Assembly: GCA_918797485.1 (NCBI GenBank)
Contig: CAKKNE010000006.1
Coordinates: 496,001-560,000 of the forward strand
Reading direction: 5' to 3'
Origin: Pelagomonas calceolata
Lineage: Eukaryota; Sar; Pelagophyceae; Pelagomonadales; Pelagomonadaceae
DNA: 64,000 nt
Shown: positions 1 to 64,000 of the stretch, in pieces
Layout of the letters: every line of letters starts with the position of its first letter
Numbering within the stretch: the stretch's first letter is position 1
Made by a program: the position numbers and the translations under genes
The notes under the pieces: generated by a model
What the model was told of the DNA's origin: nothing
The model's database searches: none
The model's input: only the letters and a program-made list of their open reading frames with translations

Positions 1-445
1 CAGTGATTTGTGCATGCAGCACTGGCTGTGGCGAGGCTGTGGCGAGTGGTGGTGGCTGAGTTGAGAGGCTCCCTGGGTCGCAGCGGTGCGCCCTTGTGTC
101 GCAGCCGTGCGTACCACCTCCTGGCGTGCAGGGGAGAACCCTGTGGAATTCTAGAGCTGCGCTGACGGCGTGTCTTATGCAAACAAGCGAGTGGGCTGGC
201 CGAGTGCGCTAGCGTCCAGTAAGACACTAAGCAAGCGCTCAAGCAAGCTCAGCTCGCGCACGGAGCCGCTGCTGCGCCTGGCGACCTTTTGACAGCCGCA
301 TCGGTCACTCTACTTATCGCTCGCCAGCCTTGGTTGGAGACCGCGTATTTTAGGCCGCCCTAGTCACCGCGTACACTCAAAGCCGCCGGAGGCCGCAGAC
401 GCGCCGACAGCGCAACCGCGCGCACCCAGCAGCAAAGCAGGAACG
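1..445. other. Upstream region of the CDK-like kinase
   Basis: No convincing gene is seen here. The stretch is GC-rich with a few alternating CT/GC runs and presumably holds the promoter and 5' UTR of the kinase beginning at 446. No TATA box or initiator can be supported with confidence. Confidence 0.4.
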
Positions 446-1510
446 ATGCGCCCCCTGAAAGACCGCGGCCGGCCCTGGACGCTCCGCGACGTCGGTAGCA
501 CATATGACTACGAAAAGACCGTCGGCGAAGGTGTTTATGGGGAAGTCTTCCAAGCGACGGAAAAGCTCACGAAGGACGCGCGAGCTTTGAAACGCGTCAA
601 GACGGACAACGCCACGGAGCGCGAAGGCTTCCCCATCACCGCTTTGCGCGAGGCGAACGTCCTCAAAAGGCTAGCTCATGAGAACGTCGTCACGTTGCAT
701 GAAGTGCTCACGGACGGCGACGGTGGAGTTATAAGCTCGTTCGAGTTCTGCGCCCATGATCTGGCTGGACTCATTGAATCCCCAAAGATGAATCTGCTGA
801 TCAAGCGGCCGGCTCGAGTTCGCAGCTTAGCGAGGCAGCTCTTCGCGGGGATCGATCACGCCCACGCGCATGGCGTGTTGCACAGAGACATAAAAGCGGC
901 GAACTTACTGGTCACAAAAGATGGTGTACTTAAGATAGCTGATTGGGGCCTCGCGAGGACCTATGAAAGTGACTCAAAATTGACGAATCGCGTCGCGACG
1001 CTCTGGTACCGGGCGCCCGAGCTGTTGCTGGGGGCGACGCGCTGTAGTGATGGCTACGGGCCCGCGCTGGATGCCTGGTCCTGCGGATGTCTCGTCGCGG
1101 AGTTATTGAGAGGAGCACCAATTCTACCAGGGAATACTGAGATCGAGCAGGTGGACCTCATCTTTGCGCTCTGTGGGTCTCCCACCACCGACACGTGGCC
1201 GGGCGGCCCGAATTTACCGCTCTGGGATACCTTCTGTAATGTAGATGAGGATGATTCGTCTGTCAAAGAAAGAACGCTGCGGGAGCGCTTCTCGGCGTTC
1301 GATGCGGAAGCGCTGGATTTGGTCGATGCCATCCTCCAATGTGATCCGTCTTCTCGACTATCGGCGTCGGACGCGCTGCAGCGGCCCTACTGTCGGGACG
1401 CGCCCCGCCCTTCTGAGCTCGAGCCTTTGGACGGCGAGTCTTCCTTAGAACTCGAGGTGCGGAAGCGTCGGCGCGAAAAGAAAGGTAGTGGCGAGGCGCG
1501 TAAGTCATAG
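446..1510 (+). CDS. CDK9-like cyclin-dependent protein kinase
   Basis: A 354-aa single-domain Ser/Thr kinase in one exon. The glycine loop GEGVYGEV is at residues 27-34, the ATP-binding Lys at about 49, and the cyclin-binding helix reads PITALRE at 63-69, the form after which CDK9 was first named. The catalytic HRD is at 146-148 and the activation segment VATLWYRAPE holds the expected T-loop threonine at about 185. By family, it should pair with a cyclin and phosphorylate transcription or splicing targets such as the RNA polymerase II C-terminal domain. The Mg-binding DFG motif reads DWG (166-168). The basic tail (residues 335-354) resembles a nuclear localisation signal. CDK9 versus CDK12/13 or a related transcriptional CDK cannot be settled by eye. 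It converges on the RING gene with a 55-bp gap. Confidence 0.9.
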   Translation: MRPLKDRGRPWTLRDVGSTYDYEKTVGEGVYGEVFQATEKLTKDARALKRVKTDNATEREGFPITALREANVLKRLAHENVVTLHEVLTDGDGGVISSFEFCAHDLAGLIESPKMNLLIKRPARVRSLARQLFAGIDHAHAHGVLHRDIKAANLLVTKDGVLKIADWGLARTYESDSKLTNRVATLWYRAPELLLGATRCSDGYGPALDAWSCGCLVAELLRGAPILPGNTEIEQVDLIFALCGSPTTDTWPGGPNLPLWDTFCNVDEDDSSVKERTLRERFSAFDAEALDLVDAILQCDPSSRLSASDALQRPYCRDAPRPSELEPLDGESSLELEVRKRRREKKGSGEARKS

Positions 1511-1536
1511 TTCAGTTTTACACAGTTCGCGAACGT

Positions 1537-1552
1537 CCACGCCATCGAGCAG
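1537..1552. repeat. Partial introner core in the 3' intergenic gap
   Basis: The 16-bp string CCACGCCATCGAGCAG matches one arm of the palindromic core found inside introns at 4240 and 22743. It lies between the convergent stops of the kinase and the RING gene. No partner arm or flanking duplication is evident, so it is a fragment, or part of a 3' UTR intron whose ends cannot be seen. Confidence 0.6.
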
Positions 1553-1565
1553 AGGGAAAGGGGAG

Positions 1566-2114
1566 TCACAGCTGGGCGTTGCAGAGCGGGCACGTCGGCC
1601 GCTTGCCCCTGCCCGCGCTCAACAACGCCCACCGGTCGATGCACTCGACGTGGAAGCAGTGGCCGCACCTCGGTAAGACGCGGTAGACGTCGTCGCTCTC
1701 CCAGGTCTCGCTGCAGATCGCGCAGCAATCAAAACGGTCCGCGAACGCTTTTTCCAGATCTCGGCGCTCGAGGCACGCGCGGGCCTTCGAGCCGAGGCGC
1801 CGTCTCAACTCGGCGACCGACAGGTGGCGCGGCTCTTTGTAAATTTCCGTGCGCATCTTGCGCACGCGCTCGACCGCTTGCGCGAAGGCTCTCTCATCTC
1901 TAGGTGGTGGCCGCGGCGGCGGCGCCGTCGCCGCGGTCCTCAAGGACTCGAGGATGGTTGGTGCGGCGACGGCCGCTATGACGAGGCCGCACGTGAGCAA
2001 CGGTACCAAATGCTCGGGCGCGCCTCTTTGTAAGAGCATGAGGCCCGCGCTCACGGCGACGGAGACGAGCGCGCCCTGGGCGCCGTTGCCGCCGGCGTAG
2101 AAGAAGAAGACCAT
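1566..2114 (-). CDS. RING-H2 membrane protein, probable E3 ubiquitin ligase
   Basis: A 182-aa protein. The N-terminal ~60 residues hold two hydrophobic stretches (about 10-28 and 37-55), suggesting one or two membrane segments, followed by a proline-rich linker. The C-terminus carries a complete RING-H2: CAIC, then CGHCFHVEC, then CPLC near the end. All eight zinc ligands are visible, and the tryptophan after the H2 pair (DRW) is typical of E2-binding RINGs. By family it should pass ubiquitin from an E2 to membrane-proximal substrates. The substrate is unknown. The ATG at 2114 is the first in frame. Confidence 0.85.
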   Translation of the reverse strand: MVFFFYAGGNGAQGALVSVAVSAGLMLLQRGAPEHLVPLLTCGLVIAAVAAPTILESLRTAATAPPPRPPPRDERAFAQAVERVRKMRTEIYKEPRHLSVAELRRRLGSKARACLERRDLEKAFADRFDCCAICSETWESDDVYRVLPRCGHCFHVECIDRWALLSAGRGKRPTCPLCNAQL

Positions 2115-2617
2115 CGGCGCGACTCGTCCTCGCGACGACCGTCCGGAGAGGCGCCACGCCCGGCGTTACCGTGCGCAGTTGTCGCCAGACGCTGCGGCCG
2201 TCGCCCTCGTCGACGATGAGACGCGTTTTCGGCGCGCGGGCGGCTGTTGGCTGGGCCGCTCTCCTTGGCACTATGTTCTCACAGCCGTGCGGGCGAACTC
2301 GCGGCCCTTGTAGAGCCTCTGACACTCTTTTGTGGTTGTCACGAGCTCGTGAGAGGTCTCTGCTGGTGCGTTGGCGCTTAGCAGCTCCAGAGCATTTTGC
2401 TGCAGGCAGAGCTGCCTGCTGGGCGACATCGCATTTACGGCTCTTAACAACCGCACTGCTCTATTATCGCTCGACCTGTGCCGTGCATCAACACCAGGGA
2501 ACCGCCGCGCAACTCTGCAACGGAAAGCAGAGCACTCGCGCGCGCCGCAGCCGCACAAAAGCAGCACTTGGGACCAGCACCTAAATCGCGCCGCCGACGC
2601 GCCTCACAAAGACAGCG
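2115..2617. other. Divergent intergenic region
   Basis: About 500 bp between the start of the RING gene (minus) and the start of the helicase (plus), so it likely serves as a shared promoter. Open frames here are unsupported by codon pattern or domain content. No RNA gene was recognised. Confidence 0.4.
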
Positions 2618-5066
2618 ATGGGCAAGAAGACCGGCGGCTTCCAGGCCTTGGGCCTAGATGCGCAGCTCCTCAAGGGCGTCCTCGGCATGTATTCGCAACC
2701 GACGCCCGTGCAGCGCGCCGTCCTGCCCGCGGCTCTGGAAGGCCGCGACGTCGCCTGCATGGCACGAACCGGAGCCGGCAAGACCGCGGCCTTCTTGATA
2801 CCGCTACTGCAGCACGTGACGCGATCGAGGCGGAAGGACGAGCCCCCCTCCGCGACTGTCCTGTCGCCGACGCGCGAGCTCGCCCTGCAGACGTACAAGT
2901 TCAGTACAAAAATGGCCAAGTTCTGCGTCGGCGTTGACGGCGAACGCTTCTCCCAAACACCGTTGGTCGGTGGTGAAAGCATCGAGGGCCAGTTCAACGC
3001 CCTGGCGAAGCGACCGGCAGTCCTCCACGCGACGCCGGGCCGACTCGCGCACTTGCTCGAAGAAGCGCCGGCTTCTCTCATCACGCTATCAGCATGTAGA
3101 CTGGCGGTCTTCGACGAGGCGGATCGGCTGTTCGAGATGGGCTTTGCGTTACAACTCCAACAGTTGTTGCGGGCGATGGCTCCATCTAGACAAACTTTAC
3201 TATTTAGTGCCACGATGCCGCGGGCCCTGGCGCAGTTCGCGCGCGCTGGTTTAAAAGATGACGTCGCTCTCATTCGATTAGAACAGGAGACGAAGCTGTC
3301 CGACACGCTGCGAGTGGCCTTCTTCCTGACGAGACCTAGAGATAAAGTGGCCGCATTCTGCGCTTGTCTGAAGTTAGTGGTACCCGACCCGTCGAAACTG
3401 ACCATCGTCTTTGTCGCAACTCGCCACCATGCGGAACTTTTATTAGCTTTATGCAGGGTGGTGTTTCCCGAGAGAAAAGCCCATGCTATATATGGTACTT
3501 TGGACCAGCAAGCTCGCACGGACCACCTCAAGGCCTTCCGCAAGGGCGACGCGCCGTTACTCATTGTCACTGATGTTGCTGCAAGGGGTCTAGACGTCCC
3601 GCTCGTCGATGCAGTCATAAATTACGACGCGCCCGCGGCCGCGCGACTCTTCGTCCATCGGTGCGGGCGGGCCGCGCGGCAGGGGCGGCCGGGCTTGGCC
3701 GCTACGCTCGTGGAGCCCGACGAGCTGCCGTACGTCGTGGACTTGCACCGGTTTTTGGATCGGGAGCCCTCGGACGACTCCGAACCGTATTCGGTCAAGG
3801 AGTGGACTCCCCAACAGGTGCACTACGGCCAGATTCCGCGGGAAGTACTAGATGCAGAATTATCAGTACTGGAGAACGCTAGAAAGGACGACTCGTCGCT
3901 ACCAGCGCTCGAGAAAGTGGCTTCGAACGCCAGTCAACAGTACAAGCGGTCTAGGCCCTCGGCGTCGAAGAAGGCCGCGCAGGGTGCCAAATTGCTACGA
4001 ACGTCCGAACCGCACCCGTTGTTCAATACCGGCAGCTCAGACGCTTTACGGAGGGCCATTTCCGGCTACCGGCCGCCCCAGTCCATCCTCGAGCTCAAGT
4101 CCAAAGATGAGTCGCTGGGTGCCGCTGCCAAGGACTTCCGCGCGAAGATCGACCGGAAAAAGGCCCTCGAGGAGCGGCGCTTGCCAGTGCATAAATCAAA
4201 TTGTCGCGGCGCGTCTCCGCCACTGCTGAATCATGATCTCCACGCCATCGACGCGACGCCTGCTCGATGGCGTGGCAATGGGAGTCTCAAACCACTCGAT
4301 TCGGTCAGCACCCGGACTCACTGGTTGATTTATGCGCAGGCGTTTGCAAGCCGCCGAGGCCGCCGCCGAGGCCGCCGCCGCCGACGACGACGACGACGAC
4401 GAGGAGGCCGCGCCCGCACCACCGCCGCCCCCGCCACCCGTGGAGCGCAAGCGTCGATTATCAAAGGCCGAACGGCGCGCGCTCAAGACCGGCCAGGCAC
4501 CGCGCGTAGTGCCAAAGAAAGCCAGTACGTCCTTCAAAGATTCCACATATATACAATATGGAGACGCGCGCCAGGAGGAGCTGGATCATTTACTGAATGA
4601 CGCGAGGAGGGACGACAGTGCCGCGGGCGCGGGATTGCAGATGCTGGAAGAGGCGTTGCTCGATGTGGCGCCCGACGAGGCCTTAGATATGTTGAAAAGG
4701 AAGTCCATGCACAAGTGGGACGCGCGCAAAAAAAAATATGTGCAGCAGAGCGTCTCGGAAATCATCGACACGCGCGGCAAGAAGCAGAAAAACGAGTCCG
4801 GCCAGGACGTGAAGAAGGGCGCGACGCGGGGCGAGCTCTACCGGAAGTGGCGCGAGCGCAAAGGTGCTGACGGGGAGAAGGTCGACTACCGCGGGGCCAA
4901 GGGTTCTCGCGGCAAGGCGAAGAAGAAGGCTCCCTCTACTGCAAGGCCGGTGAAGGATGAAGTGAGAAATGCGGCGCAGATCGCCAAGCAACGTAGGGAG
5001 AAGCGCGACCTGGCGCTGAAAAATTTACCGAAAGCTAAACGGCGCGCCCTGACGCATAAGAAGTAG
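2618..5066 (+). CDS. DDX54: DEAD-box RNA helicase, DDX54/Dbp10 family, one intron
   Basis: An ATP-dependent RNA helicase for nucleolar large-subunit ribosome assembly. The N-terminal core has every DEAD-box motif: ARTGAGKT (49-56), PTRELA, TPGR, DEAD, SAT, ARGLD and HRCGRAAR. The C-terminal half, in a different frame, carries the Dbp10-type tail (STYIQYGDARQEELDHL followed by basic runs, ending near RRALTHKK). The two frames must be joined across an intron carrying a mobile core. The preferred model is exons 2618-4212 and 4340-5066 (GT-AG, phase 2, 773 aa), which uses the acceptor shared with the intron at 22711. The alternative 4187-4358 also keeps frame (758 aa). The first bases of exon 2 encode an Ala/Asp-rich stretch. 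It converges on ribosomal eS26. Confidence 0.9.
4187..4338 (+). mobile_element. Introner in DDX54 with terminal inverted repeats, core palindrome and target duplication
   Basis: This 152-bp insert lies between near-duplicate flanks: 4176-4186 GGCGCTTGCCA and 4339-4349 GGCGTTTGCAA (9 of 11 match). Its ends are inverted repeats: TGCATAAATCAA at 4188-4199, and TTGATTTATGCGCA at 4325-4338. Near the middle, 4240-4275 is a palindrome with 12-bp perfect arms (CCACGCCATCGA and TCGATGGCGTGG). The spliced intron is inferred as 4213-4339, whose AG combines the element's terminal A with the first G of the 3' target copy. The 35-bp stretch 4242-4276 is identical, as reverse complement, to 22743-22777 in another gene's intron. 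Confidence 0.85.
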
Positions 5067-5136
5067 TGTTTGTTATCCAGACGCCACCGCCGCGATCGAA
5101 GAGAGATAGACTAGTATTTTTTTACAGCCGCTACAT

Positions 5137-5448
5137 CTAGCGGCGGAAGCGCGGCGGCGGGTCGCGGTTGCGCCGGTCCGTGCGCGACCGGGAGCGCACG
5201 ATGCGCTGGTGGACGGCGGCCTCGATGCAGTAGTACTGCTTGATGTAGATTTTGGGTAAGGCGTACGTCTCGAAGGCGGACGCGTCGCGGATGTCGCGCA
5301 TGGAGGAGGCGTCGACGATGTTGCGGACAATAAAGCGCTTGATGGCCTTGTCCTTGGGGATGGCCTTGCCCGTCGACGCGCAGCGCACGCGGTTGACGTG
5401 GCCGCGGCCTTTTTTGTTGCGGCCGTGCGACCGGCGCTTGACGGTCAT
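5137..5448 (-). CDS. RPS26: 40S ribosomal protein eS26
   Basis: A 103-aa protein aligned end to end with eS26: [37 protein letters not shown] and the C-terminal [11 protein letters not shown] are all recognisable. It is a small-subunit protein near the mRNA exit channel that binds 18S rRNA's 3' end. The usual zinc site is two CxxC pairs. Here residues 23-26 read CAST and 74-77 read CIEA, so only the first Cys of each pair remains. The C-terminal extension of animal and plant eS26 is absent. A probable 5' UTR intron acceptor (CTACAACACAG) ends at 5469, just upstream of the ATG at 5448, and an introner arm lies a few bases further up. Confidence 0.95.
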
Positions 5449-6206
5449 GTTTTTTTGTTGTTGACGACCTGTGTTGTAGTAGGGTGAGCGTCGATGGCGT
5501 CGCCGGCTGACGATGGTGTGTGGGCGTCGTGCTGCGACCGGCGCGGCGTCTCGCTCTGTCGAGCGGCCGCCGGTGCGGCGCCTCGCTCGATCGCGCGGCG
5601 CGGCCTCGCTGGCGCGCGAGCGTGCCGCAGCTGCCGGCCGCGGCGGCTCGCAAGCTACTGTTGGGTGCCACGGCGCGGCGCCGGGCGTCCCGCGAGCGCT
5701 TTTGAGCCGCCGGCGGCTGCTCGCTGCACAGGTCCCACAGGGATCGCTGCTCGCCGAGATTTTGCAACCAGCCTCGCTGCGGCACAGATGGAGACCTCGT
5801 AGCTTCCTTTTGTAGCGTGGACGCGTGAACGGACGCAGCGGCGGACGTGTAAAGCCTATTCGCTTTTAATTGAGCCGGCGATGGCCACTAAAAACGCTAA
5901 AAATCCGCTCGTCGAAACGGGGCAGTAACGTATTGCTCCATGCCTGCAAGGATGGCTCGCGACGCATGGACGAAAAATTCGAGGCTCTGATCGGCCGGTT
6001 TGCCACAGCGTGCCGGCGCTGGCATTGGGCAGCCGCGTGCGCCGAAGCGGTGGTGAAGTAGGGCCGCTGGGACGCCGGCGACGCGGCACGGCCACGGTTG
6101 CGCCCGCGCCGCGACTCCTGCGGCAGCGAGACCGCTTGGACCACTGCCCAAGCAAGCACCCTGCCCAAGCACCCAACGACAAGCCGCCGACGCACGGCTA
6201 AGAAGG
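5449..6206. other. Divergent promoter region with introner arm
   Basis: This 758-bp gap separates eS26 (minus) from the WD40 gene (plus). At 5489-5503 the string GCGTCGATGGCGTCG matches the introner core arm, and on the minus strand it sits about 20 bp upstream of a good acceptor at 5469. This suggests a 5' UTR introner in eS26. Nothing else could be supported. Confidence 0.5.
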
Positions 6207-8963
6207 ATGGCCGAGAACGCCTTCGCCCTCACGGCGGACGGTATCGAATTGAACGAATTTGGGAAATTAGATAAGGAGGACTGGGACTGGGGCCACCTGC
6301 AGCCCGGGCAATTTCGGTTCTGCTTTCTGCCGAGAACTCCACTCAGACGACCAGGGGACGGCGACGAGTCGAGCGACGTCTCCTCAGTATCGAGTGACGG
6401 CATGATGGACCAGATGGCCCACATCGCCGAGGAGGGCCTGCACGCGGCCGGTGCGGCCATGGGTGCGGCCGCGGGCGTCGTCGGCCATGCTGCTTACGAC
6501 GCCTCGGCCAAGGTCGGCCGGGCCATGGCCAACGACCTCTTCGGCGACGATGCTGATCAAGTAGTACATAATGTGGAAGTAGCGATCGAGGACGCGGAGC
6601 GCTACGCTGCCGAAAAGATGGACGAAGCTGCGCAAGCGCTGCATGCGGCCGAGGAGAAGGCTTCGGCCGTGTTGCACGCGGGCGAGGACCTCGCGAAGAA
6701 AGTGGGTGGTGAAGCGCTACATGCTGTGGGAGACGTCGGCGGCAAGGCGCTGCACCTGGCCGACGACGCCGCACAGGCGGTCGGTGCCGAGGTGATGAAG
6801 GATCTGGGGAAAGTTGGGGATGTCGTCGGTGGTCTCGGCACGGGCATGTTCAACAAGGCGAAAGGCTTGGTGGGCGTCGCGGGAAACGAGGAGCTCAAGC
6901 ACGCCACGGACGAGGACCTCGCGAAATCCAAGGCCCAGGCGGGTCTGCAACACGCTACTGAGGCAGACGACGACTCGATCTCCACCAAAATGACTGAAGA
7001 GGGCGTCGCCGAGGCCAAGGACGAAGAACCAGAGAAGAAGAAGAAGCGCCGGTCCTGGTTCGGGTCTCGAGGGTCGCGGCCGTCGACGTCCGAGTCGCGA
7101 CCGGGCACCGGCGACAAGCCCAAACGGCGAAGTTTCCTCTCCCGTTTTTCCAGAGGGAGTCGCGCGTCGACGCCCGGCGAAGGCGACGAGAGGCCTCGGA
7201 GTCGGGACGACGACGACACGCACACCTATACCGAAACGATTGATGATACCGCCTTCGACGAGACGACGTTGGACACCGAGGTCAGTGACTCAGCGTGATT
7301 TCCAGCCTTTTCCAACTTCAACTTCGCGTCGATGGCGTCAACGCGGTGCCACACCGCCGTGACGCCATCTTCATGATCATCAGAGAGTCTACGCGTCGCG
7401 TGCGGGAGCCGCGGCCGTGTCGCGACGCTGTCGTTCGACACAGGCCTACGAGCTGCGCGAGCGCGACCGGAAGCGGGCGAAAAAGGCCATAAAAGACGCT
7501 CGGGAGTGGCTCAAGGACCCGACGCCGCTCTGGGCGCGGACGACGAACTGGCGGTTTGATATCTGTGTGGGAATCACGCCACGCCGTCGACGCGGTGCGT
7601 CGAGTCGCGATCTCGCCCGAAATGCGCTCAAATCGAAAATGAGACCACCCACGGCCTCGTCTGACGGAGGCGAGTCGCGTCGATGGCGTAGGACGCCACA
7701 GTCACCGGTCGATGTCCACGCAGGTTGATGCTCAAGGGGCCCCTCAAGGAACCGCTCGCGCTGCCGACGAAGGACGCGGCGAACGAACCTATAGTGTATC
7801 CGAAGCCTATTGAAGAATTTGAGGGTATCCGATCACTCATCGAGAATGTGGTAGCGTTCCTGAACCCTCGGTCGATCGGCCGAGCGGTCCGACTCGGGAG
7901 GCGATGGGCGGAAGTGGGTTATGACGAGCCGCTCTACTACTGTTTAGTACAAGTCGGCCAACCGAGTGTGACGATCTACGCGTTTCAAGCTCGAGTTGAT
8001 GCGGTGGTCCACACGGGCGAGGCGATCCTCGCGAGCGGCGACAAGGGCGTGAGTGCGTTCCACGTCGACACGGGCGAGTTTTTAGGGAAGACGTCGATCC
8101 GAGATACCTCCGCAATACCTACCTTGTTTATTACGGGCCACTCGCTCTGGACTTGTAGTCGCAACGGGGCCATCCGGGAATGGAGTTTACCACATGACGT
8201 GCGCAATATTGAATTCAGAGCGCAAATGTGGGAGCACAACGCCGAGGTCAACGACCTGACCTGGACGCGGAACAACCCGATGTTTGGGGGTTCGGCCACG
8301 GAGCATCCGCGGCTCGTGTCGTGTTCCGACGACCGCTCGGTAAGGGTCTGGGACCCCGACACGCACTGTTCCACGGCGGTGCTGAATCCCTTTTCTCACC
8401 GAAGTGCGACGATGCGGTCCGTGTACGTCTCGCAGGAGCATCTTTATGTTGGGGGTTCCGATGGCACGGTTTATGTGTACTCCGTGGACGGCTCGACGCG
8501 ATCCCTACGGAACAGGGAGAAGAAAAGAGTGGGATTGGAGCTCATCTACCCCCTGGAGACGGAGCTGAAGTCCGGGGACGACGTCGTCGGTGCGATGGCG
8601 ATCGCTCATGAGAGGACTGACATGTCTCGGTTGTTCGTGACGTCCTGGTCCGGTACGGTATATGTCTGGAAAATTCCGAAAGAGGATCTGGACTATGTGT
8701 TGATCCATGAGATCCGGCACCATACTCGTAGAATCAACGACGTGTTGATAACGCGGGCGCACTTCCTGACCTGTTCCGATGACGGTACGATACGGTATTA
8801 TGGACTGTGTCACGGTGACCAGTACGAGAAGGCCTTGGAGAGGGTTGTTGATTGCGGGTCTCGGGTCAAATGTATTCATGTGACGCCAGGCGACCCGGGA
8901 GTGGTCGTGGCCGGTTTAGCTGATGGACGGGTCCTGGTCTACGAGCTGGGGAACATCATGTAA
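6207..8963 (+). CDS. WD40 protein with amphipathic helical N-terminus and F-box-like segment, two introns
   Basis: About 822 aa. Residues ~65-240 form Ala-rich amphipathic helices with 11-residue periodicity (AEEKASAVLHAGEDLAKK), resembling apolipoprotein, LEA or perilipin helices. A Ser/Arg/Asp-rich linker follows. After the introns come an F-box-like stretch (NVVAFLNPRSIGRAVRLGRR) and a WD40 propeller with repeats such as VSCSDDRSVRVWDPD and LFVTSWSGTVYVWKI. Intron 1 is 7281-7443 (GT-AG, phase 0, firm). Intron 2 is either 7567-7691 or 7599-7723; both are 125 bp and keep frame. It may be a lipid- or membrane-associated ubiquitin adaptor, but that is only inference. The stop at 8961 overlaps a strong splice donor (GTAAGT at 8960), so a different C-terminus is possible. 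Confidence 0.75.
7281..7443 (+). mobile_element. Introner (intron 1 of the WD40 gene)
   Basis: A 163-bp GT-AG phase-0 intron (GAG|GTCAGTGACT ... TTCGACACAG|GCC). It contains a perfect 10-bp inverted repeat, GATGGCGTCA at 7331-7340 and TGACGCCATC at 7360-7369. The 18-bp segment 7371-7388, TCATGATCATCAGAGAGT, is identical to a segment of the intron at 24031-24124 in another gene. The sequence after the donor also resembles that intron's start. Confidence 0.85.
7567..7723 (+). mobile_element. Introner (intron 2 of the WD40 gene)
   Basis: Inverted core arms lie at 7579-7594 (CCACGCCGTCGACGCG) and 7676-7692 (CGCGTCGATGGCGTAGG), separated by about 80 bp. The segment ends in GATGTCCACGCAG (7711-7723), the same 13 bases that end the introner in the glycosyltransferase gene (12424-12436). 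Splice sites are ambiguous: 7567-7691 (phase 0) and 7599-7723 (phase 2) both keep the frame. Confidence 0.7.
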
Positions 8964-9115
8964 GTTACTTTGTTTGTTCGATGGCGTGGGGGGGGTGGCA
9001 AGTCGTCGTGGCGACGGCGTGCTTGCAGCCACGCGCCGCGGTTCCAAGTCCGTGCGGCGGGCACGCCTCGGCGGCATACTCAAGTCTCACGCCATCGAGC
9101 AGACTCGGACGCCAG
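8960..9115 (+). mobile_element. Probable introner overlapping the stop codon or 3' UTR of the WD40 gene
   Basis: A consensus donor GTAAGT begins at the last base of the final ATG codon. Core arms occur at 8978-8990 (TCGATGGCGTGGG) and 9088-9102 (CACGCCATCGAGCAG) in inverted orientation. Acceptor-like AGs end at 9102 and 9115. With the latter, the protein would end a few codons later at a TAG near 9127. Whether it is spliced cannot be decided from sequence. Confidence 0.5.
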
Positions 9116-9151
9116 AAAATGCAAGTAGATATATCCCACTTACTCGTGCAA

Positions 9152-10093
9152 CTAGCGGTTCGCCGTCAGGTTCGACGCGTAACTGACCCGTTCCTTCGTG
9201 TCCTGCGCGAGCGCCTTGCCGTAGCCCGACGTGTAGCCCGACGACAGGCCGCCCTCGCCGCCACCACCGGCGTCGGGCTTCGGCGCGGACGGCTTCGCCC
9301 ACTCGATCTTGAGGATCAGGTGGTCGTAGCCGTGGCCCTGGAGCGCGCCCATGGCGCGTTCGGCATCTTGGCGATGCACAAACGACACGAAGGCGAAGCC
9401 GCGCGAGATCATCGTTTCTCTGTCTTTCGCTAGATAGATTCTAGCTATACGACCATAAGGAGCGAACAGCACCTGTAAATCTGCCTCGGTCGTCTCTTCC
9501 GAAATGTTCGTCACTCGCAGCGACGACTGATCCCTATCATCATATTGGGGCATCGCCGCCATGCGCGCCAACGCCGAGCCGGCCACCCCAGCGCCCGCTT
9601 GCCCGCGCATGGAAGGAGGCACATAGCTTGTACGCATGCCCGGCACGGCAGCGGGAGCAGCATCATCACCAGGAGGCATGCTGCCGCCCTCGCCCTCGAC
9701 GCCGTACTTCTGCTGGAGCTTGCGCCACATCTGTTTTTTGGCGAACTCGTTCATGCTCGCCTTGGCCGCGTTTTGCTGGGTATCGTTTTCGCCTCCTTCT
9801 TCTTCCAGTGTTACGCGCTCGTCGTTGTGGGCGACGATGGTCACGTTGCTATCATCTTTTTCTTGGCCGGCGATGCCGAAGCGGTTGTTTCTTAAACGTT
9901 GCACTCTGCCTTGGACAGCTTTGGATTCGCGCGTCTCGACGACTTTGACGAAGATTTCTTTGGTCGTCTTCACCTTCTGCTCCGCCGCGTTCCGCGACCA
10001 CTCGACGACGGTCTTAAAGCCTTTTTCATTCACGGCCGTCTCGGTGCGCGCGGGCAGGGCCTCCTCTTCATCATCGTCGTCGCCCCAGGCCAT
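9152..10093 (-). CDS. EIF3G: Eukaryotic translation initiation factor 3 subunit G
   Basis: 313 aa from the ATG at 10093, chosen because MAWGDDDDEEE matches the acidic start of the family; the reading frame continues upstream without an ATG. The N-terminal eIF3g domain (TVVEWSRNAAEQKVKTTKE) binds eIF3i. The C-terminal RRM (about 200-280) has RNP2 LRVTNI and RNP1 RGFAFVSF, followed by the family signature HGYDHLILKIEWAKPS. By family it is part of the eIF3 complex in scanning and 43S recruitment. The zinc knuckle (CxxC...H...C) normally found between these domains is replaced by a Cys-free helical stretch (NEFAKKQMWRKLQQKYG). The promoter region is shared with the glycosyltransferase. Confidence 0.95.
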   Translation of the reverse strand: MAWGDDDDEEEALPARTETAVNEKGFKTVVEWSRNAAEQKVKTTKEIFVKVVETRESKAVQGRVQRLRNNRFGIAGQEKDDSNVTIVAHNDERVTLEEEGGENDTQQNAAKASMNEFAKKQMWRKLQQKYGVEGEGGSMPPGDDAAPAAVPGMRTSYVPPSMRGQAGAGVAGSALARMAAMPQYDDRDQSSLRVTNISEETTEADLQVLFAPYGRIARIYLAKDRETMISRGFAFVSFVHRQDAERAMGALQGHGYDHLILKIEWAKPSAPKPDAGGGGEGGLSSGYTSGYGKALAQDTKERVSYASNLTANR

Positions 10094-10520
10094 GGCCGCT
10101 TCTTGTCTGCCGCGGCGGCGCTGGAGTGTAGGCGCAGCGCGTCGGAGCAGTCCTGCGGCTCCTCGCTGGACCCGGTGTGCTGGAGCGTCGAGCAAGCGGC
10201 CCAATCAAGCTGAATCGCCGGCAAGGCTGTGAGCTAGTGTGTCTGTCTACGCTAGGTCATGCCTTCAGGGGTAAGGAGGGGTCATCCATGAGTACTTCAT
10301 CGGCCAGGAGGAATCACGGGCTCATGCCTTTGCATAAAGTGCCAAAATAAAATGATGCATGCAATTGCTGAGACTGGGACACGGCAAAGCCATCAGCCAT
10401 GCATTGATGGTGCAGCGCCATCGCATCGCTGAGCAGCGGTAGCGACGCAGCGATCGGCAGCAAAAGCACACCGGCGGGCAGCACAGAGGCATCCCGAGCA
10501 CCTGTACAGCCGGCAACAAA
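10094..10520. other. Divergent promoter region
   Basis: A 427-bp gap between eIF3g (minus) and the glycosyltransferase (plus). No gene or introner core was seen. Confidence 0.4.
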
Positions 10521-13500
10521 ATGCGGCCGTGCTTCCACCTCGTCGCTATCGCGGCGGCCGCCACGGCGGACGAAGCCGCCTGGACGCCCCGCGACCTCGA
10601 CGACGCCACGCTGCGCCTCATCCGCCACGCGCGTCCGTTCCAGCCCAGCGAGCAGGCGAAGCTCTCGCAGCTGCCGGCGCGCTTCAGCCGCTGCGCGACG
10701 CAATTGGCCTATTTCGACGTGTACGACCCCGAGGCCTGCGGTCATAAAAGGGCTCCATCCTGTAGTGGCGACCACTGGCCGTCCGTGTCCGTCGTGCTGC
10801 CCCATCGCGGTCGCGAGTCGACGACGGCGCGAGCGCTAGCTTCTGTCTTGGCTTCATTTAGATTATATTGTGGCAGTGGGGAAGTCGTGCTAGCTAGAGA
10901 CGGTCCAGCATTAGATGAGACCGCAGCTAAAAGGTTGACGCATCTCGTGGAGCGTGTTTCATCACATTGGGAGGACATTGAGGTCGTGGAGACAAAACCA
11001 AGGTCCATGGCGGCGGGCTACGGGGATGCTGTCGCGACCGGTTGTCGACGGGCCACCGGAGACTATGTGCTCCTGTTGAACAACGACGTCACGCTAGCGC
11101 CTTTGACGTTAAGAGTGCTAGCCGCGCACTTGAACGCGAGAAAAAGCACAGCGGCGGTCGGCGCGAGACTAGTAGACGAGCACGGCGAGCTCCAGGAGGC
11201 CGGCGCCGTCGTCTTCAAGGACGGCGGCGCGCTCCAGTTCTCGAAGGTCTGGGGTAGCACTTCTCCATTATTCAGGTACGTGCGACGCGTCGACTACGCG
11301 TCCGCGGCGTGCCTGATGGTGAGGTCGTTACTACTAGCCGGTGGTTTTGATGAGCAATTTAGACCAGCATACTACGAGGACACGGACCTAGCGATGCGAC
11401 TGAGGCACTCGCATGACGCTGCGGTCGACTACAACCCCTTCGCCGTGGCGGTCCATGAAGGGTCCGCGACGTACTCGGGCGACCGCGCCGCGGAGAAGGA
11501 GCGCCAGATGGACCGGAACCGGGACACCTTTGTCAGGAAGTGGTCGGGACAGTTGACCTGCCACTATGCATCCCATATACCGTGGGCCAGTCGTGGTGCT
11601 TTTTTGCTCGCGACGCGCCAGGCTCTTGCACGAGTGTTGGTCTTAGATCACGACACGCCCTGCGCGGCGCGCGACTCCGGCTCGGTGCGCATGCTCAACT
11701 TCATTCGCGTTTTACTAGGAAGGCGGCACCACGTGACCTTCGCTGGCGTCGAGTCCGACGCGGACGACGCCTGCGCGCTGCAACTCCAAGCCCTGGGCGC
11801 CCACGTGACCTCAGCCGGCCTGCTCAAGTTCCGGAGTCTATCAACAAAGTGCGACTACGACCTCGTTGTGGCTTCCAGACGATCGGTGGCCAAGGCCTGG
11901 CTGCCGCTGCTGCGAGCCGTGTGTCCCGAGGCGCCTGTTGTATTTGATACGGTGGACTTGCACTTTTTAAGGGAGATCCGGGAGGTCTCCGTCGCCAAGG
12001 GTTATGACTATGATCAATCACTCTCGGCCTCGGAGAACGCCCGGCGCTTACTCGCGCAGTACCCTAACTTACAGAATACGAAGACCTGGCGTCTGTACGA
12101 AGAAGGGTATACGACAGAGCTACGAGTGATGAACGCTTCCGACGCGACGATCGTCGTCTCGGGCGTGGAACGCAGGGAGCTCGAGGCCCTGAAGCAATCA
12201 GGTGAATTACGGTCTTCCCTCCCAGTGGCGGTTGTGTCGAACATCCACGACATTGTTCAAAGACGCATGGAGCGCTCCACGTTCGGCCAGCGACGCGGCG
12301 CGTTATTCGTCGGGAATTGGCAACGTACCCGCGTCTCGCATGTTTTCGGCCCAAGCTCGGACACGACATACACTCGACCGTATTGATATAGAAACGCCTC
12401 ACTCCGACCACGAATTGAACTTTGATGTCCACGCAGGCAGCATCCCCCGAACGTCGACGCCGTGAAATTTTTGCTGGAAGAGGTTTTAGTGCTGGAAACC
12501 TCATTACCGGACGACTTCGTGGTCCACATCGCCGGGGCGGGCACGCAGCCGGACTGGCTTAAATCAATCACGAAGGCCGGGCGGTTTGAAGTCGTGAACC
12601 ACGGGTTTTTGGCGTCGTTGGCCCCGCTCTATGCTTCTTGTAGGGTAGCACTGGCGCCATTACGGTACGGCGCCGGCGTGAAAGGGAAAGTCAATCAAGC
12701 GATGCTCCATGGCGTTCCCGTGGTCGCCACTCCAATAGCCGTGGAAGGCATGCACATTTCTAGTGGCGAGGCCGTCGTGGCCGACGGTGCCGTTGAGTTT
12801 GCCCGATCATTAGCTGAGATCTATGTCGACGAGGCGACGTGGCGTCGCGTCGCGGAGGCGGCTAGATTGTCGGTGGCCAAGCATTTCTCTGTTGATGTCG
12901 CTGCCAAAAGGTGGGCGTCTTTAGAGTCGGAGCTGGCTCTACGGTCCGACGCGTTTCGCCACGCGCTGTCCGAGGGTTCGTCGGCGTTCCAGAAGCCTTG
13001 TCCTACGTCAGGTAGGTACGGGACTTCGTCAGTCGTGGCCTTGTCTGATAAACGATCGGACCCGCCTTCCTTGATTCCCGTCCCTCTTAAGGTAGGAGAA
13101 ACGTTGAAGTCCGCGGCACCTTTATCTGATTTGCGATATCACGGAGTTAATGAAGAGGAATTAATGACAGTATGCTCGGCTCATAGGAATTGCGTCGGCT
13201 TCTGCTTACGACCGGAGGCCACGTCGCGCGTCTTCCTGTCGCCCATTGAAGCGACGACCAAGGCCGAGGGGCCCGGGCCGGCGCTGTGCCACGCGGCGCC
13301 CGGCGCGCCGCCCTCTACGGGCGTCGCCTTTACTCGTGTCTCCCAGAAGGCGCCGCACTACGTCTTCTCGGCGTCTTATTCATCAAAGAAGTGGCGCGTG
13401 TCGCGCGACGCGGCGGAGGCGTTTTGTGCTCAGGATGCGACGTGCACGGGCTACTGCCAGAACCCGTCGGGCAATACGCTGTTCTACGATCGGAAGGTCG

Positions 13501-13664
13501 GCGACATGCGCCCTCGCGGCAAGGCCGACGCCGTTCCTCCCGGTTGGGTCTGCGCGAAGGCGAAGCGGTATCAAATGGCGCCGGTCGCGGCCGCCCTTTT
13601 GGAGCCTCCACGGCCCAGGAAGGCCTCGGCGAAGCGGGCGGCGGCGCACAAGGGGGGGCTCTAG
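10521..13664 (+). CDS. GT2-GT4 bifunctional glycosyltransferase with Cys-rich C-terminal modules, one intron
   Basis: About 1,011 aa from exons 10521-12332 and 12441-13664. A short hydrophobic N-terminus resembles a signal peptide. Residues ~85-320 are a GT2 (GT-A fold) transferase: VSVVLPHRGR, YVLLLNNDVTL (DXD-like), GGFDEQFRPAYYEDTDLAMR. Residues ~350-800 are a GT4 (GT-B) transferase with GNW...HPPNVDAVKF, APLRYGAGVKGKV and the E-rich donor-binding region. The tail has two Cys-rich segments (about 870-985) like PAN/apple modules. It should act in the secretory pathway to build a surface glycan, transferring two sugars. The intron interrupts the conserved GNW-HPPN motif. The frame was bridged with GT at 12333 and AG at 12440 (phase 0); other GT-AG pairs break the frame or the motif. 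Confidence 0.85.
12325..12436 (+). mobile_element. Introner in the glycosyltransferase gene
   Basis: The insert splits the codons of a conserved GNWQHPPN motif. Left flank codons TGG CAA CGT ACC (W Q R T) look like a decayed copy of the right flank's CAG CAT CCC (Q H P), consistent with a target duplication starting GGCA. The 3' end GATGTCCACGCAG is shared with the introner ending at 7723. The likely spliced intron is 12333-12440. The hairpin core seen elsewhere is not evident, so this may be a different subfamily or an internally deleted copy. Confidence 0.65.
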
Positions 13665-13756
13665 TTATAGGTGTTGTTTGTGTCACAAGAGTTACGCTGT
13701 ACAAATTAGGCGTGTCGAACCGGCAAATACCTTTCTCCGAATCATCCTTGTCATGT

Positions 13757-15157
13757 TTATGCTGCTGCTGAAGTAAATCCCCATAAAGATACTTGCCGGT
13801 AGCGCCACTTCTCGGCGAGGGGATACGGGCAATATTGTATGAACGGATCGACCCAGAAAGTCCAATCAGCATGGCCGCGGCAGCGTTCTTTGAGGAGTGC
13901 GGTGAGATCATCCACGTTGTTACCGTGTTGGGTGCCCTCGGGCAATGCGACGGCGAGCGGGCTTAATTTGAAAAGCCGCCAAGTAAGCCGCGCCAACCGG
14001 GGACAGCCACGCGCGAGGCGTAGAATCCCCGCAGAATTGACAGCGGGGGTAGCGTAGAAGGATGCGGAGCGTAAAGTCTGGGCGGTCGGACTCCGCAAGA
14101 TGATGTCGACTACCGCAGGGGTCACCGTGTTATTTTGGTCGATGATTAGAGCCTCGAGCGCAAAGTTCTCGCAGATCGCTGCCACGCACGCGTCGTCAAG
14201 AGTCGTTTCATCATCTGAGTACCCAAAATGAAGTTCCTTGAGAGCAGGCCGAGCCCGTGCCAGGGAGGCAAAGAACTCGGGCGACCCAGTAAATTGATTT
14301 GGAAACACGATTTCCCTCAGCGCTTCCAAGCCGGCCGCGAGTCGCAGAAGCGTCGGCTGCGTCATATGTGTATCGTGCAAGTGCAAGATTTTTATGCGGC
14401 TTTGTAACGGCGTCCGAACGAGCAGTTCAGCGAGGGCCGGATACACTGAGCACCGGTCGAGACTGAGTGTCTCCGCGCCCACGCACTGCCGCGCCGTCGC
14501 TTCGATTTTGTCAAAACGAGCCGGCTGGTAATCTACTAGGCTTTCGTCTGCAGCCTCCAAACTAAGGTACTTGAGGTTCGGAAAGTGCATCGCGTAGGTT
14601 TCCGCCGGGCTCCAGGGTGCGTCCGTCTCAATCTCGACGCTTTCGAGCAGCGGGCACGAGCGGCTGAGCGCCGCAGCCAAGTCATCCACGTCCGCCCGCA
14701 AAATGTTCGGCAGCCCATAACCTGCGCTCAGCTCCTTCAGCTGCGGGCACGCGCTGCAGATCTCCAAGAGGAGTTGTGCACTTATCGATGAGGCGCAGAG
14801 TGAGAGTTCCCGCAAGCGCCCTTGAGTATCTACGACGAATTGCCGGAGCGCGCTGAGCCCCTCGGGGGACGTCCCCTTGTGATCTCCTCTGTAGGCGAGT
14901 CTCTCGCACCCGCTGCCGAGCACAGCCCCGACGGTCGTGACTTTTTGCGTTGTTACGTCCCTGTAGAAAGTAACCTGATTCCTCGGATGGCTTTTTATGG
15001 CCCGACGAACGGCATCGAGGCACGCGCGGGACACGCTGCGCAGGACCAGGAGGCTTTCGTCCCTTGTGCGAACGCTGGTGCGTTCCGTGTGGCGGTCCAA
15101 AAAGAGCGCGACGTGCGCGAGCATTTCTACAGGCAATGCATCCAGTTGGGTCGACAT
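13757..15157 (-). CDS. F-box / leucine-rich repeat protein
   Basis: 466 aa, single exon. The N-terminus LDALPVEMLAHVALFLD fits an F-box start, followed by LRVS-type helices. The rest is a series of about ten LRRs with forms such as LRELSLCASSI, LKYLSLEAADE and IKILHLHDTHM. By family, F-box/LRR proteins recruit substrates to SCF ubiquitin ligases through the LRR arc. The substrate is unknown. The F-box is short and could be a cap helix, so the ligase role is inference. The gene converges on the glycosyltransferase gene. Confidence 0.75.
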   Translation of the reverse strand: MSTQLDALPVEMLAHVALFLDRHTERTSVRTRDESLLVLRSVSRACLDAVRRAIKSHPRNQVTFYRDVTTQKVTTVGAVLGSGCERLAYRGDHKGTSPEGLSALRQFVVDTQGRLRELSLCASSISAQLLLEICSACPQLKELSAGYGLPNILRADVDDLAAALSRSCPLLESVEIETDAPWSPAETYAMHFPNLKYLSLEAADESLVDYQPARFDKIEATARQCVGAETLSLDRCSVYPALAELLVRTPLQSRIKILHLHDTHMTQPTLLRLAAGLEALREIVFPNQFTGSPEFFASLARARPALKELHFGYSDDETTLDDACVAAICENFALEALIIDQNNTVTPAVVDIILRSPTAQTLRSASFYATPAVNSAGILRLARGCPRLARLTWRLFKLSPLAVALPEGTQHGNNVDDLTALLKERCRGHADWTFWVDPFIQYCPYPLAEKWRYRQVSLWGFTSAAA

Positions 15158-15395
15158 CTCTGCGCTAATGCTGGGGGCCTAAGCGATCTACTTGCGAGCC
15201 AGCGCGGCGCAGCGATGCAAATCTGCGCTGAACCTGCGCTGTTGATTCCTCAGCCTCGTCTCTGCAGGCCGTAAAGCGGCCAAAAAAGCGGCGCGCGGCG
15301 CAGACAGCTAGCGACTGTAAGATACTAGGAAAATAGATCTTTACCTGCGCACTGACTAGTGCGGACTCTAAAGATGGAGAAGGAGTAGAAGAAAA

Positions 15396-17759
15396 TCAGC
15401 CGACGAGCGCGACGTTGACCATGAGGTTGCAGTGCTGGGGTTTTCCATCGACCATTCCCTGCTCGCCGAACGTGAAGAAGCAGAGGAATTGCGGAGGACT
15501 CGCCAGCGCCGCGGCGAGCCCGGCCTCGACCTCCTTCGTGAGGACGTTGAGGTCGGGAAGCGTCGACGCCGAGCCCGCGCAGACGTCGACGAGGGCCAGC
15601 TTGACGGGGGAGGTCGCCGCCTTGGCCGCGTTGACAACCAATTCGCGCACGGAGGCGGGGATGTCGGCAACCTTGCGCGAGTTGAGGCGCAGCTCGTGGC
15701 CCTTACCGATGGGTCCAAAGCACTCTATCGCGCCGTCGGGCAGCACGCGTTTCATGTGCACCAAGCGCGGTCGGGTCTGCTTTTTCGACGCGCGTACGTC
15801 CAGCGGGAACAGCGCCGCCGCGCGCACGACAGTGCCGCCCGCGCTTTGTTGGCGCTTCAGCTCGCCTTTGCACCAACCGTCGAGCACCTGTACCGCCGGC
15901 TTGCCGCCGATGGTGCTCACAACGCGCCCGCTCGCGACAGTCGCAACACCCTTGTGCTTCGTGGGAATGTAGACCGAGCCGATGGAGCACTGGCACGCGT
16001 CGGGGTGGCGCAGGTAGAGGCCCACCATCACGACGCTATTCTTGCTGACCCGCCACGCCTCGCCGTCGGCCTTTCCGCAGAGCTGCCACCAGCCGCCGGG
16101 CTCGGTGTGGTTGAGCACGCTCTCGTCGGCCGACGAGCCGCCGAATACCGTCACCCCGTTGCCGAGGACCTTCTGTACGCCGCGTAACACAAACTCCTCG
16201 CCGACGGGCGCGCTCATCAGGAGAAGGAGGTCGGGCGGCGACGTCACGCGGCCTGCGCTCTGCCGCGCTGCGTCGGCAAGTAGCGCCGTCGCCGCCGCTT
16301 TGCCAGCCGCCTCGGCGTGCTCTGCGCCGATGATCGGATACTCGGCCGCCGTTATCAGCCAGGCGGCGTGTTGTAGGCCTACCAGCCCGAGACGCGCGCC
16401 GCCCCGCTTCGAGAGCACGCCGCCCTGGCTCGTCTGACCCACGAGTGTCGTCATCCCCCCCTTGGCCTCGCTCGCCCGTTGCAGCGCCGCCGCGACCGCC
16501 TTGCCATCGATGTCGCTCGAGCAGAAGAGCAGCGCGAGCTCGGGCGCAGCGCCGCCGAGCCCTTGGCACACCTGCCACCACGCGTCCTCCGCCGCGGCGG
16601 CCGCGTCTGGCGCGGCGGAGCAGCCGACCGCCACCCGCGTGAGGGAGGCGTGGGGCGCAGGTGCATGCTTTGCCGACTTCGTGCGGTCGCGGAGCCGCAC
16701 CGACATCATCGGCGGATGCTCCACGGCGTCGCCGAGGAGCTTGAGCGAAATGGCGGGCGGCTGGCTTGGGTCGCCCCGCGGAAAGGCAACCTGTAGCACG
16801 CGCACCTCAGCGTTCCCAAAGATGGGGTCGAGTTGCAGCTTCAGCGCGTTCGAGCCCACGTCGTCCTTGAGCGCCTCCGTGACCGCTCGTTGCAAAGCAG
16901 GAGCGCCGGAGCACCGGCCGACTGGTAACTGCGCGAGTGTGGCCTTGTAGAGCTCGCGCAGATATCCCTTGTGCGCCACGACGGCTATCGCAGTTTCCTG
17001 GCGCCCGCGCAGCAGGTCAAGCAGCGTTGCCGCGCGTTTCTCCACCTGCTCATTACCCTCGAGGAACTCCGGCCGGAACTTCCAGCCGTCGTCGCTCCGC
17101 GCGTCGAGCCAGGCGATGGTGTCAAAAGATATGTGCGGGAATTGCTTCGCCGCCTCCGCCGCGGGTCTTCGCTCGTCACAGGGTTTGCCGGTGCGCTTTT
17201 CGCGCAGCCGCTCATGCGCAGACATCTTGGGGTGGTCCGGGAAGAGCAGAGTAGCCGTGTGCAGCGTGCGCTGCAGCGGCGAGACGAGCACGCACTCCGG
17301 CGGCGGGTAGTGCGTGCGCTTGAACAGTTCTGCAAGCTCGACCCCCGAGGCGGATGCTTGCGACTGACCCTTGACAGAGAGCGCGGCGTCGAAGTTGTCC
17401 GGATTGTCGAGCACAGCCTTGCGGGCTTCTTCCGCCTCCGCGTCGGAGCCGCCGCGTTCCTTGACCGCCTTTTTGGCCGCCGCCTCGAGGATGTTGTGGG
17501 CAGCCTGGGCATGCCGCACGAGGTACACGATCTTTCTGTCGACTTGCTGATCGGGCAGCTCGTCCCGTATGACCGTCGACACGCGCTGCATCGTCGGCAG
17601 CAGCGCCGACGGCGTCGTCGCGAACTCGTTGCATTGTACTTTCTCTGAGGATGATCTGCGGACGAGTCGTTTCTCCTTCTTAGACTGCCAGTGGATGATG
17701 CATGCCGCCCCGGCTGCCCCGGCGACGACGCCTGCGGCGAGGGCGAGGTACGATTCCAT
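15396..17759 (-). CDS. Membrane-anchored histidine phosphatase-FIST fusion
   Basis: 787 aa from the first ATG in frame (17759). Residues 4-24 are a hydrophobic anchor. Residues ~75-340 are a histidine phosphatase/phosphoglycerate mutase-like domain: LVRHAQAAHN (RHA at 82-84), VSPLQRT, and VVAHKGYLREL with the second catalytic His. Residues ~395-780 match FIST_N plus FIST_C: CSSDIDGKAVAAALQRA, LVGQTSQGGVLS, FGGSSADE, and the ending FLCFFTFGEQG. FIST is a ligand-sensing region of signalling proteins. The histidine triad is intact, so catalysis is likely. Joined together they suggest a small-molecule-regulated phosphatase. The substrate is unknown. The fusion is unusual; see findings. Confidence 0.85.
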   Translation of the reverse strand: MESYLALAAGVVAGAAGAACIIHWQSKKEKRLVRRSSSEKVQCNEFATTPSALLPTMQRVSTVIRDELPDQQVDRKIVYLVRHAQAAHNILEAAAKKAVKERGGSDAEAEEARKAVLDNPDNFDAALSVKGQSQASASGVELAELFKRTHYPPPECVLVSPLQRTLHTATLLFPDHPKMSAHERLREKRTGKPCDERRPAAEAAKQFPHISFDTIAWLDARSDDGWKFRPEFLEGNEQVEKRAATLLDLLRGRQETAIAVVAHKGYLRELYKATLAQLPVGRCSGAPALQRAVTEALKDDVGSNALKLQLDPIFGNAEVRVLQVAFPRGDPSQPPAISLKLLGDAVEHPPMMSVRLRDRTKSAKHAPAPHASLTRVAVGCSAAPDAAAAAEDAWWQVCQGLGGAAPELALLFCSSDIDGKAVAAALQRASEAKGGMTTLVGQTSQGGVLSKRGGARLGLVGLQHAAWLITAAEYPIIGAEHAEAAGKAAATALLADAARQSAGRVTSPPDLLLLMSAPVGEEFVLRGVQKVLGNGVTVFGGSSADESVLNHTEPGGWWQLCGKADGEAWRVSKNSVVMVGLYLRHPDACQCSIGSVYIPTKHKGVATVASGRVVSTIGGKPAVQVLDGWCKGELKRQQSAGGTVVRAAALFPLDVRASKKQTRPRLVHMKRVLPDGAIECFGPIGKGHELRLNSRKVADIPASVRELVVNAAKAATSPVKLALVDVCAGSASTLPDLNVLTKEVEAGLAAALASPPQFLCFFTFGEQGMVDGKPQHCNLMVNVALVG

Positions 17760-18174
17760 GGCAAGGTTGGCTGGGCAGTTACTCCACCAGTCGTTGCGCA
17801 GCCAACCTACGGGAGAGGCCACCGGGACGACGGAGAGGCTGCCCCAACACTGTCCCAAGCAGCGCTGTGGCAGAAGCTTCCGCAACTTCGGATCGTGGAA
17901 AATCCTAGTGTGTCTGTACCGCTATTAATTCGAGCTAGCTGCGCGCGCCGCCGAGCGTGATCGATATCGCGTTCAGACAGACGCTGTAGCGCGCTCATCA
18001 GAGCGCTGTCGCAGCGCAGCGATCGGAGCGCTGTCCGCATTGACGCCCTCGACGCTCATCAGAGCGCACTCCTAGGGCAGTGATCACAGCGCTGTCGACT
18101 TTTGAGTTCTCGACGCGGAGCGCTGTCCCATACGCCACCGACGCAAAGGTCGTCCAGACGCCGTCGACGCGAGG
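17760..18174. other. Divergent region with degenerate tandem repeat and introner-like arm
   Basis: Separates the FIST gene (minus) from the RAD51 paralog (plus). It holds a duplicated ~60-bp block (17991-18113) and, at 18151-18165, CCAGACGCCGTCGAC-like sequence next to the RAD51-paralog ATG that resembles an introner arm. Confidence 0.45.
17988..18113. repeat. Degenerate tandem duplication with AGCGCT palindromes
   Basis: Two units share GCTCATCAGAGCGC, then CAGTGATC or CAGCGATCG, then AGCGCTGTC. They lie 60-65 bp apart (starts near 17991 and 18052). The repeated AGCGCT palindromes could bind a regulator, but no known site is recognised. Confidence 0.5.
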
Positions 18175-19113
18175 ATGGCCGCCTGGTCGGCCACCAGAGA
18201 CTTCCAGACGGACACGCAGCTCATGCGCCAGCTCGACAAGTCACCGTCACAAATCCAGGAGCTGCGGAGTAAAGCGCCCGCACCGGTGCCCCAAACCGCG
18301 CGAGCGCTCCGCGACGCGTCGACGGACCCGGTTGCGAGCGGCTTCGACGCACTAGACCAAGCGTTGGGCGGCGGCGTCGCGCGCGGCCGAGTCACGGAGC
18401 TCGTGGGCCGCGCCGGCGCGGGCAAGACGCAGGGGTGCTTGACGCTGGCGGCGGCTTGTGCTTCGCGAGGGGACGCGATGGTCTATGTTGATACTGAGGG
18501 CTCGTTCCGCGCGCAGCGCCTTTGGCAGGTCGCCGAGGCCAGAGGGGCTCAAAATAGCGAGGAGTTGCTGCAGCGCGTTCACGTCCTCAGGCCGCAAAAT
18601 AGAGAGGAATTGTTAGCTGCTCTGGAGACCGGTGTTGTCGAGGAACGGGCCCGGCAAGCGAGAGCTGCTTTGGTGGTTGTGGATTCCGTCGCCGCGGCGG
18701 CTCGGGGCGGCACGTCTTCCGGTAGGTCGGACCTGATCGACCGCCAGCGCTGGCTCGCAAGGGCCGCGGCGGCGCTGAAGCGAGTCGCGTGCGGCGCGGA
18801 TTGCGCCGTCGTCGTGACGAACCACGTCATGGCCGATTTGAAGGCCCAGGACGGCTGCGACGCCGTGACCGCGGCGCTCGGTTTTACTTGGCACCACGCC
18901 GTGAACGTGCGCGTGATGCTCGACCACGTGAATGGAAGGCGGACGGGGCGCGTCGAGAAGTCGTGTAGTGACGCGGAGTCGGCGTTCACCTACGGGATCG
19001 GTTCTGCGGGATTGATGGAAGCTGTGGAGGCGCCGGCGCTGTCGCCGGCGCAGCGGGAGCGCATCGAGCGGAACCGGGCCGCGGCGTTGGCGAAACGGCG
19101 CCGGCGATCGTGA
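18175..19113 (+). CDS. RAD51-family recombinase paralog
   Basis: 312 aa. The RecA/RAD51 ATPase core has Walker A GRAGAGKT (78-85), the VYVDTEGSF motif after it and Walker B ALVVVDS (164-170). The QRWLARAAAALKR helix and the CAVVVTNHVM strand are typical of RAD51 paralogs (RAD51B/C/D, XRCC2/3). It lacks the long N-terminal DNA-binding domain of RAD51 itself. Its likely role is assembling or stabilising RAD51 filaments in homologous recombination. The exact paralog cannot be named by eye; RAD51B or XRCC3 are possible. The ATG at 18175 lies 2 bp after the GACGCGAGG of a possible introner arm. Confidence 0.85.
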   Translation: MAAWSATRDFQTDTQLMRQLDKSPSQIQELRSKAPAPVPQTARALRDASTDPVASGFDALDQALGGGVARGRVTELVGRAGAGKTQGCLTLAAACASRGDAMVYVDTEGSFRAQRLWQVAEARGAQNSEELLQRVHVLRPQNREELLAALETGVVEERARQARAALVVVDSVAAAARGGTSSGRSDLIDRQRWLARAAAALKRVACGADCAVVVTNHVMADLKAQDGCDAVTAALGFTWHHAVNVRVMLDHVNGRRTGRVEKSCSDAESAFTYGIGSAGLMEAVEAPALSPAQRERIERNRAAALAKRRRRS

Positions 19114-19168
19114 TGTAAGTTGTTCCTGTGGATAATTCTAAGTTTAGACGCGTGGAAGCTCGGACTCT

Positions 19169-19687
19169 CTAGCTGAGCCACGAAGGACCCGTGCCCAGCG
19201 CTTCCGGCGCGGCCGTGGCGCGGCCCGGCGACGAGTAGGGCGAGCCGGACCAGGCCTCGCGCGGCATGGCGGGCGGCGCGGCGCGCGAGATGCCGAGGCT
19301 CGCGAGCTTCGCCTTGGACGCCTCCGACGCGGCCGCCGCGGTTGCGAGCTCCTCGGCCGACGGCCCCTGCACGGCCGCGGGCGGCGACGAGGAGAACGAC
19401 CGGGCCGGTCCCGCGGGCCAGGTCGCCGCGCGGAAGGCGTCGCCGCTCCACACCGCGTTCGTCACCTTCGTGGCCGTGGCCTTGGCCGCCGCGGGAGCGC
19501 CGCCCGCCGCGCCGTCGCCGCCCTTGCCCGCGAGGGCCGCCGCAGCACCGACCGCCGCCACGACGCCGCCGATCACAGTCGGATCGAGGCTCGAGACATC
19601 CACAGCACGCTGCGGCGCCGCGCGCGGCAGCGACACCTTGTGCCCCACGAGTGCGAGCGCAGCGGTGGGCAGGAAGACGACCCTCAT
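19169..19687 (-). CDS. Small hydrophobic-leader protein, possibly plastid-targeted
   Basis: 172 aa from the ATG at 19687, chosen because a signal-like hydrophobic start (MRVVFLPTAALALVG) follows and upstream codons lack this. A second hydrophobic stretch lies at about 40-62 (VIGGVVAAVGAAAALAG). The rest is Ala/Pro/Ser-rich with no known domain. The AxxRAxP-like region after the signal could fit a bipartite plastid leader, but the usual Phe at the cleavage site is not clear. Function unknown. It converges on the RAD51 paralog with a 55-bp gap. Confidence 0.55.
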   Translation of the reverse strand: MRVVFLPTAALALVGHKVSLPRAAPQRAVDVSSLDPTVIGGVVAAVGAAAALAGKGGDGAAGGAPAAAKATATKVTNAVWSGDAFRAATWPAGPARSFSSSPPAAVQGPSAEELATAAAASEASKAKLASLGISRAAPPAMPREAWSGSPYSSPGRATAAPEALGTGPSWLS

Positions 19688-20353
19688 CGTTTGAGGCTGC
19701 CTCGCGAGAATTGGCAAGCTGCCCAGGTCTGGCAAAATCTTGGCAGATCTCGACAGAGTCGTGAGGGGTCGGGTTTGCATGCGCGCCCAGGCGCTCCCGC
19801 TCCCACGGGACTCATCCGTCGGGCTGGGACAGAGTAAGGTGGTCGCATGGACGCATGCGTATGTAGAGACCCGACGCGCAAGTGACGCGGCGTCTGCGAG
19901 GGTCCCTTGCCCGTTAGTGCTCGGTCGACTCGGACACGGCTCGGTTCGCTCACAACCCGATCGTTTTCGTTCCCTCAAGTTAAAATCGCCAGGATCTTGC
20001 CTACTAGAGAATTGTGCTGAAAGCATAGCACATTGGCATAGTGCTCAAGCCGAGATAAATAAGGTGAGCCTACCGGCGCGGCTTATTTGTCCAAGTTACG
20101 GCGCGCGACTTCGAAAAACGCGACAAAAAGCCGCCGCAAAGCGTTACTCACGTACGTAGTTTTTGCACTGCAGCCAGCAAAAGCTGGCTTTGGCGGCGCG
20201 GCGGCGTGTCGTTACTGCGCGCATCTATCAGAGAGCGCTGGGAGCGCTGAGTCCCGCCGCTGCTGTTGCCGTCCGCCAAACGAGCCGGGACTGACGTCGT
20301 CGCGTGTCTCTAGTCTCGACCGCGACCGCCGACCGCACAGGCCTAATACCACG
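19688..20353. other. Divergent intergenic region
   Basis: About 670 bp separating two divergent genes. The frame of the downstream gene continues open upstream to 20087, but without matching codon pattern or domain, so this is treated as promoter and 5' UTR. No repeat or RNA gene was recognised. Confidence 0.4.
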
Positions 20354-21451
20354 ATGGCGACCACCTACCAGACGATCCCGACCGAGCCCACGACTGCCCC
20401 CGAGAAGTCGCGTCGAGGCGTCTTCTTCGGCGTCGCGGCGGCCGCCTTCGTCCTCGGCATGGTCGCCGCGACGGCCGTGAGCGCCGCGTCCAAGCCGACG
20501 GCCTTATTCAGTTTCAACAATAACGGACTGGGCCCATACGAAGTTCAATGCCCGAACTTGGAGACCGGGGGTTTTTGGCCCATCGGTGATGTTCGCTATG
20601 ACTGTGATCGTGATCAATCTTATATCAATTTCAACTGCCGTGAAGCGTGGGAGGCCTGCGAAGCAATAGAAGTACAGCGTGAGCGTCCGGACTGGTGGGG
20701 AACCTGCGACTGGATCGAATCGAACAGCAACACCGACGGCGAGCAAGAGGTATTTAACATCGACGGGACAAATCCGAGCTCTCCGTTGGAGTGCATCGCT
20801 CTTGTCAAGGAGCAGTACCCAGACGCAACGATCGCGAACGTCGACCACGGCTCGGGAGACGGCACCTGCTGGGCCCAATATGGTTCCACGCCGACGAAGG
20901 ACAATTTGGGCTGGAAGTCCTGCGTGCTCGCTTCCGTCCACGAACCTCAAGACCTCAAGTCCTTCCAGTTCGTCGACGCCGACGACACGCTCTATAAAGC
21001 AGTCAACTTTTGGATTTACTTTCGCGAGTCAGCCGAGGCGACGTACGGCCACATCAAGGACTGGGACACGTCCCATGTCACACACATGAGTGAATTGTTC
21101 ACGGATAATAATCATTTCAACGACGACATCAGCGCGTGGGACACGTCTCAAGTCACGACGATGAATTCGATGTTCGATGGTGCCTCGGCGTTCAACAAAC
21201 CGATCGGCAACTGGGACGTCTCCAAGGTGACGGATATGAATGGTATGTTCTACTTCGCCAAATCCTTCAACCAGGATCTCAGCGGATGGGACGTTGGAAA
21301 CGTCAATGATATAACCATAATGTTCGACGACGCCTCGGCCTTCGACCAGGACCTCGGCTGGTGCATGCAGAGCGACGTTCAGATGAACGACGACGGAACC
21401 CCGTCCTTTAACGCGAGATGCGGCATCCACGTCAAGGGCGTCGACTGCTAA
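20354..21451 (+). CDS. Single-pass membrane protein with BspA-type (DUF285) leucine-rich repeats
   Basis: 365 aa from the ATG at 20354, which is preceded by an upstream region that is poorly coding. A transmembrane helix lies at about 24-46 (GVFFGVAAAAFVLGMVAATA). The C-terminal half has at least three 23-residue repeats of the form WDTSxVTxMxxMFxxAxxFNxxIxx, the BspA/DUF285 LRR consensus (residues ~230-340). The middle is Cys-rich and contains WCMQSDVQMN near the end. It is probably a cell-surface or vesicle protein in a type II orientation. BspA repeats mediate binding in bacteria and are abundant in some algae and protists. The ligand is unknown. Confidence 0.85.
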   Translation: MATTYQTIPTEPTTAPEKSRRGVFFGVAAAAFVLGMVAATAVSAASKPTALFSFNNNGLGPYEVQCPNLETGGFWPIGDVRYDCDRDQSYINFNCREAWEACEAIEVQRERPDWWGTCDWIESNSNTDGEQEVFNIDGTNPSSPLECIALVKEQYPDATIANVDHGSGDGTCWAQYGSTPTKDNLGWKSCVLASVHEPQDLKSFQFVDADDTLYKAVNFWIYFRESAEATYGHIKDWDTSHVTHMSELFTDNNHFNDDISAWDTSQVTTMNSMFDGASAFNKPIGNWDVSKVTDMNGMFYFAKSFNQDLSGWDVGNVNDITIMFDDASAFDQDLGWCMQSDVQMNDDGTPSFNARCGIHVKGVDC

Positions 21452-21517
21452 ACACCGACGTGACGACGTCCAAAACCCCTCCCCTCCCTCCCTACCCCTG
21501 AATAACACAAACCAAAT

Positions 21518-24500
21518 TTATTTCTCTGCGGTCGCAGCATCAGTAGCCACGGCGACCGGCCGCAGGTCCTTCATAGACGTAGGCCGCGCGATGCTCATAG
21601 TTCCGCCCAGCAGCCCGAGCGGCTCGCCGCTAAACGACGCGTACGCGCGCAGCCCGTGCGAGGACCGCGCCCGCTTCTCCGTGTCGGCCTCCCGCCGCAC
21701 GTCCGCCACGCGCCGCCGCGCCGCCGCGACGGCCCGCAGCACCTTGTGCGACGGGCCGGGCGCCGGGAAGAGGGGCACGGCCGGATCGGGCAGTGCCGGA
21801 AGCTTCTTCCTCGTCCGCGTCGGCGAGGCGGGCGTCGGCGGCGCCGTCAGCGCGAGACGCGTGCCGTCCGGAGGTACTAAATCTAAAGCGTCCAAGCCCG
21901 ACGAAAGCGCGAGCGTCCTGCGTCGTCGCAATCCATCTATAACCGTGTCACAGGATAAGGGCGGCAGCTTGCCCAGGTGTTTCTCCCTATATCTATCACC
22001 GATCGACGTGAGCACGGGAACCATCTTGGGCGTCGTCCGCAGGAGCAACTCGCCGTAGGAGACACATTGCGGGTCCCGAGATCTTTTCCTGACGAGGGGC
22101 TCGACGGTCCTTAGTACAATCTCGTCCTCCTGGTCATCATCCGGAAATCTAGGTTCGAAGGGCGCGTAGACGATGTCGTTCAACCGTTGCTGTTCAGCGC
22201 GAATGTACTCCTCCTCCGCGTCGACGCTCTCCTCGTCCTCCTCTTCCACAACTTCTTCTGCGACAGGCAACCGTTGCAATGCCAACAAGGGCGCGATGGC
22301 CTGCTCGGCGTAGAAGCGCAGACAGTTATTGGCGACCTCCGCAGCTTCGAGTCGCTGCATCGCCTTGTGCACAGCTTTTTGAGCCTCCGCGTCCAGCCGA
22401 TCGAGCTCATCTTGGACCTTCTTTTGCGCGCGTTGTTTCCTTATCTGAACAAACAACGCCTCGACCCTGTCCACCTCAGCCTTATTAGCACGAACCCGAG
22501 CCGCCCGCTCGTCCTGGTGCTTCTTCCGGCGAGCCTCCTCTCGTCTTTGACGAGCCCGCTCCAAGCGCGCCTTGCGCTCCTCGGCCTCCCTGCGCGCTCG
22601 CTCTTCTTCTTCGAGCTGCTTCTGATACGCTCGATCTCTCGCCTCGTCGCCGTTGTCGAGGCCCGAGCCGACGCCTCTTGTTCTGTTAAGACCTTCGGAG
22701 TCCTCGAAACCTGTGCGGAATCAACCAGTGAGTCGCGTGATCGCCACGCCATCGAGCAGGCGTCGCGTCGATGGCGTTTCAGGACGCAGCTCGAAACCCT
22801 TCTCGACCTCCGTCAGCAGCACCTGCCGGTCCTCCTCGTAGAAGACTTGCGTGACGTCTCGTACAGCTTTGTGCGCATCGACCGTGACCGAAAAGGCACC
22901 GACCGCGTCGTACGTGACTTCGAGCTCAAGTAAAGCCTGTCGCATCAGTGCACTCCGTCGGTCCTCGTCGACCATGCCTTTACGAGAACCGCGCTGGCGC
23001 TTGCCCTCCTCGCGCGCCCATTTTTCATCCGTCCATTTCTTCGCCGCGTCGGCCTGCGCGGAAACGGTGTCGCGACGCGGCCGCGTCGACGGCGTCGCGG
23101 CGGCCGCGTCCACTTGAAGAACATATCAATGGACTCTGAGTCGCGTACCTGGAGCCTTCTCAGTAAATCTAATTCTCGCTGTAATCGGTCCGCCGAGTAC
23201 CACCGCAACATTTCATTGACGGACCACCGCTCGTCACTCGTTGAGGGATAGACTTGATACCGAATAGGAGGGGGTGGGGGTCTTGCGGGTACGGCCAGCG
23301 GTGGTAAACTCAGTATGAGGAACTGATTCTGATTGGAATCGGGCGTCGATCCGGGCAGGTCCCGGCAGGCTCGAAACCGTCTCTTACATAATTCGTTCTC
23401 CGCGGCTTTGGCCAGAAATACGGCACGCATTGGAGAAGCACCGTACCACCGCTTGAAGGCGTTCGAGCACTGATCGAGACCGGGAATGCCATCAGCCTCC
23501 GCTTTATCTAAGACGTCTTGGTCCTCGTGGGCTCTCTTACACTCAAACTCGGTGAAGACGCGATTCCGCGTCTCGGCATCGGTCGAGTACCACTTGACAA
23601 ATACCTCGACTCTGGATAAACGTTCAGGCGTCTCGAAATCTTCCGGTTCTGGTACTTGAATCATCTGCTCCAAGGCCGAACCGACGACATCGGGCAGCAA
23701 GCACGCGAGCCGTAGTTCATTGTTCCGCGACGTAGAATCAAGGGAATCCCACAAAGGCGCCGTAGGTTCGCCCTTGTCTTCCCGGTTCTCCAGCGAGTCG
23801 AGCGCCATCTGGTCCGCCCGCTTGATGACGACGTCCTCGTCGAAGTCGCCAAACAGCTCGATGTCGTCCGGGTCCGGCAATTCATCATCTTGCGTTGCTC
23901 TCTGGATCTTCTTCTCCTTCGCGCCCCTCTGCATGCGCAGCATGGTCATGATCATGCGCACGTAGACGCGCAGGTGCTTTCTTTTCGGGGGCACGTAGTT
24001 GGCCAGCGCTTCCTCGATCTTGCCCTTGACCTGCGCGGATTCATCCCGTCACGGCTCACTCTCTGATGATCATGACGACGGCGTCGCGGCGACGGCGTCG
24101 TAATTCCCACGCAGAATCACGGACCTCGTCGACCTTGTTGGCTCTGCCTCCCAAGAATGCTGTGCGCGCTTTCAGGCGCGCCGCAGCAGCAGCTAGGCGC
24201 GCCTGGACGCGCAGCGCCTTCGCGGCGGCGTCCTTCTTGCGCTTCGGCGTACTGACACGCGTCGTGTGCGTCCGCGTGGGAGAAACCGCTTCAGAGCCGG
24301 AGGGCGACTTGACGGCTTCAGGGACGGCCTCGGCCACAACCACGGTCTCCGGCTTCGCCTCGACCACCTTGGCCACGGGCGCCGGCAGTGGTTTCAGAGC
24401 GGCGACCTCCACCACCCCGTCGTTGGGCTTGCTCGAAGCTTTAAATGAGGCCTTGTGCGCGGCCTCCTTCTTCGCCTGGGCCCGACCGCCTCTGACGAAC

Positions 24501-27500
24501 GGGACAGCTTCTTCCTCCTCTTCAGACTCTTCGGCTGCCGCGAACAGGTCGTCAAACCCTTCATCCTCGAATTCCTCGCTGTCCGAGTCGTCGCAGGCCC
24601 CGGAGTACCACTTCTGGAACTTCTCGACCCGCGCAGCAGCTTCGGGGTCGCTCTTGGCCTTCTCGAAATCTTCCTTCGACGGTGGCGTGACGCCCTCGGC
24701 GGCGGCCGCTTCTTGCATGTTAGATTGTGTTGCGGCAAACATCATCTCCCTCTCGAGGAACTCCTTCCGCACCTGACCGGACCGGGGCCACCAGTGCTCC
24801 CAGGCGTCCCATCGTTTCTTGGCCGCCGGATTTCTCTCTCTGATAATTGGCTTCCAGTCATCTGGTTTACAGAGTTCTAATCCAGCTTCCTCAATAGCTG
24901 CCTTGACGAGCTTGTCCTTCAAAGCGGCGTTCAGCTCCGTCTGCCGCGCCTCCGGGGACAGGTCGGCCCAGCCAATACCTATTTCGTTCTCCGCTAGTGC
25001 ACCTACTTGTGGTAGCGGTGGCGTCGTGAAGGCGATTCGTGATGCCACCAGGAGCTCCCTAGCCTTGTCTTGGAGGTTCTTGCAGAGCTTGGGTCGAGAG
25101 TCGTCCGGTGGGACTTCCGTCACGATAGCGTAAGCTACATAATCCTTATCTGGCTGTAACCCTTCCAAATCAACGGCGTCGTCAGTCGCGACGACGCCGT
25201 CTGATAGTACTTCATCGTAGGCCGGCGGCGGATCCGAGACTAGTGCAGCTTTCACATAAACTTGCAAGGCACACCGCCCCTCCGGTAACCGCCGCGCTTG
25301 CCTTAGCACATCCTTTGACTCTGCTAACTCTTCGGCATCCGACGTACGTTCATAAGCCACTCTCAGCTTCACGAGGACGACGTGAGACACCTCCGGAGGG
25401 TCCTCACTCAGGACGACCTCCTCGCAGCTATTGTTGAGAACTGAAATGGCCGTGACCGAGGGACCCAGCCTCGAACGGATGAACTCGCAATCGAGCAACC
25501 GAGCGAACACGATGAAATCCCGATAATTGCCCCGGTCGCCGCCGTGCTTGCAGCGGTGCGCCTGCTTGTACAAGTCCCGGACCGCACCCTTGTCGACACC
25601 TAATGCGGTACCATTGGCCGCTACAGGCCACTGCATCAGTCTAGGAAAGGGCAGTAATCTTTTTTTGTCGTTTGGTGGTAATAGCGAATTAAAAATCTCG
25701 TACAGCCCCAGATCGTACTCATCTAGCGAAGCCCGCTCGGCGGCGAGGGGGTCCTCCGGTTCTGCCGCTTCCTCCTCGTCGGCCTCGAGCTGCGCGCGTC
25801 TCGCAGCTTCTTCGCGTAACCGCTCGGCCTCCAGTCGACGCGCCTCCTCCTCCTCCTCCTGTTGTAAACGCTTGAGTTCCGCCTCATGCCTCGCTCGAGC
25901 GCGAGCCTCGAGTTCGGCTAACCGTCTCCGTCTCTCATATTCTTCATCAGAAACCCCGTCCTCGAAGACGAAGCCCCAGTGCCGGCCCCTGATACCTTTT
26001 ATCGGCTCATTATTCTTCTCCTCCAGCCTTCGACGTTTCTCGGCCATGAGCTCCCGAATTTCCTCGGCTTCCAATCCGCCCAGAGGCATCTGGCCGAGGC
26101 TGACCGCCTCCTTCTTCCTCGCCTTGAGGAGGGCCCAGCCCTTGGGCTTGACCTTCTTCTTGCGGAAGACTAACGATAAATCCTCAGCTTCGACCGGTGT
26201 GGGCGACTTCGGGCGTTTCCTCACGTCTCGGATGCCCCTCATGGCCTTGCGAGCTCGCTCCTTTCCTTTCATAGCGTGCTTGTCGGTCAACGACGACGTG
26301 AACTTCATGGTCGTGAGCTTGTCGTCCGTAATCGCGGGGCAGGATTGCGAAGGAGCGACGTTCGACGTGATGTACGGCGGCCGCCACGCCGACTCGTCCG
26401 CGTCCGCGCCGTAGATGAGGGCCAATTTCCGGCGCCGCTCCAACTCGTCGTGATCCAACGGTTCCTCGTCAATCGACGGCGGCGCCCAGTCCTCGATAGC
26501 TGTCACGTCAATAGGTCCCTCCAAAGCACCTTTGGGCGGCGTCGACGCCGGCATGAGATTCGCGTGTCTACTCACGTGTTCCTTCGTGTGCGGTTGGAGC
26601 CGCGGATCGTCGGCCGGCAAGGGCCCGAGCTTCTTCTCCTTGAGGATCTGTTGTCGGTAGGCGCTCGTGCCGGGCAAAGAAGGTGCCACTGGTTTATCGA
26701 CGGTTTTCAACTGTCTACCAGTGGTATCCGAGGGCGCTACGGGTACGATGGTAGCGGACGGAGAACAGGGCTGGGTCGGGGGCCGCTCTTCCTCTTCAAT
26801 GGCAGTGCCGGGCCGAGCAGTAGCCTTGTTCTCAAGGTGGGCCGGATACGCCTGTCTAGGCCCCCGATCCGCCGTATGCTGCACAATATGCGAGGGAATC
26901 TCCGGATTGTGCGTAGGCCCTTTGCCGAAATACGTAATCAGTAGATTCGGCGTCCGCGGTTGCCTCTTCACGGATTCTTTGTGGAAGACCCGCTTCTCCA
27001 CCGGAGGAGGTGGCGTCCCGGGCGGCTTCACGGAGCCCTCCTTGCCGCCCAGGATGATGGCCCTTGACTTACTCTCGCCAATTTCCACATCGCACCCGCG
27101 GAAATTGTGAGTCGTAAAGTGCTGGTCGTGGTCGACGTCCGGTAGCTTCTGGCGTAATGGTGTCGGTGGTCGTTGCGGTATGATGGCATACATCCCAATG
27201 CGGCCGAAGACGTCGCGTCGTCGCCGCTGCACGATCATTGAAGACGTAGACGCGTAGGAGCCAACAAAGCGCCATAAATCAGGGTCGCCGCCCTTCAACG
27301 GCGGTAAAATGACTAGTGAGGACGGTGCCCGACTCACCGGAAACCTCTCGCGAGCTTGTAAACCGTGCTCGTCAAGCACCCACCTTACTATGGATTCGGC
27401 CGACGCCGTCAGTAGCGAGTAGGCTTGGCCACCCTTGGAGGACGCTATACATGTAACAGAAGATGCATGGCACGTCTGCGTCATAGTCCTGACGGATTCA

Positions 27501-29275
27501 TCCTGACCAGGTAGTACCCACACTTCTAGAGAGCCAGTAGCACTTCCGATAACAATCTCACCCACTAGACCTTTCCGCGGCTCTAGTACAGCAGCACAAC
27601 CACATGCAGACGCATCAAACCGTCCCACCAGCGGAAAGCGCATGTCTCCTTCATCTTCATCCAATATTGACGATAAGTCCCACAACCGGCACTCGCCATC
27701 TCTCGACAGAACGAGAACCTGCGTCCCGATGGCCTCCGCCAGGAGGATGGGCGCGCCGTGCTGCGGCAGGTGGAAATCAGGCTGAGAACCTATTTCCGCC
27801 GACCAGCCGCAGATCTCGCCTGAACCGTACGCCGCCAAAAAGACCTCGCGCTGGTCGTCGCCCGCAATATTATCGATCAGAAAAGACGTGCACGCCGCGA
27901 CGTACGACGCCCTACCAAGCAGTTTTCGGGGTTCGCGGCCTCGCCCTCGCGAGTGGGGCGTGATGATCTCGAGATCTCCGTCCTCAAATCCAACGAGCCA
28001 GCCCGGCTCACTATCGCCAAAGGCCTTGAGCAAGACTCGGGCGATGGCCGACGGTACTCTTGTTAGTGGTCCTGCGGCGTCGTCGCCGTCCAGGTAATTC
28101 TTTGATAGAGTGATCAAGGTATCCTCGGAAGATTGGAGTTGTACTATCTCCTCAGACACTTCTACGCGTCGCTCGGAGTACGGTTCATGCGTGAGACCAC
28201 AGATGACTGCCTTGCCCGCACAGACGACGACGCGAGACTTGTATCCGAACACCTTCATAAAACCATCGCCGGAGATGGGTAGGAGTTGCGGCACGCGCGC
28301 GCACAGCACAGCTACACAACCGTCCTGCGAGACGTGCCAGCCTCTCACTGTTCCTGATGAATCACCGACAAGTAACAAACAGCAGTCCTCGGATTCGGCG
28401 TCGCACAAAGTCGAGGTCAGGGGCGCGTAATTGCGGTGGTCGACCTTGGTCCGGGCCTCGGCCTGGTGGGCTCCATCTAAAAACCACAATCTTGTACAAG
28501 TGCGGCGCATGGTCGCTTGTCTCATTTTTCGTCGCTCTTTGTCGGATTTCGGTTCGGACTTGGGCGTCGGTCTTTCCAGAGCAGCGAAGCATCGACTGGG
28601 CGCATGTAAGTGCGCCCGGAACAGCTCCGACGAAGCCATAGGCCCATTGAGCTTGGCACCGGCAGCTAATGATTGCCCGGTATAGGCGTCCCAGCACCAG
28701 TAGTCGCCCTTCGCACTGAGGGCTACGAGGACGCCGGCGTCGTCCGAAGCACATAACGCGGTAATCACAGCATTTTTATCGACCTTGATCTCCAGGCGCT
28801 GGGGAGCTTTCACATCTCTCTGGTCAAAGCCTCTCAGTGAATGACACCGGACCGCTCCTGGGTGTGCTGATATCAACTCGCCGAGACCGCCATGTATAGT
28901 ACAAGCCGTCGGCCTCGAATCGAGTACGAGTAACGGGTAGTGATGGATCTTATCGTCTCCAATATAAGCGTGGACTTCGCGTTCCTCTTCAAAAACAGCT
29001 ACGAAGCAGCCCTTCTTTCTCGGCACATGTAACAGTGAGGACGGTACTATCTGGCCGATGGTCCGTTTCGTCGCTAGAGCTTCGCACTTCGATGGACGTT
29101 GGATGTCGTCTTTCAAAGGCCACCTCCATAAAGTGAGTAAACCCTTGGCGTCGCAGGCCAGCGCGAGGTCGTGGGCGGCGTCGAGGGCCGCGGCGGCGCA
29201 TTTCGCGTCGTCCCATCGCGCGCTGGCTTCGACCTGCAGGGCCCAGGACGACGCGTAGGTGATCGGAGGAGCCAT
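21518..29275 (-). CDS. 2,497-aa WD-repeat protein, three introns
   Basis: Exons (minus) 29275-24125, 24030-23149, 23053-22786 and 22710-21518 join without frame breaks by GT-AG introns in phases 0, 0 and 1. Residues ~20-760 look like WD40 repeats (LALACDAKGLLTLWRW, VLVLSRDGECRLWDLSS). The middle is charged and coiled (KRLQQEEEEEARRLEAERLR), followed by an EF-hand-like helical segment. The last ~900 residues include repeated W-Y motifs (FQKWYSG, FVKWYSTD, FKRWYGAS, MLRWYSAD) and a Glu/Arg-rich helix. No family was named with confidence. WD40 plus coiled-coil proteins of this size are often cilium or cytoskeleton scaffolds, and IFT27 is nearby. That link is inference. The ATG at 29275 opens the first exon. 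Confidence 0.8.
22711..22785 (-). mobile_element. Introner (intron 3 of the large WD gene)
   Basis: 75 bp, GT-AG, phase 1. The flanking exons repeat the 9-bp GGTTTCGAG: it ends the upstream exon before CTGC|GT, and it begins at the last base of the acceptor AG. The splice adds codons for Leu-Arg before the downstream copy (GFELR|FEDSEG). Inside, the core palindrome (plus coordinates 22743-22777) is identical over 35 bp to 4242-4276, and AATCAACCAGTGAGTC (22719-22734) matches 4315-4330. This is the cleanest example of an inserted intron in the window. Confidence 0.9.
23054..23148 (-). mobile_element. Introner-like intron (intron 2 of the large WD gene)
   Basis: 95 bp, GT-AG, phase 0 (CAG|GTACGCGACTC ... 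TTCCGCGCAG|GCC). It joins LLRRLQ to ADAAKKW. It contains GACGCCGTCGACGCGGCC, related to the introner arm but GC-shifted. Length and arm content match the neighbouring intron. Confidence 0.75.
24031..24124 (-). mobile_element. Introner (intron 1 of the large WD gene)
   Basis: 94 bp, GT-AG, phase 0 (GACGAG|GTCCGTGATTC ... ATCCGCGCAG|GTCAAG). Each junction has AGGTC, consistent with a short target duplication. It carries duplicated GACGCCGTCG arms and the 18-bp TCATGATCATCAGAGAGT (plus coordinates 24058-24075), identical to 7371-7388 in the WD40 gene's intron. The GTGATTCTGCGTGG near its start also resembles that intron's start. Confidence 0.85.
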
Positions 29276-29753
29276 GCGGGCTCGGCGCTGGCTGCCCCAG
29301 GCAGGCTGCCCACTCTATGGGGTAGCGCCACCCTTGGTGCTGCTCAGCACGGCTGGCTGTCCAGCCCGTCTCGTGGACCTACGAAAGGCGTGCCCCCTTC
29401 ACTTCTGCCCGCGAGGGCAAGCCGGGACGCCGCGTCTCGCAGCCCAGCGCCGAGGCGCTACCGCAATCGCCACTAGCCGGGTTTTGGCGGTTGGCTTCGC
29501 GAACCCTGGCCCGAGGCGTCGCCTTGACCTTTCTAAGAGCCGGAAAATACCAGTCACTGGCAAAACTGGAGGAACCCGTACTCGACGTTGGTCTAACAGG
29601 ACAGGCTGCGAAGGGCGCCTCGCACGCACGCTACGCGTCAAGGTTGCACAGGACGCAGCCCCGCGACGCCTCTACCGATAGACCAGCAGCCCGCGCTCGA
29701 AGGGCTGCGGCGCAGAGGCCCGGTACGTAAGACCACAACCGACGAAGCCAATC
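29276..29753. other. Divergent intergenic region
   Basis: 478 bp between the large WD gene (minus) and the LRR protein (plus). It likely contains both promoters. No introner core, RNA gene or repeat was seen. Confidence 0.4.
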
Positions 29754-32700
29754 ATGGCCTTGGTCCTGCACAACGCCGCCGAGGCGGCGAAGCGCCAGCC
29801 GAACAAGCGCAAGACGCCCGTGCCCACGGTCCCCGGCGGCGAAGTACTCATCGAAGTGCAACCGACCGACGCGGGCCGCGAAGCTCTGCAGCGCCTCCAC
29901 AAAGCGTCAAATGCGCCGTCCCTCGTCACACTGGCGGCGCACTTCCCGCCCTCGTCGGCGCCTTGTTCCACGAGAGACGCTCGGTTAGTGGCGGACGCCG
30001 CTAAAGCATTGTGTAGAGGTGCTACGGCGACCCATCTACGAGGCCTCGAGGTGAGTGGCCAAGTACCTTCGCAGTGTGTGGATGCGGTCCTATCAACACT
30101 ATCCCTGCAACCGAAGCAAAGCGTGTCGTGCGGGCTGCGCTACGTGACCCTGGAAAGCCTCGCGCTCTCCGCCGAGTCGACGAGATTACTATGTGGCTCT
30201 CTCGGAAAGTGTCCCGCGTCCATCATCTCGTTGCGACGATGCGGTCTCGACGATTCATGTGCCATTCACGTCGCCAATTTGATAAGAGCGCACGCGTGCC
30301 AGCGCGACGAGTCCGCGTGGGCGCGCGGCTTACGACTCGATGCCTCGAAACGGCGCCTGCCCGGCGAGGGCGGGTTGCGAGCGTTTGACCTGACCCACAA
30401 TTGTCTGGGAGATGCGTTGTGCGACCACGTGGCTTCCGCGCTGTCGGCGGACCAACACCTGTTGGCATTGAATTTGAGTCACAACCGCGTCACAGCTAAA
30501 GGAGCGCAACATTTCGCTTCCGTGTTGGTGGATGCTCCGTCCGAGGGCAACGCCTTGCTGTGGTTGGGTCTGGAAGGCTGCAAAGGGTTTCTGAGTGACG
30601 CCTACGCACAAACCTCGAAGGCACTCGAACAGAGGAGAGAGAAGGAGTCAACTAGTAGTATGGCCGAGGCCGACGCGGCAGCAAGGCAATTAATAGAGTG
30701 CTGGCTACGGGATGCCACGACCACACCCCCGACGGAACTGCTCATAGCGAACAGCCAGAAGCCGCCCTCGCCAGACGACGCAGCGGCGGAGCTCTTCGCG
30801 AGACGCGTGGGCACGCACGCCCCTTCTCAAAGATTCCGGAGCCCGGAGGAACTTGATGCTTGCTTGAGAGGTGTCCGCGTCGACGTCGCGGATGCCAGAG
30901 AACTGCGAGCAGCAGACGCGGCGGTACGTAGAGCCGCGAAAGCTTTGCGGCGAGATTCCGATTGTGATGAATGGGCCGCCTCCTTAGCTTCGTCGGACGG
31001 CTGCGTGTCGAGTGCCGCTGTTTTATCTGGACTGAGAGTACTACTGGCAGGAAGCCCGCAAGCGTTGATCGACGCGGCGGCGCGTCGACTGGACGCCTTG
31101 GCGGGGCAAGCTCCCGGCGTGCGCGTGCCTGCGACGGAGTACGGGCAAGCGTTGCGGGAGGCCGCGGAGCATTCGGGTGATCAGCACGCGGCCGCTCGCG
31201 ACGACGCCGTCGGTGCTGTTCTCGACGCTATCGATGCGTACGTCAAGACGAAGGGACGCGTGGGGCTGTTCCAGGACATCGCTGGGAAGAAGCGTAGCGC
31301 GTCGGTGGCCGACCTGCGGGACTTTTTGAGTCGGGAAGGCCTCGGGACGGTGACAATCGAGGCGGCGACCGATCAACAAGATGAGTTGAACTTCGTGTCT
31401 TCGTCTCGAGCGCGGCGCGGGACGAAGCAGTCCGCGAAGAAGGCAAGACTCCCGCGCGACGCGGAACAGGGCGACCTGGCCTCGTACTTGGTGGCGTTGG
31501 CCGGTGCGCCTAAAAGGTTGACAGCGACGCAACTGGGAGCTGCCTTGATCGATGCGAAACGTAGAGCCTCGCGAGCGTTGGAAGTTGCGTCGCAAGCGTT
31601 GGCTGTGAGAGGCGTCGCAACTTCCTTACAAGTTGACCTGGAGGAGTGGAGCCGCGCCCTGGACCCGGACGTGACGGGCAAAGTGTCCAAGGCGACCCTC
31701 ATCGAAAGTCTCATGTCAAGTCAGCCGGCCCTGCAAGCGGCCGGCGACCCGGCGAAGCTCGCGGCATCTTTACAGGCCGACGCCATCCTCGCCTTCGCCG
31801 GCTGCGACGAGGCGGACTGCCAAGTTGATGACGTCTGTCGCGTGCTGACGGAGAGTGGTGATGTCGGTGCCAAGGCTCTCAGACGAGTCGCCCACGGCGC
31901 CGGCGCCTGTAGCGTGCTCGAACATGCTCGCAAGAACCGCTGGACCATCTCGACATTGACAAGGCAACTGCGAGGCAAGAAGGACGCCGCGCGCGCGCCG
32001 CCGGGCTGCACTCGCAACGAACTGAGGTCGGCTCTACGACGGTGGGGTCTGACGACCCAGGAAGAGAACTGCGTCGACCGGTTCCGGGAGATGACTACCA
32101 GAAAACCTATAATCGTGCCGCCTTCACCCAAGAAAACTGTCCAGAAAAAGAAGGAACCGACTGTTTCCAATAAGAAAGTAACAGTGCTGTCGCTGGCGGA
32201 CGTGTTGACCTTTGCTCGCAGAGTCGCTGACGACGACGCTGCTGCCGTGTCTTCCACTCGCTTAGATGATGCGGTCCGACGATCGAGGAGACGAGCAGCC
32301 ACGGCCGCGAAGTTACGCGAAGGCGCGTCCGACTTGGAGGCTCTACGAGCCGAGTTACGGGACCGCGGCGTCGAACTAGATGCCTGGCTCGAAGCCGCTG
32401 AACGAGTAGTCCCTTTATCCGGTGAATTGCATCCTTCCGGGACTCTCTCCGCACCCGCGGCTCTATCCGCGGCGGACCTAGCTACTGGACTGAGCGGCTT
32501 GATGCGCGTCAGCGAAGCCCCGGCCGCGGCCCGGGACGCCCTGACGTCCATCGTCGACCGCGCGGTTCATGCTCTTGCGGCCTATGCGCGCGAGCCGAGC
32601 GACTTCCCGGCTCTTGAGTTGCGAGAGTTGCGCGCGGCGAACGCGCGAGCGGCGGCCGTGGCCAAACGAGCCCGAGACGACGACAAGGTCTCGGACGCGA

Positions 32701-33218
32701 AATTGGTGGACGCGGCCTCCGATCGGAGAGACGCCGTCGTCTTTAGGGTCGCGGAGGCCATCGACGCCATCCTGGAGAGGAAGAAGTGGCGCGTCGCTGA
32801 TCTGTTGCAGGCGGCAGTCGCTTTCGACGACCGCGGTCAAGATAAATGTTCGCCTCGAGCGCTGTGCAGAGCTCTCAGGGCGTGGGGCTTGTTTCGCTGT
32901 CGAGATGCCGCGGAAGATGCTGATTATGCTAGATTTATCGGCGAACCGAGGTCGATCTCGAAGCCCCCACCTCCTCCAAAACGCAAGGACCCCTTCCGGC
33001 GGAAGAAAAAGGTCCAGCCGCCTCCCGTTGAAATCCCGAAACCTAGAAGAAAAACACCTCGGAGAAAAGCTCCTCCCTCGAGACGGAAGCCGTCGGCGGC
33101 CCAGGCCGCCAAGGACGCCGAGGAAGCGGACCTGCTGGCGCAGCTCGAGTGCGCGCTCGTGACGATGGCGTCCAAGATCTCGCACATCGAGTCGAAGCTC
33201 GAAGGGAGTTCTACGTAG
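29754..33218 (+). CDS. Leucine-rich repeat protein with long helical tail
   Basis: 1,154 aa, single exon, ATG at 29754. Residues ~90-290 are ribonuclease-inhibitor-type LRRs (LESLALSAESTRL, LRAFDLTHNCLGDALCDHV, LLALNLSHNRVTAKGAQHF). The remaining ~850 residues are Ala/Arg-rich helices with SIVDRAVHALAAYARE-like segments and end in a Pro/Lys-rich linker and a short coiled coil (LAQLECALVTMASKISHIES). The layout resembles LRR proteins of the cytoskeleton or cilium (CEP78-like), but no name is justified. Its 3' end lies 31 bp from that of IFT27. Confidence 0.75.
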   Translation: MALVLHNAAEAAKRQPNKRKTPVPTVPGGEVLIEVQPTDAGREALQRLHKASNAPSLVTLAAHFPPSSAPCSTRDARLVADAAKALCRGATATHLRGLEVSGQVPSQCVDAVLSTLSLQPKQSVSCGLRYVTLESLALSAESTRLLCGSLGKCPASIISLRRCGLDDSCAIHVANLIRAHACQRDESAWARGLRLDASKRRLPGEGGLRAFDLTHNCLGDALCDHVASALSADQHLLALNLSHNRVTAKGAQHFASVLVDAPSEGNALLWLGLEGCKGFLSDAYAQTSKALEQRREKESTSSMAEADAAARQLIECWLRDATTTPPTELLIANSQKPPSPDDAAAELFARRVGTHAPSQRFRSPEELDACLRGVRVDVADARELRAADAAVRRAAKALRRDSDCDEWAASLASSDGCVSSAAVLSGLRVLLAGSPQALIDAAARRLDALAGQAPGVRVPATEYGQALREAAEHSGDQHAAARDDAVGAVLDAIDAYVKTKGRVGLFQDIAGKKRSASVADLRDFLSREGLGTVTIEAATDQQDELNFVSSSRARRGTKQSAKKARLPRDAEQGDLASYLVALAGAPKRLTATQLGAALIDAKRRASRALEVASQALAVRGVATSLQVDLEEWSRALDPDVTGKVSKATLIESLMSSQPALQAAGDPAKLAASLQADAILAFAGCDEADCQVDDVCRVLTESGDVGAKALRRVAHGAGACSVLEHARKNRWTISTLTRQLRGKKDAARAPPGCTRNELRSALRRWGLTTQEENCVDRFREMTTRKPIIVPPSPKKTVQKKKEPTVSNKKVTVLSLADVLTFARRVADDDAAAVSSTRLDDAVRRSRRRAATAAKLREGASDLEALRAELRDRGVELDAWLEAAERVVPLSGELHPSGTLSAPAALSAADLATGLSGLMRVSEAPAAARDALTSIVDRAVHALAAYAREPSDFPALELRELRAANARAAAVAKRARDDDKVSDAKLVDAASDRRDAVVFRVAEAIDAILERKKWRVADLLQAAVAFDDRGQDKCSPRALCRALRAWGLFRCRDAAEDADYARFIGEPRSISKPPPPPKRKDPFRRKKKVQPPPVEIPKPRRKTPRRKAPPSRRKPSAAQAAKDAEEADLLAQLECALVTMASKISHIESKLEGSST

Positions 33219-33249
33219 TCAAGTCCCCCAATCCCCAGCATAAGACTAC

Positions 33250-33921
33250 TTAGGCGTCCTCCGCGCGCGCGACGGTCTCCTCGTACTTCTTCGCGAACTC
33301 CATAGCTACATGTCTGAACGGCCCTTCGTAGTTCCCTTGCAAAGCCGACGTCTCGAAGTACACGAGGCCGTTCTCCTTGGCGAAGTCGCGGCCCCTTTGC
33401 TCATCAACGACTCGCCTTTCCTCCAAGTCGATCTTATTGGCAACTAACACTCCCGGTAACCTGTCCTCCCGCCCTTTCCTGACTCCCTGGATCCACTTCG
33501 CACACGACGCAAACGAATCCTCCTTCGTCACGTCATACACGACAAATAAGAACCCGGCCTGGTCGTACTGCGACGCGTTCTCCTCGACCTGGTTGAAGAC
33601 GGGGTCTCCGGCGCAGTCAAACAAATAAAGCTCGACCGCCGTCGACGTGTCGGGAATGTCCACCTGCTTGACCCGAAAGTCGACCCAGGACGTCATGACG
33701 TACTGCTTCGGGTAACTGGCGCCGCCGCTGTGGAACATGGAGATGAGCGCTGATTTTCCTACTGTGGCGTCGCCCACAACAACTACTTTGCACCGCAGCA
33801 TGAGAATGGTCCGGTGCGTCGTCTCCATGCTCCGCAAGCAGCTCTCCATGGGCTCGGGGACCTCCCACTTTTGGGCCTCGACCGGAGCGTCCTCTCCTTT
33901 TTCCTCTCCGACCGCTGCCAT
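33250..33921 (-). CDS. IFT27: Ciliary small GTPase IFT27 (RABL4)
   Basis: 223 aa. The G domain has P-loop GDATVGKS (50-57), DCAG in switch II, NKID, and ETSALQ. The mid sequence VELYLFDCAGDPVF and PGVLVANKIDLEERRVV align closely with IFT27 from animals and green algae. It lacks the C-terminal prenylation Cys, as usual for IFT27. By family it forms the IFT25-IFT27 part of the IFT-B complex that carries cargo, including BBSome-linked exit, in cilia. About 40 residues precede the domain; an internal ATG at 33801 (MLRCKVVVVG) matches the usual start and is an alternative. Its presence implies that the organism builds a flagellum at some stage. Confidence 0.9.
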   Translation of the reverse strand: MAAVGEEKGEDAPVEAQKWEVPEPMESCLRSMETTHRTILMLRCKVVVVGDATVGKSALISMFHSGGASYPKQYVMTSWVDFRVKQVDIPDTSTAVELYLFDCAGDPVFNQVEENASQYDQAGFLFVVYDVTKEDSFASCAKWIQGVRKGREDRLPGVLVANKIDLEERRVVDEQRGRDFAKENGLVYFETSALQGNYEGPFRHVAMEFAKKYEETVARAEDA

Positions 33922-34383
33922 CGTGATTGCTGGTTGGCGGCGCGGCTGCCGGGCTGCCGGAGTTGCTCGGGCCGCTTCGGTTCGTCACAGATGCGAAGCG
34001 CTTCCGCCCGCGGGCCTCGGCTCGTCGGGCTTTGGCCTCGGCGCGCTCGTCGGTTGGTGGGGCAGCAGCTCGAACCCGAACCCGCGGGAAATGGCCAGTA
34101 GTGTTCTGGGCCGTGTGTGAGGCGTCCTGGACTGCCTTCTAGGCGTCCTGGGAGCCGCCGTTAAGCACACAACCTAGCTGCAAGACACTAGCAAGAAAGC
34201 GCCTGGCCGCAAAAAGCTGCCAAGCACTCGCGCCGGAGCTGCATTTGTGTAGATTCGCAGCGAACGGACTCGTGCCAACCTCTGCGCCGCAGCCAGGCCC
34301 GAAAAATCCATCTATAAAGTCTCGCAACGACTCAAAAAGCAGCGCACTCCCAGAGAGCCAGACTAGGAAGCATAGCTGAGGAG
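33922..34383. other. Divergent intergenic region
   Basis: 462 bp between IFT27 (minus) and a multi-pass membrane protein (plus). No supported gene, core or repeat. Confidence 0.4.
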
Positions 34384-35952
34384 ATGATCTCCCTCCAGTC
34401 CATGAAGCGCCCGCCCTCACCGCTGCAGCCGGAGCGCGAGTCCTCGTGGCGCGACTTCCGCGAAGCTGCATCCGAGCGACGCAAACGCGCGAGACGACGA
34501 CGGCTGGACGTGGCATTCCTCGCGGTCGGGTGCGCGGCGGCCGAGCTGCCGGCGGGCGCGGCGCCGGCGCTATTGCCCGCGCTGGCGGCGTGCGGCGCGA
34601 CGTTCGACGGGCTCTGCCTTGTTGGCGTCGCGCACCACGTGGGCGTCGCCGTCGCTGCCGCGGTGGGCGTCACGAGCGGCCGCATTGCGTTGGGCGCCGT
34701 GGCGGTGGCCTGCGCCGTGCTCGCGGCCGCGCCGCTCGAACGAACCGAATCGTCGACGCTCGCCGCGACGCTCGCCGTCGCGCGGTTGATCGGCGGGTTT
34801 TCCGCACGCGCTGCTGCTGATGGCCTCGGCGCGCGCGTCTCCGCCGCGGCCGCCGCGGTTACGACCGACGCCGATGAAGCGAACACGGCGTCCGCGGCGC
34901 GAAAAGCCGCCCTGATCGCCGCCGCGGCCCCGACGCTCGGCGCCTCGCTGGCGTTCGCCATCGCCCTCGTGTTCTCGGCGAGCCGCGCGTACGACGATGA
35001 GATCACGGCCATGGGCACGTGGCGCTACGCCTGGAGCTTTTTCGGTCTCATTGTGTGTGCGGCGACGGCGGCCCTGCCGGCACCGCCAGCGCGGCCGCGG
35101 GGTGCGAGCGAATCGGAGACGTTGGGTGAGCCAGTCTCGCCCCCGGCGGCTCCGTCGCCCGTGGTCACGCGCGCGGCGGTGGCGGCCGTTACTTTGGACG
35201 CGGGCCTCCGCTGCGCATCGCATGTAGGAGTGGTCGTTGCCGCCGCGGCGTGGCCCGACGACCAAATCCGAGGCGCCGCGGTGGCAGCGGCGGCCTACAT
35301 CGGCGCCGTGCCGCTTGGTGCTGCGATTGGCGCCGTCGCGTTGCGCTGCGCGACCGCGCGCGACAATCGACGAGCAAATGCCACGGAGACCCAACGCCGC
35401 GGTAGGCTCTTCCGGCTCACCTTGCCGGCGTCGCCGCGCGCGGGCCGCTATGGATCCATCCCAGCTCGATGGAGAACGGCGACCGAGCTCCGTCTCGCGG
35501 CCGCGCGGCGCCGAGCGGCTTGCGTCGTCGCGATCGTGTTTTGCGTCGCGGCGCTCGCCGTCGCGAGCCACGCTAGCGGCGCCGACGCGCGGACGGCCGC
35601 CGTTCTACTCGGTGCGGCCGTGGCCGTTGCATGTGGCTCGTTGCCCGCGCTCGCAGTCCTCTGCGGGAACGCCAACCCGACGGCCTCGCCCGGGTCAGCG
35701 CTGCTGCGCGCTTTTCCTTTGTGTATTGCGGGGCTCGTCAAATCAGCCGCTGCTTCTCCAGACGCGATTGCGACGGCCGCGACCGCTACGGCGGGCGCCG
35801 CGCTACGCTGGTTCCCAGGCTTCGCGGCCGCCGCGCTCGTTTTCGCGCTCTGCGCGAGGCATCGAACGCCAGTCGTCGGACCGCCGAGTCCGCCGCGGGC
35901 GCCGCGGGGATACGTCTCGTTCCCGATCCCGCAGACTCCTGCGGCACCTTAA
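34384..35952 (+). CDS. Multi-pass membrane protein, MFS-like
   Basis: 522 aa, single exon. The first ~40 residues are basic and cytosolic. After them come about ten Ala-rich hydrophobic helices split into two blocks by a Pro/Ser-rich loop (about 235-265), a layout typical of 10-12-helix transporters. GVAHHVGVAVAAAVGV and the paired GAAVAAAAYIGAVPLGAAIGAV region are suggestive of MFS, but no signature (such as RxGRR) is clear. Substrate unknown. It converges on the SLC35F-like gene with 27 bp between stops. Confidence 0.6.
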   Translation: MISLQSMKRPPSPLQPERESSWRDFREAASERRKRARRRRLDVAFLAVGCAAAELPAGAAPALLPALAACGATFDGLCLVGVAHHVGVAVAAAVGVTSGRIALGAVAVACAVLAAAPLERTESSTLAATLAVARLIGGFSARAAADGLGARVSAAAAAVTTDADEANTASAARKAALIAAAAPTLGASLAFAIALVFSASRAYDDEITAMGTWRYAWSFFGLIVCAATAALPAPPARPRGASESETLGEPVSPPAAPSPVVTRAAVAAVTLDAGLRCASHVGVVVAAAAWPDDQIRGAAVAAAAYIGAVPLGAAIGAVALRCATARDNRRANATETQRRGRLFRLTLPASPRAGRYGSIPARWRTATELRLAAARRRAACVVAIVFCVAALAVASHASGADARTAAVLLGAAVAVACGSLPALAVLCGNANPTASPGSALLRAFPLCIAGLVKSAAASPDAIATAATATAGAALRWFPGFAAAALVFALCARHRTPVVGPPSPPRAPRGYVSFPIPQTPAAP

Positions 35953-35979
35953 TGTTAATAATATGTACACATTACACAA

Positions 35980-37026
35980 CTACACAACACTTGGGGGCCG
36001 CGACAAAAGCGGGCTATCCGTCCCGGAGCCCGCTGATCGGGTCCGCGCGCGCCCGAGGACCGGCGGCGCCGTCGGCGACGGCCGCGAGTGATACGTCACG
36101 ACGCCGGCGACCATGGCGACCAATGCCAGGAAATATAGCGGCGGCGGCAAGGCCCGGGCAACAGCGGCCGAGAAGAGAATGGCCCACGCATCACTCGCAA
36201 GCAGATTGAGGTTGTAAAACGCCGCGTCGCTTTTTGCCATGAACTGGGCCGTGAGAGAATAGAGTAGTACCATCGTACCGACGAAGAGGATCAGATATAT
36301 GTTCGCTGCGGGGTCATCGGAAGCCAATATCCAAAACGCGTCTGCGATTTGTCGGTGCTCAAGGGCCGCCGCTTGCACGACGGAAACGCAAAAGCCAGCA
36401 ACGCCGAGGCGCCCGAGGAACGCTCCCGGCGTCGGGAGGTCTCTCACCAAGTACTCCTGCATGACATTTGACGCGGCATAAAGAGCGGCGCCGGCCATGC
36501 AGAGCGCGTCGCCTACTAACGGATGAGGCGCCGGCGTCAGATCGATAGCGCCGCCGCCCGCGCCCCATGGCGGTGGTAGAACGTCCGAGAACACCGTCAG
36601 CGCGGCCCCGACCACGCACGCCGCCGCGCCGACGAGGTGGAGCCGCGTGAATTGGGCGCCCAAGGCGAACTTCGACAGCACCAGCACGCACGGTATGGCG
36701 AAGCAATCGAGGAGCATCACGGACGTCATCGACGTGTGCTGAAACGCCTTGACCACGAGGTAATTGCCCTCGACGTCGAAGACGGCAATCGCTAGCCAGA
36801 CGAGAGGGCCCGGCGCCGTGTCGCTGGCGTCGTCCGCGTAGATCAGCGCCAGTATTGCATAGACGAATGCCGACTGTGCGGTCGGCGCATTTACACCACT
36901 TGCCGCGAGCATGGACGCGCCGGCACCAGTGGCAGCCGCAAGCACTGCGCACAACTGGCCGTGCGCCACGATTGTTTGTTTACTACTCTCTGCGCGCTGC
37001 AGCTCTGCATGCGCTTGAGCCGCCAT
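35980..37026 (-). CDS. SLC35F-type solute transporter (DMT superfamily)
   Basis: 348 aa from the ATG at 37026; the frame extends upstream without an ATG. Ten hydrophobic helices. Sequence features of the SLC35F1/2/6 group are visible: YLVVKAFQHTSMTSVMLLDCFAIPCVL, GDALCMAGAALYAASNVMQEYLV, and LNLLASDAWAILFSA. Members transport small solutes at plasma or internal membranes; human SLC35F2 takes up the queuosine base. The substrate here is unknown. The C-terminal tail is Ser/Pro/Arg-rich. Confidence 0.85.
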   Translation of the reverse strand: MAAQAHAELQRAESSKQTIVAHGQLCAVLAAATGAGASMLAASGVNAPTAQSAFVYAILALIYADDASDTAPGPLVWLAIAVFDVEGNYLVVKAFQHTSMTSVMLLDCFAIPCVLVLSKFALGAQFTRLHLVGAAACVVGAALTVFSDVLPPPWGAGGGAIDLTPAPHPLVGDALCMAGAALYAASNVMQEYLVRDLPTPGAFLGRLGVAGFCVSVVQAAALEHRQIADAFWILASDDPAANIYLILFVGTMVLLYSLTAQFMAKSDAAFYNLNLLASDAWAILFSAAVARALPPPLYFLALVAMVAGVVTYHSRPSPTAPPVLGRARTRSAGSGTDSPLLSRPPSVV

Positions 37027-37287
37027 TCGTGCCCGTGCGGTTCGAATCGATCGCGCAAATTCTTTATTGCTGCACACAGTGCTGTGAACTAATTCTATAT
37101 GGCTCAATTAAGGCGCTAAATGCAGCCGTCGGCGTGTCTCGGCACTTAGCCCAGCCCACTGCGTTTGCTAGTGTCTTACAACCGCTAGTCACGGGACCCG
37201 CTAGCGGCAGCATGGGTTTTGTAGCACCCTCTCCACGCCATCGCCGCGAGCATTCGCCAAGAAAACGAGAAAAAACGACCCGCCTTA

Positions 37288-38352
37288 CTACGAAAGCAGC
37301 ACCGACGACGCGCGCGACGCCGTGCCCTCGAGGAAGTCCGAGTACGCCGTCGACAGACAGAGCAGCCCCAGCCCGGCGACGAGGCCGCCGACGACGTCGC
37401 TGAAGGCCTCGGGGTCGACCTTCCTGTTTATAGTGGTGCCCGCGGCCGACGCCGCTAATACCAATGGTAATGCCGCGGCGCCTTGGGCCACAATGTCCGC
37501 GCTCAACAACCCTTCGGCGTTGAAACGAGCCAAGGACAAGATCTGCACCGGCAAAAAGAAGCGGATCAGCATCGCCCTTAAAGTTGGTGGTGACCAACCT
37601 CGGGCTTTGCCCAGAACAACGGCGACCGGACCGGGCTCGGCAATGGCCCCGCCCAAGAAACCCGCCGCAAAGCCATACGGTATGGTAGTAGCCACGCTCG
37701 CCAATTTCGCTTCTTCAGAAGCAGGCATCTCCTCGCTCTCGCTGCCGAAGATGTCGTAAAGGCCATACAGCAGCAGAAAGGACCCGACGCCGGCCCGTAT
37801 CGCCCAGGGCTCGACCTGCACCAGTGCGGAGACGCCTATCGGCACGCCCGCGGCGGCACCTCCAATCATCGCTGCACTTGTGGACCATCTGCCTGCAGCT
37901 TGTTGAATGCCTCCTTCGATGTCCGCGACCGCGTTCGCCGCCGTCAGGAAGAAAGTAACGAACACGACTAAAGGTGCGGCTTGCGTCGCCTCGAAGTGGA
38001 AGAGGACGGCTAACAGAGGCACGGCTATCACGGCGTCTCCGAAGCCAAAAATAGAAGCGAAGAGAGACGCCCCGGCCTGCAGCAAGCAGATCCTCAAATC
38101 AACATGGGGTAACGCTTGAATAATTTGGGTGCCGAAGGGCGTCAAAGCGAGTGCCGCGGCGCCGGCCGTCGAGGCCGCCGCGACGGCGGTCTCGGCCGTC
38201 GCGCCGGCGGCCGCCTCGGCCGTCGCGCCGGCCGTCGCGCCGGCCGTCGCGGTAGCCGCTGCTGCGGCGATGTCGACCGCGGCCTCGACGAGGGGCGCGG
38301 CGGCGCGCAGCGCGGTGGTCGCGCCGCGGACGTAGCACGTCGGCGGCAGCAT
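37288..38352 (-). CDS. TauE/SafE-family (sulfite exporter-like) membrane protein
   Basis: 354 aa from the ATG at 38352. The N-terminal ~75 residues have an Ala/Thr repeat (GATAGATAEAAAGATAET), encoded by 12-bp-like repeats of GCCGTCGCGCCG. This is followed by 8 hydrophobic helices with TauE features: GASLFASIFGFGDAVIAVPL and its symmetric partner YGFAAGFLGGAIAEPGPVAV. By family it exports sulfite, sulfoacetate or other organosulfur anions. In a marine alga this could relate to organosulfur handling, which is inference. Confidence 0.85.
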   Translation of the reverse strand: MLPPTCYVRGATTALRAAAPLVEAAVDIAAAAATATAGATAGATAEAAAGATAETAVAAASTAGAAALALTPFGTQIIQALPHVDLRICLLQAGASLFASIFGFGDAVIAVPLLAVLFHFEATQAAPLVVFVTFFLTAANAVADIEGGIQQAAGRWSTSAAMIGGAAAGVPIGVSALVQVEPWAIRAGVGSFLLLYGLYDIFGSESEEMPASEEAKLASVATTIPYGFAAGFLGGAIAEPGPVAVVLGKARGWSPPTLRAMLIRFFLPVQILSLARFNAEGLLSADIVAQGAAALPLVLAASAAGTTINRKVDPEAFSDVVGGLVAGLGLLCLSTAYSDFLEGTASRASSVLLS

Positions 38353-38649
38353 TGTGCGGTCGAGACCGCACAAGTGCGAGTGGTAATTACTTGGCAAGGC
38401 GCCTCGACGGCGTTAGCTGCTGTGGTTGCTGCCAGGTGCTATGTACAGTGATGCTTGTTTGGCACGTTCTGCTGCAGCTGTTTGAGTTTGCGCTGCTTGG
38501 GTGATCAAAGAATGAGCTGCTAGGAGTCCGACAACGATCGATCGTCGCCCACGCGGCGCGATTCACGCGATGCTATTAATATAGCTGGCTGGGGCGACCC
38601 GCACGCCGCCTAAGCGTACGCCTCGACGACGCAAACCTCGACCACAGAC

Positions 38650-39315
38650 TTACTCCACGCGTGCCCGCTTCTCCCCGCCACCCTCTTCCCCATAAGCGTC
38701 GACGTCGTTGTCCGCCCACACTCCCGGGCCGGTACTTCTACCCACGACGTCCCCATCCTCCTCCTCCTCCCGAGGTCTCTTCTGAGCGGACTCTTTTTGG
38801 GCCTCCCGCTCCTCCCGTCGCACCTGCACGCCCGCCAGGTGCTGGCCGTACTTGTTGCCGAAGATGTTCCGAGGGGCGTCACTTGATGAAGCACAACCTC
38901 TACAGCCCGTAGTGGGACACTCGACAACACTAGACTCACCCAAGGACGAGGGCGGCACTCTACATATAGAAACAGTGCCAAAATTGTAGTTCCGCGTGTT
39001 GATGACGTAGGTGCTACACAGGCGCTCATAGCCCGGCTTCCGCCACTTCTTCGCGAGATTTTCGTCAATTATTTTGTTGCGGCAGCAGTAGTCCCAGACT
39101 TTTTTATCGATCTTCTTGTACTTGTAGTGCATGTCGTAGACGTATCTTGTCCTTTGCCAATTTATCTGGTGGACGGGCCACAGCGACTCGACTTTTCGTT
39201 TTCCCTCGTGCGGCTCGTTCACTTTGTCTCGCAACTCGTTCTCGAGGGCTTCTAAAACCGGCTCCAAATAATCATAGCCCGGCGGGGGCTTGCCCTTGCG
39301 CGCGAACTTGGACAT
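38650..39315 (-). CDS. BUD31: Spliceosome protein BUD31/G10
   Basis: 221 aa. Residues 1-142 align with BUD31: PPPGYDYLEPVLEALENELRD, NEPHEGKRKVESLWP, KPGYERLCSTYVINTRNYNFGT, ICRVPPSSLGE and CRGC. By family it is a component of the NineTeen-related complex in the active spliceosome. The family's zinc-binding Cys cluster is thinned: of nine Cys in the canonical tail, those expected at residues 101, 104, 117 and 136 are S, V, S and T. A charged tail of about 75 residues (QKRPREEEEDGDVVG) is added beyond the usual C-terminus. It has its own promoter with the divergent CLASP-like gene. Confidence 0.95.
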   Translation of the reverse strand: MSKFARKGKPPPGYDYLEPVLEALENELRDKVNEPHEGKRKVESLWPVHQINWQRTRYVYDMHYKYKKIDKKVWDYCCRNKIIDENLAKKWRKPGYERLCSTYVINTRNYNFGTVSICRVPPSSLGESSVVECPTTGCRGCASSSDAPRNIFGNKYGQHLAGVQVRREEREAQKESAQKRPREEEEDGDVVGRSTGPGVWADNDVDAYGEEGGGEKRARVE

Positions 39316-39718
39316 GGCGTGGCTGCTGCTGTCAAAGGGGGGTGGTCCTGGGTGGCGCCTCGGGGCGGCGGCGCGGCGGCTGCGCTGGTTGCAGAGGTGA
39401 TTTGCAGCGTAGCGCGCTTCGTTTCAGCCAGCGGGCGGCTTGTGTAGCTTCGTAGAGGGCCGCGTCGACGCTGGCCGGCAGAGTTAGCTAGCGTGATGAG
39501 AGGCACTAGCAAGCAGCGCGGCCGACCAAAAAAGTCGTCTAGGGCGGCCAGCTAGCAGTAGCGTTTCGCAGAACTCGTTAATTATCAACATACGTGCCTT
39601 GCGCAGCCGCTGTTGGCAAGCGCGCAGCTCACAGTGCCCTGCAGAGGCGCTGCTTTCAAAAGTGGCCACAACCGGCGCTGCACGCCATCGCGGAGAGAGC
39701 GCGCAAAAGCCGTAAAAC
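39316..39718. other. Divergent intergenic region
   Basis: 403 bp between BUD31 (minus) and the TOG/CAP-Gly gene (plus). At 39684 the string CACGCCATCGCGG partly resembles an introner arm, too short to claim. Nothing else was recognised. Confidence 0.35.
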
Positions 39719-41056
39719 ATGTCCTGCTCCCACGTCGTCGCCGACGAGGTCGCGCGGGGCAACTTCGAGGACACGGGTCCCGACCGCGATTGGGGCGACA
39801 GAAACGAGGCGCTCTTAGCGCTCCAAAGACTCTTCGACGAGGCCGCTAGGATCGAAGAAAACGATGACGAGGCGATGTTCGACGCCGAGGCCTGGCGAGC
39901 TTTACGCTTGCCGTTGCAGCAGTGTTTGCGAGATCCGCGGAGTCATCTCGTGAGAGAGGCGTGCGGCTTGTTAGCAAAAATCGCCCACGCGTGTAATGAT
40001 GAGAGGGGCCTCCCGAAACAATGGGTTTCTAGAGATGGCGGCCGCCCTTGTTTACGAGATGCGACACCCGCGTTGTTCGAACTGCTCGGCTCGGGGAACA
40101 AGCTAAATGGCCGAGTGGCCGACGACTGCTTAGTTTCAGTTATTGATAGTACACGGTCGAAGCATTTGGTCGGCGCCGTCTTCGAACATGCGTCGGTGAA
40201 GCGCGCGGGCAAGGCGCCGTTCGTGCGCGAGTGCTGCGCGGCCTACGCGCTGCAAATTCTACGAACGTGGGACGACGTGTCGCGACTGGGCGATAATGAG
40301 GTGAGGCAGTTGTGTGCTGCGGTCTCTGATTTGCTGGAGGATCCGGCGGAACGGGCGCGCGCGGCCGCGCGGGACGCGTACCACGCGCTTGCTGAAGTCT
40401 GGCCGGACCGCGCGTCAGAAATTTCGAGAGACGTGGATCCCAAAATAGCGCGGTTGTTGCTTTCTTCGAATGTCGTCGTAGAGAGGCCACCAACACCACC
40501 TCCACCACCTCCACCGGAACCGCCGTCGGGCGTCGCGGAGGGTACTAGAGTACGAGTGCTCAAAAATAGGACAGGTACCGTCCGCTTTATTGGTGAGACG
40601 GCCTTTAGTTCGGGCGCCTGGGTCGGCGTCGAATTGGACGCGCCCGACGGCAAGCACGACGGCGTCGTCGACGGGAAACGTTACTTTGAATGTGGGGCGA
40701 ATCGCGGCGTGTTTGTCCGGGCCTCCCAGGCCCAGACCCTGTCCGAGGACGTTGCGCAGTCTTCCGAATTACCCAGGGCCGCTTTGTTGTGCCATGCGCA
40801 CAAGCATCTGCTGCGGGATTTGATGCGCGAGCTGCAAGCTCAGCTCGGGGCCGTCGGCGCGTACGAGAAACGGAGTCCGTCGATCGAGGCGGCGGCGGCG
40901 TATCGCGTCGCCGCCGAGCAGGCGGCGCCGCCCCTCGTGGAATTGCTGGCGGCTTATGAATTACGAGTGGCGGAGCTCGCGTCTTCTGCAAATCCGCCGC
41001 GGTCGCCGGGGCCGGGGACGTCTAGCGCGGGGCCGCCCGTTGGTGGGGCTGATTAA
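39719..41056 (+). CDS. Microtubule-binding protein with TOG/CLASP-N and CAP-Gly domains
   Basis: 445 aa, single exon. Residues ~20-250 are an HEAT-like TOG array of the CLASP N-terminal type (RDWGDRNEALLALQRLF, FVRECCAAYALQILRTW, ARAAARDAYHALAEVWPDRA). After a proline run, residues ~275-345 form a CAP-Gly domain: RTGTVRFIGETAFSSGAWVG, GKHDGVVDGKRYF, NRGVFVRASQ. GKHDG replaces the common GKNDG. By family, TOG binds tubulin dimers and CAP-Gly binds the C-terminal EEY/F tail of tubulin or EB proteins. The C-terminus is helical. It should act as a plus-end or tubulin-binding factor. Confidence 0.85.
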   Translation: MSCSHVVADEVARGNFEDTGPDRDWGDRNEALLALQRLFDEAARIEENDDEAMFDAEAWRALRLPLQQCLRDPRSHLVREACGLLAKIAHACNDERGLPKQWVSRDGGRPCLRDATPALFELLGSGNKLNGRVADDCLVSVIDSTRSKHLVGAVFEHASVKRAGKAPFVRECCAAYALQILRTWDDVSRLGDNEVRQLCAAVSDLLEDPAERARAAARDAYHALAEVWPDRASEISRDVDPKIARLLLSSNVVVERPPTPPPPPPPEPPSGVAEGTRVRVLKNRTGTVRFIGETAFSSGAWVGVELDAPDGKHDGVVDGKRYFECGANRGVFVRASQAQTLSEDVAQSSELPRAALLCHAHKHLLRDLMRELQAQLGAVGAYEKRSPSIEAAAAYRVAAEQAAPPLVELLAAYELRVAELASSANPPRSPGPGTSSAGPPVGGAD

Positions 41057-41066
41057 GACTAGCAAT

Positions 41067-41582
41067 TTATGAGGCGTCTGACGGCGTTTCGCGGGCGGCC
41101 GCGAGCGCTGCTCGCACTGCTCGCAAATCCCGCTCAACCTTCACAACCTCTGGATGGGCAGCTCCGAGGACGCGTCGCGCGGTCCGTTCTGCCTCCTCGA
41201 GCGTCGTTAAGGCTTCGCGGACATCGTCGAGCGTGGCGACGGGGTCGGTGTAGAGCGCCCGGGCGTAATTTATTTGCGACGTGAGCGTGAACGCATCACT
41301 CTTTCCGAGAACGCGTCGCGCAACGGGAATCGTTTTGCGCCAGAGCGATTTGGCTTCTTCGAAGCGTTTACTCAACATAAAGGAGGCCGCATAGTTGTTG
41401 GCTGCATTAATCGTTTTCGCATGTTCTTCGCCACGGTGCTTTAAATATCCGGAGTATGCGTCTCGCCGCATGGGTAGGGCATCTTCAAGCCGTCCGACCA
41501 TTTGATACGTGTTTGCAAGATTGCTCTGCACGTCGAGAATTCGTACTTCTGGTACGCCGTTGACGCGCCGCAGCACAGACAA
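41067..41582 (-). pseudogene. 5'-truncated TPR gene copy (MYND-TPR family)
   Basis: A 171-codon open frame of kinesin-light-chain-type TPRs (SNLANTYQMVGRLEDALPMRRDAY, NAANNYAASFMLSKRFEEAKSLW, ERTARRVLGAAHPEVVKVE). It resembles the C-terminal half of the neighbouring MYND-TPR gene (42188-43354) and stops the same way, but has no ATG near its start and no MYND or RING part upstream; frames there are closed. It is best read as a truncated duplicate. A hidden 5' exon cannot be excluded. Confidence 0.65.
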
Positions 41583-41812
41583 CCGCCCGGTCGCTATCGA
41601 CTGCGAGCGCCCGACGGAAGCGTCTATGCGGTTCGAAGGTCCAAATTTGAAAGATTACCCGAAGAGCCGCCGATCATCCGACGGTCGTCGTCGTCCATGT
41701 CCGAACCTGTGTGGAAATCAAAATTTTACGGCGCGTGCTGAATTGTCGCGTCGTCCTGCCCCGGTCGCCGCCGCGCGTGCCCGACCTCGAGGCGACGGCC
41801 TCAAACAGCCCC

Positions 41813-42139
41813 ATGGAGATGGCGACGCCGCGCGCCGGCGACGATAATAGTTTAGAGGCCGCGCGAGCCGCGGCCGTGGTCGCGGCGGCCGCGCCGATGC
41901 CGGCGCCGCCCGTTCAAAGGAGAAGGAGCGTCGAGCCGTGTTTAGCTTCATTGATCGACGACCTCAAGCTCAAGCCCGCCCAGGCCGAGTCGCTGGAGCA
42001 GCTCCTCGACGAGCACGAGGTCCACGACCTCGCCACGGCGCAGATCCTCGACGCGGACGACTTCAAGGAGATCGGCATTAAAGTAGGGACGCGGAAGAAG
42101 CTCCTCGAGCGGCTTGCGTCTTCCGCGTCGGAGGCGTGA
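41813..42139 (+). CDS. Small SAM-domain protein
   Basis: 108 aa from the ATG at 41813. The first ~45 residues are Ala-rich and low complexity. Residues ~45-105 fit a SAM domain: SLIDDLKLKPAQAESLEQLLDEH, VHDLATAQILDADDFKEIGI, GTRKKLLERLAS. SAM domains self-assemble or bind other SAM domains, RNA or lipids. No catalytic part is present, so it may be an adaptor. It lies between two copies of a TPR family. An earlier in-frame start exists only with a non-ATG codon. Confidence 0.75.
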   Translation: MEMATPRAGDDNSLEAARAAAVVAAAAPMPAPPVQRRRSVEPCLASLIDDLKLKPAQAESLEQLLDEHEVHDLATAQILDADDFKEIGIKVGTRKKLLERLASSASEA

Positions 42140-42187
42140 GGAGTGGGGCGTGCCTTCCCGGCGGGTAATACGTATCATCTAGTGCTC

Positions 42188-43354
42188 TTACGCAAACTCC
42201 GACGGATGTTCCAGCCTGTTCTGGAGGATCTTTCGCGCCAACGCCAGGCCCTGCTCGTAGCCCAGTGTCTGCGGGTGTTGGTTTCCAAACACCCGTCTCG
42301 CGGTGCGACAGATATCCTCCATGGCCTCAACGTGTGCACGCACGGCGTCCGTGCTCTTGTCGACGCGGAGAGCGTGCGCATGGGCCCACCTGAGGCGGAT
42401 CGTGTGTTCGTGCTCAGGCCCGAGAACACACTGAGCCGTGACCAGAAGCTCATATTCGCGCAAGAAAGCGTCCAACTCGTCGATACGTTGCACCCTAACC
42501 ATATCAATCGTGAGATTGGCACCTGCTAGAAGCGTGTCAGGGTTGGCGACTCCACCTACTTGTTTGAGTTGATCGAAAATGCCGCGGCGCGCCACTAGGG
42601 CCTCGGAGGTTCTGCCGAGCTCACTTAAGCAGCCCGCGATATTGCCTTTCAACGTGATAATGTTTCCGGTGTCCCACGGATAATGTTTGAGCCGCACGGC
42701 CAAGGCTACCTCGTACACCTTAAGCGCCATCTTGGCGGATTCAGGGTCTATCCCGCCGCGTTCCCCTCCAGTCATAAACAAGGCGTTGCCGAGAACCATC
42801 AGCGCCTCCACCCGACGCGTGCTGGTCTCCAACGGCCGGCCCGCGTACGTCTTCCAGCACGCCCAGCCTAGCGCGCACCCCGCTTTGCCGTGGTACCATT
42901 GCTCGCACTGATTGCACGCGTACCACCGCATCCACCTCTCATCCAACGCCTTGTCACCCAATTTGTTCTCCTCGACCTCCGCGACCAAAATCTTGGCCTG
43001 CTCCGCCAGACATGACACGTGCACGAAGCCCGCCGTCCCGCGGCACGCGCAACCGCGCACGAGTCCTTCCTTCGTTTTCCAGTGGAGGGCCTCGGTGCAG
43101 ATGTAGCACGTCTGGCCCTTCGTGGCGTCCGCGCATTTCTCGACCGCGGCCACGACGGCCTCCTTGTAGTTATTGTCAGCGTAAATTTCTTCCGGGCCGC
43201 CGCGACGCTTGATCACCGGACACAGTTCCTTGTGGCCGCCTTTCCAGTGCGTTTTTTGGCAGTCCCGTCCGCAGTAGCGAGTCTTACACACGCCGCAGCG
43301 CGGTGCCGTCAACGGGATCTGTACATTACACGAGGCACACTGCGTGCGAAGCAT
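42188..43354 (-). CDS. MYND finger, RING-CH-like and TPR protein
   Basis: 388 aa. Residues 6-45 form a MYND zinc finger (CASC, CGVCKTRYCGRDC, HWKGGHKELC). Residues ~82-160 resemble a RING-CH finger: CYIC, RGCACRG, FVHVSC, and a second CNQCEQWYH. The rest is TPRs, e.g. TGNIITLKGNIAGCLSELGRTSEALVARR. MYND fingers bind Pro-rich motifs and RING-CH fingers can act as E3 ligases. This domain order appears in large families in some algae. The truncated copy at 41067 belongs to the same family. It is divergent from RPN12. Confidence 0.85.
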   Translation of the reverse strand: MLRTQCASCNVQIPLTAPRCGVCKTRYCGRDCQKTHWKGGHKELCPVIKRRGGPEEIYADNNYKEAVVAAVEKCADATKGQTCYICTEALHWKTKEGLVRGCACRGTAGFVHVSCLAEQAKILVAEVEENKLGDKALDERWMRWYACNQCEQWYHGKAGCALGWACWKTYAGRPLETSTRRVEALMVLGNALFMTGGERGGIDPESAKMALKVYEVALAVRLKHYPWDTGNIITLKGNIAGCLSELGRTSEALVARRGIFDQLKQVGGVANPDTLLAGANLTIDMVRVQRIDELDAFLREYELLVTAQCVLGPEHEHTIRLRWAHAHALRVDKSTDAVRAHVEAMEDICRTARRVFGNQHPQTLGYEQGLALARKILQNRLEHPSEFA

Positions 43355-43635
43355 AATTGATGATGTTTGTTATCCCGAAAACCGGCTGTACGCGTCGTTT
43401 TGGCAAGGACCATCACAGCTAGCGTCCCGTAAGGCACTAGCAACACCGGCAAACAAGCGCGCGGCACAATTGAGACGCTGCGCGAGCACGCTGCTACCCG
43501 CATTTATTAGAATCCCGCCCTGCGCAACCCGCAGTTGCCTCATAATCAACCTCACGCGGCCTTGCGCCCCCCGCAAGCCCCGCGCCAGACCCACAGCCCC
43601 AGCGGTCACAGTCGCTGCGCGACCGCCAGACTGCC

Positions 43636-44388
43636 ATGGCCGCCCAGCTCTTCAGTGAACTAGAACAGACCTTCGCCCGCAAGGACGACGCCGCCGTCGA
43701 GGACGTCGTCACTCGGATCAAAGTGGCTCTGCTCGACGTCGACCCCTCTCCGCAGTCCGCTTTACTAGGCCAAAGGTCTCTGGAGTACGCCGTGCTAGCG
43801 GCGGCGCGGCGGTCGGACAAAGCGGCCTTCCAGAGGCACGTCGCGCAATTGAAAGCTTCTTACTCCGACCCGGCATTGGCATCGCAATCCCAAAAACGCA
43901 GAACCATTCTAGGCTTGCACTTATTGTTCTTAGTGACGGAACATAGACTAGCCGAGTTCCACTCGGAGCTCGAGTTGCTCAGCAAGGACGATCTGGAGTG
44001 CGCGGAGGTTCAGTTTTCGGCTCAGCTCGAGCGAGCTTTAGTTGTCGGAACTTATGAAAGAGTACTAGCAGCGAGAAACTCGACGCCGAACAACGAGGCC
44101 TACGGGCCCTTCATGGAGCTCTTGGTGGACACCGTGAGACAAACTATTGCTGATTGCGCGAGTGCTGCTTATGAATCTCTAGACGTGGGCTCCTTCCGGC
44201 AGATGCTCATGCTGGCGTCTGATAGCGAATTGCAAGAGTTTGCTGCGTCGAGTCATCCGGAGTGGGTCCTGGACAGCGGAAGAGTCGTCTTCGCCGCTCC
44301 AGTGACCGCGAAAAGTGAGCGCGTGCCGGCGACGCGGCTGATCAAGGAGAACCTCGCCTACGCGACGGAGCTGGAGCGCATCGTGTAG
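43636..44388 (+). CDS. RPN12: 26S proteasome non-ATPase subunit RPN12 (PSMD8)
   Basis: 250 aa, single exon. Family features: LFLVTEHRLAEFHSELELL, VQFSAQLERALVVGTYERVLAARNSTPN, FMELLVDTVRQTIADCASAAYESLDVGSFRQMLML, and ending LIKENLAYATELERIV. These are the TPR-like helices and winged-helix PCI region. By family, RPN12 is the last subunit joining the proteasome lid and binds RPN3. Length is typical. The promoter is shared with the MYND-TPR gene. Confidence 0.95.
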   Translation: MAAQLFSELEQTFARKDDAAVEDVVTRIKVALLDVDPSPQSALLGQRSLEYAVLAAARRSDKAAFQRHVAQLKASYSDPALASQSQKRRTILGLHLLFLVTEHRLAEFHSELELLSKDDLECAEVQFSAQLERALVVGTYERVLAARNSTPNNEAYGPFMELLVDTVRQTIADCASAAYESLDVGSFRQMLMLASDSELQEFAASSHPEWVLDSGRVVFAAPVTAKSERVPATRLIKENLAYATELERIV

Positions 44389-44530
44389 GAGCCTAACTTT
44401 ACGTTATTTCTAGTCGAATCTTCTAGTCGCGGCGCCTCCCTCGGCGTCCAGGCTCTAGCTCTCTCCGCTCCAGAGTTGCTCTGCCCAGTTGGCTTTGTCT
44501 CGCGTAGCTGGCGCTCGTGCAAGAGCTGCA

Positions 44531-45373
44531 ATGCGAGTTCTATTGCTCGCCGCAGCTTTACGACATGCGAGTCGCACAGCTCACGGTCTTAGCCTTGCCA
44601 CGCAGCACCGTCGGCGCGTGTTGCGTGGAGTGCTACGGCAGGAGCTGGAGGGCCAGCACCGCGCGCGGGTAAATTTGGAGGCGGAACTCGAGCGACGACG
44701 CGACGTACAGGACGTCGACGACGGCGAGGCACATAAAAAGGAGTACGCGAAAGCCGTCAAGCGCGCCGCGGCCGTGCCGCGGCGACTCGTCGAAGTAACG
44801 CGCCGCGGCGAGCAACTCGAGGCCTTGCTCGAGCGATCGCGCGGCGCGACAGAGGACGAGGTCAATAATCTATATCAAGAGGTCGCGGACGAATTAGCTG
44901 ACAAGCTCGAGACGTTCGACGTGGACGCGGCCGCCCGCGACCAATTTGGCCGCCCGGCGGGCTTCGATGGACTCGTAATCGCGAGCCCGCGTGGCGTTCC
45001 CATTTTGGTCGCGCGCCGCTCCTTCAGCGACGAGCTCCTGCGTCGCGTCGGCCGCGGGACGGACCTCTGGTTCCAGTGCGTCGAGGGCCGCGGCGGGTCG
45101 CGCGTGCTCCTGCGGACGTCCTGCGTGCCGTCGCTCTCGAAGAGCCCGCGCGAGTGCATGGAATTCGCCGCGGACCTGGCCGCATACTTCGGCGGCGGGG
45201 CGCGGGGCGACGACGCCGTCGAGGTCATGTATACGGACTCGCGGCGAGTCGCCAAGCGCGGGAGCCGTGTCGGCCAGCTCAAGCCGAAGAAGCGTCTGGG
45301 CACGGTCTGGGCGCGGCCGGGCCGCGTCGCCGACGCCGCGCGGGAGGCGCAGGAGGACCAGGGATTTCTGTGA
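44531..45373 (+). CDS. NFACT-R (DUF814) domain protein, probably plastid-targeted
   Basis: 280 aa from the ATG at 44531, which starts a signal peptide-like leader (MRVLLLAAALRHASRTAHG) followed by a basic stretch: this fits a bipartite leader for a complex plastid. Residues ~30-125 are coiled. Residues ~145-270 are an NFACT-R domain: FDGLVIASPRGVPILVARRS, GTDLWFQCVEGRGGSRVLLRTS, VEVMYTDSRRVAK. In bacteria and eukaryotes (RqcH, Tae2/NEMF) this region binds tRNA/ribosomes in ribosome-associated quality control. This copy lacks the N-terminal NFACT-N. It may work on plastid ribosomes; that is inference. Confidence 0.75.
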   Translation: MRVLLLAAALRHASRTAHGLSLATQHRRRVLRGVLRQELEGQHRARVNLEAELERRRDVQDVDDGEAHKKEYAKAVKRAAAVPRRLVEVTRRGEQLEALLERSRGATEDEVNNLYQEVADELADKLETFDVDAAARDQFGRPAGFDGLVIASPRGVPILVARRSFSDELLRRVGRGTDLWFQCVEGRGGSRVLLRTSCVPSLSKSPRECMEFAADLAAYFGGGARGDDAVEVMYTDSRRVAKRGSRVGQLKPKKRLGTVWARPGRVADAAREAQEDQGFL

Positions 45374-45398
45374 TCTGTTAGTAACGACATAGTGTATT

Positions 45399-46091
45399 TT
45401 ATTTGTGTTTTGAGCCGCACCCCCAGCAGCGCGCGCGGCCGTTCTTGTGCGGGAAGAACGAGCAGATCTTGCGCTGAGCGCGATCGCTTCGGCGGCGGGG
45501 GATGTCGTAGGTCGTCCGGAGGTAACGAACGCCCTCCGCATAACCAAACGCAGAAATTTTCTCCCAGACCGGGTCAAGTTCCCGGTCAAGAGCTTCCTCA
45601 AGTTCACGTCCTCGCAGTCCCGCTTCGAAGAACCTTTTTTCGACTAAATCGACAAGCCTACAAAACTCGGTCTCTTCCTCGACGCACTTGCCGCAACCAC
45701 AGTAGTCATGAACGTACTCGCCGCCCTCCATCCGCAGCTGTTGAAACGGAGCGATTTGCGCTCGCACACATATCTCGATCTCGTTGAAGTGGAACTGCAG
45801 ATAGCACGCGCTGGGGTGCTCGCTTTTCGGGCCGCCGAACTGAAGCGTGACGGTGGCGTCCCCGTGGGTCGTGAGGCTGTTGAGGTCGACGCCCGCGACC
45901 GTGTTCACGGTCGCCTGGCAGAGCCAGCAGGGCCCGTGCGGAATGACGGCGCCCGCGTGCCCTTGGCTATCGTATTGTAAAATCGGAGCCTGCAAAGAAA
46001 ACGTAAAGCAGACGTCGTGCGTGTCCGCGGTCTGCAGGAAGCTGACGGTGTGAGCAATCAGCTCCGGTGGTAAATTTGAAACTGAGGCCAT
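45399..46091 (-). CDS. Unknown protein with F-box-like start
   Basis: 230 aa from the ATG at 46091. SNLPPELIAHTVSFLQTAD at the N-terminus resembles an F-box start. The middle has a beta-rich part with CWLCQ and the end has a CGCGKC and CWGCG cluster which could bind metal. No domain name is justified. It converges on the NFACT-R gene with 25 bp between the stops. Confidence 0.6.
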   Translation of the reverse strand: MASVSNLPPELIAHTVSFLQTADTHDVCFTFSLQAPILQYDSQGHAGAVIPHGPCWLCQATVNTVAGVDLNSLTTHGDATVTLQFGGPKSEHPSACYLQFHFNEIEICVRAQIAPFQQLRMEGGEYVHDYCGCGKCVEEETEFCRLVDLVEKRFFEAGLRGRELEEALDRELDPVWEKISAFGYAEGVRYLRTTYDIPRRRSDRAQRKICSFFPHKNGRARCWGCGSKHK

Positions 46092-46382
46092 AGCGTTCCC
46101 TGAGATGTGCAGTACTTGCCGTAGATGGCAAAACCGCCGCAGCCAAGAGGCGCTTTTTTCAAGTTTTTTGGATTGATACCGTAAGGACACGCGCGTTAAG
46201 CTAAGACGCACGCGTCGATATATAATGGACAGCGCGGTTGCGGGAGGCCAATGGCTCGTCTAACACGGCGCAAAACTGCGCGCCGGTGCGCCGCGCATTT
46301 GCTGGAAAAACCCGTGCCAGTCCTCGACCGCCGGGCACAGGAACGCATCGTCTAGGAGCGAGCCAATAACGACATAATGATA

Positions 46383-48347
46383 TTACTCGCGTCGTCGGCC
46401 CCACCACGACGACACGCTACACGAGTATTCGAGAGCTTCGACATAATGCCACCAGCCCGGCGGGATGTACAGGACCTCGCCCTTCAATAATATGAGATCG
46501 ACATAGGACGCACTTTCAAAGAGCGGGAACTTCCGGAGCGCCTCCCTTCTTTTATAAGGATTGGTCGGAGAAAACGCGTCCAGATCAATTTGCGACGACA
46601 CGTCCCGGTGGACACCGTCTGAGACAGGATATAATGAAGACGACTCCGACGGCGCATATAGTCGAACATATTTCGCGCCGACGACTTGCGCGAGCAGGTT
46701 GTGCGACTTATCTCGATGCAAGGGACTAATGGTACCGTAGCCGATCCACGCGTTCTGAATCACGTCTCCCTCGCCACACCCGCAGTAGTCATGACTCGCT
46801 ATATCTCTCCTCAATCTAGGTATTTGATCTAATAAAGCGTGCTGCGCGAGATAAGCCTGGGCATCGCCCCTTTGCACGTATTCCCGCAGGAACGAAGAGA
46901 GGGGCATGAGCTGCTCGTTCATTTTCTCATCCAAGTAGTGTCGTCCCAACTCGACGGGTACCAAACGTCTCCCAGCCACATGGTCCAAATAGCCCAGGTC
47001 CGACCACTTTTGTAGCGCCGGCCAGTGCTCTATGCAGCCCTCGAGTACCGCTGGTGTTGACACGTCAAAGCATTCATTCTTGAATGTGGAGATTGATGGT
47101 GCTGACAATCGCAAGATATCCTGCGAGGAGGAGACACTACGAGCACAGGAATTGGGCATCGGACTTTTCCACGGCGGTCCTTCATATGTTGAAGGTTCGG
47201 GGTCCAGCGCCTCGATGAGTTCTAGTAGTTGTGATCTGTGTCTTGTATCACCGAGCATGAGCCCTAGGTCCGCCTGTCGGACCGCTTCCTCAACATCATC
47301 TAGTAAAGACGCTCTATAATAAGCAGCCACGGCGTAAGCTCTTCTCCACTCGATAGGAGCGTCGCGCCAGTGCCGTGAAGGGTCGTGCAGCACCTGGTAG
47401 GCCTTGTCGCACACCAAACGCCAGGCCTCCTCATTCCCTTGATTGGCGGCGGCCGCCTCGAGCAGCGACGCGTCGGGCGCGTCGACGGCGGCCTGGGTGG
47501 TGATGGCGCGGAGCTCCCTCAGACAGTCGTCGACGTCCGGGCCTCGTAAGTTGAGGCGGGGCCGCTTGCGCGGCGGCGGGGCCGTCGTCGGCGCGGCCGG
47601 CGGCTCCGGTTTGGGCGCGGGCGCCGCGACCGGCGCCGGCGCCGCGCCGGCCGGCGGCCCGCGCCCGACGAGCTCGGGGAAGAGCACCGCGCGCTGGACG
47701 GGCAGCTCGACGGGCGCCGGCGGAGGACACGGGATCGCCAGCCGCAGGGGCCCCGCGCCGGCCACGATGGGTGCCGAAGAGTACTGCGCGTAGTAGGCGC
47801 GCCTCGCAGATGACGACGCGTTGGCACCAGACGAATGAACGCAGTCGTCCGCCAATAATACGACGTCGCCGGCGCCGCAGCGGACGGGCACCGCCTCACC
47901 CGCATGTTTGACGACGAGGCAGCCGTTCGCCTCATCACAATCGTCCAACGCACACCAGCAGCTCACGTAGCGCGGGCACGTCTCCGGACTCCAGCCCGGG
48001 ATCTGGAGCTCGGCGTCGGCGTGCCAGCGGAATTCGACGGACGTACAAGGTGGCTTGACGACGTAGTGCTCGTTGAAGAGCACTACCTGTGATGAACCGA
48101 GGTGCTGCTCCGCGATTCGAGGCAGCACTTCGAAGAGCACCCTTTCTGCTGGAGGGCGTTTCCGTGCGGCGACGTAGGCCGCTCTATCAATGCGCCAATC
48201 ACCTTCCGGTTGATCTTTCAAAGGTTCACACACACACCCATTCTCGAGCGAGGGCGGAGCTTCCGCCGCCAACGCGTCGGCCTCGCCGCGCAAGGCCTCG
48301 AGCTGCGCTTCAGTAAGCGCCTCTCTGATAACTGCGAAGGGCCTCAT
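46383..48347 (-). CDS. PhyH-JMJD5 double 2-oxoglutarate dioxygenase fusion
   Basis: 654 aa from the ATG at 48347. Residues ~1-195 are a phytanoyl-CoA dioxygenase-like domain with iron ligands H109-x-D111 (WHADAE), H171 and downstream Arg (ARRAYY). After a Pro-rich linker, residues ~310-420 match the helical N-terminal half of JMJD5/KDM8, and residues ~430-650 are its JmjC domain: GTISPLHRDKSHN with the HxD, LLAQVVGAKYVRLYAP, and IPPGWWHYVEALEYSCSVSSWW with the distal His. By family, JMJD5 hydroxylates arginine or acts on protein tails. All iron ligands appear present in both domains. Start overlaps the stop of the small upstream frame by 4 bp (ATGA). Confidence 0.85.
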   Translation of the reverse strand: MRPFAVIREALTEAQLEALRGEADALAAEAPPSLENGCVCEPLKDQPEGDWRIDRAAYVAARKRPPAERVLFEVLPRIAEQHLGSSQVVLFNEHYVVKPPCTSVEFRWHADAELQIPGWSPETCPRYVSCWCALDDCDEANGCLVVKHAGEAVPVRCGAGDVVLLADDCVHSSGANASSSARRAYYAQYSSAPIVAGAGPLRLAIPCPPPAPVELPVQRAVLFPELVGRGPPAGAAPAPVAAPAPKPEPPAAPTTAPPPRKRPRLNLRGPDVDDCLRELRAITTQAAVDAPDASLLEAAAANQGNEEAWRLVCDKAYQVLHDPSRHWRDAPIEWRRAYAVAAYYRASLLDDVEEAVRQADLGLMLGDTRHRSQLLELIEALDPEPSTYEGPPWKSPMPNSCARSVSSSQDILRLSAPSISTFKNECFDVSTPAVLEGCIEHWPALQKWSDLGYLDHVAGRRLVPVELGRHYLDEKMNEQLMPLSSFLREYVQRGDAQAYLAQHALLDQIPRLRRDIASHDYCGCGEGDVIQNAWIGYGTISPLHRDKSHNLLAQVVGAKYVRLYAPSESSSLYPVSDGVHRDVSSQIDLDAFSPTNPYKRREALRKFPLFESASYVDLILLKGEVLYIPPGWWHYVEALEYSCSVSSWWGRRRE

Positions 48348-48601
48348 TTGTTCTTCTGGAGCAGCCAGGGGTCGCCGCTGCCTCGCGCCATCGGCTTCAT
48401 AGCTTGTTTCACCCACCAGGCCAAGGCTACCGCGTGGCCGAGGATCAATGCGACGAGGCCGAGGCCTAATAGAGGATGGTCTGTGAAGAAGAAGGTCATT
48501 CGTAGGCCAGCTTCCGCGGCGCGCGCACCAATATAATCCTGGAGCTTGCTAGCGTATCGACACACTAGCTCTGGTCCACTTTTGCATTGTGCCGCCTCCA
48601 T
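48344..48601 (-). CDS. Small single-pass membrane protein
   Basis: 85 aa from the ATG at 48601. A hydrophobic helix lies at about 39-62 (DHPLLGLGLVALILGHAVAL), and the C-terminus is basic and polar. No family recognised. Its TGA overlaps the ATG of the dioxygenase gene on the same strand in the pattern ATGA. It may be a separate gene with its own transcript, a dicistronic partner, or, if a sequencing frameshift exists, an N-terminal anchor of the dioxygenase. 57 bp separate its start from the divergent 48659 gene. Confidence 0.45.
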   Translation of the reverse strand: MEAAQCKSGPELVCRYASKLQDYIGARAAEAGLRMTFFFTDHPLLGLGLVALILGHAVALAWWVKQAMKPMARGSGDPWLLQKNK

Positions 48602-48658
48602 TTGCGTGCGGGCTGCCTCTAGATCGTCAGAACTACGAGACAAGCCTGGCCACGTGCG

Positions 48659-49372
48659 ATGTCGGTGCTCGACGACATGGCGGATCATTTGATGGGCCTC
48701 GCACCGCCGGAGTCGCAAGGCAGGGCCTCTGGCGTGCTTATGGATCATCAAGACTTGCTAAAACATGTCCTGGGCATGTGCGGCGAAAGTGAACGAAGCA
48801 CGGAGGCGCTGTTGCGGGACCTCGCACAAGATGGACTGCAAGGCTGTACCAGTGCCTCTGGTTTTGTCGCCACCGAGGCCACAGGCCCGACGCATCGACC
48901 GCGGCGCGACGACGGCCCCGTGGGCACGTTCGAGGTCGACTTCTCGGGCACGCTCTACGAAGGCATCAATTACGTGACGGCCCCGGGCTCGTCGACGCGG
49001 CTCGCGCGAGGCGTGATGGCCCGGCACGGGATGGTCTTCGAGGGAGAGGTCGATCCGGCCATCCCGGGCTACGTACGAGTAGCGCGCGAATCCACCGGTT
49101 TGTACACCGGGCTATTTGTGCCGACGTCGTTCGAGGGCCGCCTGTGCGTGAAAAAAGTCGCCGATAGTACTCCTCTCTGTCCGGCGCGGCCGCGGACGCC
49201 TCCCGAGCAAGGCGAGTTGCCTTCTGACGTGAAGGGCGCCTGGGACCGCTACTTCGCGGAGTCCGGCGTCTCCGTCGAGGAGGTCGTGGCCGAGGCCTGG
49301 GCCGCCGACGGCGACGCGTCCTCGACGACGTCCTCGTCGTCCTGCGGCAGCGAGGGCTCCCTGCTAGAGTAA
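48659..49372 (+). CDS. Unknown protein
   Basis: 237 aa. The first ~60 residues are helical, the central part is beta-rich (FEVDFSGTLYEGINYVT, GMVFEGEVDPAIPGYVRVARES), and the tail is acidic/Ser-rich. No family recognised. No ATG alternative nearby. Confidence 0.6.
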   Translation: MSVLDDMADHLMGLAPPESQGRASGVLMDHQDLLKHVLGMCGESERSTEALLRDLAQDGLQGCTSASGFVATEATGPTHRPRRDDGPVGTFEVDFSGTLYEGINYVTAPGSSTRLARGVMARHGMVFEGEVDPAIPGYVRVARESTGLYTGLFVPTSFEGRLCVKKVADSTPLCPARPRTPPEQGELPSDVKGAWDRYFAESGVSVEEVVAEAWAADGDASSTTSSSSCGSEGSLLE

Positions 49373-49481
49373 GAAGGCGTAAACCCACTAGAGAACGTTG
49401 AGAGTTGCGCGCCGCGCCGCTTGACGAAGCGAGCGCTGCGCCGACGCCAGGGCTGCCCCGAGGCCGCCTGCGGCGCGCAGG

Positions 49482-50768
49482 ATGGCGGACGTAGACGCGC
49501 GGCCCTGGCACGAGGCCAAGGGCCTGGAACTGGGCAACTGGTTGCGGAACAAGTGCCCGCAGCGCCAGTTCGGCGGCCAGGCGAAGGTCGATGGGCTCGT
49601 GCGCACATTAACCGCCGCGCACGAACGCCTCGAGAAGGCTGAAACAGATGAAGAGCGGTGTCTAGCCTGGGCCCACGTCGCGCTGGACCTCGAGGCGTCC
49701 TGTAAAAGGGCCGGCGACTTCCACCAGCTCTGGGTCGCCAACTTGTTGCAGGGCACGCCGTCGGAACCGACGACCGAGGCTGACAAAGAGGCTCAGACTG
49801 AGACGAAGGAGACGACTGAGACGGAGGCACAGTGCGAGATCATCGAGCCGGCCCCGACGCCCAAGTCGACGTCGACGGTACTACCACCGCTGGACCTCGC
49901 GGCCGCCTCCGCCGTCTCCGTCGAGCCGTTACTCTCGAAGACCGAGCGCCCGAAGACCCCGAAGATCGACCCGCCCGGGTCCCAGAGCGCCCGGGCGTCG
50001 ACGCCGAGCCCGGAGGAGAAGCCGAATCTGCTCAAGATGTCCATGCTCGAGCGCCAGGAGTACGTCCGCAAGCAGAAGCAGGCGAAGCTCGAGAAGGCTC
50101 GGCAGGCGAAAGCTGACGCCGAGGTGGCGGAAATGCGGGCTCCTCGTTTAAATAAACCGCGGCGCGTCAATGCAGCTCCAGTTGTCGCTCTCGCCGCCGA
50201 GAGGCTCAAGAAGCCCCTCAAGGTGCGCGACGAGAACAAGGCCAAGGCAGCTCCCAAGCCTGTGGCCGAGAAGAAGAAAGCGCCTCCCAAAAAAAAGAAA
50301 GTTGCGGCCGCGAAGCCTGAACCCCCGAAGAAGGAAGATAAAGATGAGCAGTTCATGACCCGTTTAGCCGCGTTGCGCCACGACGCCCAGGCCAAAATCG
50401 CGCAACAGGCGGCCGAGGAGGCGGAGGCGAAGATCGCGCAACAGGCGGCCGAGCAGGCCGCCGCCGCCGTGGACCCGGCAGAGGCGGCGAGGGCTCTGAT
50501 ACGGACCGAGGTCGAGTTCGACCGGAAAGTTGATGGAAGATACTTCTATCGGTTGCGCCACGCGGACGACATCGAGGCCAAGTCGATCTACCGGAGGCGC
50601 GCGGGCAACGGCGAGGGCGTCGCCTTGTCCGTCGGGCGGGACGCGAAGAACGCGGAGCACGTCCTGCAGGTGCTTTTTGACGAAGACCTCTGGAACGCGA
50701 CGACGGCCCACGACTACCTCGTGCAGCACTACTCCGTGGAGTACTCGCGGAGACTCGAGAGTAACTAA
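49482..50768 (+). CDS. Unknown Lys/Ala-rich protein
   Basis: 428 aa. Helical N-terminus (ELGNWLRNKCPQRQFGGQ), a long low-complexity Lys/Ala/Pro/Glu middle (about 95-330), and a folded-looking C-terminus (about 330-428: ALIRTEVEFDRKVDGRYFYR, HVLQVLFDEDLW). The middle has twice the string KIAQQAAEEAE. No known domain. The stop lies 1 bp from the stop of the convergent gene. Confidence 0.65.
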   Translation: MADVDARPWHEAKGLELGNWLRNKCPQRQFGGQAKVDGLVRTLTAAHERLEKAETDEERCLAWAHVALDLEASCKRAGDFHQLWVANLLQGTPSEPTTEADKEAQTETKETTETEAQCEIIEPAPTPKSTSTVLPPLDLAAASAVSVEPLLSKTERPKTPKIDPPGSQSARASTPSPEEKPNLLKMSMLERQEYVRKQKQAKLEKARQAKADAEVAEMRAPRLNKPRRVNAAPVVALAAERLKKPLKVRDENKAKAAPKPVAEKKKAPPKKKKVAAAKPEPPKKEDKDEQFMTRLAALRHDAQAKIAQQAAEEAEAKIAQQAAEQAAAAVDPAEAARALIRTEVEFDRKVDGRYFYRLRHADDIEAKSIYRRRAGNGEGVALSVGRDAKNAEHVLQVLFDEDLWNATTAHDYLVQHYSVEYSRRLESN

Positions 50769-50769
50769 C

Positions 50770-51288
50770 TTATTTCCCCCTAGAAGGCGCCGAGGCCATC
50801 GTCTCGACGCAGCCGTCGCCGTCCATGTACTCGAAGCGCCCCTCCAGGAGCTTGTTCCGGTACGCTTCTAACCAATCAGCGACAGATGATTCGAGGCGGT
50901 CGCCGCGGCCGTCGCCCATCTCGTACTCGTAGACGGCGTCGTCGCCTACCACCAATAACGCGTCGTCGATGTCCCTCGCGAACGGCACATAAGGCGCATC
51001 TACATCGGATAGCATCTTACCGATGGACTGCGGATGGAGCAATTCATAGCCCTCGAACCAAATCCCGGTACAAGCTTCCCGCCAGAGCTCCTCCAACGCT
51101 AATGGTAGATCGCGTTTTTTGCTCAACTCATCAATAACGCTTTGGTCGGCGCCCTTCGCGTCGAGGTCGGCGTGCTGCGTGAACCAGGCCACGATGTCCT
51201 TAGAGCACTGGCGCATCTCGGAGGGCGTCATCTCGCCCTTGCGTTTATTTCCCTCCTCGGCCACCTCGATTTTGCCACTCGGCGGCAT
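50770..51288 (-). CDS. Unknown acidic protein, SUKH/SMI1-like features
   Basis: 172 aa from the ATG at 51288. The pattern LALEELWREACTGIWFEGYELLHP and YVPFARDIDDALLVV resembles SMI1/KNR4 (SUKH) proteins, which bind partners in cell-wall signalling or bacterial immunity. Confidence in this assignment is low; the fold call needs a profile search. Confidence 0.5.
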   Translation of the reverse strand: MPPSGKIEVAEEGNKRKGEMTPSEMRQCSKDIVAWFTQHADLDAKGADQSVIDELSKKRDLPLALEELWREACTGIWFEGYELLHPQSIGKMLSDVDAPYVPFARDIDDALLVVGDDAVYEYEMGDGRGDRLESSVADWLEAYRNKLLEGRFEYMDGDGCVETMASAPSRGK

Positions 51289-51890
51289 CGTTACTGCTGC
51301 CCTTGGCTACTGCTGTGCGTGCCAACCGTTGTGAGGTTTTGAGCGCTGCGCTGTGATGCCTTGGAAGTCACCGCTGGACCCGATTCGTATCGGTTTGTGC
51401 TGCCAAACCGATACAAATAATCGACGGGCGCTGAACCCGCACGCTAGCTACGGTACGTTCCCCATCGCCTATGCGGTCGGCGGGGACTTCTAAGAGGAGT
51501 CCTGGGACGAGTAACCGAACGACAGCGCCCTAATTGCATAAATGATGCAAAGTTCAGAAGGCAAATAAACCAACACGCACGCGCGGCACGGAGCGGCGCG
51601 GTCGCGACGGTTCTGACCGCGCACGACCCGCGCGAGACGCGCGCCGGCCGCTGCGGCACGAGCTACGTGCAATTTGAGAAGAAAAAAAGTCCCAAAATTG
51701 CTTTTGCCAGGCCACTCCAATTCCTAAGCGCGATGCCCACGCCCTTCGAGCACGCGTGGCAGCGCTTCGGGACGTCCTGCGTCGGCGCCGGATGAACATC
51801 CAACGTCGCGTCGATGGCGTGGAGATTGACGTGTCGACTCGCCGAGCATTCGGTCACGCACGCAGGTCGCCGGCCCGGACGGGCATTTTC
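51289..51890. other. Intergenic region with introner arm in a probable 5' UTR
   Basis: About 600 bp. GTCGCGTCGATGGCGTGG at 51805-51822 matches the introner arm, followed by an acceptor GCACGCAG at about 51864, ~27 bp upstream of the ATG at 51891. This looks like a 5' UTR introner; its donor may be a GT around 51775. The rest holds no recognised gene. Confidence 0.5.
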
Positions 51891-52401
51891 ATGGCGTCCT
51901 CAAATGACTTCGTGAAGTCGAATTGTTGCGTATTATGCGACGACCGCCACCACTTCCGAAGCCTGCGCGAGAAGTACGAGCACCTCCGGAGCAAAAAGCA
52001 TCTCTTCAACTACCTCGCATGTAAGTTCCGCGTCGCCAATGAGACGCCGTCGACGCGTCCCCCGCGCAGACAAGAAGCATTGCGCCCACCTCATGATCGA
52101 GAGGCGTCAGCTCGAGCGCGTCGAGGCCGCGGCCGCGTTACGCCGCCACCCCTTCTGGCCGCACGGCGACAGCGCTTCCGCGTCATTTCTTGACGCCGTC
52201 TTGCTCGACTACATCATTTGCTTCGGCCAAGTCCGCCGGGACGCCGTCGCGGAGGCCTGGCGCCGCCACGTCCGGAAGGAGCAGAGTTCGTTAATAGCGC
52301 TCGCCGCCGCGCGCACCGGCTCGGGACACCTCGTCGTCGAGCTCGTCATGCCCTTCGTCGCCGGCCGGCGCCTCGGCGACGCCCCGTTCTACGCGTACTA
52401 A
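51891..52401 (+). CDS. C2H2 (U1/matrin-type) zinc-finger protein, one intron
   Basis: 153 aa from exons 51891-52020 and 52070-52401 (GT-AG, phase 1). Residues ~10-40 contain CCVLCDDRHHF then EHLRSKKH, matching a C-x2-C...H-x5-H matrin/U1-type finger, common in RNA-binding or splicing-related proteins. The C-terminal part (ALRRHPFWPHGDSASASFLD onward) is helical and unrecognised. The intron is 49 bp, very short, and contains GACGCCGTCGACGCG. Confidence 0.7.
52021..52069 (+). mobile_element. Very short introner-related intron
   Basis: 49 bp, donor GTAAGT, acceptor CCGCGCAG, phase 1. It consists almost entirely of an introner-like arm, GACGCCGTCGACGCGTCC, and splice signals, so it may be a minimal relic of a longer element. 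This intron joins LFNYLAY to KKHCAHLMIER without a frame break. Confidence 0.7.
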
Positions 52402-52431
52402 AACATGTGTTATCCGAGCTTCGCCCTCGGA

Positions 52432-52446
52432 CGCCGTCGACGCGGG
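52432..52446. repeat. Isolated introner-like arm between convergent genes
   Basis: ACGCCGTCGACGCGG lies in the 47-bp gap between the stops of the C2H2 gene and the charged protein. It is short and may be chance in GC-rich DNA, but it recurs in introns of this window. Confidence 0.35.
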
Positions 52447-52448
52447 CC

Positions 52449-54780
52449 TCACACGAGCAACTTAAAGGACGACGGCGGCTCGGCGTACAAGCCAGGTAGA
52501 ATTCCCTTCGACATGGGGAAGAGGCACGCCGGTAAGACGGGCGGCGGATCTTTTGCTTTGGGGGCGCGTGCGCGCCAGCCGTGCGTCGAGGCCCGGTCCT
52601 TCGGCGCGCCCTTGACCTTGCGTTTCCGGCGCTTCTTCTCGACGACGACAACTTCTTTGTGCGCCGACTGGGGGACGCGTTTGTTCCAGGGCGGCCGCAG
52701 CGCCGGCGCGGAGGAAGGCCGCTTTTTCACACTCGTAGACGTCGCCTCGGGGATCCACGACGTCGGGGGCGTCTTCGGCGGCCCCAGTAACTTCCTCTGC
52801 GCCTTCTCCTGGGCTAATTTTCTAGAAAGCTCCCGTGATCTCTCCTCATTTTTCTTCCGACGCCTTGCTTTCGCCTCCGCACCAAAATCTCTCTGCAAGA
52901 CTTCGGCCCGTTCGTTGCGCCGTAAGGCGGCGGCCAAGTCTCGACGCCGTCGAAGAGCGCCGGTGTCCGCCGTCCGCGGCCGCGCGACGGGCGACGTTTT
53001 CACCGCGAAGGACTCCTTGAGGTTCTTGAGCGGTCTAGTCAGCCCCGCGGTCGACGGCCGCGCGTGATGCACCATGCGTCGGTTGAACGCACTCCGCAGG
53101 TCGATGTACTTCTGCGCGAGGAGATTCCGTCGGTGGAGCAAATGCTCGGCCTTGACGAGGCCTTCGGTCTTGGACGCGTAGTCGGCGTCCGACTGCACTT
53201 CTAGACCTCTCTTCAATTGTTTCCCGGGATTCCAGTTCCTCATGTAGCCCGGCGCTTGCGGTCTTGAGGGTTCGGTAGCTTCGTCATCCTCAGTTTGATG
53301 CTCCCAGGTCAGGTGCAAGTCAGCTGCGGCGGAAGCAACAGCATCGCGAGCCGCTCGAAACCGCCGTAATTCGGGATCCTTGGTCTCGACCACGGGACTC
53401 TTACAATCGGCCCACGCCGGTTCGTCGTCCGGGTCTTTGTACTTGCCTCGGCGCGCCGCTACTTCGAGCCAAAAGGCCACAAAAATACCTTCCAGTTGTC
53501 CTAGATCGGCGGGCTGGCCGACTTTCCCGCCGACGCTCGCGAAGAAGTCCCTTGCTTCCCAGACCGAGAAAGGTACATTTAACAAGGCCGTCCCCAGCAG
53601 CAACTCGGGAAACGTGTATGTAGTTTCATCTTCTTGCGTTTTGGCTTTCGGTCGGAGTCGCGCTCGCTTCCCGAACAAGTCGTGCACATCGGTAAAACGC
53701 TTGCCTTTTTTTGAACGTACGGCATGGGACAGTCTTGCACAAAATGTCGCCGCCCTACTGACTCGAGCTACGATTCGGCAATCATCGACCGTCTCGTCGA
53801 AGTCATCTAACATGCGGCGTCTCCGGCCCTCTATGAGCTCGATGACCTGCGTGGCGCAAATTCATTGCTCGGCGATGAGCAGGCGTCGCGTCGATGGCGT
53901 GGAGGTCTCGCCACGATAACATTCCTGCGCCGGCACGCGCCGCGTCCACGAAATTCTCTTTATCAGCATTGGTCTTCGACGAATCTTTGTAGGCTCTCCT
54001 GTCCAAGTCACATACCACATCGGTGCGCGCGGTCAGAAAGTTCGTCATGAGGTTGATCGGTTTTGCGGCTACGGTAGCGGCGTGAGACGGATCCCTCGCA
54101 CCTAATCCTGTCGACTTATGGCGCGACATCGATTTCAATGAACTGTGACCGGGGTCCGCGCGACAGCCGCTCCGGAACAACAGGAACTGGTGCTCGTGGG
54201 CCGGACTCCATCGCGCGGTTTCCGTACTGAGGGATGCGGTGCGATCGTCCTCGTACTGGCTTTCAAACGTCCGCCACAACCCTGCCATGGCTTCGAGGCA
54301 CGGTTCTGACCTCGCCAAGGAGTTCTGGGGGCCCTGGCCGCGACTGGGCCCGAGCAACCCGGGGTCGCCGGCGTCGTCGCGCTGATCCACGCCCGCGCGA
54401 TCCGCCCTTGCTATAGCCAGGAACTGCCTTAGTCGCAGCAAAAAGTGGGCGCCATGCGCGTGCCGTAGCTCCGCGAGATGAGCCGCGTGGTCTTCTTTCG
54501 CCTCGAGAATGAGGACGTCGGCGTAGGCTCTCGGCGGCTCCTGCGTCTCGGGGGCCGCGACGTCTTCCTTCGCTTCGTCGCTGGGCTCCGGCTCGGGCTC
54601 GGGCTCCGGCGCCGCTGCCGCCTCCGGCGCGTCAATAATCGCATCGAGCAAGTCGCCGAGGTCGTCGTCGGCCGCCGCGGCCGGCGCCGGCGCTTGGACG
54701 CCGGGCGTCTCGGGCTCGAAGTCGTCCTCGAAGTCGTCTCCATATGAAGCGGGCGTGGCGGGCGTGGCCGGGGCCGCCAT
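52449..54780 (-). CDS. Unknown charged protein, one intron
   Basis: 742 aa from exons 54780-53950 and 53846-52449. The intron (103 bp, phase 0) joins TNADKENF to VIELIEGRRRRMLDDFDE. The N-terminus is acidic (GDDFEDDFEPETP). The middle is helical. The C-terminal half is basic with coiled stretches such as KNEERSRELSRKLAQEKAQRK. No family recognised. Divergent from the DnaJ gene. Confidence 0.65.
53847..53949 (-). mobile_element. Introner in the charged-protein gene
   Basis: 103 bp, GT-AG, phase 0. On the minus strand it contains CTCCACGCCATCGACGCG and 24 bp (plus 53877-53900) identical to the core in DDX54 and the large WD gene. The partner arm has decayed (CATCGCCG), so the hairpin is partly lost. 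It ends with CCACGCAG, also used by introners at 7723 and 12436. Confidence 0.8.
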
Positions 54781-55359
54781 CGTCGGCGCCTGGCTGCCCT
54801 TGCCGGTGCAGTGGCTTTGGATGTGCTGCCGCGGCGGCGGCGTCTGCTGGTGCCGAAAATGCGCAGCCCCGCGGGTGTGGTGCGTCGATGGATGCTGTGG
54901 GTGCGCCTCGCGAGGTCGTTACGTGCCTCCGCGCGCACACAATACCATGCGCTGTGCTGCAGCGCCTGGCCAACAGCGGACTCGAAAAAGCCTTGCTTCC
55001 GCCAGATATCTGCGGCAGGACTCCTGGGGCCACGCCTAGGAGTCTTCGAGCCATCGCTTTTGCGACTCGGCGCCGAGGCTGTCTGCGACGGCCCAGAGAC
55101 GCGCCCCTCCTCCGCGCGCGCTACTGGCTTCACCGCGGCACGCATTGCTCGTGGCAGGCGCTCTCCGGGACGCCTCACAGCGATTCCCGCATCGGTCGGC
55201 CGTGCCACGCGGCAGAGGACGAACTTGGACCCGCGCGCCTCGCGACCCTCCTGGGCATTTTGAGCGCGCTAGGCCGCCGTTCAAAAAACCACTGCGCACA
55301 GCAGCGCGCGGCGACGCGCAGCGCTCCCGCGCCGAGTTTGAAACCCAACACTTGCGACC
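54781..55359. other. Divergent intergenic region
   Basis: 579 bp between the charged protein (minus) and the DnaJ gene (plus). GGTGCGTCGATGGATGC at 54882-54898 weakly resembles an introner arm. No gene supported. Confidence 0.4.
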
Positions 55360-57903
55360 ATGGGCCTCTCCGAGATCGACGACTCCGACACGGAGCCCTC
55401 CGAAGAGGAGGAGCAGAAGTCCCCCGAAAAAGAAGAGAAGATGACCTACGAGCAGGCGGCTCAAATCCTGGGAGTCGCCGAGGACGAAGAAGACGAGGCC
55501 GTGTTGAGAAAGGCCTTCCGAAAACAGTCGCTCCTCCACCACCCGGACAAGAATCCCAACGACCCTACCGCCACAGCTAGGTTCCAGAAGATCGGGCAAG
55601 CTCTAGAAATGCTCACGCGGAGAGCTAGAGGTGAAGTCTCGGACGATGATTATGATGATGATGATATTTTCGGCGACGCGTTTTTCCGGGGCGCCACCCA
55701 AGATTTCGACGACGAGGAGGCCTTCTCAGATTTCATTAGGATGATGCGGGACTTCATGCGGTTCCGGGCGCGGCGCGGAGGTGCTGCGTTCCACATGGGC
55801 GGTGGCATCTTCTTCTCCTTCGGCGGCGATAGTGATTCCGAGTATGATGATAGGGACTACGAGCGGGAGCGGTTCGATCAGAAAGCGAAGAACATGTGGC
55901 GCAAGCGCGAGGAGTACTCGGAACAAGTGGAGAAAGAGCGCGAGGAGCGCCGCGCCGCGCGCGACGCTCGTAGGGCGGAAATTGAAGCTGCCAAGAAGGT
56001 GCGGAAGCAGCGCAAGGAGACGGCGCGGACGCGGTTCGCGCAGCGCTTGGGGTGTAGCCCCGACGGCAAGCTGCGCTATTTGGACTGGAGTTTCAGTGCG
56101 CTGAAGGGCGAGGCCGACAAGCGCAAGCTCAAACGGCCGAAACTAGTCGACGGCGCGACGCTCGCGCATCTGCTCCTAGACGACGACGAGCGTCAGGCGA
56201 AGCGGAAGAAGAAGGTCGTCGAGCCGGTGGTGGAGGAGGCGGCTCCTGCTGCAGAGCCGTCGCCACCTTCCTCTGATGCAGAATCCGACGACGACTTCGG
56301 CCAGGCGGCGTTCTTCTCGCGTGTCGCGCAGAAGAAGCCGTCGCCGCGGCCGGCGAAGAAGTCGCTCGAGGTGCCGGCGCCCGCTCCCGCGCCGGCGCCA
56401 AAGCCCAAGCCCAAGCCCAAGGCGCCGACGCCGCCGCCGCCGCCGGGCGCCGCGCCGGAGAAAAAGAAGCGCGTGCGCAAGAAGAAAGCTCCCGCGCCGG
56501 CGCCGGTAGCGGCGCCGCGGCCGCCGCACCCCGAACTTGATGGCTACGATCTTGATTCAGAGGACGCGGCGCTACAGCGGGCGTTGTTCGAGTCGGCGTT
56601 GCTAGCGGCGGCCGAGGGCCCGCCGACGCCGCCGCCCATGCCAACTGGACCGCCGATGCCGGCCGGTCTATCCGTGGGCGACCGGGCGCGCTGGCGGGCG
56701 GGGCAGCTCGACGTGCCCCCACCACCGGTCGCGCCGCCGGCCGACGCGTCTGGTTTATCTGTTGGGGCACGCGCGCGCCTGCGCCGCGAGCAAGCGGCCG
56801 CCGCCGCCGCGCCGCCCGCGCCGGTCGCGCCCCCGGTCTCCGCGCCGCCGGCCGACGTGTCCGGCCTCTCCGTCGGGGCGCGGGCGCGCTTGCGGCGCGA
56901 GCAAGCGGCGGCCGCCGCCGCGCCGCCACCCGCGGCGCCGTCGCCTCCTCCGGCCGACACCTCCGGCCTGTCCGTGGGCGCTCGGGCGCGCCTGCGCCGG
57001 GAGCAGCAGCAGGCCGCCGCCGCGGCGCCGACACCCTACCAGGCACCTGCAGCGCCCGTGCCGCCGCCGGCGCCCTATCAAGCACCTGCCGTGCCGCCCG
57101 CCGTGCCGCCGGCCGACACGGCCGGCCTCTCTGTGGGTGCCCGCGCCCGCCTGAGGAAGCAGCAGCAGCAGGCCGCGCCCGTCGTGACGCCTCCCGCGCC
57201 CGTCGCGGAACCGCCGCTCTCCGTCGGCGCGCGGGCCCGGCTCCGCGCCGAACAACAAACCCAGGCCGCGGCGCCGCCCATCGACCGGCCCTACCACCCC
57301 GAGCTCGACGCGGCGCCGCCGCCCGCGCCGCCCGTCGGGCTGAGCGTCGGCGCGCGGGCGCGCCTGCGCAAGCAGCAGCAAGAAGCCGCCGCGGCGCCCC
57401 CAGCCGGGATGCCGCCTGGCCTGGACCCGCGCGACGCCGAGATCGCGCGGCTCCGGGAAGAGAACGCGCGGATCCAGGCGGACGCCGCGCGTGAGGTTGA
57501 GATCGCGCGGCTCCGCGCCGAGAACCTCCTGCTTCAAGGCTCCGCGGCACCGGTCGCTCCGGTTGATACGGCGGGCATGTCCGTGGGTGCCCGCGCCCGA
57601 TTACGCAAGCAGCAGCAAGAGGCCGCCGCCGCGCCGCCGCCGGTCGCGCCGCCGCTCCAAGCCCCGTACGCTCCGCCGGTCGCGCCGCCGGCCACCGCGC
57701 CGGCGACCGACGGCATGACGGTCGGCGAGCGCGTCCGCGCCTTAAGAGCTCAGGCGGCCGCCGCGCTCGCCGCGCCGGCGCCGCTCGCGCCCGTCCCGAC
57801 CATGGGCGGCGCCTGGGTCTGCACGGCGTGCACCTTCGAGAACCCGAACCCGAACGCCCTCGTCTGCGACCTCTGCAACACGGTGCGCCCGGTCGCGGCT
57901 TGA
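55360..57903 (+). CDS. DnaJ protein with nine LSVGARARLR repeats and a RanBP2 zinc finger
   Basis: 847 aa. J domain about 28-92 with HPD at 61-63 (LLHHPDKNP), so it can stimulate Hsp70 ATPase. Residues ~100-330 are acidic, then basic helices (KREEYSEQVEKEREERR). Residues ~435-800 hold nine repeats of xGLSVGARARLRxxQ spaced by Pro/Ala linkers; the first (LSVGDRARWRAGQ) and last (MTVGERVRALRAQ) are degenerate. A RanBP2-type finger ends the protein: WVCTACTFENPNPNALVCDLC, with all four Cys, suited to ubiquitin or RNA binding. The repeats may be peptide ligands recruiting a multivalent partner. No known protein with this order is recalled. Confidence 0.8.
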   Translation: MGLSEIDDSDTEPSEEEEQKSPEKEEKMTYEQAAQILGVAEDEEDEAVLRKAFRKQSLLHHPDKNPNDPTATARFQKIGQALEMLTRRARGEVSDDDYDDDDIFGDAFFRGATQDFDDEEAFSDFIRMMRDFMRFRARRGGAAFHMGGGIFFSFGGDSDSEYDDRDYERERFDQKAKNMWRKREEYSEQVEKEREERRAARDARRAEIEAAKKVRKQRKETARTRFAQRLGCSPDGKLRYLDWSFSALKGEADKRKLKRPKLVDGATLAHLLLDDDERQAKRKKKVVEPVVEEAAPAAEPSPPSSDAESDDDFGQAAFFSRVAQKKPSPRPAKKSLEVPAPAPAPAPKPKPKPKAPTPPPPPGAAPEKKKRVRKKKAPAPAPVAAPRPPHPELDGYDLDSEDAALQRALFESALLAAAEGPPTPPPMPTGPPMPAGLSVGDRARWRAGQLDVPPPPVAPPADASGLSVGARARLRREQAAAAAAPPAPVAPPVSAPPADVSGLSVGARARLRREQAAAAAAPPPAAPSPPPADTSGLSVGARARLRREQQQAAAAAPTPYQAPAAPVPPPAPYQAPAVPPAVPPADTAGLSVGARARLRKQQQQAAPVVTPPAPVAEPPLSVGARARLRAEQQTQAAAPPIDRPYHPELDAAPPPAPPVGLSVGARARLRKQQQEAAAAPPAGMPPGLDPRDAEIARLREENARIQADAAREVEIARLRAENLLLQGSAAPVAPVDTAGMSVGARARLRKQQQEAAAAPPPVAPPLQAPYAPPVAPPATAPATDGMTVGERVRALRAQAAAALAAPAPLAPVPTMGGAWVCTACTFENPNPNALVCDLCNTVRPVAA

Positions 57904-58193
57904 TCGGTTGGCGGGCGCCGTCGCGCGCGTCGGCCTCGGAGAAGCTCAAGGACTCCTACCCCGCGCGGTACGCGTGTGCGCGTGCCTAAGGCGCTGGTAT
58001 GTTGATCACATGGCTCGTATGCCCGCTCGGGGCCGGCCCCGCGCGCAGCGCGACGATTTTTGAAACAGCGCCTCGCGTCACATTGCGCTTGCTTGAGGCA
58101 GCCGCGTCACGAGCTGGCTGCGGGCAGCTTCTTGCTCCTTGTGCTCCCACGATACCCCACGATACGCCATCGACGCGGCACGACGCCACAAAG

Positions 58194-59042
58194 ATGCTGC
58201 CCCCCAAGATTGATGCCACCTTGACGGTAGCCCACGCCAGGACAATCAAGGAGCACCGCGACGCCCATCACCGCGCGTCCCAGGACCACCGCCTCGCGCA
58301 GGAGCGCTGCGAAGCGTTGGAGGAGGAAAACAAAGAACTGAGGGCCGCGGACGTGAGGCGCGAGAGGGCGCTGCAAGACGCGCTGAAACTACTGAGCGTG
58401 GCGACGCGCGGCAAGCAGGAGGCGCAGCGCGAGGCGACGCGCCACAAGCGCGAGATGCGTAGAGCTGCGACGCGCCGGATGATCGCGCGGGGGCCGGCGC
58501 TGCCCTCGGCCGTCCAGGAACGCCTGAGGGTGATGCAAAAGCGCGTCGAGGCGCTCGAGACGGCTTTACATAGAAAAGATAGGAGGTGCGCCTTCCTGGA
58601 GCGGTGCCTCGAACGGTGCAAGGGTGGCGCGAGTGCGATCCGCGCGGTCGAGGAGTCGGACCGCGCGAAACGCCTGGCGGCCGAGTTGGATGCCGCGATG
58701 CGCAAGCTCGATGATCGGAGCGCCCTTAATCCACCGCCGCCGCCGCCGACGCCGCCGCGCCGGCGGCGACCGGTGGCGAGGACGCCTACTCACGAGTCGC
58801 GCAACACTTTATATGTTTCGCCGCGCAAGTCGGCGCGGAAATCTATTGAAGCGTCTCGGGTCCTGTCGCCAGCTAGAACGGTGCCCGCGTCGCCGGCCGC
58901 GCTCGCGCGCCGCGCCGCGCTCCGGCCGCCGTCGTCTCCGTCTGAATCGCCGCGGAGCGTCGCGCGCACGCCGCCGCGGGCGCTCGAGGAGCCGTCGCCC
59001 GCTGGCATGTCGCTGTCGCTCGAGGAGATCGCTGGGTTATGA
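58194..59042 (+). CDS. Coiled-coil protein
   Basis: 282 aa from the ATG at 58194; another in-frame ATG at 57999 would add 65 residues of poor coding character. Residues ~15-165 form a long coiled coil with heptads (EERCEALEEENKELRAADV, LRVMQKRVEALETALHRKDR). The C-terminal third is Ser/Pro/Arg-rich with SPRKSARKSIEAS, possibly phosphorylated. GATACGCCATCGACGCGG at 58162-58179 just upstream is an introner-like arm. Cytoskeletal or centrosome role is possible but unproven. Confidence 0.65.
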   Translation: MLPPKIDATLTVAHARTIKEHRDAHHRASQDHRLAQERCEALEEENKELRAADVRRERALQDALKLLSVATRGKQEAQREATRHKREMRRAATRRMIARGPALPSAVQERLRVMQKRVEALETALHRKDRRCAFLERCLERCKGGASAIRAVEESDRAKRLAAELDAAMRKLDDRSALNPPPPPPTPPRRRRPVARTPTHESRNTLYVSPRKSARKSIEASRVLSPARTVPASPAALARRAALRPPSSPSESPRSVARTPPRALEEPSPAGMSLSLEEIAGL

Positions 59043-59182
59043 TACTAGTATAAATCAAAGTCGAATATGAGTACAAGAGATAGTGTGGCGGGCCACTGGT
59101 CGGCCGGATCCGCGCTTATTTATTTACGGTGCTAGGACTAGTGGGCGGAGCCCCGGGGGGGGAGACACCGCGCGTCGCCGAT

Positions 59183-59959
59183 TCATCGGCGGCGGGCGCG
59201 GGCCGCTTCTTTCATAACAGCGTACCTCCTTCTAAGCTGAACCGCCTCGGCAAACCCCCCCGAACAATGCGCAACGTTCGCCCGTTCAATCAACTTGTCC
59301 CGCGACTTCCCGCAGGCGACCTTGGACCGCGGCGACGCGTTCGGTACCGTACATTCCAACAAAGCCAGTAGACACTCGGCCCGACCCTTGACAATCGCCA
59401 CGCCCCACTCCCGGTAGATCTGGGCCTGAATCATGGCCGCCGCGTCCTCGACCGAATCAGCGTCGATCAGGCCCTTTCGGAACTGCTTGCCGGCGATCTC
59501 GTCGGCGCAGACGCGTGCGAGGCGATGGACGTCCGCGGACGCCTCGCCGGCGCTGCCGAACGCGAGACCACAAACCTCGCCGCGGCTCCAAATGGTGTTC
59601 TCCATCGGACCACACTCGACGCCCCCGACCGAGTTGTACTTCACATCCAGGTTGTGGGCCTTTTTCAGGTACTGCCCGTTCACGAGACGGGCGCGCCTAT
59701 CAACCGGCGCGTTACCGCGCTTGTGCTCCGCCTTCATATAGGCCTCGATATGGCCCGGCGCGTAATGCTCGGTCGTCGCCGCGACGGTTTTAACGTCGTA
59801 GAGGATGCCCTCGATCGCGATGTCCGGGACTATGCTCCCTTCGAGGTCGCCCCCGTCAGACTCGACCAATTTATCCCACGCCTTCGAGGCGTCGCCACCG
59901 AGACCCTCGGTGCACAACTGAATCACCAGGATCCGCGCGCAGCTAGCGCATAGCGGCAC
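59183..59959 (-). pseudogene. Nuclease-like gene remnant (PD-(D/E)XK motif), no ATG
   Basis: An open frame of 258 codons without an ATG until well inside. It has a strand-loop-strand pattern PDIAIEGILYDVK (about 45-57), matching the PD-(D/E)xK nuclease core, followed by helical segments (AAAMIQAQIYREWGVAIVKG). It may be a fragment of a mobile-element or viral-type nuclease or of a lineage-specific gene family. The missing start suggests a remnant, or an unseen first exon. Function cannot be assigned. Confidence 0.45.
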
Positions 59960-60026
59960 TAGCCCAGAGCTTAGAATCTCCGCTCAGACAGAGCCTCAAA
60001 AAACCGGCTGTTCTGCCTCGTAAAAC

Positions 60027-60908
60027 ATGCCACGCGCGACACGAGCCGCAGCGCTCGCTGTCTTGCTGTTCGCCGGCGATGTGGCAGCCTTCACGATGCG
60101 CCTACCGGCCCAGCAGCGCGCACCGCGCTCCAAGAGCCTCCTCAAGGCGCACTCCGGCCGCCGCGCCGCCTTCGCCGCCGCCGCGACGGCGCTCACGACG
60201 TCGCTGACGGCGAACGCCGCGCCGGCGGACCAGCGCTGGGCGGCCTCGGAGTTCTTTGATGAAGTGCGTAATGGAGCGGTCGATAGAGTCACGTTTGCCG
60301 CAGAAGGTGGCGCTTTAGTGGCCGTCGACGCCGACGGCGGCCGCCACGACGTGTCGATCTTACAGTCGCAAGTCTCCGAGGCCGTGCAAGCTTTACGGGC
60401 GAAGAGGGTCCCCTTCGCCGTTCAAGCTGCTCAACAACAGGACGGCGGGTTATTAGGCGTCGTAGCGAATCTCATAGTGCCGGTAGCTCTACTCGGCGGC
60501 CTCCTCTTCCTCTTGAGAGGTGGCCCGGGCGGGCAAGGAGGCGGCCCGTTTGGGGGCGGAGACGGCCCGATGGGCATGCTCCAGAGTAGAGCTAAGGTGG
60601 AAGTAGAACCAGAAACTGGTGTGACCTTTGAGGATGTTGCTGGTTGCGACCAGTCCAAGCTCGAGCTCGAAGAAGTGGTGGAGTTCCTCCGATCTCCGGA
60701 CAAGTTCGAGGCGGTCGGCGCGCAGTGCCCGCGCGGCGTGATCCTCGAGGGGCCTCCTGGTACTGGTAAAACGCTGCTCGCGAGGGCCGTCGCTGGAGAA
60801 GCGGGCGTGCCCTTCATCTCCACGAGTGGCTCCGAGTTCGTCGAGATGTTCGTCGGCGTCGGCGCGTCGCGCATCCGGTCGATGTTCGGCGACGCGAAGA
60901 AGAACGCG

Positions 60909-60941
<33 letters not shown>

Positions 60942-62021
60942 ATCGGCCGCCAACGGGCCAGTGGCGGCGGCTTCCAGGGCGGGAACGACGAAAGGGAACA
61001 GACGCTGAATCAAATCCTCACGGAGATGGATGGATTTAAAGGTAACAGTGGGGTCATTGTTATTGCAGCTACAAACCGAGTGGACATCCTCGATAGCGCG
61101 CTGATGCGCCCCGGACGGTTCGACCGTCGCGTGCCGGTGGATCTACCGGATAAAGAGGGTAGAGTCGCGATCCTGAAGGTCCACTGCCGCGACAAGCCGC
61201 TCGGCGGGGAAGTGGACCTTGATCAAGTAGCGCAGAGAACCACTGGATTCTCGGGAGCCATGCTCCAGAACCTCATGAACGAGGCCGCCATCTACGCTGT
61301 TCGCAGTGACAAAGAGACTATTGGTGCCGAGAACATCGATTCGGCATTGGATAGATTGACGGTCGGGCAGAGCAAGGACACGGGCACGAACCAGAAGAAG
61401 CGCCAGGAGTTGGTCGCGTGGCATGAAGCTGGTCACGCCGTCATGGCGGCGCTCACGCCGGGCTACGACCCGGTGGCCAAGGTGACGATTGTTCCGCGGT
61501 CGAACGGTGCCGGCGGCTTCACGTTATTTACACCGTCCGAAGATAGGATGGACGGCGGCATGTACTCCTACCGCTATCTTGTTGCTCAATTGGCGGTCGC
61601 TCTTGGTGGTAGGGTCGCCGAGGAGATGGCCTTCGGGTCTGATGATGTTACTACTGGTGCCTCCAATGACTTACAACAAGTTCGCAGTATCGCGAGGCGC
61701 ATGGTCGCCCAGTGGGGCTTCACGGCCACGGACGAGCGGCCGTCGGGCGGCACTCTCAGAGCCCCGGTCGCCTGGGAGCTCCCAGAAAAGAATATGGGGT
61801 CGCCGACGACCGCCTCGAAGGCCACGGAGCGCGCCATCGACCGCGAGGAGCGCAAGCTCGTGAACAAGGCCTACGCCACCTGCAAGGAGACGCTCAAGAC
61901 GAACCGGGCGCTCATGCAGGCTTTAGTGGATGCACTACTTGACAGAGAGACGGTGGACGGGGCGGAGCTCGAGCGACTTGTGGCGGAGAAGGCCGTCGTG
62001 TCGACGTTCGCGGCGGCCTAG
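60027..62021 (+). CDS. FTSH: Plastid FtsH ATP-dependent zinc metalloprotease
   Basis: 664 aa. The N-terminus has a signal peptide-like leader ([19 protein letters not shown]) with AF near the likely cleavage point, then a basic transit-like region: the bipartite leader of complex red-lineage plastids. A transmembrane helix lies at 141-163. The AAA+ domain has Walker A GPPGTGKT (242-249), Walker [10 protein letters not shown] and SRH (RPGRFDR). The protease has HEAGH with the third Asp ligand further on. By family, FtsH removes damaged photosystem II D1 and other thylakoid proteins. All catalytic residues appear intact. Confidence 0.95.
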
Positions 62022-62133
62022 GCTACCTCTCCCCCGGCCTTAAGGCACTAGGTCACATTTATCACATAAGTAGGGGCGTGTCGCGGCGACGGCGTGGGCA
62101 CACCCGAGTTGCGCGGTCAGAAAAAGCCGCACC

Positions 62134-62167
62134 GCCACGCCGCTGAGCAGGCGTCGCGTCGATGGCG
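62134..62167 (+). repeat. Introner core in the 3' intergenic region
   Basis: CCACGCCGCTGAGCAGGCG followed by TCGCGTCGATGGCG reproduces the core palindrome with two changes in the left arm. It lies between the convergent FtsH and DMT transporter stops. It could be a 3' UTR introner or a decayed insertion; a possible acceptor GCGCGCAG ends at 62172. Confidence 0.65.
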
Positions 62168-62236
62168 CGCAGGACATGGTTCAGACGTGGGCGGAGAAGC
62201 GCCGCGGCATTTGATTTCCACACGTTGACGCCGCCG

Positions 62237-63340
62237 TCACTGCGCCGGCAGCAGCTCCCGCTTCGGCCTTTTGGGTTTGGACGCGTACAACAAAATCCCG
62301 AAGGCGACCGACGCCACGGACGCGAATTTTACGGGAGTGAGACACGCCCTCGCATCGTCCCCACAGAACGCCAATTCGGCAATGCCCACCACAAAAAGCA
62401 TCTGCACGCCCCGCGACAGCGTCAATGCGACCGCGCCGGCCCCCGCCAACAGCGCGTAGTGCGCCAGGGCGTGACATAAATCTGCGAACCACAGCGCGAC
62501 ATAGACGATGAAGACCGTCGTCGGATCGCCCTGGTGCTTCAAAATGTGCTTCAGGTAGAGTTTATCCGCTCCTCGCGCTAGGAGGAGCACGACGTTATGT
62601 GCTAGTAACACCGAGGCCTCGACGCCCCCGACGTATGTGGCTAACCTGAAACTCGTGAGCTCTTCGCCCGCGCTTACGGATTCGGCACAGACTAAGGACA
62701 ATGAGTGGAGGGCCGTGCCGCCCAGTATGACGCCAGCGCCGAGCTCGAACCGCCCGAGAGCGCCGTGGCCTGCATCTAGAGCATCTTCTACCGATGCTAG
62801 ACCATTCAGGGCCATGCCTAACGTTGCGAGCGCGACGCCGCACCACTGCCTCAGGGAGTAGCGCTTGCCATTTACTGTCGAAAATAACGCCGCGAAGGCC
62901 ACTCCACTACTGAAGAGGACCGCATACACTCCAGCGCCCACAAACAGCAGTCCAATCATCACCAGCACGTTCGCGAGAAAATCTAAAAAAGCTACGAAAG
63001 CGACGCGTCTCAGTAATTTGCCCTTCAGGCGCCAGCTCTTTATATATGATACCCAAGACCACTGCTGCCTATCGATGTAGGAGCGCTTTTCACTCAACAG
63101 TAGTTCTCGTAGGGGAGCCACACAAGCAACAGCTAGGGTATTTGCGAGCATCGGTAACATTGCCACACCGGTGGCGCCGTTGGACCGGAGCCAGTCGACG
63201 AGCGTGGGCTGCAGCGCGCCCGAGGCGGCATACGCCAAGGCGCACAGCGCGACGTGAACGTGCCGGCCGCGATTGGTCTTGGCGGCTCCTTTTGGCGTGG
63301 TCGGTTCGTTGTCGTCGGGTTTTCGTAGGTTCCGCTGCAT
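62237..63340 (-). CDS. DMT-superfamily (SLC35F-like) transporter
   Basis: 367 aa from the ATG at 63340, chosen because the frame upstream lacks an ATG. Ten hydrophobic helices. HVALCALAYAASGALQPTLVDWLR and VLFSSGVAFAALFSTVNGKR are typical of the DMT/EamA fold. It resembles SLC35F4/5-type or CRT-like carriers. Substrate unknown. A KRPKRE tail fits an internal-membrane location. It converges on FtsH with 215 bp between. Confidence 0.75.
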   Translation of the reverse strand: MQRNLRKPDDNEPTTPKGAAKTNRGRHVHVALCALAYAASGALQPTLVDWLRSNGATGVAMLPMLANTLAVACVAPLRELLLSEKRSYIDRQQWSWVSYIKSWRLKGKLLRRVAFVAFLDFLANVLVMIGLLFVGAGVYAVLFSSGVAFAALFSTVNGKRYSLRQWCGVALATLGMALNGLASVEDALDAGHGALGRFELGAGVILGGTALHSLSLVCAESVSAGEELTSFRLATYVGGVEASVLLAHNVVLLLARGADKLYLKHILKHQGDPTTVFIVYVALWFADLCHALAHYALLAGAGAVALTLSRGVQMLFVVGIAELAFCGDDARACLTPVKFASVASVAFGILLYASKPKRPKRELLPAQ

Positions 63341-63837
63341 CGTGCCGCTCTTCGGCTGTCGGGTGTGCAGCTCTGCGTATATTGATGCGTCCTCGGTGCG
63401 CGTCCAGGCTAGGTTCGACGTTGTGCGGTTGTCGGTGCAAACTCTGGGCAACTAGAAAGAGCCGCGTCAAAAGTCAGCAATGAAAACTGCACGATGTGGC
63501 GCTCAGATATTGCTAGCAAGCAGCCACCGCAAGTGATTCATGCGATAGTATGCGACGATATACGGCTGGCAAAAATCGGCTGCTGGTCGAGACGGGTTTT
63601 TCCCAGATCGAAGCATCCGTCCGGGCCGACGCCACGGACGCATCCACACATAGAAACGAATCGCAGGCACGAGCTGGCAGGGCCCGCAGCGCCGGCCCGC
63701 ACCGTTTGGCAAGCGTTGCCGACGAAGCGAGTAAAACAGCCGCGCGGAGGCAGCCTTTCGGCCATCGCCGTCTTCGGCAGCACCGCACGGTCGCGCGCGC
63801 ACGCCGGGCCAACGCACGGGCTGCCCGCGCGTTCACC
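63341..63837. other. Divergent intergenic region
   Basis: About 500 bp between the DMT transporter (minus) and the gene starting at 63838 (plus). No supported feature. Confidence 0.35.
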
Positions 63838-64000
63838 ATGGCCACGCGCTTCCTCGAGGTCCGCCTGAGTGGCATCGGCCCCGACGCCTTCGATGCGGCC
63901 GCCTTCTATAAATCACAGCTCCAGGCCACACGGACCGTGCAAGTCGCGCGCGTCGAGAAGGGGATGAAGGGCGGCACGAAGATTTTGCTTAGTGGCGACG
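63838..64000 (+). CDS. Start of an unknown gene, truncated by the window edge
   Basis: The ATG at 63838 opens a frame to the end of the window. The visible 54 residues (MATRFLEVRLSGIGPDAFDA, then KSQLQATRTVQVARVEKGMK) suggest alternating strands and helices. No domain can be named from this length. The gene continues past the window. Confidence 0.55.
   Translation, partial: MATRFLEVRLSGIGPDAFDAAAFYKSQLQATRTVQVARVEKGMKGGTKILLSGD

Follow-up and report, generated by a model that had tools for sequence, protein, structure and literature searches.

Short inverted-repeat DNA elements as a very probable source of introns in genes of Pelagomonas calceolata

Introduction

Several introns in unrelated genes of Pelagomonas calceolata were said in an earlier note to share the arms of one palindromic core, which raises the question of whether they derive from a common mobile element and how such an element would become an intron. 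The introns lie in a stretch of 64,000 nucleotides (C6:496001-560000, the window) of a genome assembly of 32,445,274 bases in 8 contigs with ~62% G+C. In the main text of the RCC100 genome paper, the genome is given as 32.4 Mb in six nuclear contigs plus plastid and mitochondrion, with 63% G+C and 0.45 introns per gene (PMC9481584). The same text describes an intron-length peak of ~210 bp in both P. calceolata and Aureococcus, and terms it the characteristic length of Aureococcus Introner Elements (Guerin et al. 2022, PMC9481584).

Results

The core and the repeat ends are abundant in the genome

The over-representation claimed for the palindromic core was confirmed. Within the window, the core CCACGCCATCGACGCG has 29 matches at ≤3 mismatches where 2.7 are expected, and the genome-wide check returned 2,846 matches at ≤1 mismatch compared with 3 for the reversed control, an excess of ~1000-fold. 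Terminal inverted repeat (TIR) ends are found 2,848 times in the genome at ≤1 mismatch (6 in the control), which, at two ends per element, points to a minimum of about 1,400 copies. The 25-bp 5′ end has 354 genome occurrences at ≤1 mismatch.

The 35-bp identity between 4242-4276 and 22743-22777 is also exact. The two copies were described as lying in opposite orientation, which is formally true but reflects only the strand of the genes, since both run sense to their own gene.

Window introns and corrected boundaries

The window introns and related features are collected in Table 1. Of the eight introns reported to carry arms of the core, intron d has no core even at 3 mismatches and shares only its 3′ end GATGTCCACGCAG with intron c. 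The additional "minimal" intron near 52021 has neither terminal repeat nor target duplication. Four sets of boundaries were revised: intron a had been placed at 4187-4358 and is best read with GC-AG ends; introns c (7567-7723) and d (12325-12440) would, with their former ends, truncate the products to 478 and 667 aa, respectively; and intron e had been placed at 22711-22785. For intron c, the 5′ end at 7554 is the only one that preserves the frame. Spliced with the corrected ends, all host genes yield long open products: the helicase gene one of 772 aa, the WD40 gene one of 857 aa, the glycosyltransferase gene one of 1034 aa, the gene that hosts e, f, and g one of 2506 aa, and the host of h one of 788 aa. 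Splicing out intron d yields FVGNWQHPPNVDAV, which falls inside a Glyco_trans_1_4 match that starts just before the junction and continues through it; a PDB search with this glycosyltransferase stretch gave no match. The helicase assigned as host of intron a stands, as a DEAD-box protein, but the "WD protein" assigned to the gene of introns e, f, and g is doubtful: that gene has one weak beta-propeller match only, and the WD40 gene is instead the host of introns b and c.

A strict scan of the window left intron a as the only intact member; the ends of intron e have diverged, and the remaining introns are eroded. Introns b, d, f, and h have no clear target-site duplication (TSD), and their probable membership in the family is argued from the core, the 3′ end or context. 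An Rfam search of the window returned nothing.

Table 1. Introns of the window, their component parts, and core matches outside introns
Feature	Position	Strand	Description
Intron a	4177-4339	+	GC-AG; DEAD-box helicase gene 2618-5066; intact member
Intron a, TSD1	4177-4184	+	GCGCTTGC
Intron a, element	4185-4339	+	CAGTGCATAAATCA...TGATTTATGCGCAG
Intron a, TSD2	4340-4347	+	GCGTTTGC
Intron a, internal palindromic hairpin (the core)	4240-4275	+	CCACGCCATCGA-loop-TCGATGGCGTGG
Intron b	7281-7443	+	WD40-protein gene 6207-8963; core with 2 mismatches; no preserved TSD; eroded
Intron c	7554-7723	+	WD40-protein gene 6207-8963; TIR-like ends CTGTGTGGGAATCA...TCGATGTCCACGCAG
Intron c, target copies		+	GTTTGATAT / GTTGATGC; eroded
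Intron d	12320-12436	+	Glycosyltransferase gene ~10521-13664; GC-AG; no core; 3′ end as intron c
Intron e	22711-22797	-	Perfect 8-bp TSD GTTTCGAG; hairpin; 3′ end GGTTGATTCCGCACAG; diverged ends
Intron e, TSD copies on the gene strand	22790-22797 and 22703-22710	-	
Intron f	23054-23148	-	Same gene as e and g; core-like segment; no preserved TSD
Intron g	24031-24124	-	Same gene as e and f; TIR-like ends CTGCGTGGGAATTA...TGAATCCGCGCAG; TSD not preserved
Intron h	53847-53949	-	Gene 52449-54918; exact core; eroded ends
Partial core	1537-1552	+	Spacer between the first two genes; no element ends seen
Exact core	51807-51822	-	Upstream of gene at 51.9-52.4 kb

Ends and target duplications of the elements

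Using intron a as a genome query, we obtained 46 matches among the 40 best-scored candidates, and most of the matches listed start at the GTGCATAAATC end or no more than a few bases from it. In their alignment the two ends are inverted, C[TA]GTGCATAAATCAA...TTGATTTACGCACAG, and direct repeats of 8 bp lie beyond them. The MITE family to which intron a belongs reaches ~200 bp. The elements are roughly 60-240 bp long and are bounded by a 14-15 bp TIR that reads CTGTGYRKAAATCA inwards from each end, with CTGTG termini in nearly all copies. When 51 copies were delimited by their ends alone, the flanking 8-mers were identical in 28, compared with 0.0 expected from flanks paired across different copies, and differed by ≤2 mismatches in 45, compared with 1.8 expected. 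The consensus of this 8-bp TSD, GTCNNGAC, is near-palindromic. A separate set of 60 loci on contig C1, chosen solely for an exact core, contained many shortened copies as well as a second subfamily, whose 14-bp ends CTGTGTGGAAATCA are perfect and whose body measures 203 bp, and six loci sampled only by their core had perfect 14-bp terminal repeats together with exact TSDs. We also considered stronger conservation of the repeat at the 3′ end on the gene strand than of that at the 5′ end; this was rejected, as mismatches did not differ (0.78 versus 0.62, p 0.25).

As is characteristic of introners, many alike copies coincide with introns of unrelated genes and, as in MITEs, they are short, carry TIRs and a TSD of fixed length, and have no ORF. 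The introns of the window are very probably introners of this kind, that is, non-autonomous TIR DNA transposons that make an intron when they land in an exon.

The core is a conserved internal segment

If the core itself were the mobile or functional unit, for instance a terminator or a splicing hairpin under selection, the introns would be its secondary carriers. This could account for the roughly 10 of the 60 exact-core loci that show no visible terminal repeat by eye, and for the core being the best-conserved stretch between subfamilies (about 93-100% over ~40 bp). However, most core loci lie within repeat-bounded elements, and among 20 complete elements met incidentally beside those searched for, 12 have the hairpin and 8 do not recognizably, so that the core does not hold as the defining feature it had been taken for. 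Furthermore, 59 of 72 one-sided stem changes break pairing, and only 4 double changes are compensated (shuffled mean 0.6, maximum 5). A selected RNA structure was rejected on these grounds, as stem changes are mostly disruptive and offer no good evidence for selection, and we consider it very improbable that the core is the unit that spreads. Within the repeat-bounded transposon, the core is instead an internal hairpin of the MITE, a conserved internal segment.

Removal of one target copy and the element restores the reading frame

For gene strand and frame, we scored the flanks of 93 elements, a sample skewed to better-preserved copies and filtered for TSD similarity, with a codon model trained on long ORFs of the window and given no splice or TSD information. 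When 280 pieces of 198 bp from those training ORFs were scored in all six frames, the model chose correctly for 264. Both flanks looked coding in 74 elements, and in 70 of these they lay on one strand; copies lie mostly within genes, and those outside coding context are rare in the sample studied. After removal of the first target copy (TSD1) and the element, the two flanks shared a frame in 68 of the 70, where one third would be expected by chance. The same frame test ruled out a 5′ splice site at the GT within the repeat, which would retain 10 nt.

All 68 frame-consistent copies have a TSD that starts with GT (52) or GC (16) on the gene strand, whereas GT or GC is found at the opposite end in only 20 (p = 1e-20). 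This rule holds for the 42 sense as well as the 26 antisense insertions; among the latter, the element-sense end has GT or GC in only 10. At the gene-strand 3′ end we found CACAG in 61 of the 68 and another NNNAG in the rest, with the proviso that the delimiting step itself demanded AG at one end. Intron phases 0, 1, and 2 number 33, 19, and 16. Taken together, the frame test, the GT/GC rule, and the NNNAG ends indicate that in either orientation the 5′ splice site comes from the target and the 3′ splice site from the repeat, the arrangement known for Aureococcus-type introners (68 of 68 for each site, AG being required at one end).

Insertions differ between related lineages

A pattern scan of prokaryote genomes matched a single contig, NZGT01000054.1, filed under a Spirochaeta MAG. 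Judged by its sequence, this contig is algal, misbinned, and from a close relative; it is collinear with C6:2670000-2678000, the two sharing 83-89% identity over 8 kb. A kinase-like gene of the relative contains an introner with a perfect TSD GTCGGCCG, and the P. calceolata gene has an uninterrupted GTCGGCCG at that site. Thirteen bp further on, the P. calceolata gene holds a distinct introner, one that includes the core and is flanked by target copies GTCGCGAC/ATCGCGAC. After splicing, the two genes both read through, with products of equal length (LLSAEVVATYQLYL and LLSADVIATYQLYL), and the two introners are independent insertions 13 bp apart.

The acetyl-CoA carboxylase (ACC) gene has two introns private to P. 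calceolata, one of them with cores, one intron private to the relative, and one site common to both with diverged content. When the spliced P. calceolata ACC was compared with human ACC1, the alignment ran ungapped across three of the four junction sites (intron A, the private site of the relative, and the shared site). Family membership is less clear for the private ACC introns that lack core or TSD.

The lineages therefore differ in the way expected of introners, by insertion polymorphism between relatives. The check on presence and absence that had been suggested came out in favor of insertion, with introns missing at the same site in the close relative, and the proposal of non-autonomous DNA elements that become introns is borne out by the TIRs, the 8-bp TSDs, the frame restored on removal, and the empty orthologous sites.

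These results bear on the possibility that ordinary MITEs landed in pre-existing introns, which would say nothing about how the introns arose. The few core loci without recognizable element ends near exon borders are compatible with it, as are the differences in length and content among the window introns. However, TSD copies abut coding sequence, removal of TSD1 and element restores the frame in nearly all one-strand cases, and the kinase exon is uninterrupted in the other lineage; the explanation is already contradicted for TSD-bearing copies, and we regard it as exceedingly unlikely. Introns might also spread as RNA, reverse-spliced into transcripts that are then reverse-transcribed. Although this would suit intron ends common to the copies and their location within coding genes, it predicts neither inverted terminal repeats nor 8-bp target duplications, is refuted by the antisense genic copies, and can be given next to no credence.

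Discussion

We favor insertion of a TIR element into exons, by the following route. A transposase encoded elsewhere would move the element, and insertion would duplicate the 8-bp target, the upstream copy supplying the 5′ splice site as GT or, in about a quarter of copies, GC, and the AG of the 3′ splice site coming from the downstream inverted repeat. As the ends are inverted copies, either orientation finishes TTGATTT..CACAG on the transcribed strand, in which the TTGAT is a putative branch site. The spliceosome would presumably use these sites. Removal of TSD1 and the element leaves the pre-insertion reading frame, and splicing would add no base. Selection has probably removed those copies that offered neither GT nor GC on the gene strand. 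With age, repeats and target copies would erode until the introns look ordinary, as do b, d, f, and h in the window.

The element family may resemble hAT-superfamily MITEs in part. An 8-bp GTnnnnAC-type target fits hAT elements (Hermes, hobo) or P elements, and the usual hAT termini are CAGNG/TAGNG. The Pelagomonas elements share the 8-bp TSD with GTnnnnAC-type preference but differ in their CTGTG termini. Profile searches of the genome for P-element (PF21787) and KDZ transposases gave no match, nor did any control genome, and those for MULE and IS1595/Merlin transposases gave none. The genome has two long hAT-like ORFs (C4:4499982 and C5:1221320), and the short flank examined beside either gene contained no element-type terminal repeat. 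Of the 13 pairs of 5′ and 3′ ends among the matches listed, 10 lie 120-203 bp apart, and none of the listings revealed a long element as an autonomous partner with the same ends. Viral contigs had no matches to the 21-bp core, the 25-bp 5′ end, or the 19-bp 3′ end, and the single matches to 16-bp patterns had no terminal repeat in their vicinity; carriage by viruses is therefore unsupported.

The anatomy of the family has a precedent in the same algal class. Introners of Aureococcus anophagefferens, in the account that Huff, Zilberman and Roy reportedly gave in Nature in 2016 (cited in PMC9481584 and PMC7789003), are non-autonomous TIR elements with direct repeats at their ends. The same authors are said to have found that in Aureococcus and Micromonas introners the element contributes one splice site and the duplicated target the second, with exact splicing. 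The Pelagomonas elements share anatomy and splice-site mechanism, as described, with those of A. anophagefferens; measured here for Pelagomonas are the share of copies with a GC 5′ splice site, about a quarter, and the near-palindromic target. Splice sites drawn from element plus duplicated target are one of several modes described by Gozashti et al. 2022 (PMC9860276). In that work, introners of Aureococcus sp. have an 8-bp TSD, bring both splice sites with them, and lengthen the transcript by 12 bp (PMC9860276, Fig. 2F). The 8-bp TSD and the pelagophyte host are shared with Pelagomonas, in which, by contrast, the 5′ site lies in the TSD and nothing is added to the transcript. For Pelagomonas itself, the RCC100 paper names Introner Elements, and its main text contains neither element sequences nor an analysis of TIRs, TSDs, or single copies (Guerin et al. 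2022, PMC9481584). The family belongs to a class of elements described before, and introners had been suspected in this species; its TIR/TSD anatomy, the orientation-independent GT/GC rule, and neighboring independent insertions were not found in those parts of the literature with which it was compared.

Each end of the element may constitute a ready 3′ splice module, with a TTGAT branch-like site and CACAG, and the transposase may prefer a near-palindromic target that starts with GT on both strands. Together these features would pre-adapt the element to form perfect introns in either orientation, and it would have kept adding introns, sometimes independently and a few bases apart, as Pelagomonas lineages diverged. 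This full reading we consider about equally likely to be right or wrong.

In this compact system, the birth of an intron can be followed directly, from target site and element to splice sites and the unoccupied site in a relative. The host is an abundant ocean alga. Elements of this kind are already known from a relative, but their anatomy here is unusually clean. The presence of GT or GC in the duplicated target on the transcribed strand almost fully predicts which genic insertions persist, which makes the origin, orientation, and phase of new introns testable with population genomes and RNA data.

Introners beyond the window and candidate transposases

Contig NZGT01000054.1 (9.9 kb) is deposited under the bacterial MAG 'Spirochaeta sp. 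isolate MED672'. Despite this label it is, judged by its sequence, a pelagophyte contig: it is collinear with G000:C6:2670000-2678000 (L132) of the P. calceolata assembly at 83-89% identity and carries introners of its own. Between well-aligned stretches on both sides, P. calceolata has ∼1.4 kb (L132 own-strand 1338-2733) where the relative has ∼0.3 kb of unrelated sequence, and an introner with a perfect TSD, GCGGCGAC, lies inside the longer stretch.

The minimal intron that the earlier note had placed in the introner family was found to have neither a terminal repeat nor a TSD. It may be an ordinary intron, and the introners' 5′ splice sites look less canonical than the one seen here.

Separately, we observed one introner that is identical, flanks included, on contigs C3 and C6 (L013, L015), in line with a published description of chromosome ends that are duplicated over large stretches (PMC9481584).

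No introner-like ends were found in the stretch examined at either hAT-like ORF. One of the two additionally encodes DUF659, and both are possible transposases.

Coordinates of the minimal intron and the hAT-like ORFs
Feature	Position	Description
Minimal intron	window 52022-52070	starts GTAAGT
hAT-like ORF	G000:C4:4499982 (L129)	long, intact; hAT dimerisation domain
hAT-like ORF	G000:C5:1221320 (L130)	long, intact; hAT dimerisation domain
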